Origin: Bacteroidota bacterium
Lineage (GTDB): Bacteria > Bacteroidota > Ignavibacteria > Ignavibacteriales > Melioribacteraceae
Length of the DNA stretch: 57,575 nucleotides
NCBI GenBank assembly: GCA_021824635.1
Contig: JAKAKD010000053.1
Location: forward strand, 1 to 57,575
Reading direction: 5' to 3'
Part shown: positions 1 to 57,575 of the stretch, in pieces
Position numbering within the stretch: the stretch's first letter is position 1
How the letters are laid out: the number at the start of each line of letters is the position of its first letter
The notes under the pieces: generated by a model
Told to the model about the DNA's origin: nothing
What the model saw: the letters and a program-made list of their open reading frames with translations, nothing else
Database searches by the model: none
Translations under genes and position numbers: made by a program

Positions 1-556
1 CGTAGGGAACGGAGACATCTACATCATTCGGATAAAATCTTTTAAAATAAAGTGTGGTTTGACCGCCTTTACTGATTCCTGTGCTGATCCATTTCCCATC
101 GTAAATTTTTTTGAATAATTGAACAATGAAATGATGATCTGCCGCCGCCTGTTTGATGTTCAAATATTTCCAATCATTTTTTTTCGGAACGGACTTTCCA
201 AAGTAACGATGCTCAACTACAATTTGATTAGCATTCAAAATTTTTGTCAATTCAGTAGCGCGACTGTTTCCGGCGGCATAACCTTCGGTAACAAACACTA
301 CGGGAGAAGAATTATTTTTGTGTGAAAGGAAAATTTTCTGTTTGAATTTTACACCGCTTGGTTTGTTGTGATCAACCGGCTGTGTTATCATCAGTTCGTA
401 TGCTTCCGCGAATGTTGTGTCGTGTTTTATCGGAGTAATATCGGAAATTTCTTTGAACGACTTTAATTTTTTTAGGAGTGGAAATTCAGTTTGAGAAATT
501 GCAGTTGAGGTTACAATTAGAAAAGCTAGAAGCAGCAGCCTAATTTTTGCGATCAT
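1..556 (-). CDS. Secreted S37 (PS-10) family serine peptidase, C-terminally cut by window edge
   Basis: Reading the minus strand from the ATG at 556 gives an open frame of 185 codons that runs off the left edge. The N-terminus is a signal peptide (MIAKI, then a Leu-rich core, cleavage near TAISQ), so the enzyme is exported. The mature start has the LMITQPVDH pattern, followed by VVFVTEGYAAG, VVEHRYFGKS and the nucleophile elbow GISKGG, where Ser is the expected catalytic residue. These fit the alpha/beta-hydrolase fold of family S37, whose characterised Streptomyces members remove Pro-ending tri/tetrapeptides. The acid and His residues would lie beyond the edge. The link with the proline-peptide genes to the right is an inference. 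No convincing alternative family. Confidence 0.8.
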   Translation of the reverse strand, partial: MIAKIRLLLLAFLIVTSTAISQTEFPLLKKLKSFKEISDITPIKHDTTFAEAYELMITQPVDHNKPSGVKFKQKIFLSHKNNSSPVVFVTEGYAAGNSRATELTKILNANQIVVEHRYFGKSVPKKNDWKYLNIKQAAADHHFIVQLFKKIYDGKWISTGISKGGQTTLYFKRFYPNDVDVSVPY

Positions 557-712
557 TATTCCCTCTATCTTTTATTAATACAAAAATAGAATAAAGATTT
601 CATCTTTTCGAATAATGAATTAGACCGGATTGCCGAATTAAAGAGAATTAGTCTTTGAAATTAGGAATGCTAATAGAATGCCCGATTAATAATATTGCAA
701 GTAGAAAGTCTT

Positions 713-1141
713 CTACTTTGAATAAATATAATTATGAAGAACTTCTATTGTTTCGCGGTGAACTTTGATATCCATTTCTAATAAATCTTTTATGGACAAG
801 ATTCCGACTAATTTTTCGTTTTCAATAATAAGAATGTGTCTTATTCCGCGGTCTTTCATTTTCTGCAGACATTGTTCGTAAGATTCATTAACATCTGCAA
901 GAACCAAATCCTTTGTCATGATCTCTTCAACGAGAGTAGCTTTTAAGTCAAGTCCTTTTGCTATTACACGTCTAACTAAATCACGCTCAGAGAATACGCC
1001 TAATAATTTTCCGTCTTCAGAAAGAACAGGAACAAGTCCAATATTATGCTCTGCCATCAGACAAACAACATCATAAATTTTGGTGCCGGATTTTACGGTT
1101 AGAAGAGTTTTTGTTACTAATGTATCTTTTAGGGATTTCAT
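713..1141 (-). CDS. Tandem CBS-domain protein
   Basis: The 142-residue protein consists of two CBS motifs (about residues 8-62 and 72-126) and nothing else. Typical CBS features are visible: GLVPVLSEDGKLLGVFSERDL in the first and RHILIIENEKLVGILSIKDLL in the second. CBS pairs bind adenosine nucleotides and act as energy or ligand sensors in the cytoplasm. The ATG is preceded by a good GGAGG ribosome site, which supports this start. The gene stands alone between the peptidase and the ThiF-like gene, so its partner cannot be deduced. No catalytic domain is attached, as in the many stand-alone CBS proteins of unknown target. Confidence 0.85.
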   Translation of the reverse strand: MKSLKDTLVTKTLLTVKSGTKIYDVVCLMAEHNIGLVPVLSEDGKLLGVFSERDLVRRVIAKGLDLKATLVEEIMTKDLVLADVNESYEQCLQKMKDRGIRHILIIENEKLVGILSIKDLLEMDIKVHRETIEVLHNYIYSK

Positions 1142-1294
1142 ATTGCCTCCGGTCTATAATATGTTGTTGTTCTAAATTGAATCTAATACTTTCGGGTGAA
1201 CTAATTCAAGTAAAAAAGTTAAGAGCTAATGGAAGAATGAGGGTTTTGTAGCAAGAGCGGGTTTTAATTATATTTTAGTAAATAATTAGTACAA

Positions 1295-1885
1295 ATGATG
1301 AATTACCGGCAAATAAAACTCGGCTTAAAAAACAAATGCGTCTGCATAGCCGGATGCGGCGGCTTGGGCTCGAACATTGCTGTAGCGCTTGCCCGTGTTG
1401 GAGTCGGTAAATTGATCATAGCAGATTTTGATAAAATTGAGAAAGACAATCTTAACCGCCAATATTTTTTCTTAGACCAGATTGGAAGTTATAAAGCCAC
1501 GGCACTAAAAGAAAATATTTACAGGATTGATCAATCAATTGAAGTAGAAGCGCACATTGTAAAACTTGCACCAACAAATATTACAGAACTTTTCGAATGC
1601 GGGGATATAATAGTTGAAGCATTTGATAAAGCTGAAATGAAAGAGATGATAGTTGAAACAGTGCTGTCGGAATTTCCGGCAAAGCCGATTGTCTGCGGCG
1701 CCGGTCTTGCAGGGTGGGGCGGAAACGAATTAATTAATGTTGAACGCTATGATAATCTTTACATTGTTGGAGACCATATTTCTGAAACGAGCGAAGACGA
1801 TCCGCCAATTGCACCGCGTGTGGGTATTGTTGCAAACATGATGGCTAATGTTGTTCTTGAATTATTACTTGGTAAGGATAAGTAG
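1295..1885 (+). CDS. ThiF/MoeB-like E1-type adenylyltransferase (short form)
   Basis: At 196 residues this is the short ThiF family 2 form. It has the nucleotide-binding GCGGLGSN motif (about residues 20-27), the acidic IADFDKIE strand, the NLNRQ arginine and the GSYKATAL lysine typical of E1-like enzymes that adenylate a C-terminal Gly-Gly. The MoeB zinc CxxC pairs are absent. The next gene, one base downstream, encodes a small protein ending in GG, so the two form an activating enzyme and sulfur-carrier pair. Given the adjacent AOR and Mo/W cofactor genes, a role in dithiolene sulfur transfer (MoeB-like) is more likely than thiamine synthesis, but the sequence alone does not decide this. 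Start could also be the next codon (1298). Confidence 0.8.
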   Translation: MMNYRQIKLGLKNKCVCIAGCGGLGSNIAVALARVGVGKLIIADFDKIEKDNLNRQYFFLDQIGSYKATALKENIYRIDQSIEVEAHIVKLAPTNITELFECGDIIVEAFDKAEMKEMIVETVLSEFPAKPIVCGAGLAGWGGNELINVERYDNLYIVGDHISETSEDDPPIAPRVGIVANMMANVVLELLLGKDK

Positions 1886-1886
1886 A

Positions 1887-2096
1887 ATGAAGATTATTCT
1901 AAATCATAGAGATGAAGTTTTAAAAACAACAAAAGAAAACTTGACCATTAATGAATTGCTGAAACTGAAAAAGTTTTCATTCACACGGCTTGTAGTAAAA
2001 ATCAACGGAAAATTAGTTAAACGAGAAAACTTTGATTTGGTTTCATTCCAAGAGAATGATAATGTAGAAATTATACACATGATAAGCGGCGGATAA
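1887..2096 (+). CDS. MoaD/ThiS-like sulfur carrier protein
   Basis: A 69-residue beta-grasp protein ending in ISGG, the C-terminal diglycine that becomes the thiocarboxylate. I start at 1887 (MKIILNHRDE) rather than an upstream in-frame ATG at 1848, because that one lies inside the ThiF-like gene and 1887 gives the normal family length. It follows the adenylyltransferase with a single intervening base, so translation is probably coupled. The KINGKLVKRENFD and NDNVEIIHMISGG segments are typical of ThiS/MoaD. Because the window has moaA, moaC and moeA but no moaD or thiG, it is the best candidate for the small subunit of molybdopterin synthase here (inference). Confidence 0.8.
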   Translation: MKIILNHRDEVLKTTKENLTINELLKLKKFSFTRLVVKINGKLVKRENFDLVSFQENDNVEIIHMISGG

Positions 2097-2111
2097 TTTT
2101 GAGGTTACCAT

Positions 2112-2174
2112 TGTCATTCCCGCATGCTTTAAGCGGGAATCTAAATGTGGATGCCCTCTTCCGCGGGCATGACA
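2112..2174. repeat. Inverted pair of palindromic REP-like repeats (no ORF inside)
   Basis: Two hairpin units face each other: 2112-2141 (TGTCATTCCCGC ... GCGGGAATC) and 2149-2174 (GGATGCCC ... GGGCATGACA). Each unit is itself a stem-loop and carries TGTCAT at its outer edge. They lie between the convergent ends of the MoaD/ThiS-like gene and the AOR gene, where they could also stop transcription. The same unit recurs at 12721, 13055 and 14107-14185. Confidence 0.85.
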
Positions 2175-2219
2175 GCATAAATTCTTTGCAGTTTGAGTTG
2201 CAGAAGTTTATTTAAAAAA

Positions 2220-4403
2220 TTACTTCAACTTCCACTCACCATTATCATATTTGGTTCTTAACTCAACTAATTCAGGTAAATCCATTCCAAGTTTTCTTAA
2301 ATGCTCTATTTTAGGAACGCCATTTCTATCCCAGCCGCGTCTTTGATAAACAGCATCAAGTAATTGTTCATATCTGTTCTCTCGGTATTTTCTGTGTGCA
2401 GCCATCTTTTCTTTGGTTGACATACCTTCGGGATTAATTCCGATAATGTCTTTCAACTGAGCATCATATCTCTCCTGGCGCGATAAATATTCTTCTTCTG
2501 TAACCGGACCAGCAGCTCTATACGGCTGAGCATCCCATTTGCGAACTCCGTAACCTCTTCGAAGATTGAACATTCTTTGAAAGTTATAAACTCTTTCGGA
2601 GTCTTCAATCAATCTTTTGTTATCGAACGGGCGGCCTGTTACAGCTTTGTAAATTGTAACATAGTTATCAACATGTTCCGGCACTTTAGCCGGTTCGGCG
2701 GTTTCTGCGTTGTTCTTCGGTTCAACATCATTCCATGGAAGTTTACAAAAACCGGCAAGACCAAACCATGTTCTAAATAGCGGGAAGTAGTGAAGAGCTT
2801 CTGCTTTGTCTTCAAATGTTGGAATGTGATTATTTACCATATCCATAAAAATTAGCCAGGCTTCATCATGCTGAGGTCCTTTGTTTGTCATTGCATATCC
2901 GCCTTGCTGCGCAAGCGATTCTTTAGACATGTATTGAGAATACTCAAGCCCTTTGTTTTCCATTCCGATGTCTTGTAGAAATTGAGGATCACCCCAGCCA
3001 TTCTCAGCAAATAATTTTTTTAATCTGCGTACGCCGAGTCCTGCGGTCTTGCCAAATCCTTCGCCGCGTCCAAGCTGGTGAAGCATTTCCATTGCGTTAT
3101 CTGCATTGCCAAAATTTAACTTCAATCCGCCTGTTCTTTCTAAATTTAGAATTCCGTTTTCATAACATTCCATTAAGAATGCAACTGTAGTCCCCCATGT
3201 AATAGTACAAACGCCGTAAGTGTCGCAATAAAAATTTACTTCTATTGTATAGTCGGTACTAAAGATTCCGGAATTTGCAGCAATGCCGGCAGCAGTTTCA
3301 TATTCGGGTCCGTCAACAATTACGCTTTCGCCTTTGAATGGTCCCGTGCGAAGAATATAATTGTTAACGCCTTTAGCACAACTCATATTGCATCCAAGCC
3401 AGCATCCGTCGAAAGAGCCCTGTTCAAATTGTTTTTTCCAAGTGTTGCCGTCAATATTTCCTACCACAGCTTCGTTACTGCCGAATTTAAAATTATTTAC
3501 CGGAAGGAGATCGTAATCATTCATTACTTCAACTAAATGTGCAGTACCTTTCGTTCTCATTTCGCATTGTGATTCGTCAAGTTCTTTCATCTCTTTATTG
3601 AAACGCTGTCCGCGTTCAATGATTGATTTCATATCAACAACATGGTTCATATCATTTTCAACTTTGGCAACAAGAGCTACAAGCGCTTTAATTTTTTTAT
3701 TACGGAATACAGTTCCAATTCCTCCGCGTCCTGCTTGTTTCAGTCTCGAACGTTTTTTTCTCTTGTCATAAAAACTAAAGTTCAGCATTCCGATCAGAGA
3801 ATGATCTGCCGCCGCACCGGCAGATACAACTGCTATTTTCATTTTATCTTGTTCTGTAGGACAATACATTTCTGTCAACATATCAGCTAAGTGATGACTG
3901 TTTACCGGATCCGCCGGTGCTTCTTCGATTCTGATTTTTCCGGTTCCATCTCTTCCATCAAGAATGATAATTACATCGCGTTCCGATTTACCTTGAAGTT
4001 CAATTGCATCAAAACCATTGAGTTTTAAAAATGGTCCGAACCAACCGCCAACATTGCTGTCCATTACGGAGTCAGTTTGCGGTGAAATAGTAACTACAAT
4101 TGATTTTCCGGTTCCGGAATATTGTGTAATTCCGCAAACCGGTCCGCCAGAAATTACAATTTCATTTTCAGGATCGTCCCATTTCGTTTCCGGCGTTGTC
4201 GCATCCCAAAGATATCTTAGACCGTATCCTTTCCCGCCGATAAATTTTTCCTTCATCTCTAAAGGAACGTCTTTTACCTTTATCTCATTCTCTGAGAGAT
4301 TTATATAAAGTGTCTTATCCGAATACCCTTTATCCATCGGTTTTATATCGTAGTGAAACTCTTTTACAAGTTTACGCTGTTCCAAAATTTCCAGGACTTC
4401 CAT
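2220..4403 (-). CDS. Aldehyde:ferredoxin oxidoreductase family tungsten (or Mo) bis-pterin enzyme
   Basis: The 727-residue protein has the AOR-family layout. The N-terminal pterin domain has GGKGYGLRYLWD (residues 57-66) and SIVVTISPQTDSV, then AGRGGIGTVF and the GPEYET motif (365-370). Candidate [4Fe-4S] ligands are C334, C338, C342 and C553. The first three are spaced CX3CX3C instead of the CX2CX3C of Pyrococcus AOR. The C-terminus (RRGWDRNGVP, LRKLGM) resembles the longer YdhV-like members. Such enzymes oxidise aldehydes or reduce acids with ferredoxin; the substrate here cannot be read. ATG 4403 has a GGAG site. It is divergent from the tungstate transporter and convergent with the ThiF/MoaD-like pair, which supports tungsten as the metal. 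Function as a family member is secure, substrate is not. Confidence 0.9.
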   Translation of the reverse strand: MEVLEILEQRKLVKEFHYDIKPMDKGYSDKTLYINLSENEIKVKDVPLEMKEKFIGGKGYGLRYLWDATTPETKWDDPENEIVISGGPVCGITQYSGTGKSIVVTISPQTDSVMDSNVGGWFGPFLKLNGFDAIELQGKSERDVIIILDGRDGTGKIRIEEAPADPVNSHHLADMLTEMYCPTEQDKMKIAVVSAGAAADHSLIGMLNFSFYDKRKKRSRLKQAGRGGIGTVFRNKKIKALVALVAKVENDMNHVVDMKSIIERGQRFNKEMKELDESQCEMRTKGTAHLVEVMNDYDLLPVNNFKFGSNEAVVGNIDGNTWKKQFEQGSFDGCWLGCNMSCAKGVNNYILRTGPFKGESVIVDGPEYETAAGIAANSGIFSTDYTIEVNFYCDTYGVCTITWGTTVAFLMECYENGILNLERTGGLKLNFGNADNAMEMLHQLGRGEGFGKTAGLGVRRLKKLFAENGWGDPQFLQDIGMENKGLEYSQYMSKESLAQQGGYAMTNKGPQHDEAWLIFMDMVNNHIPTFEDKAEALHYFPLFRTWFGLAGFCKLPWNDVEPKNNAETAEPAKVPEHVDNYVTIYKAVTGRPFDNKRLIEDSERVYNFQRMFNLRRGYGVRKWDAQPYRAAGPVTEEEYLSRQERYDAQLKDIIGINPEGMSTKEKMAAHRKYRENRYEQLLDAVYQRRGWDRNGVPKIEHLRKLGMDLPELVELRTKYDNGEWKLK

Positions 4404-4573
4404 TAGGAATTCTCCAAATTGTTAAATATTTATAAAAAGCTATAAAAGTCTTTGAAAATATAAGAAAGGCGAAATTGAAACCCAACGCGTAAAAAGGGCA
4501 ATAAGATCAATAGTTGTAAGGAAGCATAATAATTATTAGACTTTGAACTCAAAAAATGAAGGAATGTGCACAA
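4404..4573. promoter_or_regulatory. Divergent promoter region between AOR and wtpA
   Basis: This AT-rich spacer must hold start signals for AOR (minus) and wtpABC (plus). A TAGACTTTG element at about 4538-4546 resembles the Bacteroidota TAnnTTTG -7 box. I see no convincing operator palindrome and no long structured leader of the molybdenum-cofactor riboswitch type. Shared control of the tungsten enzyme and its metal importer is a reasonable inference. Confidence 0.35.
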
Positions 4574-5530
4574 ATGAATTTTTCCTCTCTCTTAAAAACA
4601 CTTTTTCTATCATTATTTTTTCTCGGTACTATAAATGCTCAGAACTCGAATCAGTTAATAATTTTTCATGCGGGAAGTCTGACGGTTCCTTTCGAAAAAA
4701 TTATTAGCGGTTTTAAAAAGGAAAATCCCGGTGTTGAAGTTTTAAAAGAAATTGCCGGAAGCCGTGAATGCGCCAGAAAAATTTCTGAATTGAAAAAGCC
4801 GTGCGATATATTTGCTTCTGCCGATTACATGGTGATTGATCAGTTGTTAATTCCTCAATATGCAGATTGGAACTTGAAATTTGCAACAAATGAAATGGCA
4901 ATCGTTTATACCGATAAATCGCGCAGAGCTAAAGAGATTAATCAAAAAAATTGGTTTGATATTCTGCTTGATAAAAATATCTCGGTTGGAAGAGCCGATC
5001 CAAACGCCGATCCATGTGGTTACCGTACAATCTTGACTATGAAACTGGCAGAAATTTACTATAACAAAAAAGGTCTAGCTGAAAAACTGATCAAAAAAGA
5101 TCAGGAATATATTCGTCCGAAGGAAGTTGACCTTCTTGCTCTTCTTGAAGAGGGAGAACTTGATTACATCTTTCTTTACAGATCGGTTGCGGAACAACAT
5201 GGATTAAAATTTTTGTTATTGCCGGACAAAATAAATATGAAGAAATCCGAACTTGAGGATTATTACAAACAAATTTCTGTAGAACTCAATGGTAAAAAAC
5301 CGGGAGAAAAAATTTCTCAGGAAGGTTCATCTATGGTTTACGGTGTTACTATCCCTAAAAATTCACCCAATCCAGCATTGGCAAAAAAATTCATTCAATA
5401 CCTTATGAATAAAGAAAAGGGTTTGAAAGTGATGCAAGAATTTGGACAACCGACCGTTGTTCCATCCGTATGCGACGCTTACAATAAACTGCCGGACGAT
5501 TTAAAAAAATATGCTCTGAAGAAGAAATAA
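4574..5530 (+). CDS. wtpA: Tungstate ABC transporter substrate-binding protein WtpA
   Basis: This is the periplasmic oxyanion-binding protein of the WtpABC tungstate/molybdate importer. After a signal peptide (MNFSSLLKT to INAQ) come hallmarks of the WtpA/ModA fold: IIFHAGSLTVPFEK, ASADYMVIDQLL, FATNEMAIVYTD, SVGRADPNADPCGYR and the Tyr-containing LDYIFLYRSVA segment near the end of the second lobe. About 318 residues is normal. I prefer ATG 4574 because AAGGA lies about ten bases before it, whereas the earlier in-frame ATG 4556 has no ribosome site; 4556 would add six residues. wtpB starts six bases after the stop. WtpA-type proteins generally prefer tungstate, consistent with the divergent AOR gene. 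Confidence 0.92.
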   Translation: MNFSSLLKTLFLSLFFLGTINAQNSNQLIIFHAGSLTVPFEKIISGFKKENPGVEVLKEIAGSRECARKISELKKPCDIFASADYMVIDQLLIPQYADWNLKFATNEMAIVYTDKSRRAKEINQKNWFDILLDKNISVGRADPNADPCGYRTILTMKLAEIYYNKKGLAEKLIKKDQEYIRPKEVDLLALLEEGELDYIFLYRSVAEQHGLKFLLLPDKINMKKSELEDYYKQISVELNGKKPGEKISQEGSSMVYGVTIPKNSPNPALAKKFIQYLMNKEKGLKVMQEFGQPTVVPSVCDAYNKLPDDLKKYALKKK

Positions 5531-5536
5531 TATTTA

Positions 5537-6322
5537 ATGAAAAGATATTTCTCAAATAAATCGCTGCTAAATTTAGTCTTCACTTTTTTAGGCGGTATAT
5601 TATTACTTTTCATCATCGCCCCATTGGCGGGCATGTATCTTAGCACTTCTCTAGGATCGCTGAAAGAAGCTGTTGGAAGTGAAGAAGTGCGAAACAGCAT
5701 CTGGCTGAGTTTATGGACTGCTATGGCTGGAACAATATTTTTTTCATTTTTTGCGATTCCGCTTGCCTATCTTCTAGCGCGGAAAAAATTTCCGCTTAAA
5801 AATGTTGTGAATGGAATTATTGATATTCCAATAATCATTCCTCATTCGGCTGCGGGTATTGCTGTGTTGGGAATAATAACACGGGATAGTTTTCTTGGAA
5901 GAGCGGGTGAATTATTAGGAATAAAATTTGTTGGTAACCCGGCGGGAATAATTTTAGCGATGGCTTTCGTCAGTATTCCGTTTTTAATTAACGCGGCGCG
6001 CGACGGATTTGCCGCAGTACCGGAACGTTTGGAAAAAATTGCATTAACTTTGGGCGCATCTCCAATAAGAGTTTTCTTTACAATCTCCCTTCCGCTTGCA
6101 TGGCGCTCAATTCTATCGGGATTTATTTTGATGTGGGCGCGCGGTATGAGCGAGTTTGGAGCGGTAATAATTGTTGCATATAACCCTCAGACCGCACCGG
6201 TTATGATTTTTGAACGCTTCACTTCATACGGATTAAAATATTCGGTTCCTGTTGCGGTTGTATTTGTTACAGTGTGTTTAATAATTTTCGTAACACTTAG
6301 GTTGGTGAAGAAAAAGAGTTAA
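5537..6322 (+). CDS. wtpB: Tungstate ABC transporter permease WtpB
   Basis: A 261-residue inner-membrane permease with about six hydrophobic helices, the first at residues 14-36. The cytoplasmic EAA loop that docks on the ATPase is visible as ERLEKIALTLGASPIRVFFTISLPLAW. The signature EFGAVIIVAYNPQTAPVMI near the C-terminus is typical of ModB/WtpB permeases. It sits between wtpA and wtpC with gaps of six and zero bases, so the three genes are one transcription unit. No unusual features. Confidence 0.93.
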   Translation: MKRYFSNKSLLNLVFTFLGGILLLFIIAPLAGMYLSTSLGSLKEAVGSEEVRNSIWLSLWTAMAGTIFFSFFAIPLAYLLARKKFPLKNVVNGIIDIPIIIPHSAAGIAVLGIITRDSFLGRAGELLGIKFVGNPAGIILAMAFVSIPFLINAARDGFAAVPERLEKIALTLGASPIRVFFTISLPLAWRSILSGFILMWARGMSEFGAVIIVAYNPQTAPVMIFERFTSYGLKYSVPVAVVFVTVCLIIFVTLRLVKKKS

Positions 6323-7369
6323 ATGCTTGTCGTTGATAACATATCGTTGAGAGCCGGTAATTTCGAATTAAAGGAGATCAATTTCCGGGTTGACAAAGGA
6401 GATTACTTTGTCATTCTCGGAATTTCCGGTGTGGGGAAAAGTTTACTGCTGGAATCAATTGCTGGGCTAACAAAAATAAATTCCGGCGAAATAATATTAC
6501 GCGGAAGAAAAATATCGGACGAAAAAATTCAAAAGAGAAACATCAGTATAGTTTATCAAGACGCAGATTTATTTCCTCATCTAACTGTTTTTGAAAATAT
6601 AGCTTACCCGCTTCACAGCAGAACAGAAAAAAATATTAGAGAAAAAGTTTTGAAAGCCGCAGAACAAACCGGTATAGCCGATAAACTTGAACGTATTCCC
6701 GGAACTCTTTCCGGTGGAGAGTATCAGCGCGTTGCACTTGCAAGAAGTTTGGCGTCGGGAAACGATATTTTTCTTCTGGATGAACCGTTATCTGCTCTCG
6801 ATCCAAAATCTAAAAATGATTTGCGGGCATTACTGAGGAAATTAAACCGGGGTGGAATCACTATTATTCATGTAACGCACGATTATGAAGAAGCTGTTTC
6901 CCTTGCAAATAAAATCGGTGTTATGGAAAATGGAAGGATTGTTCATGTGGCATCACCGGAAGAAATATTTAAACATCCAAAATCCGAGTTTGTCGCTCAG
7001 TTTATCGGAATAAAAAATTTTTTGCGAGGAGAGTTGACGGCAATTCCTCAAAGTGATCTTAAAAGATTTTCTACAAACGGAATTAATATATTTCCCTTGA
7101 CCAATGTCAACGACGGTGAGGCATTCTTACTTATTCAACCTGATGAAATTAGCATTTCAAATTCTGCCGAAAGCGGGAGTGCGCGTAATCATTTCAAAGG
7201 TAAAATTACCGATATTGCGCGCGCTAAAATTGGGATTGAAGTAACGGTTGATATCGGTTGCGAATTAATCTCTCTAATTTCTTCCGAAGCAATGAACTCG
7301 CTTGAACTGAAAATCGGTAAAGAAGTATGGATAAGTTTTAAAGCATCCGCATGTAAGATCTATAAATAA
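6323..7369 (+). CDS. wtpC: Tungstate ABC transporter ATP-binding protein WtpC
   Basis: The ATPase subunit of the importer, 348 residues. Walker A is GISGVGKS (33-40), the Q-loop is YQD, the ABC signature LSGGEYQ (129-135), Walker B FLLDEP (150-155), and the switch His follows in HVTHD. The C-terminal 110 residues form a TOBE-type regulatory domain (FLLIQPDEISIS and later beta strands), which in ModC/WtpC senses the oxyanion. The start codon directly abuts the wtpB stop. A P5C dehydrogenase begins 23 bases after this gene with its own GAGGAG site, so the operon may extend into it. Confidence 0.93.
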   Translation: MLVVDNISLRAGNFELKEINFRVDKGDYFVILGISGVGKSLLLESIAGLTKINSGEIILRGRKISDEKIQKRNISIVYQDADLFPHLTVFENIAYPLHSRTEKNIREKVLKAAEQTGIADKLERIPGTLSGGEYQRVALARSLASGNDIFLLDEPLSALDPKSKNDLRALLRKLNRGGITIIHVTHDYEEAVSLANKIGVMENGRIVHVASPEEIFKHPKSEFVAQFIGIKNFLRGELTAIPQSDLKRFSTNGINIFPLTNVNDGEAFLLIQPDEISISNSAESGSARNHFKGKITDIARAKIGIEVTVDIGCELISLISSEAMNSLELKIGKEVWISFKASACKIYK

Positions 7370-7392
7370 ACTCAAACAAAAGAGGAGAACAA

Positions 7393-9018
7393 ATGAACAA
7401 CGCAATTTGCGAAATGGTTGATCCGCATAACGAACCGGTCTATTCATATCTTCCAAATAGTCCGGAAAGAATTAAGCTGCTTAAGGAATTAGAAAGGCAA
7501 TCAAATATTGAAATCGAAATACCGCTAATCATTGGTGGTAAAGAAGTACGAACCGGCAATATCGGTAAGGTTGTTATGCCCCACGATCACGGGCATGTTC
7601 TCGCTACATATCATAAAGCAGGTGAGAAAGAAATAAAAATGGCAATTGACGCAGCCTTGGCAGTAAAAGAGGAATGGATGACAATGTCGTGGGTAGAACG
7701 TTCAGCCATCTTTTTCAAAATTGCCGATTTGATAGCAAAAAAATACCGTTATACCATAAATGCATCAACTATGTTGGGTCAAGGCAAAAATATCTTTCAA
7801 TCTGAAATAGATGCAGTATGTGAATCAATAGATTTTTTACGTTACAATACTTTTTTTGCTTCTCAAATTTATAATCAGCAGCCAAAATCTGATTCAGCAA
7901 CAATGAACAGGTTAGAATATCGTCCGCTTGAAGGATTTGTGTTTGCAATTTCACCGTTCAATTTTACGTCTATTGGCACAAATCTATGTACAGCCCCGGC
8001 TTTAATGGGTAATTCGGTTGTGTGGAAGCCAGCAACGACTTCTCTTCTTTCTAATTATTACTTAATGAAAGTTTATGAAGAGGCTGGTCTGCCAGGCGGA
8101 GTTATCAATTTTATTCCTGGTGCCGGTTCAACAATTGGCAATATAGTTCTGAATGACAAGAACTTAGCCGGAATTCATTTTACGGGGGGGACAAATACAT
8201 TTAACGGTTTATGGAAAAAAGTTGGAGAGAATTTGGATAACTATGTTTCATACCCTAAACTTGTTGGCGAGACGGGTGGAAAAGATTTTGTGGTTGCTCA
8301 TCCCTCGGCTGATCCTCTTGAAGTAGCGACCGCACTAATAAGAGGTGCATTTGAATATCAAGGGCAAAAATGTTCAGCCGCTTCACGTGCGTATCTACCA
8401 AAATCTCTTTGGAGTGAAATTAAGAATCACATGTTGAAGATGTTGAAAGAAATCAAAATGGGAGATGTACAAGATCCGAACAATTTTATTAATGCTGTAA
8501 TTGATGAAACTGCTTTCGATTTTATTATGGGCTATATTGAAAAAGCTAAGAACACTAAAGACGCGGAAATATTAATTGGTGGTAAGGGAAATAAAAGCAA
8601 AGGCTATTTTATTGAACCAACAGTAATTCAAGCATATGATCCTCACTTTATCACAATGGAGGAAGAAATTTTCGGGCCTGTATTAACGGTATATGTCTAT
8701 GAAGATGAAAAATTTGAAGAAACATTAAAACTGGTTGATCAAACTTCCCCCTACGCATTAACCGGTGCAATTTTCGCAAAAGATAGAAGAATGCTTTCTC
8801 ATATGTGCAGAGCTTTAAGATATTCTGCCGGCAATTTCTATTACAATGATAAACCAACAGGTGCAATGGTAGGATTACAACCATTTGGCGGCGCGCGAAA
8901 ATCCGGAACAAACGATAAAGCTGGTGGATATATGAACCTGATCAGATGGACAAGTCCCCGCACAATTAAAGAAACTTTCATACCGGCAACTGATTACAAA
9001 TATCCTTATATGGATTAA
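7393..9018 (+). CDS. 1-Pyrroline-5-carboxylate (L-glutamate gamma-semialdehyde) dehydrogenase, copy 1
   Basis: An NAD-dependent aldehyde dehydrogenase of 541 residues that oxidises glutamate semialdehyde to glutamate, the last step of proline breakdown. The catalytic Cys is C327 in GQKCSAAS, the general base E293 in VGETGGK, and the cofactor loop is FTGGTNTF. The N-terminal 70 residues and the C-terminal FGGARKSGTNDKAG block are typical of the P5CDH subgroup. AGGAGAAC before the ATG supports the start. It lies 23 bases behind wtpC, an unexpected place; a paralogue with the same layout is at 14215-15852. Whether this copy serves another semialdehyde, or is simply co-transcribed with tungstate uptake, is unknown. 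Confidence 0.92.
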   Translation: MNNAICEMVDPHNEPVYSYLPNSPERIKLLKELERQSNIEIEIPLIIGGKEVRTGNIGKVVMPHDHGHVLATYHKAGEKEIKMAIDAALAVKEEWMTMSWVERSAIFFKIADLIAKKYRYTINASTMLGQGKNIFQSEIDAVCESIDFLRYNTFFASQIYNQQPKSDSATMNRLEYRPLEGFVFAISPFNFTSIGTNLCTAPALMGNSVVWKPATTSLLSNYYLMKVYEEAGLPGGVINFIPGAGSTIGNIVLNDKNLAGIHFTGGTNTFNGLWKKVGENLDNYVSYPKLVGETGGKDFVVAHPSADPLEVATALIRGAFEYQGQKCSAASRAYLPKSLWSEIKNHMLKMLKEIKMGDVQDPNNFINAVIDETAFDFIMGYIEKAKNTKDAEILIGGKGNKSKGYFIEPTVIQAYDPHFITMEEEIFGPVLTVYVYEDEKFEETLKLVDQTSPYALTGAIFAKDRRMLSHMCRALRYSAGNFYYNDKPTGAMVGLQPFGGARKSGTNDKAGGYMNLIRWTSPRTIKETFIPATDYKYPYMD

Positions 9019-9134
9019 ATGAAAGTGAATATTGAGAAATTGTAAAAACATTGGTTCAAAAGTGTCTTACAATAAAATTTCAACCGGGGGGATTCTCTTT
9101 TGTTGGAGTATTAATGGAGTTATAAGAGATAGAA

Positions 9135-10142
9135 ATGAAAAAAATATTTTTGTTTATTATTCTACTAGCTTTACCTCTTATCGCACAAGATAAGAATGAG
9201 AACACGCCAAGTTTTTTTGATGATTCGGAAGTAAAAGAGTATGCGCTCAAATCAATTATTGTTGATGGCGAAGTTGAGAACCCCGGTGCTGTTGATTTAA
9301 CTTCGCTTCCGTTGCACGGTTTTCCGATGAAAAATCTTACTTACGGAACTGATAAGAATAAATTTATTGGCGCTTACTTTGTAAGTGGATATTCTCTTTT
9401 CAATATTATCAATACAAAGAAGATTAAGAAAGCCAACGAAGAAGAATTCAAACCTGCTGTTGATCTATATGTTGTTGTCGAGAACGATAAAGGGGAAAAA
9501 ACTGTATTCAGCTGGGGAGAAATATTTTATTCTAAGAATAACTTTGATGCAATAATAACAAAAACCGTTGGCGCAATTAATCCGGGCAAAATGAAGATAA
9601 AATGGCCGCTGCCGGAAGTTTCTCAAGTGGTTTGCAGTAATGACGCATTTAATTTCAGAAACATTACAAATCCGGTTAAGATTACAGTGAAATCTTTTGC
9701 CGGAAATTATTCCAAAGATAGAGTGAAGGAAACTTATTCTCCGGAAATAAAAATTGTAAAAGGAGAAAATAATTTTGTAATCAAAGATGCTGCCGGAACT
9801 GAAACAAGAAAATTCAGAGGTATAAGTTATGGGCACGGCAGGGGCTGGAAAGGAATGGATGATGTTGAAGGATTTGTATTTGCATCGGCTCTACAAAAAA
9901 ATATAAAATTGGATATGGATGAAATCCGCAATACAATACTCTGTGTTTCGGCTAAGGATGGTTACCGCGCCACGTATAGTCTAAGTGAAATAATAAACAG
10001 AAATGATATGAATGATTTTTTACTGATCGAAAAAAACGGCGCTACTGATGACGGCAGATTTAATTTATTTGCCACACCCGATTTCTTTGTTGATCGGAAT
10101 GTGCGCTCGGTAGAGAAAATTGAGTTTCTAAAAATCAAATAA
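9135..10142 (+). CDS. Secreted protein with tandem sulfite-oxidase-like (Oxidored_molyb) folds, no visible Mo-ligand Cys
   Basis: A signal peptide (MKKIFLFIILLALPLIAQ) is followed by two stretches that look like the molybdopterin-binding fold of sulfite oxidase relatives. The first is IIVDGEVENPGAVDLTSLP with FSWGEIF (about residues 40-140); the second, near 225-335, has VSAKDGYRATYSLSEI, a phrase common in that superfamily. The Arg-Cys motif that supplies the molybdenum ligand is not evident: the VVCSNDAF Cys at about 175 is not in the usual context. The protein may bind a pterin without catalysis, or only share the fold. It lies between P5CDH and moeA, which fits the cofactor theme. Family assignment is moderate, function unknown. 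Confidence 0.55.
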   Translation: MKKIFLFIILLALPLIAQDKNENTPSFFDDSEVKEYALKSIIVDGEVENPGAVDLTSLPLHGFPMKNLTYGTDKNKFIGAYFVSGYSLFNIINTKKIKKANEEEFKPAVDLYVVVENDKGEKTVFSWGEIFYSKNNFDAIITKTVGAINPGKMKIKWPLPEVSQVVCSNDAFNFRNITNPVKITVKSFAGNYSKDRVKETYSPEIKIVKGENNFVIKDAAGTETRKFRGISYGHGRGWKGMDDVEGFVFASALQKNIKLDMDEIRNTILCVSAKDGYRATYSLSEIINRNDMNDFLLIEKNGATDDGRFNLFATPDFFVDRNVRSVEKIEFLKIK

Positions 10143-10160
10143 ATATCTGTAATGAAGTTG

Positions 10161-10252
10161 TCTCAAAGTAATTGTTCAAGAAATAATCTGCGAAAATCTT
10201 TTTAATCTATGTCATCCGTGGGCTATTCTATTATAAAATATTACTTTTGAGA
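10161..10252. repeat. Short interspersed element with TCTCAAA-type inverted ends
   Basis: The spacer before moeA starts with TCTCAAAGTAA (10161-10171) and ends with TTACTTTTGAGA (10241-10252), an imperfect inverted repeat. Inside is GCGAAAATCTTTTTAATC followed by ATGTCATCCGTGGGCTATTC, a degenerate copy of the repeat seen at 28044-28132 and 39663-39762. The element ends just before the moeA ribosome site. Confidence 0.55.
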
Positions 10253-10279
10253 CGGTCTCTTAACTGTAAGGAAAGAATA

Positions 10280-11455
10280 ATGATTTCTCTTGAAGATGCA
10301 ATAGACATAATAAAACAGAATAAATATCTGCTCGGTACTGAAAAAGTCGATTTCCGTGAGAGCGTAAACCGGATTTTACGTGAAGATGTCATTTCCGATA
10401 TTGACATGCCGCCTTTCGATAAATCGGCAATGGATGGCTACGCTTGTCGGAGAGAAGATTTATCCAACGAACTTAACGTTGTTGAAATAATTCAAGCCGG
10501 ATATGAGCCGCAAAAGAAGATCGGGAAAAACGAATGTTCAAAAATAATGACCGGCGCAATGATGCCGGAAGGTTCCGATTGCGTAATTGTCATTGAAGAA
10601 GTTGAAGAACTTCCGGGAAATAAAATAAAATTTAAAGGCGAAAAAACTTCTAACAATATTTGTGTTATCGGAGAAGATGTTATTCTTGGACAAAAATTAG
10701 TATCAAGCGGAACAAGAATTACGGCAAAAGAAATAGCATCGCTTGCTTTGTGCGGAAAGGTAAATCCAACGGTTAGTAAAAAACCGAAGATCGGTATCAT
10801 TGCAACCGGAGACGAAATTGTTGAGCCGGATTTAATTCCTAAAAAATCGCAGATTAGAAATACAAACTCCTATCAGTTAATGGCTCAATGCTTCCAATTC
10901 GGCTGCAAACCAAAATATTACGGAATAGCAATTGATGCGGAAGATGAGATCAGTAAAGCCATCATTAAAGCAAAAGAAGAAAATGATTTGGTGATTATAA
11001 CGGGCGGTGTTTCGACTGGAGATTTTGATCTGGTCCCCGCTGTTTTAATTAAAAATGGATTTAAAATTCTTTTCGATCAAGTCGCTATACAACCGGGCAA
11101 GCCAACAGTATTCGGCAGAGACGGAAATAAATTTGTTTTCGGAATGCCGGGCAATCCGGTTTCCTCTTTCGTCTGTTTTGAAATATTTGTTAAAGAATTT
11201 CTTGCCGGATTGATGGGACTAAATAATCATACAAGAATTTTCAAGATGAAGCTGGCAAAAGAGATAAAGCGGAAAAAAAATAAACGACTAGCATGGATTC
11301 CGGTAAAAATAAATCCGGAAGGAAAAATAGAACCGGTTGAATATCATGGCTCGGCACATATTAATGCGTTGGCGTTTGCGGATGGAATTACTTCAATTCC
11401 AATAGGCGTCAACGAGATAAAGGAAGGTAGCGTAGTTGATGTTAGACAGATTTAA
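10280..11455 (+). CDS. moeA: Molybdopterin molybdenumtransferase MoeA
   Basis: MoeA inserts molybdate (or tungstate) into adenylylated molybdopterin in the cytoplasm. Visible motifs are DMPPFDKSAMDGYA near residue 44, IMTGAMMPEGSDCVI, GIIATGDEIVEP, IITGGVSTGDFD and FGMPGNPVSS, covering domains I to III, and a C-terminal beta-barrel domain IV. The start at 10280 (MISLEDAIDI) has an AAGGAAAG ribosome site; an in-frame TTG at 10247 lies in the upstream repeat and is unlikely. Length 391 residues is normal. Its last 17 bases overlap moaA, so moeA-moaA-moaC form one coupled operon. Confidence 0.95.
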   Translation: MISLEDAIDIIKQNKYLLGTEKVDFRESVNRILREDVISDIDMPPFDKSAMDGYACRREDLSNELNVVEIIQAGYEPQKKIGKNECSKIMTGAMMPEGSDCVIVIEEVEELPGNKIKFKGEKTSNNICVIGEDVILGQKLVSSGTRITAKEIASLALCGKVNPTVSKKPKIGIIATGDEIVEPDLIPKKSQIRNTNSYQLMAQCFQFGCKPKYYGIAIDAEDEISKAIIKAKEENDLVIITGGVSTGDFDLVPAVLIKNGFKILFDQVAIQPGKPTVFGRDGNKFVFGMPGNPVSSFVCFEIFVKEFLAGLMGLNNHTRIFKMKLAKEIKRKKNKRLAWIPVKINPEGKIEPVEYHGSAHINALAFADGITSIPIGVNEIKEGSVVDVRQI

Positions 11456-12239
11456 TAGACAAATAAATTATCTCAGAATCAGCGTTACGGATAGATGTAA
11501 TCTTCGATGTGTTTACTGCATGCCGGAAGAAGGAATCAAACTGATTGATCATGGTTCAGTTCTTTCTTTTGAAGAGATCACAGAATTCACCAAGGTCGCC
11601 GTTGAAATGGGAATAACAAAAGTCCGCATTACCGGAGGTGAACCGCTTGCAAGAAGGGGAACGGTAAACCTTGTGAGAATGCTCTCCGGGATAAATGGAA
11701 TAGAAGATCTTTCAATGACAACTAACGCTATTCTTCTTCCTAAGTATGCTCACGAATTAAAAGAAGCCGGATTGATGCGAGTGAATATCAGTCTCGATAG
11801 TATTGATCCCGAAAAGTATAGATTGATTACCAGAGGCGGCAATATTCAAAAAGTGTTTGATGGAATTAGCGCCGCAATGAATGCGGGATTGTCGCCAATT
11901 AAAATAAATTGTGTTATTAAAAAATCAATTGACGAACCGGATGCAATTGCGGTAAAAAAATATTGCGGTAGAAATGATTTAATCGCCAGATTCATTTATG
12001 AAATGGATATTGAGAAAGGTGAATTTGGAATTGTTCACGGCGGCAGCGGAGGCGATTGCGCCAACTGCAACCGTTTGCGTTTAACTAGTGACGGCTTTTT
12101 GAAACCATGTTTATTCAGTGATATCTCTATTAACATTAGAAAAACAAATTACAATGAAGCGGTTCTATTGGCTTTAGAGCAGAAACCAAAATGCGGACTC
12201 AACAGTACTTCTCATAAGTTTTATAATATCGGAGGATGA
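11439..12239 (+). CDS. moaA: GTP 3',8-cyclase MoaA, compact form
   Basis: Radical SAM enzyme that starts molybdopterin synthesis from GTP. The N-terminal cluster Cys are C20, C24 and C27 (CX3CX2C), followed by ITGGEPL. The second cluster is C207, C210 and C224 (CX2CX13C) within CANCNRLRLTSDG. The protein ends in the conserved GG. At 266 residues it is about 60 shorter than the usual MoaA: after the INCVIKK strand it goes almost directly through EMDIEKGEFGIVHGG to the second Cys set. Similar compact forms occur, as far as I recall, in other Bacteroidota, so it is probably functional. ATG 11439 is inside the moeA end, with AAGGAAGG upstream; TTG 11436 is possible. Confidence 0.9.
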   Translation: MLDRFNRQINYLRISVTDRCNLRCVYCMPEEGIKLIDHGSVLSFEEITEFTKVAVEMGITKVRITGGEPLARRGTVNLVRMLSGINGIEDLSMTTNAILLPKYAHELKEAGLMRVNISLDSIDPEKYRLITRGGNIQKVFDGISAAMNAGLSPIKINCVIKKSIDEPDAIAVKKYCGRNDLIARFIYEMDIEKGEFGIVHGGSGGDCANCNRLRLTSDGFLKPCLFSDISINIRKTNYNEAVLLALEQKPKCGLNSTSHKFYNIGG

Positions 12240-12698
12240 ATGAAAAAGTTGTCGCATGTTGATTCTAAAGGACGCGCCGATATGGTTGATGTAACAGCAA
12301 AGAAAATTCAATACCGGAGTGCCCGCGCCGAGGGATTCATTCGGCTTCAATCATCAACAATTGCGCTTATCAAAAGAAATAAAATGATAAAGGGAGATGT
12401 TCTGACTGTTGCAGAGATTGCCGGAATACAAGCCGGTAAAAAAACATCGGATCTAATTCCGCTTTGTCATCCTTTGCAAATAACAAAGCTCGATGTAAAG
12501 TGCGAAATAATTAAGCAAGGTGTTAGAGTTAAAAGCTTTGCGAAATGCGTTGGTCAAACCGGAATTGAGATGGAAGCTCTCACTGCCGTTTCTGCGGCTT
12601 TGTTAACAGTTTATGATATGTGTAAAGCGGTTGATAAGAAGATGACGATTGAACGGATTCGATTGATTGAAAAAATAAAAAGTGATGAAGAAATCTAG
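12240..12698 (+). CDS. moaC: Cyclic pyranopterin monophosphate synthase MoaC
   Basis: Second enzyme of molybdopterin synthesis, converting the MoaA product to cyclic pyranopterin monophosphate. Conserved residues are present: RSARAEGFIRL (26-36), catalytic-type K51 in MIKGDVL, PLCHPLQITKL with H77, and GIEMEALTAVSAALLTVYDMCKAVD (108-132) with D126 and K129. Length of 152 residues is standard. The ATG follows the moaA stop directly and GGAGG precedes it inside the moaA end. The gene order is then interrupted by the palindrome-flanked GIY-YIG unit before the MOSC-MogA gene. Confidence 0.96.
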   Translation: MKKLSHVDSKGRADMVDVTAKKIQYRSARAEGFIRLQSSTIALIKRNKMIKGDVLTVAEIAGIQAGKKTSDLIPLCHPLQITKLDVKCEIIKQGVRVKSFAKCVGQTGIEMEALTAVSAALLTVYDMCKAVDKKMTIERIRLIEKIKSDEEI

Positions 12699-12720
12699 TT
12701 ATTTTTAATAATGGAAAAAG

Positions 12721-12746
12721 TGTCATCCCCGCGCAAGCGGGGAACC
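12721..12746. repeat. Left palindromic repeat of the GIY-YIG unit
   Basis: TGTCATCCCCGCGCAAGCGG followed by GGAACC forms a stem TCCCCGC/GCGGGGA with a four-base loop. It is an inverted copy of the repeat at 13055-13080 (20 of 26 bases match after reversing), and the stem differences are paired, so both copies keep a perfect hairpin. Confidence 0.9.
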
Positions 12747-12759
12747 AAAAACTTTTTTT

Positions 12760-13047
12760 ATGCAATACTATGTATATATACTTTCCAGTAAAAGAAATGG
12801 CACTCTTTACATTGGGGTTACCAATGATCTTAAAAGAAGAGTTTATGAACATAAGAACGGGCTTATAGATGGATTTACAAAGAAATATTCCATTAAAAAT
12901 CTTGTTTACTATGAACAAACAAACGATATACATGAAGCGATACTTAGAGAAAAAAGACTTAAAAAGTGGAATAGGAGTTGGAAAATTAAATTGATTGAAG
13001 AAATGAATCCCGACTGGAAAGATTTATCTGAAGATTTTTCATATTAA
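12760..13047 (+). CDS. Small GIY-YIG nuclease-domain protein
   Basis: The 95-residue protein is a bare GIY-YIG nuclease domain of the UvrC/SLX1-like short type. The two core strands are YYVYILSS and TLYIGVT, followed by the Arg-bearing helix DLKRRVYEH and by AILREKRLKKW with the metal-binding Glu. It ends in WKDLSEDF, common in this small family. No extra DNA-binding domain is present. There is no Shine-Dalgarno before the ATG; only the left repeat and a T-run precede it, so expression may be low or depend on read-through from moaC. Stand-alone proteins of this type have no settled role; here the flanking repeats suggest a link to repeat mobility (inference). Confidence 0.88.
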   Translation: MQYYVYILSSKRNGTLYIGVTNDLKRRVYEHKNGLIDGFTKKYSIKNLVYYEQTNDIHEAILREKRLKKWNRSWKIKLIEEMNPDWKDLSEDFSY

Positions 13048-13054
13048 AACTTAT

Positions 13055-13080
13055 GGATTCCCACTTACGTGGGAATGACA
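13055..13080. repeat. Right palindromic repeat of the GIY-YIG unit
   Basis: GGATTCCCACTTACGTGGGA followed by ATGACA forms the stem TTCCCAC/GTGGGAA with loop TTAC. It is the inverted partner of 12721-12746. It lies 20 bases before the MOSC-MogA gene, whose own AAGGAG ribosome site is intact. Confidence 0.9.
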
Positions 13081-13099
13081 GTAGAGAATAAGGAGTTCT

Positions 13100-14053
13100 A
13101 TGAATCACAAATTTGATGAATCAAATATATATGTCGTCTCTCTCAACATATCCGAAGAAAAGGGTACAATTAAAACTCCAAGAGAAAGAGTTGAAGTTGA
13201 TGAAAGAGGAATTGTCGGCGATGCTCATTCAGGCAAATGGCATAGGCAAGTAAGCATGCTTGCACAAGAAGACATTGAAAAATTTTCTCTGTTGGACGCT
13301 GATAAGAGAGAATTCCAACCGGGAGAATTTGCAGAAAATATTACAACTCGCGGAATTGATTTTAAAAAAGTCAGCATTCTCGACCGCTTCAAAATCGGGG
13401 AAGTGGATCTGGAACTAAGTCAAATTGGAAAAATGTGCCACGGTGACGGCTGTGCAATATTTGTAGAGGTAGGGAAATGTGTTATGCCAAAATCCGGAAT
13501 ATTCACACGTGTTATAAAAGGCGGAACTATCAGGAAAGGCGATATTATCGAATATCATCCGAGACCATTGAAAATAAAGGTGATAACGCTTAGTGATAGA
13601 GCAAGCGAAGGTGAATACAAAGACAAGAGCGGACCAAAAATTAAAGAGCTGCTTGAAAAATATTTTCAAGACAAACGCTGGCATACGGAATATTATTATT
13701 CATTAATTCCCGATGACGAGAAAAAATTGAGAGATGAATTACAAAAATCAATGGATGATAAAATTGATATAATTTTTACAACCGGCGGTACGGGTATTGG
13801 ACCGCGCGACATTACTCCCGATGTTATAGAAAAATTTTGCGATAAACTTGTGCCCGGTATTATGGATCAGATCCGATTGAAAAATTTTGATAAACTGCCT
13901 TCGGCAATATTGAGCAGATCTTTATTCGGCGTTAAGAATCAGACACTAATCTTTTCTTTTCCCGGAAGCGTTAAAGCTGTTGAGGATTATTTAGGCGAGA
14001 TTACAAAAATTCTGGAACACTCCATTTTAATGCTACACGGGTTGGGTCATTAA
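13100..14053 (+). CDS. MOSC domain fused to molybdopterin adenylyltransferase (MogA/MoaB)
   Basis: Two domains in one 317-residue chain. Residues 1-153 form a MOSC (Moco sulfurase C-terminal) domain with GIVGDAHSGKWHRQVSML and the Cys motif GKMCHGDGC (C113, C118). Residues 158-317 form a MogA/MoaB domain with VITLSDRASEG, TTGGTGIGPRDITPD (227-241) and the FSFPGS motif that binds the pterin dithiolene region. MogA adenylylates molybdopterin before MoeA inserts the metal; the MOSC part may handle sulfur or cofactor. Start has AAGGAG. It is separated from moaC only by the GIY-YIG unit, so it probably belonged to the moeA-moaA-moaC operon. Such fusions occur in other bacteria. Confidence 0.92.
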   Translation: MNHKFDESNIYVVSLNISEEKGTIKTPRERVEVDERGIVGDAHSGKWHRQVSMLAQEDIEKFSLLDADKREFQPGEFAENITTRGIDFKKVSILDRFKIGEVDLELSQIGKMCHGDGCAIFVEVGKCVMPKSGIFTRVIKGGTIRKGDIIEYHPRPLKIKVITLSDRASEGEYKDKSGPKIKELLEKYFQDKRWHTEYYYSLIPDDEKKLRDELQKSMDDKIDIIFTTGGTGIGPRDITPDVIEKFCDKLVPGIMDQIRLKNFDKLPSAILSRSLFGVKNQTLIFSFPGSVKAVEDYLGEITKILEHSILMLHGLGH

Positions 14054-14106
14054 ATTGAAGGAGACTCTCTAATTCATTCTACTGGTAAGTTCATTTAAGA
14101 ATTGTA

Positions 14107-14185
14107 GTCGTTCCCGCGAAAGCTTGCCTACCGGCAGGCAGGCGGGAATCCAGAAAAATAGACTCCCGCATACGCGGGAGTGACA
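14107..14185. repeat. Inverted pair of palindromic REP-like repeats, one with a nested hairpin
   Basis: The first unit (14107-14151) has the stem TTCCCGC/GCGGGAA and an expanded loop containing a second near-palindrome, TGCCTACCGGCAGGCA. The second (14161-14185) is GACTCCCGCATACGCGGGAG followed by TGACA. They face each other like the other pairs and lie between the convergent MOSC-MogA and P5CDH copy 2 genes, where they may terminate transcription. Confidence 0.85.
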
Positions 14186-14214
14186 AAATATTTCGGAGCT
14201 CGCCAGAAGATTTT

Positions 14215-15852
14215 TTATTTTTCAAGCATGAACGGATAACGAAAATCTTTTCTTGCGACAAAATTTTCTTTTATTGTTCTCGGCGAAACCCATCTAACTA
14301 AATTCAAAAAACTTCCTGCTTTATCATTAGTTCCGCTGCCGCGTGCGCCGCCAAACGGCTGCTGTCCTACAACGGCACCGGTCGGTTTATCGTTGATGTA
14401 AAAATTTCCGGCCGCATGTTTTAATATTTTATCTGCAGTAACAATTGCAATTCTATCTTGTGCGAAAATTGATCCGGTTAATGCATAAGGAGAAGTCTCA
14501 TCACACAAATGCAATGTCTCTTCATACTTTTCATCTTCGTAAATATAAACGGTTAGCACCGGACCAAAAATTTCTTCTTCCATCGTTTTAAATTTCGGAT
14601 TAGTTGTAACGATTACAGTAGGATTAATATAGTAACCGACTTTATCATTATATTTTCCGCCGGCAATTATTTCTGCTTCTTTAGATTCTTCGGCATATTT
14701 GATGTAACCTGTAATTGTATCAAACGCCGCTTGATCAATAACAGCGTTGTTGTAATTTGAAAAATCTGTAACATCACCGGTTTTCAATTTCCCTAATTCG
14801 GTAACAAGATATTCTTTCACTTCCGGCCAGATTGATTTTGGAATATACGCGCGTGAAGCCGCGGAACATTTCTGCCCTTGATATTCAAACGCACCCTGAA
14901 TTAAAGATACACCGAGCAATCTTATATCTGCGCTCTTATGCGCGAATACAAAATCTTTTCCTCCGGTCTCACCGACAATTCTTGGATAAGATTTATAATT
15001 AGGAAGATTGTTTGAAATTGTTTTCCACATTTGTTGAAACACCGGAGTGCTTCCTGTAAAATGGAGTCCGGCAAAATTTTTATCGTTAAAAATTATGTCT
15101 CCAATTGTAGAGCCGGGACCGGGAAGAAAATTAATTACACCTGGCGGCAATCCCGCTGCTTCAAGCAACTTGACAATATAATATGCGGAATAAACACTTG
15201 TTGCTGCCGGTTTCAAGATTGCAACATTTCCCATAATTGCGGGCGCACCCGGAAGGTTCGCGTTGAAAGTTGTAAAATTGAACGGCGCAATTGCTAATAC
15301 AAATCCTTCAAGCGGACGGTATTCCATTCTATTCCACATTCCATGCGGAGAGTGAGGCGGTTGTTCCTGATAAATTTTATTTGCGTAATAAATATTGAAA
15401 CGGAAAAAGTCAGCTGTTTCGCAAGCCGCGTCAATCTCTGCCTGATGAACATTTTTACTTTGACCAAGCATACTTGCCGCGTTAAGTGTGTAGCGCCAAT
15501 CGGTTAATGTTATCATATCGGCGGCTCTGGAAAAGATTGCGGCTCTATCCTGCCATTCCATTACAGACCAAATTTTATATGCTTCCATAGCGGAATCAAT
15601 TGCCATGCGGATCTCTTTTTCTCCCGCTTTATGATATTTGCCGAGAACTTTTTTATGATTATGAGGTGCTACAATATTTCCGGTATTGCCTGTTCTAATC
15701 TCTTTGCCGCCGATTATCAGAGGAATATCAACCTGCTGATTTTCCATTTCTGCGAGTTTCGCTTTAAGCAATTCTCTTTCCGGAGTTCCCGGTGCATAAG
15801 TTTTTACTTCTTCATTATCGGGTAGAGCTAAATTGAATATTGCGTTTGCCAT
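14215..15852 (-). CDS. pruA: 1-Pyrroline-5-carboxylate dehydrogenase, copy 2
   Basis: A 545-residue NAD-dependent dehydrogenase, clearly paralogous to the protein at 7393-9018 over its whole length. Catalytic Cys is C329 in GQKCSAAS, the base lies in VGETGGK (E295), and FGGARGSGTNDKAG marks the C-terminal cofactor and substrate region. It converts glutamate semialdehyde (from proline, or from hydroxyproline via HypD) to glutamate; P5CDH in animals also takes the 4-hydroxy analogue. It opens the minus-strand block that holds the aminotransferase, HOGA-like aldolase, proline dehydrogenase, peptidases and HypD. Which copy prefers which semialdehyde cannot be read. Confidence 0.93.
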   Translation of the reverse strand: MANAIFNLALPDNEEVKTYAPGTPERELLKAKLAEMENQQVDIPLIIGGKEIRTGNTGNIVAPHNHKKVLGKYHKAGEKEIRMAIDSAMEAYKIWSVMEWQDRAAIFSRAADMITLTDWRYTLNAASMLGQSKNVHQAEIDAACETADFFRFNIYYANKIYQEQPPHSPHGMWNRMEYRPLEGFVLAIAPFNFTTFNANLPGAPAIMGNVAILKPAATSVYSAYYIVKLLEAAGLPPGVINFLPGPGSTIGDIIFNDKNFAGLHFTGSTPVFQQMWKTISNNLPNYKSYPRIVGETGGKDFVFAHKSADIRLLGVSLIQGAFEYQGQKCSAASRAYIPKSIWPEVKEYLVTELGKLKTGDVTDFSNYNNAVIDQAAFDTITGYIKYAEESKEAEIIAGGKYNDKVGYYINPTVIVTTNPKFKTMEEEIFGPVLTVYIYEDEKYEETLHLCDETSPYALTGSIFAQDRIAIVTADKILKHAAGNFYINDKPTGAVVGQQPFGGARGSGTNDKAGSFLNLVRWVSPRTIKENFVARKDFRYPFMLEK

Positions 15853-16003
15853 ATGAATAATAGTCCTAGTTTTTGTTTGAGGTTATTATTTTTTATTAAA
15901 ACAAAAGGGGGTGGTAAAAGATTCAAAAACGGTGAAATGTTAAAATGAAGGCCAGAATACTCAATAAAATTGAGGTGTAAATTTAGTGTCAGTTATCTGA
16001 ATT

Positions 16004-16261
16004 TCAAAAAACCGGAATTAGAAACGAAGCAACATACAAATCAGAATCTGTTTTGAGTGAATGCATTACTCCTGCCGGAACGATGAATTCTTTTCCGGTA
16101 GTTAATTCTACTTCTTTATCATCCAGCACTCCAAAACCTTTTCCATTGACGCAGTAAAAAATCTCGTCATGTTTCGGATGCTTATGCAAAGCAACATTAC
16201 TTTCACTTGTAATATGATAAACGTTTGTTACAATTTTGGCTTTGTATTCTTCAATGTTCAT
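16004..16261 (-). CDS. Small single-domain cupin protein
   Basis: An 85-residue protein made of one conserved beta-barrel (cupin 2). The metal-binding motif is visible as HKHPKHDEIFYCVNGKG, with His, His and Glu in the usual GX5HXHX3-4EX6G arrangement, and the second motif PAGVMHSL supplies the last His. The chain is very short, so it is probably a metal-binding or sensor-like cupin and not an enzyme with a known substrate. It is encoded 32 bases downstream of the aminotransferase gene in the same direction, so the two are likely co-transcribed. Confidence 0.8.
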   Translation of the reverse strand: MNIEEYKAKIVTNVYHITSESNVALHKHPKHDEIFYCVNGKGFGVLDDKEVELTTGKEFIVPAGVMHSLKTDSDLYVASFLIPVF

Positions 16262-16293
16262 TTAAGAATTTCCGGAATTCATTAGTGAGAAAT

Positions 16294-17421
16294 TTAATTT
16301 CTGATAAGAACTTTTTTCATTGCGCTAATGAAGTAGTCAATCATTTTTTCATTTGAGTTGTAGCCCATTAACCCGACTCGCCAGATTTTTCCCGCAAGCT
16401 CGCCAAGTCCGGCGCCAATCTCCAAATTATGTTTTGTTAGAAGATCAACTCTAACTTCGGCTTCATTCACGCCATCCGGAACTTTTATTGCCAGCAGATG
16501 AGGAATCCTCTCTCCGCTTGGAACAATCGGTTCTAAATCAAGCTCTACTTTCAGTCTCGAAATTAATTTAGCACTGTTTTCTTTATGCCTGCGCCACGCG
16601 TTTTCAATTCCTTCTTCTTTAAGAATTAATAGCGCTTCGTGCAATCCGTAAAAATGATTACTCGGCGCAGTGTGGTGATACATTCTTTTTGGTCCGCCGC
16701 TCCAATAGCCCATTAACAAATTCAAATCGTTGAACCAGCTTTGAACCGGAATTTTTCTGTTCTTAATATGATGAAGAGCTTGCTCGCTGAAACTAACAGG
16801 CGACATTCCTGCCACACACGCCAAACCTTTTTGAGAACATGAATAAACCGCGTCGAGTTTCCACTCATCAACAAAAACATCCGTTGCGCCGAGAGATGTA
16901 ACAACGTCCGCAACTACAAGGCAATTATGTTTGTGAGCTATTTCGGAAAGTTGTTTTATATTAGACAACGCTCCCGTTGATGTTTCCGCGTGAACGAACG
17001 CTACAATTTTTGCATCGGTATTGATGTTCAACGCGTCTTCAAGTTTTTGCGGATCAGTTGCGCGTCCCCATGTTTCTTTTACGGTAACAACTTGACCGCC
17101 GATCTTTTCAACAATTTGAATCATTCTATTGGCAAAATATCCGCCGGTGCAAACCACAACTTTATCTCCGGGCTCAATCATATTAACAAGACAAGCTTCC
17201 ATTCCGAGCGAGCCGGGACCGGAAATTACGAACGTCGCGTCATTCTCTGTCTTAAAAGTGTATTTGAGAAGTGATTTTATCTCATCCATAAGTTCGATGA
17301 ATTGAGGATCGAGATGACCGAGTGTTGCGCGCGACAACGCGTCCAAAACTTTCGGATTAACATTCGAGGGACCTGGTCCCATTAAAATTCTATGATAAGG
17401 ATTAAATGATTTGTGAGACAT
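16294..17421 (-). CDS. Alanine:glyoxylate / serine:pyruvate aminotransferase-like class V PLP enzyme
   Basis: A 375-residue class V aminotransferase. PLP-Lys is K198 in CSQKGL, the phosphate region is ISGPGSLGMEA, and ADVVTSLG carries the Asp that pairs with the ring. The closest pattern I recognise is animal AGXT: GPGPSN near the N-terminus, KRMYHHTAP, ENAWRRH and RVGLMGYN. AGXT turns glyoxylate into glycine, so it would remove the glyoxylate made by the HOGA-like aldolase encoded at 20806-21696. I start at 17421 (MSHKSFNP), which has AAAGGAAAAG upstream; the longer frame to 17469 runs into a repeat. Some relatives act on other amino acids, so the substrate is inferred. Confidence 0.85.
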   Translation of the reverse strand: MSHKSFNPYHRILMGPGPSNVNPKVLDALSRATLGHLDPQFIELMDEIKSLLKYTFKTENDATFVISGPGSLGMEACLVNMIEPGDKVVVCTGGYFANRMIQIVEKIGGQVVTVKETWGRATDPQKLEDALNINTDAKIVAFVHAETSTGALSNIKQLSEIAHKHNCLVVADVVTSLGATDVFVDEWKLDAVYSCSQKGLACVAGMSPVSFSEQALHHIKNRKIPVQSWFNDLNLLMGYWSGGPKRMYHHTAPSNHFYGLHEALLILKEEGIENAWRRHKENSAKLISRLKVELDLEPIVPSGERIPHLLAIKVPDGVNEAEVRVDLLTKHNLEIGAGLGELAGKIWRVGLMGYNSNEKMIDYFISAMKKVLIRN

Positions 17422-17460
17422 TGCTTTTCCTTTTGTTGGAGTTTGTCTTAAAAGATTGTT

Positions 17461-17558
17461 TGTCATCACGAGCGAAGCGAAGTGATCTCATTCTTTTAAA
17501 TAATAAAAGATTGCTTCGTCGTATACCTGCCTTCAGCAGTTAGACTCCTCGCAATGAC
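17461..17558. repeat. Interspersed inverted repeat of the GAGCGAAGCGA type
   Basis: The segment opens with TGTCATCACGAGCGAAGCGA and AGTGATCTC and closes with ATTGCTTCGTCG ... CTCCTCGCAATGAC, so the two ends are inverted copies. ATGACTTTTGAGAC follows, like the end of the 10161-10252 element. It fills the space between the VOC protein gene and the aminotransferase start. The minus-strand frames across it look like repeat-derived peptides and not like genes. Confidence 0.7.
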
Positions 17559-17631
17559 TATCATGATGACTTTTGAGACTATCTCTAGTTTATCAATTCT
17601 TAAATAAGAATCAAAATTGTTTTTCTTGTTG

Positions 17632-18021
17632 TTATACCGTTGGTTGAACCAGATTAATAAGATTGCCGCATGTATCCTCAAACGTAACCGCAGTAATTGG
17701 TCCCATATTTTCCGGTTTGCCGCGGAATATAACGCCAAGTTTTTTAAGCCGGTCATATTCCGCGTTTATATCATTGGTAATAAACGCAGTTGCGGGTATT
17801 CCGGCATCGAACAGAGCTTTCTGATATACACGGGCAGGTTCAAAAGCCAGTGGCTCAAGAACTAATTCTACGCCTTCAATACCTTCGGGCGATACGACTG
17901 TAAGCCAGCGGTATTCTCCCAATGGAATATCCGCCATCTTTGTAAAACCCAAAACGTTTGTGTAAAAGTTAAGCGCTTCTTCCTGGTTGTTTACGGTTAG
18001 ACTGATAAATTTTAGTTGCAT
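17632..18021 (-). CDS. VOC (glyoxalase/bleomycin resistance) superfamily protein
   Basis: The 129-residue chain has the paired beta-alpha-beta-beta-beta modules of the vicinal oxygen chelate fold: LKFISLTVNNQEEALNFYTNVLGF in the first half and AFITNDINAEYDRLKKLGV with FEDTCGNLINLVQP in the second. The final Glu/Asp and Asn positions fit a metal-binding VOC site. I chose ATG 18021 (MQLKFIS), with AAAGG upstream, over a frame running 40 codons further, because that extension overlaps the spacer and has no fold-like content. Many such proteins have no known substrate. It is oriented with the aminotransferase gene but separated from it by the repeat. Confidence 0.85.
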   Translation of the reverse strand: MQLKFISLTVNNQEEALNFYTNVLGFTKMADIPLGEYRWLTVVSPEGIEGVELVLEPLAFEPARVYQKALFDAGIPATAFITNDINAEYDRLKKLGVIFRGKPENMGPITAVTFEDTCGNLINLVQPTV

Positions 18022-18112
18022 AGAGACCTTTCTATAATTTTTACCAAAATAAAAACTAAAAATAACACTACCAACTACCACGTTCACCTTACGATAGCCG
18101 ATGTTCGATTTA

Positions 18113-18712
18113 TTAATTGCCGAAATAATAATCGAACCCAAGTTTTAGTGTTTCATTTTTACCATAATTATATAATCTGTCATCATCCTTAAATGGAATA
18201 AAAACATTTGTATCAATTCTTAATTTTAGTCTCTCAAAAATTTGGAAATAAATACCAATACCAACATCAATTGTTATTAGTTTGAAGCGACTATCATTTT
18301 TATGATGTCCAACATAGTCGCTACCGCCAACATATTTCTCATAAACCTTATGATACGAAATGCCGGCGGTCAAATAAAGCGGTATGAAAAAGTCATCAAT
18401 AATCTTATCTGGGTAAAAGTAGACTTTACTTCCAAACGTTAGACTAGAATATGAATAAGTAGCGGCATCTCTTATCTGAAACGCATCAGTAATGCCGTCA
18501 TTCCAATAACTTGTGAATAGGTCCCATTCTAAAGATTTAGTTATAAACTCTCCTCCAATTTTCAACTCAGGATAGAATGAATAAAGTTTATCATTGCCAA
18601 TATCATATTGATAATTTTTTATTATACCTAGATCGAGTGATATTTTTGAAATATTAGTTTGCGCATTCATAGAAAGAACAAATGCGAAAATAAGAGCAAT
18701 AATATATTTCAC
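18113..18712 (-). CDS. Putative outer-membrane beta-barrel protein
   Basis: I do not recognise a specific family. A signal peptide (MKYIIALIFAFVLSMNAQ) is followed by alternating aromatic and polar residues in short strands such as LEWDLFTSYWN, YSSLTFGSKVYFYP, IPLYLTAGISYHK and LKLRIDTNVFIPF. The last residues LKLGFDYYFGN end in a strand with aromatics, as in small barrel proteins. Length is 199 residues. The gene is 52 bases downstream of the TlpA-like gene in the same direction, so both may be expressed together at the envelope. Confidence 0.6.
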   Translation of the reverse strand: MKYIIALIFAFVLSMNAQTNISKISLDLGIIKNYQYDIGNDKLYSFYPELKIGGEFITKSLEWDLFTSYWNDGITDAFQIRDAATYSYSSLTFGSKVYFYPDKIIDDFFIPLYLTAGISYHKVYEKYVGGSDYVGHHKNDSRFKLITIDVGIGIYFQIFERLKLRIDTNVFIPFKDDDRLYNYGKNETLKLGFDYYFGN

Positions 18713-18764
18713 TTAATCGATTCCCATACTATATATAACCATATAAGGATTTATTATACAGAAG

Positions 18765-20042
18765 CTATTTTATATTCATGTCAAAAAATGTTCTATTAAT
18801 CCTGTGCTCTTTTATATAATTAATGCCATCGGGAAAAATTAAAATATTAGTCGGATAGCTGATAACGCCAAATTCTTTGATCATTTCTTCAGTAAGGAAT
18901 GTATTTGTCCAGATAATATTTTTATCTATAACAATATTTTTTGCCTTGGTTATATCAATGGCTTTGATCGCACCCAAGAAATTCACTTTGCTTTTATTCT
19001 TTTCGTAAGCTTGTTTCAGTTCTTCTATTTCATTTATACAAGGCATGCACCACTCGCCCCAGAAATTTAATAAAAGGAACTGGCCTTTAAAAGAGGATAA
19101 GTTTATTTCTTCACCACTTAGAGAAACTAATTTGTTATTCCAAAAATCAGAGCTTAGAATTCCTTTTTTTTGACCTTTCGATGATTCTTCTTGAACCCAT
19201 TTTAGATAATGAAAAGTTGGTTCGTCTTTAGTCTCCTCTATAACAAAGTATTTACCATATTTATCAACTTCAGTCAGCTTGTAATTCTTGTTATCAATTG
19301 TAAAAACATCATCAATGGCGAAAACAATTGACGGATTATCAAGATTCAACTTTCCAGTTCTGGTCAGATCTATCAGAAATAAATCTCTCTTGTCATTGAA
19401 CTTACCATTATTGGAATAATCGAAAAGTCCGACTGAATAAGTTAAATTACCAAACTTTAGCTCTCCTTTCCTAAGAGTTAGAGTATAATCAAAGAAGAAG
19501 GACCTTTCTTTTCCATCAAAGTCAAAATCGTCACTATACAATTTTGCGTATTTTAGAAACGAGGAAGATAAATTACCTTTTGAATCTACGAAAGAAGTTT
19601 TAAGAGAGTCATTCAAATCCGGTTTCCGGAATAATGCAAGTTTGAGTTTCTGATTTTTATCCTTTGACGAGACAATATCTATAGTAATGGAATCTTTATT
19701 CATTGGAAATAAAATAGGGTCACCATCATTTGTAAGATCATTATCATTATTTCTATCTACATATAATAAATCTTCGTTTTTCAACTGGTATAGAAGAATT
19801 GAAATATTCTCATCATTTTCTTTGTCCCAACTATGAAAAAGTTTTAGATACTTCTTTGTAAATGGAGTTTCATTATTAGAAATCTTTGGAAGGATCAATT
19901 TCTCTTTAGCTTCATTAGAAATTGTAACTAAATGGACAAATTCCTCGTCCAGTTTGGTCAGCTTATCTAGATATGTTTTTACAGGTTGACAAATAATGTT
20001 GGATGAAACCGCAAGTAAAGAAATAAAAAAAATCCTAAACAT
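18765..20042 (-). CDS. Secreted TlpA-like thioredoxin-fold protein with long N-terminal domain
   Basis: After a signal peptide (MFRIFFISLL to IICQ) come about 270 residues without a family I can name; they contain the Asp-rich segments VDRNNDNDLTNDGDP and DYSNNGKFNDKRD, which could bind calcium. The C-terminal 150 residues are a TlpA/ResA thioredoxin domain: LSSFKGQFLLLNFWGEWCMPC with the redox pair C332/C335 and the cis-Pro in SYPTN. Such proteins reduce or isomerise periplasmic disulfides. The domain order is like Bacteroidota proteins in which a carbohydrate- or peptide-facing region precedes the thioredoxin part. Partner unknown. Confidence 0.8.
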   Translation of the reverse strand: MFRIFFISLLAVSSNIICQPVKTYLDKLTKLDEEFVHLVTISNEAKEKLILPKISNNETPFTKKYLKLFHSWDKENDENISILLYQLKNEDLLYVDRNNDNDLTNDGDPILFPMNKDSITIDIVSSKDKNQKLKLALFRKPDLNDSLKTSFVDSKGNLSSSFLKYAKLYSDDFDFDGKERSFFFDYTLTLRKGELKFGNLTYSVGLFDYSNNGKFNDKRDLFLIDLTRTGKLNLDNPSIVFAIDDVFTIDNKNYKLTEVDKYGKYFVIEETKDEPTFHYLKWVQEESSKGQKKGILSSDFWNNKLVSLSGEEINLSSFKGQFLLLNFWGEWCMPCINEIEELKQAYEKNKSKVNFLGAIKAIDITKAKNIVIDKNIIWTNTFLTEEMIKEFGVISYPTNILIFPDGINYIKEHRINRTFFDMNIK

Positions 20043-20123
20043 ATTACCACCTTATTTTTTTGAAGAATGGTAAAATGTTTTAATCATAGAACCTCTCTTT
20101 TTATATAACAGCGTTGAACACAA

Positions 20124-20417
20124 TTATTTTATATCCTTATCGGGTAATAATTGCTTGAAATTTCTTATTGATATAATAAATATTCTTTTAGGTTCGATTC
20201 GATAAATTATTCTGTACTCACTCTCAAATACTTCACGAATTTCTTCTCTATTTGCTTCTGGAACTTTCCTTCCTCTTTCCGGGAATTTCGATAGGCTTTC
20301 TACTTTCTTAAAAATTCTTTCAATCATTTTTTGAGCCGCAATACTATCATCTTTTGAAATATATTCAAAGATATTTTCCAACCTTTCTACCGCTAGGGGC
20401 GACCAGAATATTTTCAC
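20124..20417 (-). CDS. RelE/ParE-family toxin
   Basis: A 97-residue toxin of the RelE/ParE superfamily. The sequence starts MKIFWSPLAVERLENIFEYI, the usual first helices, then MIERIFKKVESLSKFPERGRKVPE and FESEYRIIYRI, and ends in a strand with FIISIRN. These match the ParE (plasmid stabilisation) type more than ribosome-dependent RelE. The upstream partner ends two bases before this start, so it is a two-gene toxin-antitoxin operon. It lies alone between the TlpA-like and HOGA-like genes, which may simply reflect insertion of a mobile module. Confidence 0.88.
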   Translation of the reverse strand: MKIFWSPLAVERLENIFEYISKDDSIAAQKMIERIFKKVESLSKFPERGRKVPEANREEIREVFESEYRIIYRIEPKRIFIISIRNFKQLLPDKDIK

Positions 20418-20419
20418 TT

Positions 20420-20695
20420 TTAAGCCCTCTTAGCAAATCTTTTCTTCACATCTTGATGAGAAATTTCAAACCCCTTGGCAATTTGTGCTTCGGCTAATTT
20501 AATATCTTCCAAAACCTCTATTTTATCAATCATTGCTTCATATTCAGAGACATCTAATAATATTGCGGCGCTTTTACCATTTTGAGTGATAATTAATGGT
20601 CTTTTGGTTTTTTTGACTTGGTCAAAATAAAAAGCAACTTTTGATCGGAACTCGGAAAGAGGTTGAATGTCTTTATCTAATTGTATTCTGAACAT
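20420..20695 (-). CDS. Phd/YefM-family antitoxin
   Basis: A 91-residue antitoxin. The N-terminal half is the Phd/YefM fold that binds DNA: PLSEFRSKVAFYFDQVKKTKRPLIITQNGKSAAILLDVSEYEAM. The C-terminal helix, rich in Lys, Glu and Ala, is the part that would cover the toxin. I start at ATG 20695 because AAGGAG sits five bases before it; a GTG at 20701 is also in frame. An inverted repeat just upstream (20713-20746) is a likely operator for autoregulation by the complex. Confidence 0.9.
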   Translation of the reverse strand: MFRIQLDKDIQPLSEFRSKVAFYFDQVKKTKRPLIITQNGKSAAILLDVSEYEAMIDKIEVLEDIKLAEAQIAKGFEISHQDVKKRFAKRA

Positions 20696-20712
20696 AAACA
20701 CTCCTTTCTTTT

Positions 20713-20746
20713 ATTGTGCAAATAAACGTACAATATTTGGCACAAT
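20713..20746. promoter_or_regulatory. Candidate operator of the toxin-antitoxin pair
   Basis: ATTGTGCAAATA (20713-20724) and TATTTGGCACAAT (20734-20746) are inverted arms separated by nine bases containing CGTAC. The arms match at all but one inserted base. The site lies just before the antitoxin start, where Phd-type proteins usually bind to repress their own operon. No binding data; the role is an inference from position. Confidence 0.5.
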
Positions 20747-20805
20747 ATTTCAACAGCAAATAATTCCTAATGGCGGTATAACGATTAATTAGAAATATCT
20801 ACGGA

Positions 20806-21696
20806 CTATTTTATCGATAATCCCGCATTAACTAAAATCTGATTGAGCAGTTTCTTATCATCATCATTCAAAACGGAAAGAGGCGAACGCGGTTCGCCGC
20901 CAAAGTAGCCAAGCATATCCATTGCCGATTTCAATCCGGCAACACCGTATTTAGCAGTAATTGCTTTATTAACCGGCAGCATTCTCTTCTGAAGTTCAAG
21001 CGCATCAGTGTGTTTTCCTTCTTCAACTAATTTTTGAATTTGCACACATTCATCCGGTGCAATGTTTGCAAGGGCAAGAATGCCGCCGACAGCTCCGACA
21101 GTTAAACTTGTATAAAGAACGGATCCCGTTCCGGTTATGGTTGCAAAATTATCCGGAGTTTGTGCTACAAGTTCTGCTGTCTGACGTAAATTTTCAGCGC
21201 TGTTTTTTATCCCAACAATATTTTTATGTTCGGCAAGTTTTGCAACCGTCTCGGCTTCAATGTCAACGCCTGTAAATTTAGGAACGTTGTAAATTATAAC
21301 CGGTATTTTTGTTCTATCGGCAACAGCCGTGTAATATTTTATATAAGCGGCAGGTTTCATTTCTGATTTGTAAAATGACGGCGTAAGGATTAAAGCGTAA
21401 TCTGCGCCGCGTTCAGCCGCGTCATTAGTTAGAGAAATAGTTTCTCTAATTGAATCCGAACCGGTTCCCGCGATGAGCAGTTTATCTTCAGAAATATTAT
21501 TCTTAACGGCTTCAACTAATTTCAACTTTTCATCACGCTGAAGAAAAACACTTTCGCCGTTGGAGCCCATCACTACATATCCGCTCAATCCGGTCTTATT
21601 CCATTTCGAAAAATTTCCTGCAAGCTTATAATAAGCTACTTCATCATTGATGAATGGAGTTGCTATAGGGGGCATAATTCCTTTTAATCGTTTCAT
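20806..21696 (-). CDS. 4-Hydroxy-2-oxoglutarate aldolase-like enzyme (DapA/NanA superfamily)
   Basis: A class I aldolase of 296 residues. Schiff-base Lys is K164 in IVGIKNS and the catalytic Tyr is Y136 in IIYNVPKFTG. The substrate loop reads GSNGE (44-48), as in human HOGA1 as I recall it, and not GTTGE as in dihydrodipicolinate synthases. Further agreement with HOGA1 is seen in the AAYIKYYTAVAD, GAVGGILALAN and GLKSAMDMLGYFGG regions. HOGA splits 4-hydroxy-2-oxoglutarate, from hydroxyproline, into pyruvate and glyoxylate. Start 21696 (MKRLKGIMPP) has AAAGGGA; the frame extends upstream without meaning. A generic DapA role remains possible, but the neighbours (proline dehydrogenase, P5CDH, AGXT-like) favour hydroxyproline breakdown. 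Confidence 0.75.
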   Translation of the reverse strand: MKRLKGIMPPIATPFINDEVAYYKLAGNFSKWNKTGLSGYVVMGSNGESVFLQRDEKLKLVEAVKNNISEDKLLIAGTGSDSIRETISLTNDAAERGADYALILTPSFYKSEMKPAAYIKYYTAVADRTKIPVIIYNVPKFTGVDIEAETVAKLAEHKNIVGIKNSAENLRQTAELVAQTPDNFATITGTGSVLYTSLTVGAVGGILALANIAPDECVQIQKLVEEGKHTDALELQKRMLPVNKAITAKYGVAGLKSAMDMLGYFGGEPRSPLSVLNDDDKKLLNQILVNAGLSIK

Positions 21697-21746
21697 AGGA
21701 TCCCTTTTATAGTGTGGTACTTTTTGAATGAGTGCCTGAGTAAAAT

Positions 21747-22673
21747 TTAAAAAATATTTTTTAGAACAAACCAAACATTTGCCGGACGTTCCGCTAAACG
21801 TCTCATGTACCACGGATACCAGAAATCCCCGTAACTTATCAGCACTCTTACTTTATGACCGTGGTTTGCCAGATTCTGCTGATAATTCGGCTTAATGCCG
21901 TATAGCATTTGAAACTCAACTTGCTCTTTCGAAACGCTGTAGTGTTTTGCTTCTTTTATAATTTGCGAACACAAATTTTCATCGTGAGTGCCGAAAGCAA
22001 TACGTACATTTTTTTTCCCTTTCTGCCGCAACATTAATTTTGCAAGGTGTAGATAATTTTCATCAACATCTTTTTTCAGCTTGAATGCAATATCGGCAGG
22101 CTCTTTATATGCGCCTTTAACCAAACGGATATTAGCATCAATGTTCATCAAATCTTCCAAATCCTTTTCCGTTCTGTAAAGATAAGCTTGAACGCACAGA
22201 CCGACGTTATCAAATTCTTCCCTAATTTTTTTATAAAAGAAAATAGTTTTTTCGGTATAAGCGCTTCCTTCCATATCAATCCAGATCATATTACCAAGTT
22301 TCTCTTTTACTTTTTCCGTAATTGATTTGAAACGCTCGTAGGTTTCTTCAAAATCCGAATCGAAACCGAGTTGTGAAAGTTTTAGAGAAATTTCTATATC
22401 AAGTTTCTGCTCTGAAATTTTATCAATCAGTTCAAGATAATTATTCCGGACTTCAAGCCCTTCAGAAAGATGATTGATGTTTTCGCCAAGTCGTGTAAAG
22501 ATTGCCGGGATTGAACCTTCATTAAATAATTTAGCGGCATGAAGAGCATCACTTACATTTTCGCCGGGCATAAACTTTTTAATTGCGCTTCTAACGAATT
22601 TCCATTTAGGAACATGAGCGCGCATCCACGGATTTTCTGAAGCCCATAGAAGCAGGTTTCGGGAAATTCCCAT
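21747..22673 (-). CDS. Proline dehydrogenase family protein
   Basis: A monofunctional FAD-dependent proline dehydrogenase (308 residues, TIM barrel). Typical patterns are LSLKLSQLG-like beta strand text (EISLKLSQLGFD), IWIDMEGSAY, VGLCVQAYLYRTEKDLEDL, VRLVKGAYKE-like IRLVKGAYKEP, and the C-terminal YGDFWYPWYMRRLAERPANV, where the conserved Arg pair binds the substrate carboxylate. It gives P5C from proline; PRODH2-type enzymes use 4-hydroxyproline, and the Tyr to Ser change that marks such specificity cannot be judged here. It lies 50 bases before the aldolase gene and 24 bases after the M24 peptidase, so the three are one operon. Confidence 0.92.
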   Translation of the reverse strand: MGISRNLLLWASENPWMRAHVPKWKFVRSAIKKFMPGENVSDALHAAKLFNEGSIPAIFTRLGENINHLSEGLEVRNNYLELIDKISEQKLDIEISLKLSQLGFDSDFEETYERFKSITEKVKEKLGNMIWIDMEGSAYTEKTIFFYKKIREEFDNVGLCVQAYLYRTEKDLEDLMNIDANIRLVKGAYKEPADIAFKLKKDVDENYLHLAKLMLRQKGKKNVRIAFGTHDENLCSQIIKEAKHYSVSKEQVEFQMLYGIKPNYQQNLANHGHKVRVLISYGDFWYPWYMRRLAERPANVWFVLKNIF

Positions 22674-22696
22674 TGGTCATCCTTTCTTATTTTTTC

Positions 22697-23872
22697 TTAA
22701 ACTAATATTATATTTTTTTGCGGATTGGTCAACCACTCACAACCGGTTTCTGTAATAATTATCATTTCTTCAATCGAAACTACTCCGTGTTCAGGTACAG
22801 TCAGCCGCGGTTCGATTGTAAAGACCATTCCCGTTTCTAAATTTTTAAAAGGTTTCTGTGCATATTTTTCCCATGCCGGTCCAAGCAGCGCTGTTCCATC
22901 ATGCGGAAATCGTCCGACTTGATGACCGAGTCCGAAAGGATATTCATCATATCCATTTGCAGTAATCGTATCGCGTGCGATTTTATCAATCATGTGTCCT
23001 TGTGTGCCGGGTTTAATTCCTTGTTTCGCTTTTTCGATTGCTTCTACATTAACATCAAATCCTTTTTGAACAGATGATGGCGGATTTTTTTCACCGTCTC
23101 GCAGAATGTAAAACGTGCGCTGCATATCTGAACAATAACCGTTTACCTTAACACCAAAATCCATATTTAGGAGATGACCTTTTTCAACCTCACGGTCTGT
23201 TGGTGCGTAATGAGCTCCGGCAGTTTCGGGTCCGGTGAAAACAGAAGGGCAAACTTTTTCATCCCAGGCAAATTTCAATTTTCTCTTTTCAACTTCTTGT
23301 TTCATGAATGAGGCAATTTCTTTTTCGGTCTTGCCCGGCTTAATAAATTTTGCAACCAGATCAAATATCTCTTCGGTATATCTGATTGCTTCTTTTATGT
23401 TTTCAACTTCAGATTTAGATTTTCTCTCTCTCAAAGCCGAAACAATTTTTTCTGCGGAGATCAATCTATTCTCAAAACTTATTTCGGAAAGAACATTTTG
23501 AAGTGTTAGATACATACCGTAAGTAAGTCCGTCGCAAATTTCACTTCCAACAGAATAATTGATCGCAATCTTTTTCGGATTCAACTTTTTCAGAAGAGTT
23601 AGCAGTGGTTCTTTAAATCCTCTTACAAATCCGGTAACGGAATCATAGACGCCAAGTTCTTCAACTGTTAGGCGGTCATATTCTCCAACAATTGCATGGG
23701 CCTCATTTTTTGTGATGATGAATGACGAATGCCAAGTAAGATCGGATTCAACTAAAAAAGCAAGTGTCGGATCGCCGTTAATTGAAGTTTCACGCGCGAA
23801 TGTGAGCCAGCAGTCAATATCAAATTCGTCTAAAAGTTTTTTTGCCTGTTCAACTTTTTCTTTTATTAACAT
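22697..23872 (-). CDS. M24-family Xaa-Pro peptidase (prolidase-like)
   Basis: A 391-residue pita-bread metallopeptidase. The five metal ligands are recognisable: Asp in NMDFGVKVNGYCSD (two Asp), His in GLGHQVGRFPHDG, and Glu in FTIEPRLTV and SIEEMIII. The N-terminal 150 residues are the creatinase/prolidase-type domain. The start at 23872 (MLIKEKVEQ) has GAGGGG upstream; the frame extends ten codons more but without a ribosome site. Such enzymes cut Xaa-Pro bonds in the cytoplasm. The gene is directly followed by proline dehydrogenase, which would take the released proline. Confidence 0.88.
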   Translation of the reverse strand: MLIKEKVEQAKKLLDEFDIDCWLTFARETSINGDPTLAFLVESDLTWHSSFIITKNEAHAIVGEYDRLTVEELGVYDSVTGFVRGFKEPLLTLLKKLNPKKIAINYSVGSEICDGLTYGMYLTLQNVLSEISFENRLISAEKIVSALRERKSKSEVENIKEAIRYTEEIFDLVAKFIKPGKTEKEIASFMKQEVEKRKLKFAWDEKVCPSVFTGPETAGAHYAPTDREVEKGHLLNMDFGVKVNGYCSDMQRTFYILRDGEKNPPSSVQKGFDVNVEAIEKAKQGIKPGTQGHMIDKIARDTITANGYDEYPFGLGHQVGRFPHDGTALLGPAWEKYAQKPFKNLETGMVFTIEPRLTVPEHGVVSIEEMIIITETGCEWLTNPQKNIILV

Positions 23873-23897
23873 TTGCCCCTCGTGTGATTTGGTTAAA

Positions 23898-23973
23898 GTC
23901 ATTCTGAGGGAGTGTGTTAGTCAACGAAACTAAACTTGTTGTACTCGAGATTTTTAGCTCCACTCAGAATCTT
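23898..23973. repeat. Short inverted repeat element between M24 peptidase and DNA methylase genes
   Basis: GTCATTCTGAGGGAGTGTG (from 23898) and CTCCACTCAGAATCTT (to 23973) are inverted copies around a short core with CTCGAG. Repeats opening with GTCATTCTGAG are widespread in bacterial genomes. The rest of this spacer up to 24069 shows nothing I can assign. Confidence 0.6.
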
Positions 23974-24069
23974 TCTATGTGTGAGAGTTTAATTGTTCCT
24001 ATCTAACTTTAATCGTCACAATGAGATCATTCTTCAATTTTTAGAAATGTGAGGAGAATAACATAAAAA

Positions 24070-25632
24070 TCAGATCCCAATTCTTTTCGCTTTTCTTATT
24101 TCAAATTTATTTTTCTTCTCGTTTACGAATAGATTTAACTGTGTTGGTTGTCTGTATATTGGTCTGACCAATTTGTATTTTTCAACGAGCTCATCTGGGA
24201 TTCCGAGTTTTTCTAAGTTTCTCGGTTCAACTTTAATTGCGCCTGAACCATAGCTTTTACCAACAAGGGACAAGTTTTTTAATGTATCTGGATGGTTTAA
24301 AACTATCCAAAGATTGTGCGTAAATATTTCATCATTATGAATTGGGTATACGCAAAGGAAACCTGTTAAAGGTAAAACTTCAGCTTTATTTAAAATAAAC
24401 CGAGAATTTCTACGACCCAAATATGTGAAAAGAATTTTCGGGATTTCTCTTTTTTCCATTTTAAACCAAGGTCTTCTTTGTTGAATAAGAGCTCTATCGG
24501 GTAAACCCATCTTTTCGCCAAGTCGTAAGTACTGAACTACCGGAATAGGCAAATTTTCTCTCTGATTCTCAATGGATAGTAGGCGAGTAGGGCGTTTCTT
24601 TGAATCAAGATTTTTTATATCATTTATGTTAAGAATATCCCCAGAGATATCTTTTGTTCTTCCAATAGCAGTTTTAAAATATATTTCAGGAATATTTAAT
24701 TCTTTTACTTGGTCTCCAGTCAGAAAAAAGAATTCATTGGATCCCGTTGCTATTCCGCGCATGACTTTTGCAAAATCGGAAAGATGATATTTAAACCCAT
24801 TGCCGTTTTGTTGAGGCCTAGAAAAACCAGTATCTAATGCTTCATGAATATTTCTATTAGTAACTGAGATAGTTTCAAAATTTTTTTCTTTAAAATTATT
24901 TTTTACCAACTGTGTTAGATCGGCAGAAAATGGTTTATTTACTTTTACCCATATAAGATTTTCCAGCGGTTTAGTCTTTTTGATTAGGAAAATTAGAGGA
25001 TTAGTATCAACAGCTGGAAAGGGTGTTGCTATTCTTTCGAATGTAATCACACATTCGATTGCATATTCTTTTGAAATCCAATTCCATAATTTTTTTGCGA
25101 AGGTTCCCTCGCAAGTATCGGCAGGCATAATAAATGCAAGTTTCCCATTTTCCTCTAGATGATTAAGAGCTTGTAGTAAAAAGAAAATGTGATAACCTGC
25201 TCTTCCGTCTAGTGTAAATCCGGTAATGTTTGCCGTGAGTTTTTTTAAAAATAGTTTAGTCTTACTATCAATGCGGTGATGACGTATATAAGGAGGATTG
25301 GCAATGATTGATTTAAAAAGTTTTTTAGGGGGATTTTTAATGAAATCTCTTTTTTCAACAATGCAATTTCTATCTCTGAAAATAGCATCACTCAAAACAT
25401 CTTCGTCAATATCAGTTCCGTAGAATGGAATACCTTTTTTTGTAACTCTTCTTAATGCCTCTAAAAATGCCCCCTTTCCAACCGCAGGATCAAATATTAA
25501 TTTTGCCCCGTTAAGGACATAACTAATCATTGCGTCTGCAACCCAAGGCGGAGTCCAGAATTGACCTTTCTCTCTCAGTTTTTCTCTTTCATCCCAGTTG
25601 GTTGGAATGAGTTGAACAGTTTTATTCGTCAT
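24070..25632 (-). CDS. N6-adenine DNA methyltransferase of a type II restriction-modification system
   Basis: A 520-residue class I SAM-dependent methyltransferase. The SAM motif is IFDPAVGKGAF (47-56) and the catalytic motif is ANPPY (111-115), giving N6-adenine methylation with the gamma order of motifs. Residues beyond about 270 form a target-recognition region. Its ATG overlaps the stop of the upstream endonuclease gene by four bases (ATGA), a typical coupled restriction-modification pair. The recognition sequence cannot be read, but if the partner is AccI-like, it may be related to GTMKAC. The pair interrupts the proline genes and may have been acquired. Confidence 0.88.
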   Translation of the reverse strand: MTNKTVQLIPTNWDEREKLREKGQFWTPPWVADAMISYVLNGAKLIFDPAVGKGAFLEALRRVTKKGIPFYGTDIDEDVLSDAIFRDRNCIVEKRDFIKNPPKKLFKSIIANPPYIRHHRIDSKTKLFLKKLTANITGFTLDGRAGYHIFFLLQALNHLEENGKLAFIMPADTCEGTFAKKLWNWISKEYAIECVITFERIATPFPAVDTNPLIFLIKKTKPLENLIWVKVNKPFSADLTQLVKNNFKEKNFETISVTNRNIHEALDTGFSRPQQNGNGFKYHLSDFAKVMRGIATGSNEFFFLTGDQVKELNIPEIYFKTAIGRTKDISGDILNINDIKNLDSKKRPTRLLSIENQRENLPIPVVQYLRLGEKMGLPDRALIQQRRPWFKMEKREIPKILFTYLGRRNSRFILNKAEVLPLTGFLCVYPIHNDEIFTHNLWIVLNHPDTLKNLSLVGKSYGSGAIKVEPRNLEKLGIPDELVEKYKLVRPIYRQPTQLNLFVNEKKNKFEIRKAKRIGI

Positions 25633-26567
25633 CGTAATCTTTCTAATTCTTCTAAAGCTTCGTTCATAATTTTCAAACGACCGCCTTCAAATTTAACATA
25701 TGGAAGTATATGACCATTTTTATCTTTTATGTAAGCTGGTATTAACTTTGGTTCTTCAGTAGAAATTCCCAATGGGTAGGCATAGTGATAATAGATCTTA
25801 TAAATGATTTTTTTTGTGGTTGCACCACCGGGTGCCTGAAAAACTTGCTCAGTTGGAAGTATCAATTTTCTAGAAATTAAGTTTTTCAATTTATTATAAG
25901 AGATTCCAAAAGCTAAATCATAGAAACCATGCCATATATGAATAATTTTTTTGTTGCTTGTTTGCCATTTAGTTAACGGTTTTAAATCCTCTAATTTCAC
26001 AATAATTGTTGGAACAACTGCAGATTTTTTTAGTCCTAATTTTCCGTTTAATCTTTTTTGTGGAGTGAGTTCGTTTCCATAAGATGGCATATCTTTAGCA
26101 ACCCAAAGTGAGTTTTCACATTCAACGCCGATTAACGATTTTTCTATAAGTTGCTGTAGATCCCTTTCTTTAATAAATGGTAACTCCTGTTCACCGCCAA
26201 TACTTTTAAGGAACTTCTCAACAAAAGCTTTGTCTTCTATTCTATAGATTAATAAGTCTGGTCGTTTTATCTCTCCCAAACCTGCTTTTTCTAATCGTTC
26301 AAAGTATAATTCAAACTCTCGAACGTCATCTGAGGGTGCGGCGCTACTTGGTCCATATTGAATTGCAAAATATTTTTTTGTTGAGTTTATGGTTTCAATT
26401 AAACGGTGTTCGCTCCAAACGCCTTGAGACCAACGCATCAAGAAGTCGCTCCCACGTAGCCTTCGGGGATTTAATAAAAAATCAGCCCACTCAATTTTGC
26501 CCAAACTTTGAAGTAGAATTGAAATTTCTTCTTTACTTACACTTAATACTTTTTCAAAAGGATGCAT
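25629..26567 (-). CDS. Putative AccI-family type II restriction endonuclease
   Basis: A 312-residue protein next to a methyltransferase gene. It has FLMRWSQGVWSEHRLIETIN and YGPSSAAP near the N-terminus, patterns I recognise from AccI-type enzymes. A PD-(D/E)XK-like core can be drawn: P103-D104 in KRPDLLIY and E149-C-E151 in GVECENSLWVAKDM, where the usual last Lys is replaced by Asn/Ser, as in some related nucleases. The gene is 53 bases after the M24 peptidase gene, and its end overlaps the methyltransferase start. Assignment to AccI is from memory of the family pattern; nuclease function is likely from context. Confidence 0.7.
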   Translation of the reverse strand: MHPFEKVLSVSKEEISILLQSLGKIEWADFLLNPRRLRGSDFLMRWSQGVWSEHRLIETINSTKKYFAIQYGPSSAAPSDDVREFELYFERLEKAGLGEIKRPDLLIYRIEDKAFVEKFLKSIGGEQELPFIKERDLQQLIEKSLIGVECENSLWVAKDMPSYGNELTPQKRLNGKLGLKKSAVVPTIIVKLEDLKPLTKWQTSNKKIIHIWHGFYDLAFGISYNKLKNLISRKLILPTEQVFQAPGGATTKKIIYKIYYHYAYPLGISTEEPKLIPAYIKDKNGHILPYVKFEGGRLKIMNEALEELERLR

Positions 26568-26619
26568 CTCCTCTCCAATTTATTTACGGCTATTTTACCA
26601 TAGTTAGCTAATTTCATAA

Positions 26620-28014
26620 TCAAATTTTATCCGATGCGATTTCTTCAACATCTTCAACGGCTTTTGGAATCGGTCTGCCTAGAACGCGGCTTCCGTTTTT
26701 GGTAACCAGCATATCATCTTCAATTCTGATACCGCCGAAATCGCGGTAAGCATTGACTTTATTATAGTTGATAAACTCGGTAAACTTTTTCTCGCTTTCC
26801 CATTTATCAATCAATTGAGGAATGAAATAAATTCCCGGTTCAACAGTCATTACAACACCCTGAACGAGTGGTCTTGCATAACGCAAATATTTCAAACCAA
26901 ATTGAGTGCTGCGTTTCAATTTATCATCATAACCAAAATTATTTTCTCCGTAGTTTTCCATATCATGAACATCAAGACCTAACAGATGGCCGAGACCATG
27001 CGGCATGAACAAAGCATGCGCTCCGGCTTCAACTGCGTTTTTCATGTTGCCTTTCATCAATCCAACCGCTTTTAATCCTTCGGCAATTACTTCAACGGAT
27101 TTAAGATGAACCGTTTTGAATGGAATTTTTGGTTTGATTTCTGAAATTGCGGTTAATTGTGAAATTAATACAATCTCATAAATATCTCTTTGACGCGGGG
27201 AAAATTTTCCGCTTACCGGAAATGTTCTTGTGATATCGCTTGCGTAATGCAATTCTGTTTCCGCGCCGGAATCATTAACTACAAGATCGCCGTCTTTTAA
27301 TTTATTGTTGTATGAATGATTGTGAAGAGTCTCGCCGTGCCGTGAAAATATAACTGGAAACGAAAGCCCGCTTCCAAGTGACATAGAAAGTCCGGAGATG
27401 AAGCCCATTACATCGCGTTCGAGCATTCCCGGTTTTGCAAAACGCATTGCCGCAGTCTGCATCTCATAGGAAATTTCAATCGCCTTTTCTATTTCCGTAA
27501 TTTCCTCATTGGATTTTACCATTCTCTGGTTTGCGATTGCTTTGATTAATTCCATTGATGCGTAATCATTAGTATGCTTGGGAGCGATTCCGAGGAGTTT
27601 CTGAATCTTCAAAATATTGTCGTATCTGTATTGAGGAACAAAATGAATTTTTCTTCCATGCCTAATTGCATTTAGACATACATTCTCAAGTACGTTCAAT
27701 GATGCTGTTTGTTTAATTCCACATTTTGACGCGCTCTGTTTAATAGTCGGCTGAGGTCCCATCCAGACGATATCGTCCAGAGAAAAATCATTGCCGAAAA
27801 TAATTTCTTTATTCTCGTCAACATCAATCACCGCGGCAAGTTCCGCCTGATCTAATCCAAAGTAATAAAGAAATGTACTGTCCTGACGGAATGAGTAAGT
27901 GTTGTCTGTGTAATTCATTGGCGCTTCATTATTGCCGAGAAATAAAATTAAACCACCGCCGACTTTCTTTTTTAATTCCGCTCTGCGTTGAATGTAAGTT
28001 TTCGAGTTGAACAT
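26620..28014 (-). CDS. pepP: Xaa-Pro aminopeptidase (M24B, PepP type)
   Basis: A 464-residue aminopeptidase P. The N-terminal half has GGGLILFLGNNEAPMNYTDN and YFGLDQAELAAVI, the usual aminopeptidase P domain. Metal ligands are the Asp pair in VVNDSGAETELHYASDITRTFPVSG, His in HGLGHLLGLDVHD, and Glu in TVEPGIYF and GIRIEDDML. It releases the N-terminal residue from peptides whose second residue is proline. This is the second M24 enzyme in the block; with the prolidase-like protein it would cover Xaa-Pro-peptides and dipeptides. A hydroxyproline-dehydratase gene lies just upstream on the same strand. Confidence 0.92.
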   Translation of the reverse strand: MFNSKTYIQRRAELKKKVGGGLILFLGNNEAPMNYTDNTYSFRQDSTFLYYFGLDQAELAAVIDVDENKEIIFGNDFSLDDIVWMGPQPTIKQSASKCGIKQTASLNVLENVCLNAIRHGRKIHFVPQYRYDNILKIQKLLGIAPKHTNDYASMELIKAIANQRMVKSNEEITEIEKAIEISYEMQTAAMRFAKPGMLERDVMGFISGLSMSLGSGLSFPVIFSRHGETLHNHSYNNKLKDGDLVVNDSGAETELHYASDITRTFPVSGKFSPRQRDIYEIVLISQLTAISEIKPKIPFKTVHLKSVEVIAEGLKAVGLMKGNMKNAVEAGAHALFMPHGLGHLLGLDVHDMENYGENNFGYDDKLKRSTQFGLKYLRYARPLVQGVVMTVEPGIYFIPQLIDKWESEKKFTEFINYNKVNAYRDFGGIRIEDDMLVTKNGSRVLGRPIPKAVEDVEEIASDKI

Positions 28015-28043
28015 AATTCGTCCTTTTCTATTTGTTAAAAATT

Positions 28044-28132
28044 TTCTGTGTTAATCCGTGTTATCGGTGTCATCCGTGTGCTATAATCGTTAATAGAACG
28101 CTGATAACACGGATGACGCAGATTTTCACCGA
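28044..28132. repeat. Palindromic repeat directly behind hypD
   Basis: Left half: TTTCTGTGTTAATCCGTGTT and ATCGGTGTCATCCGTGTGCTAT; right half: ATAGAACGCTGATAACACGG and ATGACGCAGATTTTCACC. The halves are inverted and share a GTTATC-TGTCATCCGTGT core. The element ends at the base before the hypD stop codon. Related but degenerate copies lie at 10161-10252 and 39663-39762. Confidence 0.75.
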
Positions 28133-30496
28133 TTAATATCCAGTGTGTTCTGTTCTGCGAATAATTTCATTTTGTAAATCCTCGCCGAGATCTACAAAAT
28201 AATCGCTGTAACCCGCGACGCGTACAATTAAATCGCGGTATTTTTCCGGATGCTTCTGAGCTTGTTTCAATACTTCTGCATTTACAACATTGAACTGCAG
28301 ATGGTGCCCGTCTAATCTAAAGTATGTTCGAATTAGCTGCAAAACTTTTTCTCTGCCTTCATCGGTTTCTAAAAAAGTGGGAGTGAATTTCTGATTCAGC
28401 AAAGTGCCGCCCGTACGCAGATGATCAATCTTAGATGCCGATTTAATTACGGAAGTCGGACCGTGAACATCCGCACCTTGAACCGGAGAAATTCCTTCGC
28501 TTACCGGTTCTTTTGCAAATCGTCCGTCCGGAGTAGCGCCAAGCACACTTCCAAAATAAACATGGCAAGTCGTTGGAAGAAGATCAATTCTGAAATGACC
28601 GCCCTTAGTATTTGGTCTGCCGTCAACAGCTTTGAAATAACTTTCGAATACTCTGCGGGTCAAATCATCTGCGTAATCGTCGTCGTTTCCGTATTTCGGA
28701 GTTTCGAATAAAAATTTATCACGTGCGTCTTTTCTGTTCTCAAAATTAGTTTTGAGAAGTTCAATCAACTCTTTCATAGAAAAATTCTTTTTATCAAAAA
28801 CATTGTACTTTATTGATGAAAGGGAATCGGTTATTGTTCCGAGTCCGACACCCTGAATGTATGATGAATTGTAACGCGCGCCGCCTGCATTATAATCTTT
28901 TCCTTTCTTGATGCAATCGTCAACAAGAATTGATAAAAATGGTGACGGCATATATTCAGCATAAATTCTTTCGATGATGACGTTACCTTTTATTTTGATA
29001 TCAATAAAATGATTCATCTGTTTTTCGAATGCATCGTAAAGTTCATCAAACGATTTGAAACTGTTCGGATCGCCTGTTTTAATTCCGATATTTTTATTTG
29101 TGAACGGATCGAATCCGTTGTTAAGAGTGATTTCTAAAATTTTAGGAATGTTGAAATATCCTGTAAGTATGTAGGCTTCTTTGCCGAATGCGCCTGCTTC
29201 AACACATCCGCTTGCGCCGCCGCATCGTGCATCAATAATTGATTTTCCCTGCCGTGTTAATTCCTGAATGATCGCGTCTGTATTAAAAATAGAGGGTTGT
29301 CCGTAACCTGTCATAATAATTTTGAGGGCGCGCTTTAATAACCGGTCCGGATTTTTTTTGCTAACCTGCACCATTGAACTCGGCTGAAGCAGACGCATCT
29401 CTTCTATCACATCAAGAATCATGTAAGTCATATCGTTCGTTGCGTCTTCACCTTTTGTAGTTACGCCGCCGACGTTTATCAAACAAAAATCTGTATATGT
29501 ATTACTCTCCTGTGCGGTTACGCCAACTTTTGGCGGCGCCGGCTGATTATTAAATTTCACCCAGAATGATTGAAGCAGTTCAACAGCAAATTCTTCTGTG
29601 AGCAATCCGCTTTCAACATCGCGTTTAAAAAATGGATAAAGATGCTGATCGAGTCTGCCGGGATTGTATGAATCCCATGTATTGAGTTCCGTTGTTACGC
29701 CAAGATGAACGAACCAATAATATTGTAACGCTTCCCAGAAAGTTCGAGGTGCATTTGCCGGAACACGTTCACAAATTCCCGCCATTGTTTCCAATTCATT
29801 TTTGCGCTGCGGATCCTTTTCCAATTTAGCTAGTTCACTAAGCCGTTTTGAATAACGCTTGGCAAATGCAATCAAAGCATCAGCCGCAATTTCCATTGCG
29901 TGGAGTTCCTCTCTCTTTGCAAACGCTTCCGGATCGTTATAAAAATCTAAATTGTTTATTGCCTCTTCAATTTCATTTTTGAAGTCGAGCATACCTTTTC
30001 TAAAAATTTTATCATCTCCAACAGTATGTCCCGGAGCCCGCTGTTCCATGAACTCGGTGAAAATTCCGGCATTGTAAGAATCGCGCCATGCTTCATCAAC
30101 TTCTTCCAGAATTTTTTCCCGGATACTTTTTCCTTTCCAGAAAGGAGCGACTTCATTCAAAACTACATTTCGGGTTTCATTGCTGCTTTTGAACCAAACC
30201 TTTGAACGGTTGTGAAGAATATCCAAATCTTGTTCTGAGTGAACGCATAGTTCGGGATAAGTCGGCGTTGCTTTTGGTTCCGGACCTTTCTCTCCGACGA
30301 AAAGTTCACCGGCGTTTATACAAAGTTCCTTGTGCTCTAAAATATATTTTAGCGACAATGCCCGCGCCACCGGAATTGAATGTCTTTGTGCTTCGCCGCT
30401 TTTGTAAAATTCAGTTAAGAGTTGAGCACGCTCGTGAGAAAGTGTTGGTATTGCGTCGAGCGATTGCTGTCTTAGTTTTTTTATACGTTCGTTCAT
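28133..30496 (-). CDS. hypD: trans-4-Hydroxy-L-proline dehydratase, glycyl radical enzyme HypD
   Basis: A 787-residue glycyl radical enzyme. The thiyl Cys C431 with E433 (GCVE) and the radical Gly G762 (RVAGYSDYF) are present. Against the residues I recall for Clostridioides difficile HypD (F152, H160, D278, S334, F340, C434, E436, Y450, T645, G765), every one is matched at a constant offset of three: F149, H157, D275, S331, F337, C431, E433, Y447, T642, G762. This makes HypD far more likely than glycerol or choline enzymes. It dehydrates trans-4-hydroxyproline to P5C anaerobically. Start 30496 has GGAGG, one base after the activase stop. Downstream partners (proline dehydrogenase, P5CDH, peptidases) fit. 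Confidence 0.94.
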   Translation of the reverse strand: MNERIKKLRQQSLDAIPTLSHERAQLLTEFYKSGEAQRHSIPVARALSLKYILEHKELCINAGELFVGEKGPEPKATPTYPELCVHSEQDLDILHNRSKVWFKSSNETRNVVLNEVAPFWKGKSIREKILEEVDEAWRDSYNAGIFTEFMEQRAPGHTVGDDKIFRKGMLDFKNEIEEAINNLDFYNDPEAFAKREELHAMEIAADALIAFAKRYSKRLSELAKLEKDPQRKNELETMAGICERVPANAPRTFWEALQYYWFVHLGVTTELNTWDSYNPGRLDQHLYPFFKRDVESGLLTEEFAVELLQSFWVKFNNQPAPPKVGVTAQESNTYTDFCLINVGGVTTKGEDATNDMTYMILDVIEEMRLLQPSSMVQVSKKNPDRLLKRALKIIMTGYGQPSIFNTDAIIQELTRQGKSIIDARCGGASGCVEAGAFGKEAYILTGYFNIPKILEITLNNGFDPFTNKNIGIKTGDPNSFKSFDELYDAFEKQMNHFIDIKIKGNVIIERIYAEYMPSPFLSILVDDCIKKGKDYNAGGARYNSSYIQGVGLGTITDSLSSIKYNVFDKKNFSMKELIELLKTNFENRKDARDKFLFETPKYGNDDDYADDLTRRVFESYFKAVDGRPNTKGGHFRIDLLPTTCHVYFGSVLGATPDGRFAKEPVSEGISPVQGADVHGPTSVIKSASKIDHLRTGGTLLNQKFTPTFLETDEGREKVLQLIRTYFRLDGHHLQFNVVNAEVLKQAQKHPEKYRDLIVRVAGYSDYFVDLGEDLQNEIIRRTEHTGY

Positions 30497-30497
30497 T

Positions 30498-31304
30498 TTA
30501 TCCTCCGATCTTAATCGGAATGCCAAGTTGTGAGAATCTATTTTTTAATTCGTTCATATATTCTTTTGTGGGCGGGATTATATCAATAACTTTATTTAGA
30601 ATTTTCATCCGCTCGTATTTTGATTTTGCCGTTGTATGAAACGGAAGCAGATCTATCTCGCGTATATTTTTCAATGTTGAAATGAAAGAGATTGTCTGCG
30701 TTATATTTTCTTCTGTAGCAGTTAAAGTTGGAATAACCGGGAACCGCAAAATAATTTTATTGCCGTGCGAAGAGAGCTCTTTCAGGTTTTCATGTATTAG
30801 TTTATTTGAAACACCGCAATAGTCATAATGAAATTTATCGTCTATCAGTTTTAAATCGTAAAGGAATATGTCGGTCAAATCATAAATTTTTTCGAAGTCT
30901 GTGGGTGGCGCGTATCCGGTTGTATCAATTGCAGTATTTATATCTTTCTTTTTGCATTCAGTAAGAAGCTGATGAAGAAAATCAATTTGCAGCATCGGTT
31001 CGCCGCCGGAAAATGTAGCTCCGCCTTTGGATTCTTCGTAAAACGGCAAATCTTTTTCTACCTCGCGTATTACATCATTAACAGAAACTTGAGAGCCGAT
31101 CATATTACGTTGTGAAGACTCATAAGAAAGATTCCAACGGAAAGAGCAGTTATCAATTTTCTCCGGCTCACTGCTTCTGCTTTCGGGATTATGGCACCAC
31201 CAGCAAGACAAAGGACAGCCTTTCAAGAAAACAGTTGTGCGGATACCCGGACCATCATTAACCGAATATTTTTTTATATCGAAGATGTAACCTGAATCTC
31301 GCAT
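30498..31304 (-). CDS. hypE: Glycyl radical enzyme activase HypE, compact form
   Basis: The radical SAM enzyme that makes the glycyl radical on HypD. It has the SAM cluster Cys C30, C34 and C37 (KGCPLSCWWCHNP), GGEP (100-103) and YDLKLID further on, and ends GIPIKIGG. The start at 31304 (MRDSGYIFDIKKYS) gives 268 residues. Most non-pyruvate-formate-lyase activases carry a ferredoxin-like insert with two additional clusters after the first motif; here the corresponding stretch (about residues 41-75) keeps a single Cys (C53), so that insert is missing or degenerate, as in PFL activase. The stop is one base before hypD, so the two are a tight operon transcribed activase first. The longer frame upstream to 31532 overlaps the EamA gene and is not used. 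Confidence 0.9.
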   Translation of the reverse strand: MRDSGYIFDIKKYSVNDGPGIRTTVFLKGCPLSCWWCHNPESRSSEPEKIDNCSFRWNLSYESSQRNMIGSQVSVNDVIREVEKDLPFYEESKGGATFSGGEPMLQIDFLHQLLTECKKKDINTAIDTTGYAPPTDFEKIYDLTDIFLYDLKLIDDKFHYDYCGVSNKLIHENLKELSSHGNKIILRFPVIPTLTATEENITQTISFISTLKNIREIDLLPFHTTAKSKYERMKILNKVIDIIPPTKEYMNELKNRFSQLGIPIKIGG

Positions 31305-31431
31305 TCTTTCTTTTCTGCTCAAATGACATTTTATGTCTACTTGAAAATAGATTTTATTAGTCCGCGATTCAATTTTTATTCGCGGAATATTCATCAAAAG
31401 TGCTACTTTCGTAAAGCAAAAATAACATACA

Positions 31432-32322
31432 ATGAAAGATAGATCTAAATCTCTTATATATTCACTTCTTGCCGTGCTAGCGTGGTCAACGGTAGCAACC
31501 GCTTTTAAGCTTACTCTGCAAGGTCTAAACACAACACAACTCTTGTTTTATTCTTCTCTAACAAGTGTAGCCGTACTGTTCATTATAGTTCGTGTAAATT
31601 CTCCAAAGGAGTTAAAAAAAATATTTTCCAAGGAACATCTTAAAAGAAATATGCTGCTGGGATTTATAAACCCGTTCATCTATTATCTGATTTTATTCAA
31701 AGCTTATTCAGTTTTGCCCGCGCAGGAAGCTCAGCCAATAAATTTAATTTGGCCGCTTTTGATCTCAATTTTCTCAGCCATTTTTTTGAAACAGAAAATT
31801 TCCATAAAAACCATTATCGGATTGTTGATTTCTTTCTTCGGAATAATAATTATCTCAACGCATGGAAATTTTTTATCTCTTCAATTCCATAATTTATACG
31901 GTGTGCTGCTTGCCGCAAGCAGTTCTGTCATCTGGGCGGGCTTCTGGATTCTAAATCTTCTTGATAAAAGAGGAGAGGAAATTAAATTGTTCGGTGCGTT
32001 TTTCTTCGGAACGGTTTACATAGCTTTGTACATATTACTATTTGATTCTTTCATCTCTGTGGAATTTAAATACATTCTCGGCGCAGTTTATATCGGCATC
32101 TTTGAAATGGGGATAACATTTTTTCTTTGGCTAAAAGCGTTATCTCTTAGCGACAACAAAGCAAAAACTTCTACAATTGTTTATCTCTTTCCGGTAATCT
32201 CGTTGTTCTTTATTGCGATTGTACTTAAAGAAAAATTGTTCATCTCTTCAATTATAGGATTGGTTTTGATTGTCGGCGGGATTCTCTTCCAGCAGGTTAA
32301 AGAGAAAACGAAAGAGGTTTAA
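31432..32322 (+). CDS. EamA/DMT-family transporter
   Basis: A 296-residue inner-membrane protein with ten predicted helices in two repeated halves of five, the hallmark of the drug/metabolite transporter (EamA) family. The first helix begins SLIYSLLAVLAWSTVATAFK and the C-terminal half repeats the fold (LYGVLLAASSSVIWAGFWIL). EamA proteins move amino acids, metabolites or nucleotide sugars; the substrate cannot be read. It is divergent from hypE with a short shared promoter region (31305-31431), so it could export or import a metabolite of that pathway, but this is speculation. Its stop overlaps the convergent MBL gene by four bases. Confidence 0.88.
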   Translation: MKDRSKSLIYSLLAVLAWSTVATAFKLTLQGLNTTQLLFYSSLTSVAVLFIIVRVNSPKELKKIFSKEHLKRNMLLGFINPFIYYLILFKAYSVLPAQEAQPINLIWPLLISIFSAIFLKQKISIKTIIGLLISFFGIIIISTHGNFLSLQFHNLYGVLLAASSSVIWAGFWILNLLDKRGEEIKLFGAFFFGTVYIALYILLFDSFISVEFKYILGAVYIGIFEMGITFFLWLKALSLSDNKAKTSTIVYLFPVISLFFIAIVLKEKLFISSIIGLVLIVGGILFQQVKEKTKEV

Positions 32323-33257
32323 CTCAAAACAAAAGTTTGCCCGATTTCATCAAGTCCTATCTGCATCTTGTAATTTGGAGCGGAGCGTTTCATCCAATCA
32401 ATTGCTTCGTTAAACGGTTCCATGCTCTGGTTAAATGTTTTTGTATGAATAGGAATAAAGTATTTTGCGTTAATTTCATTAGCCATCTGCAATGCTTGTT
32501 CCGGATTGCAATGATTTCGAATCCATGGATTGTAGGCGCCGATCGGCATAATTGCTACATCAATATTTTCATTTTTTAACGGACGGAGTTTTTCATGCAA
32601 AGACATATCTCCTCCGAACAGAACTTTTTTGTCGTTACGCTCAATCAAATATGCGTTGTAACTTCTTCCATCTTTCATGAATCCGCGCGAACGGTCTTTT
32701 TCCCATGGGAAGCGCCAACCGAAATGTTTTACTTCGTTTGCTTTTATACGAGTGTCTTGAATTTCTATTTCATCATTCCAATCCAGAACCGAAATGGATT
32801 TCCAGGGAAGATTGTTTATAACATCTTTGTTGAGGTAAGCGACCACTAAATCAATTTGCTCGGGATATTTTTCGGCGAATGCTTTTAACGTCGGATAATC
32901 CATATGATCCATATGAGCGTGGGAAACAAGAATCATATCCGGCTTTGGAATTTCATCAATCTCTAAAGCCGGTGGTGTTATACGTGAGGGGCCGATCGAT
33001 CCTCCGAAAAAATAAACTCCTATACTATTAAATAAGACCGGGTCGGTTAAAATCCATTTACCAAAAAAATTCATAAGAATAGTAGAGTGCCCAATCCATG
33101 CGATTGTTAAATCGTTATCGTTCCATTTTGAGGGTTCGGGCTTAAAATTCAGTTTGATTCGAGGCGCTGCTTTTATGTCGGATTTAAGAAACACCGGTGT
33201 AAGAAGAGCGGCTGTCAAGGCTAAAAAACTTTTATTTATAAATTTTCTACGGTTCAT
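32319..33257 (-). CDS. Exported MBL-fold metallo-hydrolase (UlaG / NAPE-PLD-like)
   Basis: A 312-residue hydrolase of the metallo-beta-lactamase fold. Metal ligands lie in LVSHAHMDHMD (HXHXDH) and later in VKHFGWRF, FGGDMSLH and PIHTKTF. AWIGHSTILMNFFGKWILTDPV and GRSYNAYLI are typical of the UlaG / N-acyl-phosphatidylethanolamine phospholipase D-like subgroup. The N-terminus MNRRKFINKSFLALTAALL looks like a twin-arginine (Tat) signal, so the folded, metal-loaded enzyme may be exported. Substrate unknown. It is convergent with and slightly overlaps the EamA gene. Confidence 0.85.
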   Translation of the reverse strand: MNRRKFINKSFLALTAALLTPVFLKSDIKAAPRIKLNFKPEPSKWNDNDLTIAWIGHSTILMNFFGKWILTDPVLFNSIGVYFFGGSIGPSRITPPALEIDEIPKPDMILVSHAHMDHMDYPTLKAFAEKYPEQIDLVVAYLNKDVINNLPWKSISVLDWNDEIEIQDTRIKANEVKHFGWRFPWEKDRSRGFMKDGRSYNAYLIERNDKKVLFGGDMSLHEKLRPLKNENIDVAIMPIGAYNPWIRNHCNPEQALQMANEINAKYFIPIHTKTFNQSMEPFNEAIDWMKRSAPNYKMQIGLDEIGQTFVLS

Positions 33258-33337
33258 GAAATTCTAAACAGAAATATTAAAGAAAAAATTCCCGGTTAAT
33301 TTATACTATTCTCTTGAAAATTTTAGGATAGATAGAA

Positions 33338-33793
33338 TCAATCGAGAACAATTTCGTTCGAGAGCTCATTTGTATCATCGGTTTTACGCGGAAAGTGCTC
33401 GGAAAGAATTTTTCCGACACGGTCAATACCCCAAATTATTCCATCGCAAAATTTTCCGTTTTGAAATTTCAGCTGAATTTCATCCCTTACATTATCCCAT
33501 GCCGATTGCCCTACAATTTTATCTATGCCGCTGTCGGCAAGAATGTAGAATTGTTTTTCCCCAAGAAGAAGATAGAGTAGAATCCCGGTTTTATCACGTG
33601 TATTGTGCATGTTGAGCTTATGGAATTCATTTTCCGAAAGTTGCCGTATATCTTTCTTTCGTTCCGAAAAACGTTTTTTCTCTTTAATGGCAACTCGAAT
33701 TTCACCGGAGGTAATTTTCTCCATCTCTTTGATTTTATTTGAGATGCGGAGAAAGTCGTCATCGCTAAAGAATTGATAAATTAGTTTGTCCAT
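33338..33793 (-). CDS. TPM-domain (TLP18.3/Psb32/MOLO-1) protein
   Basis: A 151-residue soluble protein with a TPM fold: ISNKIKEMEKITSGEIRVAIKEKKRF, then GILLYLLLGEKQFYILADSGIDKIVG and the helix DEIQLKFQNGKFCDGIIWGIDRVGKIL. The family binds metal in some members and is often linked to envelope or photosystem assembly; no clear function can be given here. It lacks the N-terminal signal and C-terminal glycine-rich membrane tail of many bacterial TPM proteins. Start 33793 (MDKLIYQFF) has AAGGA; the open frame upstream only mirrors the start of the divergent phosphoglycerate mutase gene. Confidence 0.75.
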   Translation of the reverse strand: MDKLIYQFFSDDDFLRISNKIKEMEKITSGEIRVAIKEKKRFSERKKDIRQLSENEFHKLNMHNTRDKTGILLYLLLGEKQFYILADSGIDKIVGQSAWDNVRDEIQLKFQNGKFCDGIIWGIDRVGKILSEHFPRKTDDTNELSNEIVLD

Positions 33794-33905
33794 TGAATTC
33801 CTTCTTTGTACAAAGATAATAGATGAGTTCATCAAATGAAACAATCCTCTTTTCAATTTTTTATATATTTGTCCTGCATTTATCAACAAATTATGGAAAC
33901 TAAAA

Positions 33906-34652
33906 ATGTACAAAGTAGTTTTACTTAGACACGGCGAGAGCGAGTGGAACAAATTAAATCTTTTTACAGGCTGGACTGACGTTGATCTATCGGAAAAAGG
34001 ATTTGAAGAGGCAAAACAAGCGGGCATCGTTCTTAAAAATGAAGGATATACTTTTGATATCGCATTCACATCTGTATTGAAACGGGCAATCAGAACATTA
34101 AACATAGCATTGGAAGGATTAGATTTATTTTGGATTCCTGTAGTAAAATCATGGCGATTGAATGAAAGACATTATGGAGCGCTTCAAGGTTTGAACAAAG
34201 CGGAAACGGCGGAAAAGTATGGCAACGAAAAAGTAAAAATTTGGAGAAGAAGTTACGATGTTCCACCGCCAGCACTTGAGGAAAATGATGACCGCTACCC
34301 GGGTAAAGATCCTCGTTATGCCGATCTCGATAAAAAAGATATTCCCCTAACAGAAAGTTTGAAACTAACTGTTGATCGATTTCTTCCATACTGGCATGAA
34401 ACTATTGCCCCGGTAATTAAAAGCGGCAAACGTGTAATCATTGCTGCGCATGGAAATAGCATCCGCGCGCTTGTAAAATATCTTGATAATATTTCAGAGG
34501 CAGAAATTACAGAACTCAATATTCCCACCGGAATTCCATTGGTTTATGAACTTGATAAAGATCTGAAACCGATAAAACATTATTATCTCGGTGATCAGGA
34601 AGCGATTAACGCTGCTATTAATGCTGTTGCAAAACAGACAGAAAAGAAGTGA
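33906..34652 (+). CDS. gpmA: 2,3-Bisphosphoglycerate-dependent phosphoglycerate mutase
   Basis: Glycolytic enzyme interconverting 3- and 2-phosphoglycerate. The phosphohistidine motif [18 protein letters not shown] is at residues 6-23, [14 protein letters not shown] follows, and the second His lies in [14 protein letters not shown]. The 248-residue length and these motifs place it in the dPGM family. ATG 33906 starts directly with [10 protein letters not shown]. Immediately followed by the PorV-like gene. Well-conserved housekeeping gene with nothing unusual. Confidence 0.95.
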
Positions 34653-34754
34653 AAATAAATGCTGTTGCATAGTATGAAGATAAAATTTATTATTGCATCA
34701 ACGAATGGAGAAAGTATAGTTATTTCTACAATAACTAATTCAGCAGGAAGATGT

Positions 34755-35789
34755 ATGAAACGGACAGTTCTTGTTTTTTTCTTTCTCCTATTTTCTCTTA
34801 CCTCTATTTATTCCCAGACAGTAATTGGTAAATACGCCGGAGAATTCTTAGCAATTGGTGTAGGCGGACGCGCTCTTGCCATGGGAAGTGCTCAAGTTGC
34901 AGTTGTTAATGATGTAACTTCCGGATATTGGAATCCCGCCGGACTTGCCCGCTTAAATTATCCTCAGATTGCATTGATGCATGAAGAACATTTCGGAAGT
35001 CTTGTCAATTACAATTATGCCGCGGTTGCAATTCCTTACGGAAAAGATATGAGTTTCGGTCTCAGCTTAATGCGTTCAAGTATTGATGGAATTCCCGATA
35101 CACGAAACGCGTTATACGATGCAAACGGAGACGGAATACTTGATATTCATACGGGTGACCGCTTAGACGCTACAAAAATTACTGAATTTAGTAATGCGGA
35201 TTGGGCTCTTTACTTAACATTTGCTAAACGCCAATCAGAAAATTTTTATTGGGGCGCAAATGTTAAAATAATAAGGAGAGATCTTGCTGAATACGGAGCG
35301 ACAGGAATTGGGTTTGATATTGGAGCGGTTTATACTCCAATCGAAAATTTATTCCTTGGCGCTAACGTTCAAGATGTTACAACAACATTAGTCGCATGGA
35401 GTACCGGAAGGAATGAATTAATTACTCCAACAGCTAAAATCGGTGCCGCTTACTCAATGCTTTTTCCGGGCGGAACAATAATGCCTGTTGTTGATTTTGA
35501 TATACACTTTGAGAATAGAAAATCTGCATCAACATTTGCCGTTGGTCCGGTTAGCTTTGATGCTCATGCCGGTTTTGAATATAAATTTAAAAATATATTT
35601 GCAGTTCGTGCCGGTTATAACGAGGTAAAGCAATTCACAGTTGGTGCGGGGATATTTTTGCCGAAGCTGCAGGTTGATTATTCATTCGCGCGTTTCAGCC
35701 AATCCGAAGCAGACCGGTTGCCGGATACACATCGCATCTCTTTGATCTTAACATTAGAACAACCAAAGTTTATGCGAGACGGAATGTAA
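34755..35789 (+). CDS. PorV/PorQ-like outer-membrane protein
   Basis: A 344-residue predicted beta-barrel. A signal peptide (MKRTVLVFFFLLFSLTSIYSQ) leads into FLAIGVGGRALAMGSAQVAVVNDVTSGYWNPAGL, a hallmark of the PorV/UPF0164 family related to FadL barrels. Repeated strands with alternating aromatics follow and the last strand reads RISLILTLEQP. In T9SS species PorV collects cargo signal domains; a cargo with such a domain is encoded at 43845-44510. A family paralogue without that role is equally possible. Start 34755 has CAGGAAG; the frame from 34659 includes non-signal text and is not preferred. Confidence 0.85.
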   Translation: MKRTVLVFFFLLFSLTSIYSQTVIGKYAGEFLAIGVGGRALAMGSAQVAVVNDVTSGYWNPAGLARLNYPQIALMHEEHFGSLVNYNYAAVAIPYGKDMSFGLSLMRSSIDGIPDTRNALYDANGDGILDIHTGDRLDATKITEFSNADWALYLTFAKRQSENFYWGANVKIIRRDLAEYGATGIGFDIGAVYTPIENLFLGANVQDVTTTLVAWSTGRNELITPTAKIGAAYSMLFPGGTIMPVVDFDIHFENRKSASTFAVGPVSFDAHAGFEYKFKNIFAVRAGYNEVKQFTVGAGIFLPKLQVDYSFARFSQSEADRLPDTHRISLILTLEQPKFMRDGM

Positions 35790-35797
35790 TTTTATGT

Positions 35798-35821
35798 AGA
35801 GACGGGACATGTTCCGTCTCT
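35798..35821 (+). terminator. Hairpin behind the PorV-like gene
   Basis: AGAGACGG (35798-35805) and CCGTCTCT (35814-35821) pair perfectly over eight bases with loop GACATGTT. There is only a weak T-run after it (CAGTTTTAAA). It may stop transcription, or be one of the GTAGAGACG-type interspersed hairpins. Confidence 0.55.
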
Positions 35822-35906
35822 CAGTTTTAAACCCCCAAATCTTTTTGTATTTTTCAGCCAACAATTCAATTGTTCACTTTTAAAAAAAATAAATGGAGAG
35901 ATATAT

Positions 35907-36470
35907 ATGATCAAAATCGGTCAGCAAGTACCCGGCTTCGAATTTGATGTTTAACACAACAATGAATTTAAAACAATGCGAATTTCTGATAGTAAAGGCA
36001 AATGGCTTGTGCTTTTGTTTTACCCGGCAGATTTTACATTTGTCTGTCCAACAGAATTGGAAGAAGCCGCACACTTTTATGAAGAATTTATAAAAGAAGG
36101 AGCTGAAATTATCAGTTTTAGTACAGATACAAAATATTCTCACTTTGCATGGCACGATTCATCCAAAGCTATTGGAAAGATTAAATATCCAATGGGCGCA
36201 GACCCGACCGGAAAAATCTGTAGAGAGTTTGGAACATATATTGAAGAAGACGGTCTCTCGCTACGCGGAACATTTATTATTGATCCGGATGGTGTCTTAA
36301 AGACAATAGATATTCACAATAACAGCATTGGAAGAAGCTCTAAAGAAATTTTGCGACGTGTTAAAGCCGCCGCATATGTCTGTAAGCATCCGGAACAAGT
36401 TTGTCCTGCAAGCTGGGAACCGGGCGCCGAAACACTAACTCCGGGCGAAAACCTTGTTGGTAAAATCTAA
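35907..36470 (+). pseudogene. AhpC/Prx1-type peroxiredoxin gene with in-frame TAA at codon 16
   Basis: Reading from ATG 35907 (ribosome site GGAGAG) gives MIKIGQQVPGFEFDV, then TAA at 35952-35954, then HNNEFKTM and, in the same frame, the rest of a normal 2-Cys peroxiredoxin. The missing residue is where relatives have Tyr, so TAT or TAC has become TAA. Peroxidatic Cys is C47 in FTFVCPTE (counting through the stop) and the resolving Cys is in HPEQVCPASWEPG. The remainder is intact for 164 codons from ATG 35976, but that ATG has no ribosome site. Either a recent nonsense mutation, a sequencing error, reinitiation or read-through. Peroxiredoxins reduce peroxides with thioredoxin or AhpF. Confidence 0.85.
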
Positions 36471-36475
36471 GATAA

Positions 36476-37066
36476 ATGAAAATCAGTAAAATTATCTTTT
36501 CATCTCCATTAGCTCACGAAGTAATTCGTGGGCTAATAATTTTTACACTTCTGCTTCTAACTTCGTGTTCAGGCAGCCGTTCTTCAATCTACAATTCTGA
36601 TATTCCTCTCACAAAAGAGATTGCAAAATCAAAGTCATCGCAACTTTCCATTAGAATTCCTCAGGGCTGGTTCAGTGCCGAAGACAATGAGAACAATTTG
36701 ATTGATCTGTGGCTTATTAAAGATGATTATTCGGCTACATTAAATTTTGTCGCAATGAATCTGGATTCGGTAACTGTTAAGGATATTGGCGGCGATGAAA
36801 TTAATAACTTAGTAAGACTGAGTGAATTATTCAGAAAAGCAAAATATGGCAAGGCAATTCAAAAATTTTCCAATCAGGAAATTTTTGAAATCAATAAAAA
36901 ACAATTTGCCGCTTATGAATATGAAGACAATTCAAAACGATTAATCCGGGTTGTGGTTTTTAGTTACGGTACAAAATTTTACGAACTCTCGGCTATTCCG
37001 GTCAAAACACAAAACCTTCAAGAACTTTACAAAATTCAAAATTCGGTTCTTTCCTCAATAGATTAA
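36476..37066 (+). CDS. Predicted lipoprotein of unknown function
   Basis: A 196-residue protein with a lipobox LLLTSC at about residues 27-32, so it should be lipid-anchored. The mature part has IRIPQGWFSAEDNENNLIDLWLIKDDYSATLNFVAM and a C-terminal strand ending LSAIPVK; I do not recognise a family. The signal peptide is odd: a 30-base palindrome (36508-36537) encodes residues of LAHEVIRGLI inside the N-terminal segment, and without it the signal would read MKISKIIFS directly before IFTLLLL. It starts five bases after the peroxiredoxin stop. A hairpin follows the gene. Confidence 0.65.
   Translation: MKISKIIFSSPLAHEVIRGLIIFTLLLLTSCSGSRSSIYNSDIPLTKEIAKSKSSQLSIRIPQGWFSAEDNENNLIDLWLIKDDYSATLNFVAMNLDSVTVKDIGGDEINNLVRLSELFRKAKYGKAIQKFSNQEIFEINKKQFAAYEYEDNSKRLIRVVVFSYGTKFYELSAIPVKTQNLQELYKIQNSVLSSID
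36508..36537. repeat. 30-bp palindrome inserted in frame in a signal peptide
   Basis: ATTAGCTCACGAA (36508-36520), loop GTAA, then TTCGTGGGCTAAT (36525-36537). The arms pair at 12 of 13 positions. Its length is ten codons, so the frame of the lipoprotein gene is kept. Confidence 0.7.
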
Positions 37067-37079
37067 ATAAAATTATTCG

Positions 37080-37100
37080 ACAGGCAACATTTTTGCCTGT
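37080..37100 (+). terminator. Hairpin before the sigma factor operon
   Basis: ACAGGCAA (37080-37087) pairs perfectly with TTGCCTGT (37093-37100) around the loop CATTT. It lies 14 bases after the lipoprotein stop and 32 bases before the sigma factor start. It may end transcription of the lipoprotein gene. Confidence 0.5.
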
Positions 37101-37131
37101 TGAGCATCTATAAGTAAAAGAAGAACAGCTT

Positions 37132-37671
37132 TTGAGCGATTCGACAAAAAATATCGTTGAGTTTACGCTGATTTATAATCAGCATAAAACCAGACTCTAT
37201 AATTACGCGCGTAAAATGCTCGGCGATAAAATGATGTGTGAAGATATAATTCAAAATGTATTTGTGAAGTTTTTTGAAAATATGCACAATATCCGGAATT
37301 CCAAGCGTGTTGACGTTTGGCTATTTACCGCAACACGCAATGCCATCTATTCATTTTACAGAACAAAGAGCTCACATGTGGATCAATTCGGCGTACTGGA
37401 CAGTGACGAAATTGAGGTTGATTCTTCGGTAAAAATTGAAGAAGAATTTGAGGTGAAAGAATTGAATGAGATGATAATGAACGAGCTTGATAAAATATCG
37501 GTCGAACAACGGGATGTTTTTCTCTTGAAAGAATACGGCGGACTTTCTTATAAAGAAATTTCCGATGTAATGAAAATTGATGAGGATCTTGTTAAAAGCA
37601 GATTATATAAAACGAGGCAGAAATTGATAAACAAACTTTCAAAAATAGTATTGAACGAGAGGCAGTTATGA
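37132..37671 (+). CDS. ECF-type RNA polymerase sigma factor
   Basis: A 179-residue sigma-70 family protein with region 2 (MLGDKMMCEDIIQNVFVKFFENMHNI and VWLFTATRNAIYSFYR) and region 4 (ISVEQRDVFLLKEYGGLSYKEISDVM with a helix-turn-helix, then VKSRLYKTRQKL). It lacks regions 1.1 and 3, as ECF factors do. The start codon is TTG at 37132 with a weak AAGAAG upstream; no ATG is available in a better place. The downstream gene, overlapping by four bases, encodes a small single-helix membrane protein likely to be its anti-sigma partner, and TonB-domain proteins follow. Confidence 0.9.
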   Translation: MSDSTKNIVEFTLIYNQHKTRLYNYARKMLGDKMMCEDIIQNVFVKFFENMHNIRNSKRVDVWLFTATRNAIYSFYRTKSSHVDQFGVLDSDEIEVDSSVKIEEEFEVKELNEMIMNELDKISVEQRDVFLLKEYGGLSYKEISDVMKIDEDLVKSRLYKTRQKLINKLSKIVLNERQL

Positions 37672-38141
37672 ATAGAATAGAAATGGAAACTATGATAAAT
37701 CTATATTTTGATGGTGAGCTTGAAAAGGGGAAAGAGCCAATTATGTTCACAATGCTTTCGCAAGATTTAGAAGGACGCGAATACTTTAAAAAGTTGAATG
37801 CGCTTAAGAGTGGCTTAACAAACTCAGTAGAAGAGTTCCCGGTAAAACTCGACGAGAAAATTCTCCGATCGATCGGAAAGTTAGAAGGAAAACAGACCGA
37901 GACATTTATATACAGAAAAGTTTTCAATGCAGTTACTTATTCATTCACAGTTATACTTTTGATCCTGACAATCATTTTCTATTCAAGATCGGAAGATTAC
38001 AAAGTTCAGTTTTCTGATTTAACGCGCGAAGTTAAAAAACAGAACGACAAGCTCGAACTTATTATGAATGCAATTCCTCCTGTTGAAGTTACGGGCACTT
38101 ATTTAAGAACAAAACAAATTGTAGTTAGACCAACTATGTGA
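37668..38141 (+). CDS. Putative anti-sigma factor, single-pass membrane protein
   Basis: A 157-residue protein with a cytoplasmic N-terminal half, LDGELEKG-like text (INLYFDGELEKGKEPIMF) that resembles anti-sigma zinc-finger-free domains, one transmembrane helix (about residues 89-105, VTYSFTVILLILTIIFY) and a short coiled-coil-like periplasmic tail. The ATGA overlap with the sigma gene is the usual arrangement for a sigma/anti-sigma pair. No HXXXCXXC zinc motif is visible. The pairing is inferred from position and topology. Confidence 0.65.
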   Translation: MNRIEMETMINLYFDGELEKGKEPIMFTMLSQDLEGREYFKKLNALKSGLTNSVEEFPVKLDEKILRSIGKLEGKQTETFIYRKVFNAVTYSFTVILLILTIIFYSRSEDYKVQFSDLTREVKKQNDKLELIMNAIPPVEVTGTYLRTKQIVVRPTM

Positions 38142-38149
38142 GGTTAATT

Positions 38150-39523
38150 ATGAAAACGAAAATAATTTTAATTCTGTTTTTAATTTCTTTTGCAGGATTG
38201 TACGCCCAGCAAAAGGCCAAACTGCAAAAAGTTGATGAATCTGGATTTATAGAAGTAGATAAAGTACCGGAACTGATTTCTAAATTAAATCCGGAATATC
38301 CCAAATTAGCAAAACTTGCCGGTATTGAAGGAACTGTTTACCTTAAACTTTTGATTGACGAAAAAGGAAATGTTTCCAAAGCTAAAGTTGAGCAAGGTGT
38401 AAAAGATATGATTGATGAATCAGCTCTTAAAGCTGCGAAGAAAGCAAAATTTTCTCCGGCGATTCTAAATAATAAACCGCTAAAGGTCTGGGTGATTTTA
38501 CCGGTGGCTTTCAAACTCAGTGTTGAAAAAAAGGCAGAAACAGGATTAATGAAGTATGATGAGTTGGGATCTCCTTCTTCTAACGCAAAAGATGAAGAAC
38601 CTGACATCAATACTTTTATCCAAGCCGAAAAAATGCCTGAAATGATTGAGAGTGTTAAGCCAGCCTATCCAGAAATTGCCAAAAGAGCAGGAATTGAAGG
38701 AAAAGTATTTGTAAAAGTTCTTTTAGGTAAAGACGGAAACCCGAAGAAAGCAGTTGTGATTAAAAGTGAGAATGAAATTTTTAATCAGGCGGCAACCGAC
38801 GCTGCATTGAAATCAAAATTTTCTCCGGCTATGGATAAAGGTAATCCGATTGCGGTTTGGATTGTACTACCGTATAAATTTGCTCTTAATGATGGGGATA
38901 AAAATAAAGAAGATATGAGAAAATTTGATACGGTTGAACAGGCAAAAAGTTATTACAATGGATATACTTTTATGTTTGGAAACAAGGAAAATAGGGAAGC
39001 AATAGGCGCTCCTAAAGATGTGAAATTCGAAAAAATTGATGGACAAATTTCTTTTGGCGAGGAATCCGGACTTTATAAGGTTATAAGTGAGAAGAAAACT
39101 AAATATTTTTTCATAGCCAGGAAAGATACACTTATATATCAATATTCGGCGCAAACGCTTGAAGAAATTAAAAAGGATGTTGATAAATTGAATAAAAAAT
39201 TATCACGTTCTAAGGACGAATCAATCATACAAATACGAGTTGTAGCAGAAGATATGAAAGATAATCGTTATCCTAAAGAAGCCATTGAGAAGCAATTAGA
39301 AGGGATTGTTAATATTCGAGTCTTTTTTGATAAAGCAACGGGTCAGCTTCAAAAATCAGAAATAGTGAAAGGGGTAGACAAGATTTTAGATGATGCAGCC
39401 TTAGATCTAGTGAAAAAAATATTACCAAGTTTGTCAGAGAAAGGAGCAAAAGCAAAAATGACAGAGGACCAAAAATTTTCCTCTGGGTCAATAATAAGTG
39501 TTTGGTTTAGTTTGAAAAAATAG
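38150..39523 (+). CDS. Secreted protein with three TonB C-terminal-like domains
   Basis: A signal peptide (MKTKIILILFLISFAGLYAQ) is followed by three repeats of the TonB C-terminal fold. The first two are close copies: LNPEYPKLAKLAGIEGTVYLKLLIDEKGNV with KAKFSPAILNNKPLKVWV, and VKPAYPEIAKRAGIEGKVFVKVLLGKDGN with KSKFSPAMDKGNPIAVWI. The third, near the C-terminus, is more diverged (NRYPKEAIEKQLEGIVNIRVFF). Between them lies about 110 residues of unassigned sequence. There is no membrane anchor or proline-rich arm, so it is not a classical TonB. It follows the anti-sigma gene with a GAGGTT site. A periplasmic role in signalling or assembly is a guess. Confidence 0.8.
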   Translation: MKTKIILILFLISFAGLYAQQKAKLQKVDESGFIEVDKVPELISKLNPEYPKLAKLAGIEGTVYLKLLIDEKGNVSKAKVEQGVKDMIDESALKAAKKAKFSPAILNNKPLKVWVILPVAFKLSVEKKAETGLMKYDELGSPSSNAKDEEPDINTFIQAEKMPEMIESVKPAYPEIAKRAGIEGKVFVKVLLGKDGNPKKAVVIKSENEIFNQAATDAALKSKFSPAMDKGNPIAVWIVLPYKFALNDGDKNKEDMRKFDTVEQAKSYYNGYTFMFGNKENREAIGAPKDVKFEKIDGQISFGEESGLYKVISEKKTKYFFIARKDTLIYQYSAQTLEEIKKDVDKLNKKLSRSKDESIIQIRVVAEDMKDNRYPKEAIEKQLEGIVNIRVFFDKATGQLQKSEIVKGVDKILDDAALDLVKKILPSLSEKGAKAKMTEDQKFSSGSIISVWFSLKK

Positions 39524-39591
39524 CTTCAAAAAGTATTTGGATGATTTAGAACCAAGAGAAAAATAATTTTATAGATAGACCATGAAAATAG

Positions 39592-39618
39592 GAGCGGACT
39601 TCGGTTCGCTCTTTTTTT
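39592..39618 (+). terminator. Rho-independent terminator of the sigma operon
   Basis: GAGCGGA (39592-39598) pairs with TTCGCTC (39605-39611), seven pairs with one G-T, around the loop CTTCGG. A run of T follows at once (39612-39618). It lies 68 bases after the TonB-domain gene. Confidence 0.85.
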
Positions 39619-39662
39619 ATTTTGGCCCACACCTGTCAAACTGAGATTAACTTTTTCTTTTT

Positions 39663-39762
39663 AATCAGTGAAAATCTGTATAATCCGTGTCATCAGTGTT
39701 CTATTAAGAGCATGTACTAATGGCACGCAGATAACGCGGATGATTATGATGAACACGGTTAA
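39663..39762. repeat. Degenerate interspersed palindromic repeat in the 332-base spacer before tonB
   Basis: The gene-free stretch 39524-39855 holds the terminator above and this element: AATCAGTGAAAATCTGTATA and ATCCGTGTCATCAGTGTTCTATT on the left, GGCACGCAGATAACGCGGATGATTATGATGAACACGG on the right. It is a relative of the repeats at 28044-28132 and 10161-10252. I see nothing else in the spacer apart from the TTG start region of the TonB gene. Confidence 0.65.
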
Positions 39763-39855
39763 GGATATTCATTAAAGAACCACCGTTTTACAATTGCTAA
39801 TCAAACTCATCGTCTCTAACTTTGTCGGGAAAATTTTTAGAGACTGCAGTTAAAA

Positions 39856-40548
39856 TTGAAATCCGAAAAACCAAATACCGAATACGGCGCGTTTGAACTT
39901 AAGAAAATCTACAAGAAAAATTATTTCATTGGCTTTATTGCAGCGATAATATTTCATCTCGTTGTTATCGCGCTCTACATTATTATCAAGCCGGAAGGGC
40001 AATACGAACCGGAGAACGGAATAAAAGTTAGGATTCTCAAATATGCAGAACTCGGTCCGCCGCCGTCAATTATAAGAAATGAACCATTAACAGAAAAAAT
40101 AAATGCACCTAAACCGAATTTTGGCAAACCGGTAGCCGCAAAAAAAGGAGAAGCCGTCAGTGAGTTTGAAGTTCCAAAAGAATCCGGTACGCAAGGAGAT
40201 GTTAAAGTTGAACCGCCGAAAGTTGAAGTGAAAAAAGAAGTTGTTGATGAGACATATTATGTTGCTGTTGATATGATGCCCGAACCGAGCGGCGGTATTG
40301 AAGCAATTCAAAAAAAAATAATTTATCCGCCAAACGCACGCCGGGACAAAGTTGAAGGGAAAGTAATTATTAAAGCGTTCATTGATGAATCCGGTTCGGT
40401 AAGAAGAGCCGAAATTATAAAAGGAATTGGTAGCGGTTGCGACGAAGCCGCTATTGCCGCGGTGATGAGTTCAAGATTTCGTCCGGGAAGAATGAACGGC
40501 AAGGTTGTTAAAGTGCAGTTAACAATATCGCTTGTTTTTAAGTTGTAG
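39856..40548 (+). CDS. TonB-family energy transducer
   Basis: A 230-residue protein with one N-terminal transmembrane helix (about residues 22-42, FIGFIAAIIFHLVVIALYIII), a linker rich in Pro, Lys and Glu (PPKVEVKKEV) and a C-terminal TonB domain ending with KVEGKVIIKAFIDESGSVRRAEIIKG and SSRFRPGRMNGKVVKVQLTISLVFKL. It would couple the inner-membrane proton force to outer-membrane transporters. The best start is the TTG at 39856; no ATG precedes the helix. ExbB and ExbD are not in the window. Short arm compared with enterobacterial TonB. Confidence 0.88.
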   Translation: MKSEKPNTEYGAFELKKIYKKNYFIGFIAAIIFHLVVIALYIIIKPEGQYEPENGIKVRILKYAELGPPPSIIRNEPLTEKINAPKPNFGKPVAAKKGEAVSEFEVPKESGTQGDVKVEPPKVEVKKEVVDETYYVAVDMMPEPSGGIEAIQKKIIYPPNARRDKVEGKVIIKAFIDESGSVRRAEIIKGIGSGCDEAAIAAVMSSRFRPGRMNGKVVKVQLTISLVFKL

Positions 40549-40558
40549 AAGAAATTTA

Positions 40559-40594
40559 ACATTCGAGGTTCACGTGAGTTTGAACCTCGAATGT
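40559..40594. terminator. Strong hairpin between convergent tonB and rseP genes
   Basis: ACATTCGAGGTTCA (40559-40572) pairs perfectly with TGAACCTCGAATGT (40581-40594), 14 base pairs with an eight-base loop. It separates the two convergent genes and may end transcription from both sides, although no long T-run follows. Confidence 0.7.
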
Positions 40595-40607
40595 CTGCGT
40601 ATAATAA

Positions 40608-42008
40608 TTACATGCTGATTACATCGTTGTAGATAATGAACGCCATCAAAATAAGCAGAAGTGCAAATCCTATATTCTGAATTACCATCTTAATTTTAAT
40701 AGGAAGTTCTTTCTTAAAAATTCCTTCAAGAAGAAGAATAACAAAATGTCCGCCGTCCAAAACCGGGAATGGAAGAATATTAATTATTGCCAGACTCAAA
40801 CTTAACATTGCTAAGAAAAGCAGAAAAGAAATAATACCTGTATCGGCAGATTTAACCGCGATCTGCGCAATCTTTATTGGTCCGCCGAATGCCTGCTTAA
40901 ATGCAATTTTGCCTGTTAGAACATTTTTCAACATGCTGAAAGTAAGAGCTGTATATTGAGTAGCGTCTGCAAAAGCATGGGTAGCCGAACTAAAGAAACT
41001 ATAAGTACGGTATTCAATTTCACCTGTATATGCAACCGAATGACTAATACCGATCTTTCCATCTTCGCCGGGTTTTACAAAAGTGCGTACGGTATCTTTT
41101 CCTCTAAGTAGAACCACTGGAAGAGTTGTTTCCTTGTTCGATGTTACAATTTCATTTATCTGTTCGCCGTCATTAATATGTTTATTGTTAATCGAAAGAA
41201 TCGTATCGCCGGCTTTCATCTTTGCTTCTTCAGCCGGAGAATTTTTCATCACTTCAATTATAAACGGTTGAGTAGTTGGAGCCGGGAAAAGAAAGAATCT
41301 CTTTTGAGAATTTTCCGTTATAAATTTATTGGTGAGAGGAATATTTTTTTCCGTGCCGTTTCGTTCTACTTTAACCGTAACATCTTTGGATTGATTGTTG
41401 AGAACAATATTATTAACAACATCTTCCCAATTTTTAACCGCTACACCATTTACGGATAAAATTTTATCATAAGCTTGAAACCCGGCTTTTTCACCGGCAC
41501 TTCCGTGATCGAGTTTAGCAACTGTTACGGATTTTGGAACTTCCTTACCATGGAAAAAATTAATTCCCCAGAAGATCATAATTGTAAGAGCTAAATTCAT
41601 CAATACGCCGGCGGTTATAACGAAAAGCTTTGGTAAAGTTTTCTTAGCTCTGAATTCGTATGGCTTCGGTTCCGTGTTTGCAAATTTAGTATCGAAACTT
41701 TCGTCAACCATACCGGCAATTTTTACATAGCCGCCGAGCGGAAGCAATGATAATCTGTAATCTGTGTTTCCTTGTCCGTCAAAATCTTTTGGAAGATTAC
41801 CGAATGTAAATCCCGTAAGTTTATTCCAACCGAATAATCTTTGTCCGAATCCAATTGCAAAAACATCAACACGCATTTTGGAAAGTTTGGCTGCTGCAAA
41901 ATGTCCAAACTCATGTACAAAGACTAAAATTCCAATAGTGATAATGAAGTAGAGTATATAATCCGCAGAGTTTAATACATTATCAAATATGTGTTTTAGA
42001 AATTCCAT
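40608..42008 (-). CDS. rseP: Site-2 intramembrane zinc metalloprotease RseP
   Basis: A 466-residue polytopic inner-membrane protease. The zinc site HEFGH is at residues 32-36 in the first helix (ILVFVHEFGHFAAAKLS) and the third ligand region is FPVLDGGHF near residue 415. Two PDZ domains lie between: DHGSAGEKAGFQAYDKILSVNG and KNSPAEEAKMKAGDTILSINN. It cleaves anti-sigma factors in the membrane after a first cut; a candidate anti-sigma factor is encoded at 37668-38141, but this pairing is only a suggestion. Gene order rseP after dxr is common in bacteria. Confidence 0.94.
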   Translation of the reverse strand: MEFLKHIFDNVLNSADYILYFIITIGILVFVHEFGHFAAAKLSKMRVDVFAIGFGQRLFGWNKLTGFTFGNLPKDFDGQGNTDYRLSLLPLGGYVKIAGMVDESFDTKFANTEPKPYEFRAKKTLPKLFVITAGVLMNLALTIMIFWGINFFHGKEVPKSVTVAKLDHGSAGEKAGFQAYDKILSVNGVAVKNWEDVVNNIVLNNQSKDVTVKVERNGTEKNIPLTNKFITENSQKRFFLFPAPTTQPFIIEVMKNSPAEEAKMKAGDTILSINNKHINDGEQINEIVTSNKETTLPVVLLRGKDTVRTFVKPGEDGKIGISHSVAYTGEIEYRTYSFFSSATHAFADATQYTALTFSMLKNVLTGKIAFKQAFGGPIKIAQIAVKSADTGIISFLLFLAMLSLSLAIINILPFPVLDGGHFVILLLEGIFKKELPIKIKMVIQNIGFALLLILMAFIIYNDVISM

Positions 42009-42016
42009 TCTATCCT

Positions 42017-43162
42017 TTAGTTATATTTTTTTTTAAGAAATTCTCTTGTTCTAAAGTCGCACTCAACAATTGTTTCAAGATTGGCACTATGATGATTGTC
42101 AATCTTGTTCAGTGCTTCCGTTATTATTTCCGGAATCTGAATAAATTTAATTTTACCGGAAAGAAATTTTTCTACTGCAACTTCATTTGCCGCGTTAAGA
42201 ATACAAGTAGCCGTTCCGCCCTCTGCAATAACATCGTAGGCAATTTTAAGGCATGCAAATTTATCAAAATCCGGCTCAAAAAACGTCAATTGATTTATTT
42301 TCCTAAAGTCCGTTTGAACATGCTTAAAATAATATCTTTCCGGATAAGTCAAAGCATAAATAATTGGGAGTTTCATATCAGGCGAACTAAGCTGTGCTTT
42401 AATTGAACCGTCTATAAATTCTACCATTGAGTGAATGATTGATTGAGGATGAATTATCACTTCAATTTGATCTTTAGTCAGATTGAAAAGCCAAAACGCT
42501 TCTATGACTTCAAGACCTTTATTCATCATGGTGGCAGAATCAATAGTTATTTTATTGCCCATCTTCCAGTTCGGATGTTTCAAAGCATCTTCAACTGTTA
42601 CTTTTTCAAGATCGCTTTTACTCTTGTTTAAGAATGGACCGCCCGATGCCGTAAGAATTATTTTGTTAATATCTTTTTGTTCTTCTCCATTCAAACATTG
42701 AAAGATTGCACTATGTTCCGAATCAATAGGGATTAATTCCGAGTTATATTTCTTGCAAAGATCAATTACAATTTGTCCGGCTGTAACAAGCGTTTCCTTG
42801 TTAGCGAGTGCAATTCTTTTTTTCAATTTGATCGCTTCGATAGTTGGCGCCATTCCGGCAAAACCAACAAGCGCTGAAACAAAAACACCGTAATTGTTGC
42901 GCCTGGTTATCTCAAGTAATCCTTCATCTCCCGACAGAACTTCACATTTGTTTCCGATTTTCTGTCTAAGCTCTTTCGATTTTAATTCATCACAAACCGC
43001 GACAGCTTTTGGATGAAATTCGTCTATCTGTTTTTCAAGCAACTCAATATTGGTATTTGCGGTTAGTCCTACAATCTCAAACTCTTCCGGGAATGAACGC
43101 ACTATCTCAAGTGTGTTTACGCCAATCGAGCCGGTAGAACCTAATATTAAAATTTTCTTCAT
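42017..43162 (-). CDS. dxr: 1-Deoxy-D-xylulose-5-phosphate reductoisomerase
   Basis: Enzyme of the methylerythritol phosphate pathway to isoprenoids; uses NADPH. The cofactor motif GSTGSIGVNTLE is at residues 8-19. The metal site residues are in PIDSEHSAIFQCL, the substrate loop includes TASGGPFLNK and MGNKITIDSATMMNKGLEVIEAFWLF, and the C-terminal part has NAANEVAVEKFL. Length of 381 residues is normal. Directly followed on the same strand by rseP with eight bases between, a conserved arrangement. Confidence 0.96.
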   Translation of the reverse strand: MKKILILGSTGSIGVNTLEIVRSFPEEFEIVGLTANTNIELLEKQIDEFHPKAVAVCDELKSKELRQKIGNKCEVLSGDEGLLEITRRNNYGVFVSALVGFAGMAPTIEAIKLKKRIALANKETLVTAGQIVIDLCKKYNSELIPIDSEHSAIFQCLNGEEQKDINKIILTASGGPFLNKSKSDLEKVTVEDALKHPNWKMGNKITIDSATMMNKGLEVIEAFWLFNLTKDQIEVIIHPQSIIHSMVEFIDGSIKAQLSSPDMKLPIIYALTYPERYYFKHVQTDFRKINQLTFFEPDFDKFACLKIAYDVIAEGGTATCILNAANEVAVEKFLSGKIKFIQIPEIITEALNKIDNHHSANLETIVECDFRTREFLKKKYN

Positions 43163-43207
43163 TTTTTTTCTAACCCATGCATTTACTCATGAGTTGTTGT
43201 ATTATAT

Positions 43208-43693
43208 TTAAAAGAGTCTATGCGTAATTGCCAGGAGAAAATTAATTAAAACAATTACGTTGATTGCCATGTTCAGCTTAAAAAGTTTTTGAAGATTTTT
43301 GTAGCCATCCTCGCTTATCACGCTTTGGTTTTCCAGATCTTTCGCTATTGCGGCTCTAACTTTTTTTGCTGTTGGAATAACAAAACCGCCGAGAATAATT
43401 AAAAGTAGAACCATCAATATTTGTTTTGTTGCAAGCCAGTGATTTGAGCTCATACTGAAAAACCCGTAAGCGGGATTGTTCATCACCAAAATGATTCCGG
43501 TAATTAAAATACCAGTCGCTCCAATCATCCCGAACAAATTTGCAAATGTTAGATAAAGATGAATGAACTTTTTCTCTCCAATTTTGTTCTTATTGGTAAT
43601 TACATATCCACGTAAAAGAAAATCGGTGAGAAGATTTATAAGCCATATTCCTGCAAATACAGCGTGCAATTTTGAAATTAACATGTAATCCAT
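43208..43693 (-). CDS. Four-helix membrane protein (DUF2269-like)
   Basis: A 161-residue integral membrane protein with about four helices: residues 6-29, 48-70, 87-112 and 139-158. It begins MDYMLISKLHAVFAGIWLINLL and has an ATGILITGIILV segment. The layout, with a conserved His in the first helix (KLHAVFAG), resembles the DUF2269 / copper-resistance-D-type small membrane proteins. No enzymatic motif is visible and function is unknown. Gene lies upstream of dxr on the same strand, 45 bases away, and may be in its operon. Confidence 0.6.
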   Translation of the reverse strand: MDYMLISKLHAVFAGIWLINLLTDFLLRGYVITNKNKIGEKKFIHLYLTFANLFGMIGATGILITGIILVMNNPAYGFFSMSSNHWLATKQILMVLLLIILGGFVIPTAKKVRAAIAKDLENQSVISEDGYKNLQKLFKLNMAINVIVLINFLLAITHRLF

Positions 43694-43844
43694 AAACTAT
43701 TCCTTTCCAGATTAACAAAGTAAATATAACAAAAAGAGTGGTTGAAAGAATTTTGGCAAGATAGGAATGAGCTTTGTGACATCAAAAGTTGTTCAGTCAC
43801 AAAAACTAAATTGAAATCATTTCACCAAATATGAAAGGACCATC

Positions 43845-44510
43845 ATGAGAAAGAATATTCCATTTATAATCTTTTTGTTCGCATTTTTTTCAGTAACTAT
43901 TTTAATTTCCCGCCCTTGGAGACCTTCGCAAATTCCTAATGGCAATAAATTTTCTTGTTCTACATGTCATTTAGATCCAAATGGAGGAGGACCGCGTAAT
44001 TTATTTGGTCAAGAAGTTGAAAAAAGAGTTACAGTAGGAGGTGCTGAGGAATTTTGGAGTCCGTCTTTAGCTGCTCTTGATTCAGACGGCGATGGAAAAA
44101 CAAATGGTAAGGAACTAGGAGATCCCGCAGGAACATGGTCAACTGGTCAACCGAATCCCGGTACTTTTAGTGCAATTTCAAATCCGGGAGATCCTAACAG
44201 TACGGCACTTGAAAACTTTTCAGAAATTCCAACAAGCTATCTGTTGCTGAATAATTACCCAAATCCTTTCAATCCATCAACAACTATCGCGTTTGATATT
44301 CCACAAAGCGAAAATGTCTCGCTGAAGATTTTTAATATCAATGGTGAGTTGGTTAGAACACTTGCCAGCGAAAAACTTCCCGCCGGTCATTATATAAAAA
44401 TGTGGGATGGAACTAATAATAAGGGTAATCAAGCATCATCCGGAGTATATATTTATAAATTAACTGCGGGAAGGTTTGACCGTGCGGTAAAAATGGTATT
44501 AATGAAGTAA
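43845..44510 (+). CDS. T9SS-exported protein with CxxCH (heme c) motif and Ca-binding repeat
   Basis: A 221-residue secreted protein in three parts. A signal peptide (MRKNIPFIIFLFAFFSVTIL) leads to C38-S-T-C41-H42, a possible single heme c site. Next is DSDGDGKTNGKEL (79-91), a calcium-binding loop as in thrombospondin type 3 or dockerin repeats. The C-terminal 87 residues are a T9SS type A sorting domain: NNYPNPFNPSTTIAFDIP, GELVRTL, GVYIYKL and KMVLMK. It would be moved through the outer membrane and cleaved. Start has GAAAGGA. Whether heme is attached is not known. Its family of cargo with cytochrome-like caps is unusual. Confidence 0.88.
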   Translation: MRKNIPFIIFLFAFFSVTILISRPWRPSQIPNGNKFSCSTCHLDPNGGGPRNLFGQEVEKRVTVGGAEEFWSPSLAALDSDGDGKTNGKELGDPAGTWSTGQPNPGTFSAISNPGDPNSTALENFSEIPTSYLLLNNYPNPFNPSTTIAFDIPQSENVSLKIFNINGELVRTLASEKLPAGHYIKMWDGTNNKGNQASSGVYIYKLTAGRFDRAVKMVLMK

Positions 44511-44678
44511 TTGTGTTGAATGTGAATAGTGAAGCAGGAGACGAACTGTAACATGTTGGATTGGAAGCTGTTGTTCGTTGCAACTGATTCAATCTGAAAA
44601 TGGATAATGATACGTTTGTTCTACAGTTTCATTTTTGGTATTAGTAGGCAAGAGGCAAGAAATAAGAGATTAAAAGTA

Positions 44679-44699
44679 AAGGGCGAGATTTTTGCCCTT
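44679..44699. terminator. Hairpin between the T9SS cargo and FabK/NMO genes
   Basis: AAGGGC (44679-44684) and GCCCTT (44694-44699) pair over six bases with a nine-base loop. It sits between two convergent gene ends. A modest terminator candidate. Confidence 0.5.
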
Positions 44700-44706
44700 A
44701 ATAATT

Positions 44707-45651
44707 TTAGTGGTTTATTTTTTGTAACGCATCATCATATTCGAAGACTAATTTTTCCATCAATTCCTTAACTGTAAGAATTTCTTTTATTAATCCTGAA
44801 CCCTGTCCCGCTTCCATCATTCCATTTATCTCATCGCCTTCAAAGATTCCAAGACGTTCCCGTTTTTCTCCGAGCAATTGTTTCAATCTGTCTTCATCCG
44901 CCCCGTTTAATTCTGCATTATAAATTTCCGCGGTAAATTCATTTTTGATCATACGAGCAGCGCCGATCTTTTTCAGAACAAGGATTGTATCGTTGTCCTT
45001 TGCCTCAATAATTTTTCTTTTATAATTCTCATGTGCAGATGATTCTTCGGTAACCGCAAATCGCGTTCCTATTTGAACGCCTTCTGCTCCAAGTGCCAAC
45101 GCTGCAAGAATCCCTCTGCCATCAGAAATTCCTCCTGCGGCAATAACCGGAATTCCCAGAGCATCAACAAGCTGAGGAATCAAACAAAAAGTTGTAATCT
45201 CATCGGCGCCGTTATGTCCGCCTGCTTCAACGCCCTCGCCAACAATTGCATCGCATCCAACACTTTCTGCTTTGAGTGCAAACTTAACCGAAGGAACAAC
45301 ATGCACGACAGTAACATTATTCTTTTTTAATTCATCAATAAATTTTCCGGGATGACCGGCAGACGAAAAGACAATTTTGACATCTTCTTCTATCACAACT
45401 TTTATTAAATCTGCCGCATCGCTACGTAGCAGCGGGATGTTCACACCGAATGGTTTGTCTGTTGCAGTTTTACATTTCTGTATATGCTCACGTAAAAGAT
45501 CAGGTTTCATAGAGCCTGCGCCGATCAATCCCAGTCCTCCGTTCTCCGATACCGCAGAAGCCAGTTTCCAGCCGCTAACCCAAACCATTCCGGCTTGAAT
45601 GATAGGATCTTTTATTCCGAAGAGAGTTGTAATTCTATTGCTGATTTTCAT
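44707..45651 (-). CDS. FMN-dependent FabK-type enoyl-ACP reductase / nitronate monooxygenase family protein
   Basis: A 314-residue TIM-barrel flavoprotein. MKISNRITTLFGIKDPIIQAGMVWVS, GEGVEAGGHNG, VIAAGGISDGRG and LGAEGVQIGTRFAVTEES are typical of this family and give the FMN phosphate site. The pattern is close to Streptococcus FabK as I recall it, which makes saturated acyl chains; nitronate monooxygenases share the fold and the motifs. No FabI is visible in the window. Context (isolated, convergent) does not decide between them. Confidence is high for the family and low for the exact reaction. Confidence 0.85.
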   Translation of the reverse strand: MKISNRITTLFGIKDPIIQAGMVWVSGWKLASAVSENGGLGLIGAGSMKPDLLREHIQKCKTATDKPFGVNIPLLRSDAADLIKVVIEEDVKIVFSSAGHPGKFIDELKKNNVTVVHVVPSVKFALKAESVGCDAIVGEGVEAGGHNGADEITTFCLIPQLVDALGIPVIAAGGISDGRGILAALALGAEGVQIGTRFAVTEESSAHENYKRKIIEAKDNDTILVLKKIGAARMIKNEFTAEIYNAELNGADEDRLKQLLGEKRERLGIFEGDEINGMMEAGQGSGLIKEILTVKELMEKLVFEYDDALQKINH

Positions 45652-45813
45652 TTTAAGCCATTATAATTGATAAACTTTTTTATATATCCAAAATGGAAAA
45701 TTCAAAACTCAAAATCCAAGCCATGTAATTAATAGTTGCAATTATAATACTTCGTTTGATAAACGTACGCCTATTAATTAAATTGCCACCGCTTATTTTA
45801 ATAAAGAAGGAAA

Positions 45814-46794
45814 ATGTTGAGAGCCGTTATTCCTGCAGCCGGATTTGGTACAAGATTAAAGCCGCATACATATTCGCTTCCGAAAGTTTTACTCAATGTT
45901 GGCGGTAAACCAATTCTTGGTCATATCATCGAGAAGCTGCTTGATGAAAAAATTAACAAAGCAACTTTTATAACCGGATATTTGGGCGAGCAGATTGTTG
46001 ATTATGTTGGAAGCAATTATCCGAAACTACAAGCCGATTTTATTCATCAAGAAGAGATGCTTGGACTTGGACATGCAATACAAATTGCAGTTCCGACATT
46101 TAACGGCGAAGATATTTTTATTATTCTTGGCGATACAATATTTGATGTTGATTTAAAACCGGTTCTTTCAAAAAAAGTAAATTCTCTTGGCGTAAAAACA
46201 GTTGAAGATCCTTCTCGTTTTGGTGTTGCTGTTTGTGATGGTGATGATATAATTAAGCTTGTTGAAAAACCGAAACAGCTAATTTCCAATCTTGCTCTTG
46301 TCGGTTTGTATTACATAGCCAACACAAAGTTATTGGTAGAATCATTGAATGAGCTCTTTGCAAATGATATCAAAACACGAGGTGAATACCAGCTTACAGA
46401 TGCTCTTCAAATTATGATAGAGAAGGGAGAACCGATTACAACATTTCCCGTTGAAGGATGGTACGATTGCGGAAAACCAGAAACACTTCTATCAACAAAT
46501 AAATATTTATTGACCAAACGTGGAACGAATCGAAAGATGGATAATGTTGTTATAAACGATCCGGTATTTATTGCAGAGAGTGCCGTTATTAAAAATTCCG
46601 TGATTGGTCCTTACACAACAATCTCTGAAAATTGTGAAGTTAACGACGCGATTATTCGTAATTCGATTGTGAGTTCGGGTGCAAAGATTGGAAGAGTTAT
46701 TTTAGAAGACTCGATAATTGGAAGCAATGCAATAGTTAACAGTAATTACAAAAAATTGAATACCGGCGATTCATCTGAAATAGAATTTAATTAA
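45814..46794 (+). CDS. Sugar nucleotidyltransferase (glucose-1-phosphate thymidylyl/uridylyltransferase-like) with left-handed beta-helix tail
   Basis: A 326-residue enzyme that activates a sugar 1-phosphate as NDP-sugar. The N-terminal 230 residues form the nucleotidyltransferase: VIPAAGFGTRLKPHTYSLPKVLLNVGGKPIL with the Arg and Lys of the signature, FIILGDTIFD carrying the metal Asp, and LVEKPKQL. From about residue 240 the sequence has hexapeptide repeats (VVINDPVFIAESAVIKNSVIGPYTTISENCEVNDAIIRNSIV), a beta-helix seen in archaeal/bacterial Sat-like forms. Substrate base and sugar cannot be read. metK begins 18 bases after the stop. Confidence 0.88.
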   Translation: MLRAVIPAAGFGTRLKPHTYSLPKVLLNVGGKPILGHIIEKLLDEKINKATFITGYLGEQIVDYVGSNYPKLQADFIHQEEMLGLGHAIQIAVPTFNGEDIFIILGDTIFDVDLKPVLSKKVNSLGVKTVEDPSRFGVAVCDGDDIIKLVEKPKQLISNLALVGLYYIANTKLLVESLNELFANDIKTRGEYQLTDALQIMIEKGEPITTFPVEGWYDCGKPETLLSTNKYLLTKRGTNRKMDNVVINDPVFIAESAVIKNSVIGPYTTISENCEVNDAIIRNSIVSSGAKIGRVILEDSIIGSNAIVNSNYKKLNTGDSSEIEFN

Positions 46795-46812
46795 AACAAA
46801 ATAGAGGAATAA

Positions 46813-47955
46813 ATGTCTTACCTATTCACATCAGAATCCGTTTCCGAAGGGCATCCCGATAAAGTTTGCGATGCGATTTCCGACGGTGTATTAGATGCAA
46901 TCTTTATCAAAGATCCAAAAGCCCGTGTAGCGTGCGAAACTTTTGTTACTACCGGACTTGTTGTTGTAGGAGGAGAAGTTACAACAAACGCCTACATAGA
47001 TGTTCAAGAAGTTGTCCGTACTACAATCCGCAAAATTGGTTACACCAAAGCAGAATATAAATTCGATGCTGATTCATGCGGTATATTAAATGCTATCCAT
47101 TCTCAGTCTCCGGATATTGCAATGGGTGTTGATACCGGCGGTGCCGGCGATCAAGGGATTATGTTTGGTTTTGCATGTGATCAAACTCCAGAATATATGC
47201 CAATGCCGATCGTATACGCACATAAACTTATGAAACGTCTAGCCGATATTCGTAAAAAGAATATAAAATTGATGCCGTATTTAAGACCTGATTCCAAATC
47301 CCAAGTTACTATTGAATATGACGATAATCATAGACCGGTGCGTGTTGACGCTGTTGTTATATCGACTCAGCATGATGGTGATGTAAGCCAGAAAAAAATT
47401 AAAGAAGATGTTATTAAACATGTTATCAAAAAAGTTATTCCGGAAAAATATTTGGACAGCAAGACAAAATATTTTGTAAACCCGACCGGAAGATTTGAAA
47501 TTGGCGGACCTCACGGTGATAGCGGTTTGACAGGCAGAAAAATAATTGTTGATACATACGGCGGCTGGGCTCCACACGGAGGCGGTGCATTCTCCGGTAA
47601 AGATCCTTCCAAAGTTGACCGCAGTGCAACATATGCTGCGAGACATATTGCAAAGAATGTTGTTGCAGCCCGTCTTGCAAAAGAATGTCTTGTTCAAGTT
47701 GCTTATGCAATTGGTGTCGCAGAGCCTGTTTCAATCTTTGTTGATACAAAGGGAACCGGAAAAATTTCTGATAAACAAATTGCAAACATGATTAAAAAAG
47801 AAGTTGATTTAACACCGCGGGGAATTATCGAACGCCTTAAACTCCGCAGACCGATTTACCAAAAGACTTCTGCTTACGGTCACTTTGGACGTAACGATAA
47901 AGATTTCACTTGGGAACAATTGGATCTTGTTCCGACGTTCAAAAAATATTTATAA
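46813..47955 (+). CDS. metK: S-adenosylmethionine synthetase
   Basis: Makes SAM from methionine and ATP. Conserved blocks are [12 protein letters not shown] (residues 15-26), the Gly-rich ATP loop [13 protein letters not shown] (about 109-121), [26 protein letters not shown] and [22 protein letters not shown]. Length of 380 residues is normal. The gene lies directly before ahcY (17 bases), so SAM production and recovery of its by-product are coupled. No SAM riboswitch is seen in the short upstream spacer. Confidence 0.97.
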
Positions 47956-47972
47956 TAAATAAAGGAAGTAAA

Positions 47973-49292
47973 ATGAGTCAAGCAACTGAAACAAAATCTT
48001 TAGATTATAAAGTAAAAGATATTTCATTGGCAGAATGGGGAAGAAAAGAAATTCAATTAGCTGAAGCTGAAATGCCGGGACTAATGTCTTTAAGAAAACA
48101 ATATGGAAAAATTAAACCGTTAAAAAATGCTAGAATTGCCGGCTGTCTCCACATGACAATTCAAACTGCAGTTCTTATAGAAACATTAATTGAACTGGGC
48201 GCAGAAGTTCGATGGTCTTCTTGTAATATCTTTTCAACACAAGATCATGCCGCAGCCGCAATTGCCGCTGCAGGTGTACCGGTTTTTGCTTGGAAAGGTA
48301 TGAACCTCGAAGAATTCGATTGGTGCATTGAACAAACTTTATTCTTTGGCGATGACAAAAAACCGTTGAACATGATTTTGGATGACGGCGGCGATTTAAC
48401 AAATATGGTTCTCGATAAATTTCCGGAACTTGTAAAAGGTATTAAAGGAATTTCAGAAGAGACCACAACTGGTGTTCATCGTTTATATGATAGAGTTAAA
48501 GAGGGAACTCTTCCTATTCCGGCGTTTAACGTTAATGATTCAGTTACAAAATCAAAATTTGATAACAAGTACGGCTGCCGTGAATCATTGGTTGATGCAA
48601 TACGCAGAGCAACCGATCTTATGATGGCTGGAAAAGTAGCTGTAGTTGCCGGTTACGGTGATGTTGGAAAAGGTTCTGCGCAATCATTAAGAAGTGCCGG
48701 TGTGCGTGTAATTGTTACAGAAATTGATCCGATCTGTGCTTTACAAGCAGCTATGGATGGTTATGAGGTTAAGAAAATTAAAGATGCTATTCCCCGTGCT
48801 CAATTAATTGTAACAGCTACAGGCAATGTTGATATTATAACCGAAGAACATTTCCGGTTGATGAAAGATAAAACAGTTGTTTGCAATATCGGTCATTTCG
48901 ATAATGAAATTGATATGGCCTGGTTGAACGGAAATTATGGAAAAACAAAAGATACTATAAAACCACAGGTAGATAAATACACTGTTGATGGAAAAGATAT
49001 AATTGTTCTGGCTGAAGGAAGATTAGTTAACCTTGGATGTGCAACAGGTCATCCTTCTTTTGTAATGTCTAATTCATTTACAAATCAAGTTCTTGCCCAA
49101 CTCGAACTTTGGAGTAACTCCGATAAGTATGAAAAGAAAGTTTATATGCTTCCAAAACATCTTGATGAACAAGTAGCAAGATTACACTTGGAAAAAATAG
49201 GCGTTGAATTAGATACTCTAAGCGAGAAACAAGCAAAATATATCGGCGTTAAAGTTGAAGGGCCTTATAAAGCGGATTACTATAGATACTAA
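47973..49292 (+). CDS. ahcY: Adenosylhomocysteinase
   Basis: Hydrolyses S-adenosylhomocysteine to adenosine and homocysteine using bound NAD. Key stretches are [56 protein letters not shown], the NAD motif [24 protein letters not shown] and the C-terminal KADYYRY. The start at 47973 (MSQATETKS) with AAAGGA gives 439 residues, matching the short bacterial form without the 40-residue insert. The frame extends upstream to 47910 inside metK, which is not used. A strong terminator follows. Confidence 0.97.
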
Positions 49293-49315
49293 AGAATATT
49301 CTTTTAGTAGGATAT

Positions 49316-49346
49316 AAAAAACCTCCGCTCTAAGCGGAGGTTTTTT
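49316..49346. terminator. Bidirectional rho-independent terminator behind ahcY
   Basis: AACCTCCGCT (49320-49329) and AGCGGAGGTT (49333-49342) form a ten-pair stem with a three-base loop. A-runs before and T-runs after extend it, so it can stop transcription from ahcY (plus) and from the response regulator gene (minus). Confidence 0.95.
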
Positions 49347-49349
49347 GTT

Positions 49350-49787
49350 TTAAGTAGTAACAAAACTCTGATTAGGACTAGACCCTAAAAAGTATTTACC
49401 TCTCAATTTCAGAAGATCAAATAGTGCGTTGAGAAGTGTATGAATGTCTGATGGCTTACTTAAATAAATATCGCAGCCTGCATCAAGTGCGTTTATTCTA
49501 TCTTTATTGAAAGCATGAGCTGTGTAGCAGACTACCGGTATTTCTGAAAAGTCTGGATTGTTTCTCACCTCTCTGGTCAAGTCGAGACCGTTTTTATCAC
49601 CTTTGATTGAAATATCCATCAAGATGATGTCGTATTTTTCTCTACCCATTAAATTATAGAAAGATTCAGAGGAGTCACAAATATCAACCATAAAATATTT
49701 TTTGAGAAACAGTTGAAGAAATTTCTGATTCTCAAAATCATCTTCAGTAATTAGAAGTCTTGGTTTTTCTTCCGTTGTATTCCCCAT
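49350..49787 (-). CDS. Stand-alone response regulator receiver domain
   Basis: A 145-residue CheY-like receiver without an output domain. The acid pocket is in LLITEDDFEN, the phospho-Asp is D58 in ILMDISIKGD, a Thr lies in VVCYTAHAF and the Lys in LSKPSD (about 110-115). It overlaps the upstream histidine kinase gene by 37 bases, and GGAG precedes its ATG, so the pair is co-translated. As there is no DNA-binding part, it may pass the phosphate on or act by protein contact. Confidence 0.92.
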   Translation of the reverse strand: MGNTTEEKPRLLITEDDFENQKFLQLFLKKYFMVDICDSSESFYNLMGREKYDIILMDISIKGDKNGLDLTREVRNNPDFSEIPVVCYTAHAFNKDRINALDAGCDIYLSKPSDIHTLLNALFDLLKLRGKYFLGSSPNQSFVTT

Positions 49788-51064
49788 CTTTTTTCTCCGT
49801 TCAAAATTACTGTGAAAGTTGTTCCGTGATTTATTTCACTTTTTACTTTTATTTTTGCTTTGTTAATGTCAATAAAGCTTTTAATCAAAGAAAGTCCTAA
49901 ACCGGTTCCATCGTAACGGCGTGTATATCCCATCTCTTCTTGTGTAAATGGAACAAACAGTTTATCAATATATTCTTTGGATATTCCTTTCCCTGAATCG
50001 GAAACATCAACGCAGACAGATGAACCGCTTTGGTAGATGTTCATTTTGATCCATCCTTTGTCTGTGTACTTAATTGCATTATCGAGTAGGTTCATAAAGA
50101 TTTGAGCTAATGCGTAATGATCCACAATTACAGAAACTTCTTCATTGATTGAATTAGTCAATTCTAAAGAGAGGTCTTTCTCTTCTGCCATTGACATAAA
50201 TTCATTTTGAAGTGTTTTTAAAAGCGAATAAAGATCAACCAATTCAAAACGTGCATCATACTTGCCGGTATGAAGTTGAGACACGTTAAGCAGAAGGTCA
50301 AAAGTTCTGTAAAGACGTTTGCTGTTATTCTTCATAGAACGTAGAATATTAGAATACTCATCTTTCTTTTCATCATGTAATTCATCAGCTAACAAATCTG
50401 AATAGCCGACAATAACATTTAAAGGTGAGCGAATTTCATGAGAGATTTGTGCGAGAAAAAATTCTTTCATCCGTTTGGCATCTTCCGCTCTTATCAGTGC
50501 TTCTTTAAGATTGCGCTCGGTATTTTTTAGCTCAGTAATATCGCGTCCGTAAACCTGGCAGACATGAAATTTAGAAACACCTTCTATAATGAATTGAAAA
50601 TATTTTCCTCCCAATAGTGCCGTATCGCTGATTGTCAGGTTATTCGAAATTACTTCTTTAATGTCATGGTCGTTTACGAATGGAAGAACTTTTTGAGCCT
50701 GCTCGCCAAGAAGATTCTTACCCGGAAATATTTTGTGTGCTGAATTGTTTGCAAGTATAATTAATCCCGATGGATCAAATCTGAAAATCGGATCGGGAGA
50801 AAGTGATGCAAAAAGAGCCATAAGTTCGGCTTGTTCCAGCTTCAGGTTTTTTTCCTCTTCAAGATGCTTCTTTCTCATCGGAATTATAACGTAACGATAA
50901 TAGATAAACGTTATCACAAGGATAAAAGTCAACGCAAGAATAGAGAATAAAATTGGATTTTCTATACTAAACAGCGTTTCCGGTTTTATCTTCTCTGTAG
51001 ATCGAAAAGTAGAATCCAAAGAGGATTTGGGCAATTGTTGTAATATGAAAAAAAGCAGTTGCAT
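49751..51064 (-). CDS. PAS-containing membrane histidine kinase
   Basis: A 437-residue sensor kinase with one clear transmembrane helix (about 38-62, PILFSILALTFILVITFIYY), a PAS domain (LFASLSPDPIFRFDPSGLIILANNSAHKIF and later residues), a HisKA domain with phospho-His H209 in QISHEIRSPLN, and a HATPase domain with NLLDNAIKYTDKG, DSGKGIS and GTGLGLSLIKSF. It transfers phosphate to the downstream receiver. Its first 98 bases overlap the end of the upstream membrane-protein gene in another frame. The start is therefore uncertain, and the two may work as one split sensor. Confidence 0.9.
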   Translation of the reverse strand: MQLLFFILQQLPKSSLDSTFRSTEKIKPETLFSIENPILFSILALTFILVITFIYYRYVIIPMRKKHLEEEKNLKLEQAELMALFASLSPDPIFRFDPSGLIILANNSAHKIFPGKNLLGEQAQKVLPFVNDHDIKEVISNNLTISDTALLGGKYFQFIIEGVSKFHVCQVYGRDITELKNTERNLKEALIRAEDAKRMKEFFLAQISHEIRSPLNVIVGYSDLLADELHDEKKDEYSNILRSMKNNSKRLYRTFDLLLNVSQLHTGKYDARFELVDLYSLLKTLQNEFMSMAEEKDLSLELTNSINEEVSVIVDHYALAQIFMNLLDNAIKYTDKGWIKMNIYQSGSSVCVDVSDSGKGISKEYIDKLFVPFTQEEMGYTRRYDGTGLGLSLIKSFIDINKAKIKVKSEINHGTTFTVILNGEKRWGIQRKKNQDF

Positions 51065-51545
51065 CAGCTAAACCTATTAAAACGATGAAAAATTTCGAAA
51101 TAGATGTAAGAGTGTAAAAAACTAAAGCTAAATAGAAAAAATTGAATTTTGAATTTGTAGCATATTCAACTACAAAAATTTTAAGAAATGTGAGTAGGAT
51201 GACAAATTGAATAAAAATTATTAATAATAAACCTTCTTCTATCTTAAAATTAAGGATGAATGACAATACGGCTAAACATAATCCTACAAAGATCATTGCA
51301 TAATTAAACTTACTTGAATTTTTCTTCCATAAAATACTTGGCAATAATAAATAACAGCCGATTATATAATAGTTGAACGAAATTGCATTTTTAAAGATTT
51401 CAAAGTAAATCAATGCAATTGGGTCCATTAAAGCGAGAATTAGAAAAAAATAAAACTTACTTTTCCGAAATTGTCTAAATGGAGGTATCAACCAAACAAT
51501 AATGCTGAAGTAAATTAAAAATTTAGATAATGAAATAGCAGACAT
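50967..51545 (-). CDS. Polytopic membrane protein upstream of the histidine kinase
   Basis: A 192-residue protein of about six helices (from MSAISLSKFLIYFSIIVWL to HITTIAQILFGFYF). No family is recognised, but its size and topology resemble the membrane sensor domains fused to histidine kinases in other bacteria. The open frame overlaps the kinase start by 98 bases, more than usual for coupled genes. Either a split sensor, or a frameshift has divided one longer kinase. Translation begins six bases after the lipoprotein stop upstream. Confidence 0.6.
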   Translation of the reverse strand: MSAISLSKFLIYFSIIVWLIPPFRQFRKSKFYFFLILALMDPIALIYFEIFKNAISFNYYIIGCYLLLPSILWKKNSSKFNYAMIFVGLCLAVLSFILNFKIEEGLLLIIFIQFVILLTFLKIFVVEYATNSKFNFFYLALVFYTLTSISKFFIVLIGLADATAFFHITTIAQILFGFYFSIYREDKTGNAV

Positions 51546-51551
51546 AGTTTA

Positions 51552-52118
51552 TTAATTAGGACACGTTGGTGGACAAGGTAATGCAAACTCAAGCGTTGCA
51601 TCAGCATAAGATAAAGTTAAAACACCGTCTCGTAATTCCACAGCTACGGCATCAGCAGCGCTCTTTGCCAGGTTTAATGATGATTTCTTTGCCTTTAATA
51701 ATTCTAGAATCATGCTTTTACTAAAGGAGTATATCTGCTCATCTTTTTCAAGTTCATCCCTATCCTCGGTAAGTGATTCCTTCTTTTCATTTGTTACAAC
51801 TACCCGGTTATTTTTAATAGTGAAAAAAATGTAATCTTTCCCTTTTGCAACTGCATTTTTTAAGTCGTCGGTGCTTATCTGAACTGAACTGATAACTTTT
51901 CCGAACAGCACGTCTGCTTCATGCTTATCAAACAATTTCCCAATAACGCCAAATTTACCGTTTTGAGCATTACCGTTTGTCGTTCCATTGTCTTTGGATA
52001 ATGCCAAAGGGTTAGAACTTGGTGAAGGTGAACTTGGCTGCTCTGAATTTTCAGAACATGAAATTGAGATTAAAAGAATAACAGTAATAAAGGCGAGTGA
52101 TAATAATAGTTTTTTCAT
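51552..52118 (-). CDS. Predicted lipoprotein of unknown function
   Basis: A 188-residue lipoprotein: signal peptide MKKLLLSLAFITVILL with lipobox ISISC. A Ser/Pro-rich linker (SEQPSSPSPSSNP) and a folded part follow, ending with the unusual tail LPCPPTCPN. Mature segments such as FFTIKNNRVVVTNEKK look like beta strands. No family is recognised. It begins the four-gene unit lipoprotein / membrane protein / kinase / receiver, so it could be the ligand-facing part of that sensor (inference). Confidence 0.65.
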   Translation of the reverse strand: MKKLLLSLAFITVILLISISCSENSEQPSSPSPSSNPLALSKDNGTTNGNAQNGKFGVIGKLFDKHEADVLFGKVISSVQISTDDLKNAVAKGKDYIFFTIKNNRVVVTNEKKESLTEDRDELEKDEQIYSFSKSMILELLKAKKSSLNLAKSAADAVAVELRDGVLTLSYADATLEFALPCPPTCPN

Positions 52119-52214
52119 ATAAACTCCTGGCTGAGTGTTAATGATTTTTTACTATAATTAGATAATTATAGCTTTTGAAATATAGAGATTTACAACCAAA
52201 CTACAAATCGGTTT

Positions 52215-53243
52215 TTAAAAAAATCCGGCAATTTCCGCCTTACAGAAAGGACAATGTTTTCCATTCAAATTGTTAGTTAGAACGGAATGCCAATCCCGTG
52301 TAATAAGAGTTTTACGGCAATTGGGGCAATATGTGTTCTGCGCGGTCTTATCATGGATGTTTCCAACATAGCAAAACTTAATTCCCAAATCTAAAGCAAT
52401 CTTTCTTGCATTTATTAATGTTGCAGCCGGAGTATTTGATTTATCAATCATCATAAAGTCAGGATGGAATGCCGTGAAATGAAGAGGAACTTCATCTCCA
52501 ATGTTATTCAATATCCATTCGCACATTTGTTTAGTTTCTTCTTCAGAATCGTTTTCTCCGGGGATCATTAAATTCGTAATCTCAAACCAAACATCAGTTT
52601 CTTTTTTTAGCCAGACGAGTGTATCTAATACATCGGAGAGATGAGATGAAGTTAATTTGTAATAAAAATTTTCTGAGAATGCTTTCAGATCAACATTAGC
52701 GGCGTCAATAAATTTATAAACATCTTTCCGGGCTTCTTTATCAATGTAGCCTGCAGTTACCATTACTGATTTAATACCTTCTTCGCGTGCAAGTTTTGAG
52801 ATATCAATTACATATTCGCCAAAAATTACCGGGTCGTTATATGTGAAAGCAATTGAAGGAACTCTCTGTTTTTTAGCAAGAGCTACAACATCTTCGGGAG
52901 ATGCAGAAAGAGAACGGACGCTGTCCATTTTTGATTTAGAGATAGACCAGTTTTGACAAAACTTACAACCTAGGTTACATCCGGCTGTTCCAAAACTTAA
53001 TATCTTTGTGCCGGGTAGAAAATGATTAAGCGGCTTCTTCTCAATCGGATCTATCGCAAATCCGGTGGGTTTACCATAACCTGTAGAATAGAGCTTGCCG
53101 TCAATGTTTTTGCGTATGAAACAAAAGCCCGCTTGTCCTTCGCCGATTGTACAATAACGCGGACAAAGCGTACAAAGAATTTTTCCGTTCTCTGCCTCTT
53201 TCCACCAAAGTGCGGGATGATATTTTTCTGTTTGTAAACTCAT
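52215..53243 (-). CDS. amrS: AmmeMemoRadiSam system radical SAM enzyme (AmrS)
   Basis: A 342-residue radical SAM protein. The N-terminal CTLCPRYCTIGEGQAGFC is followed by the SAM cluster motif GTAGCNLGCKFCQNWS (CX3CX2C). FTYNDPVIFGEYV, VMVTAGYI, VDLKAFSE and TNLMIPGEND are typical of AmrS. The C-terminus holds two CXXC pairs (CPNC and CPFC), likely a zinc ribbon. Usually its gene sits near Memo-like amrB and AMMECR1-like amrA; neither is visible in this window. The substrate of the system is unsettled, so only the family is assigned. Confidence 0.9.
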   Translation of the reverse strand: MSLQTEKYHPALWWKEAENGKILCTLCPRYCTIGEGQAGFCFIRKNIDGKLYSTGYGKPTGFAIDPIEKKPLNHFLPGTKILSFGTAGCNLGCKFCQNWSISKSKMDSVRSLSASPEDVVALAKKQRVPSIAFTYNDPVIFGEYVIDISKLAREEGIKSVMVTAGYIDKEARKDVYKFIDAANVDLKAFSENFYYKLTSSHLSDVLDTLVWLKKETDVWFEITNLMIPGENDSEEETKQMCEWILNNIGDEVPLHFTAFHPDFMMIDKSNTPAATLINARKIALDLGIKFCYVGNIHDKTAQNTYCPNCRKTLITRDWHSVLTNNLNGKHCPFCKAEIAGFF

Positions 53244-53267
53244 AGCTCATCAAATCAAAAGATTTCA

Positions 53268-54695
53268 TCAGATTACTTCAAAACGAATCCAGTTTTCGCG
53301 AACATTTTTAATTTTTAATCCGCCCTCAGTAAAAATTATTAAATCACCATGTGTAACAATTTTTTCATCAAGAATTTGTTTTCGCACAATCTTTGCGGCT
53401 GTATTTCTGTTGCTTATATCTTGACAGTACAATGATAGAACACCCCATTTAAGAGAAAGCTTATTCATTGTATCAAAACTATCCGAAACAGCAATAATCA
53501 TTGCCTGCGGTCTAAATTTTGAAAGGCTATTCGGAGTATTTCCTTTGGCTGTAAATGCTACTATTGCTGTTGCTTTAATCTGTTTGGCAATCGAACAGAT
53601 TCCTTTGTTCATCGAATCGAATAAATTTTCCTCAATAAATTCGGGCTGTGTAAAATTTATCTCTCTATCAAATTCGTAAGCGAGTTCGGCGTTAAGAATT
53701 ATCTCTCTCATCAATTTTACTGCCTGTACCGGAAATTTTCCAACCGAAGTTTCTGCGCTCAACATCACGACATCAGTTCCGTCCCAAACAGCGTTTGCAA
53801 CATCGGATGCTTCTGCTCTAGTTGGAACTGGATTACTCACCATTGATTCGAGCATCTGAGTGGCAGTTATAACAAGTTTACCTAACTCGTTGCATCTTTT
53901 GATAATTCTTTTTTGAATTATCGGTACATCATATGGTTTTAATTCAACACCAAGATCACCGCGTGCAACCATTATTCCATCGGCGGCATTTAAGATTGTC
54001 TCAAAATTTGTAACTGCTTCCGGTTTTTCAATTTTTGCAATTATCGGCCGATCAAAACCGCGTTCTTGTAACCACTTTCTTAAATCATAAATATCAGATG
54101 CTTTTCTAACGAAAGAGAGAGCTATAAAATCAACACGGTGTTTCAACGCAAATTCAAGATTAGCTAAATCCAATTCTGTGACTGATGGTGAACTTAGTTT
54201 CATTCCCGGAAGATTCATTCCCTTCTTGGGTCTTAGGATTCCGCCGTTAATAACTTCGCATATAACCGATGTTTTGGTTTTCGAAATAACTTTTAAATTT
54301 ATCAGTCCGTCATCTATAAGAATTTTGTCTCCGACTTCCGCATCAACCGGTAAATGAGAATATGAAGTGGAAATTTTTTGCGCTGTGCCAATTGCTTCCC
54401 CGGTTGTTATCTCAATTTTATTCCCGTCAAATATTTCAATTTCCGGTTTCTCTAATTCACCGATTCTAATTTTGGGACCCTGTAAATCAATAAGGATAGG
54501 GATTGGAAGTGATTTTGAAATGCACAATTCATTTATAGAATTAAAAACTTTTTCAAAATAGTCCAAATTGCCATGAGAAAAATTAAGTCTGAACGCATTA
54601 CAGCCGGCATCAATTAATGCTTCTAATTTTTCTTTCGAGTCGGTTGCCGGTCCAATCGTGGCAAGTATTTTGGTCTTTGCGAATTTTCTTGTCAT
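53268..54695 (-). CDS. pyk: Pyruvate kinase
   Basis: Last step of glycolysis, phosphoenolpyruvate and ADP to pyruvate and ATP. TKILATIGPATDSKEKL starts the protein, then FRLNFSHG (Arg and Asn of the site), LIDLQGPKIRIG, VDFIALSFVRKASDI, IIAKIEKPEAV with the catalytic Lys, MVARGDLGVE and ATQMLESM. Length of 475 residues is normal and the C-terminal domain is present. The start overlaps the end of the Lon-type gene by four bases, so the two are probably co-transcribed, an unusual pairing. Confidence 0.96.
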   Translation of the reverse strand: MTRKFAKTKILATIGPATDSKEKLEALIDAGCNAFRLNFSHGNLDYFEKVFNSINELCISKSLPIPILIDLQGPKIRIGELEKPEIEIFDGNKIEITTGEAIGTAQKISTSYSHLPVDAEVGDKILIDDGLINLKVISKTKTSVICEVINGGILRPKKGMNLPGMKLSSPSVTELDLANLEFALKHRVDFIALSFVRKASDIYDLRKWLQERGFDRPIIAKIEKPEAVTNFETILNAADGIMVARGDLGVELKPYDVPIIQKRIIKRCNELGKLVITATQMLESMVSNPVPTRAEASDVANAVWDGTDVVMLSAETSVGKFPVQAVKLMREIILNAELAYEFDREINFTQPEFIEENLFDSMNKGICSIAKQIKATAIVAFTAKGNTPNSLSKFRPQAMIIAVSDSFDTMNKLSLKWGVLSLYCQDISNRNTAAKIVRKQILDEKIVTHGDLIIFTEGGLKIKNVRENWIRFEVI

Positions 54696-57181
54696 TTTCT
54701 CTTTTTGCCCTTTAACGATTTTTCTTCACCGTTTTCTTTTGCTTTAAAATTATTTTTTTTCTTTTCTGCCGGGCGTAATCTTTTTCTCATTGAAGTAAGT
54801 TCTTTTTCTACTTCGCCGAAAACAGTATTCGGTTCAAACTTTCCATTCTTCAATCTCGTGCCAGTACGAATGCCGGTAAGAATTTCAATTGCCTCTTCAA
54901 CCTTTTTGACTGCATAGATATGGAAATTATTTTTTTTCACCGCATCAACCACTTCATCGCTAAGCATCAAGTCTTTAACATTCTGCGCGGGGATCACTAC
55001 ACCTTGTCTGCCTGTCAATCCTTTTGATTTGCAGACGTCAAAAAATCCTTCAACCTTTTCGTTAACTCCGCCGATCGGTTGAATTTCTCCTTTCTGATTA
55101 ACCGATCCGGTAATTGCAAATGATTGTTTGATGGGAATATTTGAAAGTGCTGAAAGAAGAGCACAAATTTCTGTTATGGATGCGCTGTCTCCGTCAATCA
55201 TTCCGTATCCTTGTTCAAAGACTAAACTTGCTGTAAATGAAAGAGGAATACGTGAGCCGAAATTTTCTCTGAAGTAACCGGAAATTATTAACACACCTTT
55301 GTTGTGAGTATTTCCGCTTAATCCGGATTCCCGCTCAACATTAATAATATTTCCGGTACCGAGCGCAACAGAAGCGGTGATTCTTGTTGGTTTTCCGAAT
55401 GCAAATTTACCGCTTTCGTAAACGGCAAGACCGTTAATAGTTCCCACGCGTAAACCATCTGTATCAATCAGAATAGTTCCGTCGTTAATCATTTCGGAAA
55501 GTTTTGATTCATAAAGTCCGTGCCGTTCTTTTGAAGAATTGAATGCTTCATCAACGTGAAAACTTGTTACCATTTTATGCTTGTTGTCGCGCGCCCAAAA
55601 GCATGCTTCACGTACTAGATCGGCAATGTATGCAAAGCGTGTTGTAAGTTTATTCTTCTCGCCGGCGTAACGCGCGCCATATTCAATAATTTTTGCAATT
55701 GCGGATTTATCGAACTCTAAAAGTTTTTCCGATTGAATTAGTTTCTTAATAACCATTGCGTATTCGGTCATTGTTGATTCCGAACGTTTCATTTCATAAT
55801 CAAAATCTGCCTTAACTTTGAAAATTTTATTAAAGTCATCTTCGTAAGAAGAAAGAATAGAATAGATGTAGCTGTTTCCAATCAATATAACTTTTGTGTC
55901 AACGTCAATCGCTTCCGGTTTTAATATGCTGGGTGATAGTTGATAAAGATTGGCAACATCTTGAATTTCCAATTGACCGAACAACAAAACTCGTTTAAGA
56001 GTTTTCCACACACCTGGTTCTCCAAAAGCATCCATAGCATTTATTATTATATATCCGCCGTTTGCTCTAAGAAGAGAACCTGCTTTTATTTTTGTGAAGT
56101 CCGCATACCAGCCGCCTTTCCCGTCGCTGTATTTTTCTATTGTGCCGAATAAGTTGTTGTAAGTCGGAGACGTTTCAACAATAACCGGACATCTTTTTGT
56201 GCGCGAGTTATCGAGTATAATATTGAGTTCATATTCTTTCAAATAATCTATTATAACACCGCCATCGGATTCTTCTCTTGTTGGTTTTTGCCCTTTAAAT
56301 ACATCCAGATTAAGAAGAATGCTTTCGTGAACCTGATCTAAATATTCTTTAACGGAATGAATTTTATATTTCTTCTTCAAGTCTTCAAGTGTAAGCGCTA
56401 TAAACTCATTAACAAATTCACTTTCAAGTTTTGCAACCCTTTCTTGAAAATCTTGTGTGAGTTTTAAACTTTCTCTGAAAACTCTCTGAAGTTCATCTTG
56501 ATAAGAAGCATACTTTGTTACAATCTCTTCTGCTTTTTCTTTTGTGATTTTTTCAGTGTGAATTAGTTCATCAAGCTGTTGGACAAAAACCGGCTGTTCG
56601 TTGACAACCGCTAGAATTTCGGGACGGGCAAGTTCTCCAACTTTAACCTGACCTAGAGTGAAGTTATCTTTTTTAAGTTTTTCTTCAAACTCCGTCATCA
56701 TCTTCTGCTGTATTTTACCGAACTCCGAGAAGATTTGTTTCTTCTGTTTTGCGAATGGTTCGGCGGAAAGAAGCTGGGGAATTTTTTCTTGTAAAAATTT
56801 AATTGAGCGCGATAAATCTTTTTTAAATTTGTTGGCTTGTCCGGCAGGAAACTGCAGCAGCATTGGCCTGTCTTCATCCTTAAAATTATTTACGTATGCG
56901 TAATCATTAAGATTAGAACAGTCCGGTGTGATTGATTCAAGCATCTGTTTTATTGCCGTAAACTTACCGGTGCCGGAAAGACCGGTAATAAAAATATTAT
57001 AGCCGGGACTTTTCAATTCAACGCCTAGACGCAAAGCTTTCAAAGCGCGTTCCTGACCAACAATTCCTTCAATTGGTTTTATATTCTTTGTGTTCTCGAA
57101 ATCAAATACATCCGTGTCGCAAGTCCATTTTAAATCTTCTGATTTTAATTCATTCAATGTGCGGGCTTTAAGAAGTGCCAT
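54692..57181 (-). CDS. Lon-type AAA protease (LonB/AAA_32 family)
   Basis: An 829-residue ATP-dependent protease. After about 60 residues comes Walker A (ITGLSGTGKFTA, 65-76), a long coiled-coil-rich insert of about 200 residues with many Lys and Glu, and further AAA elements (GGYIIINAMDAF). The proteolytic Ser is S666 in DGDSAS and Lys K709 in NEKVEGFF; their spacing of 43 is the same as S679 and K722 of E. coli Lon. The tail is basic (NNFKAKENGEEK). This is the family with an insert, not classical Lon. I start at 57181 (MALLKARTLN) with AGGAAA upstream; the frame upstream to 57265 is not used. Confidence 0.93.
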   Translation of the reverse strand: MALLKARTLNELKSEDLKWTCDTDVFDFENTKNIKPIEGIVGQERALKALRLGVELKSPGYNIFITGLSGTGKFTAIKQMLESITPDCSNLNDYAYVNNFKDEDRPMLLQFPAGQANKFKKDLSRSIKFLQEKIPQLLSAEPFAKQKKQIFSEFGKIQQKMMTEFEEKLKKDNFTLGQVKVGELARPEILAVVNEQPVFVQQLDELIHTEKITKEKAEEIVTKYASYQDELQRVFRESLKLTQDFQERVAKLESEFVNEFIALTLEDLKKKYKIHSVKEYLDQVHESILLNLDVFKGQKPTREESDGGVIIDYLKEYELNIILDNSRTKRCPVIVETSPTYNNLFGTIEKYSDGKGGWYADFTKIKAGSLLRANGGYIIINAMDAFGEPGVWKTLKRVLLFGQLEIQDVANLYQLSPSILKPEAIDVDTKVILIGNSYIYSILSSYEDDFNKIFKVKADFDYEMKRSESTMTEYAMVIKKLIQSEKLLEFDKSAIAKIIEYGARYAGEKNKLTTRFAYIADLVREACFWARDNKHKMVTSFHVDEAFNSSKERHGLYESKLSEMINDGTILIDTDGLRVGTINGLAVYESGKFAFGKPTRITASVALGTGNIINVERESGLSGNTHNKGVLIISGYFRENFGSRIPLSFTASLVFEQGYGMIDGDSASITEICALLSALSNIPIKQSFAITGSVNQKGEIQPIGGVNEKVEGFFDVCKSKGLTGRQGVVIPAQNVKDLMLSDEVVDAVKKNNFHIYAVKKVEEAIEILTGIRTGTRLKNGKFEPNTVFGEVEKELTSMRKRLRPAEKKKNNFKAKENGEEKSLKGKKRK

Positions 57182-57414
57182 AAATAATTTCCTAAGATTA
57201 GTTGATGGAAATCCGGTTCTAAAATAATATAAAATTTGCGAAAGGTGTAGGGATAATGGAAACAAATTAATTCCGATATTCTTTTATGGAGACAATCCAT
57301 TTCCTATAAGCAAATTTATGTGAAAGGTTTTATGTTTGATTAGTTGTTTTTACGAAAAGCCCTTTCCCTCGCGAGATAGAGAGAAGGGATAACTGTATTT
57401 TAAAGAAAGAAAAA

Positions 57415-57575
57415 ATGAAATCACCCGCTGATATTCTTCTTGAATTGTTGCAACCTCTGAACGAGTTAAAAGAAAAAATTTATACCGCAATCCAGCATCA
57501 AAAAATTTATGTTTCTCCGTTCCCAGGTTCTTCAAGATCTCTTTTTATAAAATCAATTTCAGAAAAAGAAAAACA
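57415..57575 (+). CDS. mfd: Probable N-terminus of transcription-repair coupling factor Mfd, cut by window edge
   Basis: From ATG 57415 the frame stays open for 53 codons to the edge: MKSPADILLELLQ, then KIYVSPFPGSSRSLFIKSI. The PGSSRSLF phrase resembles the GLSGSARSVF strand near the start of Bacillus Mfd, which is why I propose it, but the fragment is too short to be sure. An AAAGAAAG site lies before the ATG. The 233-base spacer from the Lon-type gene (57182-57414) shows only a weak hairpin near CCCTTTCCCTCGCGAGATAG and nothing else. Confidence 0.5.
   Translation, partial: MKSPADILLELLQPLNELKEKIYTAIQHQKIYVSPFPGSSRSLFIKSISEKEK

Follow-up and report, generated by a model that had tools for sequence, protein, structure and literature searches.

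A putative hydroxyproline catabolic gene cluster combining HypD with a HOGA-like aldolase in a bacterium of the Melioribacteraceae

Gene content of the locus

The window, that is, the whole stretch of 57,575 nucleotides analysed from contig JAKAKD010000053.1, carries a run of genes on the minus strand. The listing of open reading frames, in which later starts were checked, confirms the genes that an earlier note had named on this DNA. The first is HypE, the radical-SAM activase of HypD (30498..31304; 268 residues from the checked start, in a frame that opens at 31532). It is followed by HypD itself, the oxygen-sensitive glycyl-radical dehydratase of hydroxyproline (28133..30496; NF043068, 1317.8 bits, cut-off 1100), and by an M24 peptidase of the aminopeptidase P/prolidase (Xaa-Pro) type (26620..28014; PF00557 and PF05195). 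A second M24 peptidase, of the Xaa-Pro dipeptidase type (22697..23902; PF00557, 158 bits), is located 23 bases upstream of a proline dehydrogenase (PRODH) paralogue, called PRODH2 here (21747..22673; PF01619, 197 bits to 2ekg). The predicted 4-hydroxy-2-oxoglutarate aldolase, which is HOGA-like, comes next (20806..21696; 296 residues from the ATG, in a frame that opens at 21813). Farther along the strand are an AGXT-like class V aminotransferase (16294..17421; 375 residues, frame opening at 17469), predicted to convert glyoxylate to glycine, and an ALDH4-type P5C dehydrogenase (14215..15852; TIGR01236, 776.8 bits, cut-off 613.6), predicted to serve both of the routes described below. The partial S37 (PS-10) peptidase that had been noted at the contig start is also present (2..556; PF05576, 123 bits) and is truncated by the contig end.

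Other genes are found in the same region. A type II restriction-modification pair (24070..26567), consisting of an Eco57I-like methylase and an AccI-type nuclease, interrupts the run and has no part in the pathway; a pair of identical type likewise follows the M24 gene in genome G007 (locus L173). The section between the HOGA-like and AGXT-like genes contains a TlpA-like gene and two small genes. A VOC/glyoxalase-fold protein is encoded at 17632..18141 in this section (PF00903, 57 bits), and a gene of this fold occupies the same position in G001 (L170). A second ALDH4-type P5C dehydrogenase is found at 7393-9018.

HypD and the recurrence of the cluster

Against the PDB, HypD matches 6vxc with 1064 bits. 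All nine catalytic or binding residues that were compared with those published for HypD, taken from the available part of PMC7077986, are kept together with the Gly loop; they are the equivalents of His160, Asp278, Ser334, Asp339, Phe340, Cys434, Glu436, Tyr450 and Thr645. Asp292, which also appears in that text, was taken as a numbering slip and left out of the count, since position 292 is Phe in the window protein and equally in that of C. difficile. HypE scores over the cut-off of TIGR02494 (276.8 bits, cut-off 174.35) and under that of NF043069 (311.6 bits, cut-off 425), and it adjoins HypD in the relatives too.

Relatives with five different genus codes (g1, g3, g9, g43, g45) repeat the order HypE-HypD-M24-PRODH2-HOGA; a POT transporter, the second M24 peptidase, a racemase-family gene, AGXT and P5C dehydrogenase are optional members. 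This recurrence is more than chance. The earlier note had described two hydroxyproline routes in one neighbourhood; both branches are present, and the recurring gene order keeps them together in relatives. HypD scores above its cut-off in 13 of the 23 genomes with a HOGA-like gene versus 4 of the 34 others, although Fisher values on such genome counts disregard shared ancestry. G006, G022 and G010 contain no more of it than a partial gene or a fragment. The HypD and HOGA branches are not obligatorily linked, because genome searches gave no HypD match in 7 of the 22 genomes with the PRODH2-HOGA pair. HOGA-like genes with no adjoining PRODH2 are found in G030, G126 and G427 and, more distant, in G315 and G080.

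In several relatives an M24 gene directly follows HypD, and a full-length S37 peptidase stands beside the cluster at L171, L172, L175, L179, L185, L241 and other loci. The clusters of relatives also hold a dipeptide (POT) transporter and a racemase-family protein that resembles trans-3-hydroxyproline dehydratase. Eight rows of this family were read with the Cys/Thr pair (motifs MCGH and DRSPTGTG); L148 is the same as L177, so that they represent seven genes. Five are located beside PRODH2-HOGA (L174, L176, L177, L178, L180), one beside HOGA alone (L185) and one on another contig (L165, in G036). With these residues, a function as 4-hydroxyproline epimerase is rejected for the copies read.

The proline dehydrogenase paralogue

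PRODH2 was found in 22 of the 57 genomes searched. The HOGA-like gene is adjacent in all 22, and 21 of them have a separate, ordinary PRODH with the core Tyr/Tyr pair; that of the window's own genome is on contig C91. The paralogue is of the short Thermus type, its solved relatives being short bacterial PRODHs and PutA, and in fold it is most similar to 2ekg and 2g37. Leu278 and Trp288 replace Tyr540 and Tyr552 of PutA. Leu/Trp occurs in 34/34 PRODH2 rows versus Tyr/Tyr in 48/48 core PRODH rows, and the residues Lys329, Asp370, Arg555 and Arg556 (PutA numbering) are kept in all 34; the initial comparisons omitted the split PRODH2 of G054 and used eight core PRODHs, a set that was widened later. 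We take Tyr540 to be the residue that excludes hydroxyproline from PutA. It was reportedly treated by Ostrander in 2009, and the title of PDB entry 3e2q, a Tyr540 Ser mutant solved with trans-4-hydroxy-L-proline, agrees. Human PRODH2, which Summitt is said to have studied in 2015, presumably has Ser where the bacterial paralogue has Leu.

In a tree of 79 of the 106 PRODH rows collected, one change suffices for Leu/Trp. The motif is present in 76 of 80 fetched loci, but a HOGA-like gene is clearly recognisable in the retrieved flank of only 7. The Ignavibacteria loci L088 and L106 have the motif and no HOGA in the flank, and the same clade is also represented in Acidobacteriota, Gemmatimonadota and Chloroflexi, at loci with no HOGA in the retrieved flank and often as the only PRODH. 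Loss of Tyr540/Tyr552 alone is thereby ruled out as a marker of hydroxyproline use, and the Leu is no proof of hydroxyproline dehydrogenase function. PRODH2 is nevertheless predicted to be a hydroxyproline dehydrogenase.

It is important to consider the alternative that the locus serves only proline and the HypD reaction. PRODH2 would then be just another proline dehydrogenase, while the aldolase and the AGXT-like enzyme would act on an unrelated 2-keto-4-hydroxy acid or on glyoxylate and be kept in the operon for regulatory reasons. Among 17 genomes examined from loci with no clear HOGA gene, 10 yielded the Leu/Trp enzyme as their sole PRODH, and so it probably can oxidise proline. Furthermore, HOGA-like genes occur in 111 of 396 genomes of the Acidobacteriota, the phylum of G058, at E 1e-50, and 20 of these 111 neighbourhoods showed no PRODH or HypD; however, even the aldolase was picked out among the ORFs of just 14 of the 20, which makes this absence weak. 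Against the alternative stand the strict adjacency of PRODH2 and HOGA in genomes that mostly keep a core PRODH, the presence of hydroxyproline-type neighbours (HypD and the trans-3-hydroxyproline-dehydratase-like protein), and the HOGA residues, including Asn78 and Ser198, in the aldolase; the 14 Acidobacteriota aldolases read have GSTGE in 9 cases and GSN in 4. We regard this explanation as unlikely.

The HOGA-like aldolase

The aldolase motifs seen earlier are borne out: GSNGE is present, and the C-terminal GYFGG resembles GYYGG of HOGA1. The best PDB match is human HOGA (3s5n, 221 bits), followed by a DapA at 150 bits, and a Foldseek search also places 3s5n first (TM 0.96). Five residues of the human enzyme were probed by mutation, according to the available part of PMC3188589, and all five are found in 38/38 HOGA-like rows (35 distinct genes, window included). 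The Schiff-base Lys196 and Tyr168 are kept throughout. Ser77, Asn78 and Ser198 are likewise invariant in these rows, whereas all 15 rows of dapB-linked DapA have Thr, Thr and Ala, giving Thr, Thr, Tyr, Lys, Ala at the five positions. A sixteenth dapB-linked DapA (G023, L254) carries GSTGE together with Arg and Ala, and is Ser/Thr/Ala by motif. The DapA marks Thr44-Thr45 and Arg138 are missing, being Ser-Asn and Phe in 38/38 HOGA-like rows.

Human HOGA1 falls inside the HOGA-like clade with support 100/99 in a first tree, which omits rows L082, L085, L148 and L187 and represents L255 by its end only. In a second tree, built from 25 chosen earlier rows and 14 Acidobacteriota-set rows, HOGA1 is set apart from DapA (100/100); with the Acidobacteriota-set rows added, the branch that groups HOGA1 has support 95/86 and its place inside 88/57. 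The protein is assigned by its sequence as a HOGA-like aldolase and not as DapA.

A Pyr4H2C deaminase of the LhpC type would also be a DHDPS-family protein in a hydroxyproline cluster, as described in the available parts of PMC6608401 and PMC4113996. The residues, the genome of the window, in which no proline-racemase-family (PF05544) epimerase was matched, and the comparison with G030 speak against this identity, which we consider very improbable and reject. The likely Lhp cluster of G030 has an epimerase over its cut-off, a DadA-like protein, an ALDH and its own LhpC-like DHDPS protein with only 27% identity to the window aldolase and different key residues; G030 has a separate HOGA-like gene besides. 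The racemase-family copy in this cluster (L186) has Cys/Cys. In 30 kb of pSymB (L166), intended as the source of a known LhpC, no DHDPS match was obtained. That the aldolase is the DapA of the lysine pathway, the possibility against which the earlier note had set its reading, can practically be dismissed: it is the sole PF00701 member found in its genome, and its best NCBIfam model is TIGR00674 (196.7 bits, just under the cut-off of 206.15), but it lies outside DapA by trees and residues, no dapB (PF05173) match was obtained in its genome (94% complete), dapB was found in 1 of 33 genomes of the family, and five genomes (G036, G040, G047, G054, G055) hold both a dapB-linked DapA and a HOGA-like gene.

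The aminotransferase and the proposed pathway

The best PDB match of the AGXT-like protein is 1vjo (363 bits), named alanine-glyoxylate aminotransferase and presumably cyanobacterial; the score against human AGXT is lower, about 245 bits, and no NCBIfam equivalog was above its cut-off. At E 1e-60 the gene is found in 17 of the 57 genomes: 17 of the 23 with HOGA versus 0 of the 34 without. At this threshold it was not found in G007, G009, G011, G036, G040 or G030, and it is on a different contig in G026 and G032. The term animal-like, which the earlier note had used, suits the aldolase in its sequence and the P5C dehydrogenase in its TIGR01236 type; it does not suit the aminotransferase, which is nearer 1vjo, or PRODH2 with its short Thermus type.

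We consider it probable that these genes form an island for the catabolism of collagen-type peptides, which contain hydroxyproline, an amino acid characteristic of collagen, and that the island provides one anaerobic and one respiratory route. Every substrate in this scheme is one that we infer from the observed genes, families, residue conservation and linkage. The S37 peptidase would trim peptides outside the cell, the POT transporter found in the clusters of relatives would take them up, and the two M24 prolidases would release free proline and hydroxyproline. In the first route, which needs no oxygen, HypE-activated HypD would dehydrate trans-4-hydroxy-L-proline to P5C, and P5C dehydrogenase would form glutamate. 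In the second, PRODH2 would produce 3-hydroxy-P5C and P5C dehydrogenase 4-hydroxyglutamate. No 4-hydroxyglutamate aminotransferase was seen among the cluster genes, and a general aspartate aminotransferase may provide 4-hydroxy-2-oxoglutarate, which the HOGA-like aldolase would cleave to pyruvate and glyoxylate; the AGXT-like enzyme would convert the latter to glycine. Oxygen might act as the switch between the routes, and COX1-type oxidases are present in the genome.

Comparison with known systems and significance

The animal mitochondrial pathway comprises PRODH2/HYPDH, ALDH4A1, AspAT, HOGA1 and AGXT (available part of PMC8779045). The predicted chemistry here is alike, the bacterial aldolase falls together with HOGA1 in the tree and has the tested residues in common with it, and the P5C dehydrogenase is of the TIGR01236 type. 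However, the bacterial PRODH is short with Leu/Trp, the aminotransferase differs as described, and the genes are clustered and joined to HypD. The HypD/HypE system of anaerobes such as Clostridioides difficile shares HypD with its nine checked residues and the adjacent HypE. In C. difficile proC adjoins hypD (PMC12899673, as far as its available text goes), whereas the window cluster holds P5C dehydrogenase and an oxidative branch, and its HypE is short and under cut-off. The bacterial LhpABCD system and hyp of S. meliloti (epimerase, D-Hyp dehydrogenase, Pyr4H2C deaminase, KGSA dehydrogenase) also combine hydroxyproline catabolism with a DHDPS-family enzyme, but here the genome gave no epimerase match and no DadA-like gene was seen in the cluster. 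The Cys/Thr protein beside PRODH2-HOGA in relatives is similar to trans-3-hydroxyproline dehydratase, scoring 394 against an NCBIfam cut-off of 540, and has no counterpart in the window's own genome.

In the available parts of the literature, bacterial hydroxyproline breakdown is described by the D-hydroxyproline route (PMC6608401), which PMC5144071 contrasts with the mammalian pathway that yields pyruvate and glyoxylate, and by the HypD route (PMC7077986). Open-licence PMC literature, a scope outside which most subscription papers fall, yielded no description of HypD and a HOGA branch together at one bacterial locus. On balance we lean towards the wider proposal that some bacteria of the class Ignavibacteria have a complete animal-type pathway from hydroxyproline to glycine. 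Its hydroxyproline dehydrogenase would be a bacterial enzyme dedicated to this step, and its genes would share an operon with HypD and, in relatives, with trans-3-hydroxyproline dehydratase. Both collagen hydroxyprolines could then be used with or without oxygen, and animal HOGA1 would belong to a clade that is tied to this operon in these bacteria.

Since TIGR00674 scores just under its cut-off, aldolases of this type risk being named dapA, which would attribute a lysine-synthesis step to such genomes in error. The putative short bacterial HYPDH and the HOGA/AGXT set could serve as models for the enzymes of primary hyperoxaluria. If the proposal is true, bacteria would have a third route in the mammal-like oxidation of L-hydroxyproline by an HYPDH of its own, and the presence of HypD beside it leads to the prediction that collagen use is switched in a simple way between an anaerobic and a respiratory mode.

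The Locus and Its Genome

All genes named in an earlier note were found as minus-strand reading frames in the 14215-31304 interval. These are HypE (30498-31304), HypD (28133-30496), two M24 peptidases (26620-28014 and 22697-23902), a paralogue of proline dehydrogenase (PRODH2, 21747-22673), the aldolase (20806-21696), an AGXT-like aminotransferase (16294-17421) and P5CDH (14215-15852). The start codons of HypE (31304), HypD (30496), the aldolase (21696) and the aminotransferase (17421) lie downstream of the mechanical ORF openings, and each of these four frames has an ATG start and a single stop at its end. The genome comprises 3.06 Mb in 107 contigs and is 94% complete; the window is its contig C89. 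In profile models, the ALDH4-type P5CDH and HypD reach curated cut-offs, while HypE reaches the cut-off of the general activase family but misses that of the HypD activases (312 vs 425 bits). HypE is short, 268 amino acids, and its HypD-activase match is split in two, as if the iron-sulfur insert were reduced relative to the usual form.

Other genes of the window were also observed. A second ALDH4-type P5CDH (7393-9018, plus strand; TIGR01236, 781 bits) is preceded by the genes of an ABC transporter and solute-binding protein (4556-7369; by setting, the molybdate type) and followed by molybdopterin genes. One such P5CDH is present in 33 of the 36 genomes that have an over-cut-off match. An aldehyde ferredoxin oxidoreductase gene (2220-4403; PF01314, PF02730) is located towards the contig end that carries the S37 peptidase. 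A restriction-modification pair, an Eco57I-like methylase and an AccI-type nuclease (24070-26567), separates the two M24 genes as an insertion. In the relative G007 (L173) this pair recurs (81-89%) between M24 and PRODH2, so that two genomes share it inside a metabolic operon.

The Aldolase

The aldolase is the sole PF00701 protein detected in its genome. No dapB match was found in this genome at its 94% completeness, and within its family, f1, dapB occurs in just 1 of 33 genomes. On this evidence the genome lacks the usual route to lysine, and the aldolase gene stands outside it. A dapB match is missing from 32 of 33 f1 genomes, and among the 15 that have no HOGA-like gene, 13 lack any DHDPS protein match, a pattern at odds with the usual supply of diaminopimelate and lysine.

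The aldolase was compared with human HOGA, whose residues were probed by mutation (PMC3188589), and with 15 DapA genes adjoining dapB, fetched from relatives of the same order. Ser77, Asn78, Tyr168, Lys196, Ser198 and Gly222 of human HOGA are retained in the window and in all 38 HOGA-like rows (35 distinct genes; L082/L239, L085/L184 and L148/L177 are duplicates). At the Tyr140 position the window has Phe, as do 29 of the 38 rows; according to the mutation study, this tyrosine appears dispensable for proton shuttling by human HOGA. The 15 DapA rows all carry Thr at positions 77 and 78 and Ala at 198. E. coli DapA Arg138 is kept in 15/15 DapA rows, and corresponds to Phe in the 38 HOGA-like rows and to Asn in human HOGA1. 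A sixteenth dapB-linked DapA (G023, L254) has GSTGE with the Arg and Ala. Five genomes (G036, G040, G047, G054, G055) possess a dapB-linked DapA and a HOGA-like gene together.

The sequence identity is 40% to human HOGA1, 25-34% to DapA and 27% to an LhpC-like protein. The best structural match of the AlphaFold2 model (pLDDT 94.6) is human HOGA (E 9.8e-32, TM 0.96), with DapA structures next (E 3e-24). The earlier note had left placement inside DapA to a phylogeny. In the tree, human HOGA1 falls inside the HOGA-like clade (100/99), and it stays there, apart from DapA (100/100), when copies from an Acidobacteriota set are added; the sampling hardly extends to plants, fungi or other DHDPS families, and within the clade HOGA1 is placed only tentatively. 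Identification as DapA is rejected on the basis of these trees, the retained HOGA residues and the failure to find dapB. In one relative (G030) a likely D-hydroxyproline (Lhp) cluster is separate from the HOGA-like gene, and hence the two DHDPS proteins are different things.

The PRODH Paralogue

A PRODH match was found in all 57 genomes searched, and the form found in the window in 22 of them, with 53-90% identity among the others. In all 22, PRODH2 is followed by a co-directional HOGA-like gene no more than 0.5 kb away (21 aldolases confirmed by motif, that of G054 judged from score and position alone). Named loci with this gene pair are mostly Ignavibacteriales/Ignavibacteria metagenome assemblies (L082, L083, L086, L148); others are labelled Bacteroidetes (L085, L087) or Deltaproteobacteria (L160), and the short contig of L084 contains the PRODH form. 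These labels make the Ignavibacteria the most likely home of the window. A core PRODH is located elsewhere in 21 of the 22 genomes; in G006 it was not found.

The core enzymes keep E. coli PutA Asp285, Tyr540 and Tyr552 in 48/48 rows (45 distinct, since G014, G023 and G027 are entered twice; 21 rows come from genomes that also hold the paralogue). In the paralogue these residues are Thr, Leu and Trp in 34/34 rows (31 distinct). Tyr540 reportedly excludes hydroxyproline; the structure search returned PDB 3e2q, a Tyr540Ser mutant with trans-4-hydroxy-L-proline.

The Leu/Trp pair requires a single change on the PRODH tree and is also present in PRODHs of other phyla, the HOGA-linked enzymes forming a subclade (SH-aLRT 99). 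It occurs in 76 of 80 fetched PRODH loci, only 7 of which have a clear HOGA-like gene within the flank fetched. Of 17 genomes traced from loci with no clear HOGA (completeness not given), 10 showed no PRODH other than this form. Because the pair is shared across phyla, often without HOGA and often as the sole PRODH, this clade may accept both proline and hydroxyproline. In the HOGA-linked enzymes, better evidence than the residues therefore comes from the partner gene.

Linkage of HypD and the Aminotransferase

The window HypD retains His160, Asp278, Ser334, Asp339, Phe340, Cys434, Glu436, Tyr450 and Thr645 (residues from PMC7077986). HypD exceeds the cut-off in 13/23 HOGA genomes vs 4/34 others. 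Its distance from PRODH2 is no more than 6 kb in G000, G001, G004, G005, G007, G013 and G019, and it also belongs to the PRODH2 cluster in G095, G111 and G412. Seven of the 22 PRODH2 genomes have no HypD match whatsoever; it is partial in G006 and G022 and a scrap in G010, some of these at contig ends. Thus the constant unit is PRODH2-HOGA, joined by HypD in some genomes only. The C-terminal scrap in G010 (L187, near 3342-3470; about 46 model positions, E 1.9e-4) adjoins PRODH2-HOGA and looks like what is left after a loss of HypD-HypE.

The best solved match of the aminotransferase is 1vjo (363 bits; human AGXT about 245). At E 1e-60 an AGXT-like gene occurs in 17/23 genomes with a HOGA-like gene vs 0/34 without (Fisher 7e-10, kinship ignored); among HOGA genomes it was not found at this threshold in G007, G009, G011, G036, G040 and G030. 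The AGXT-like gene and HOGA are on different contigs in G026 and G032, and the G010 cluster is itself divided between contigs. In L277, from the Acidobacteriota set (the phylum of G058), an AGXT-like gene (41%) comes immediately after a GSNGE HOGA-like gene, and neither PRODH nor HypD occurs within 16 kb.

Proposed Route

The activities of the locus are predicted from sequence. In a branch that needs no oxygen, HypE-activated HypD would dehydrate trans-4-hydroxy-L-proline to P5C, for oxidation to glutamate by P5CDH. In the other branch, hydroxyproline would be oxidized by PRODH2 and P5CDH and then processed by an aspartate aminotransferase (assumed), HOGA and AGXT, with electrons passing to a respiratory chain. 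These steps follow the vertebrate order (PMC8779045). Two over-cut-off COX1 matches are present in the genome. Other papers describe proC adjoining hypD in C. difficile (PMC12899673), the Lhp route (PMC6608401) and its genome neighbourhoods (PMC4113996; PMC5144071), and a marine collagen cluster of D-hydroxyproline type (PMC7883544). Searches of the open-licence PMC library turned up no account of a bacterial cluster of HYPDH, HOGA and AGXT. Taken singly, the enzymes belong to known kinds; what looks new is their combination, together with the predicted bacterial HYPDH.

Optional cluster members in relatives are a POT dipeptide transporter (PF00854), an S37 peptidase (PF05576; partial in the window at 2-556, minus strand) and a proline-racemase-family protein. 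The last has a Cys/Thr active site, like trans-3-hydroxy-L-proline dehydratases, and its family occurs in 10/23 HOGA genomes vs 1/34 others. These additions point to peptides of the collagen type.
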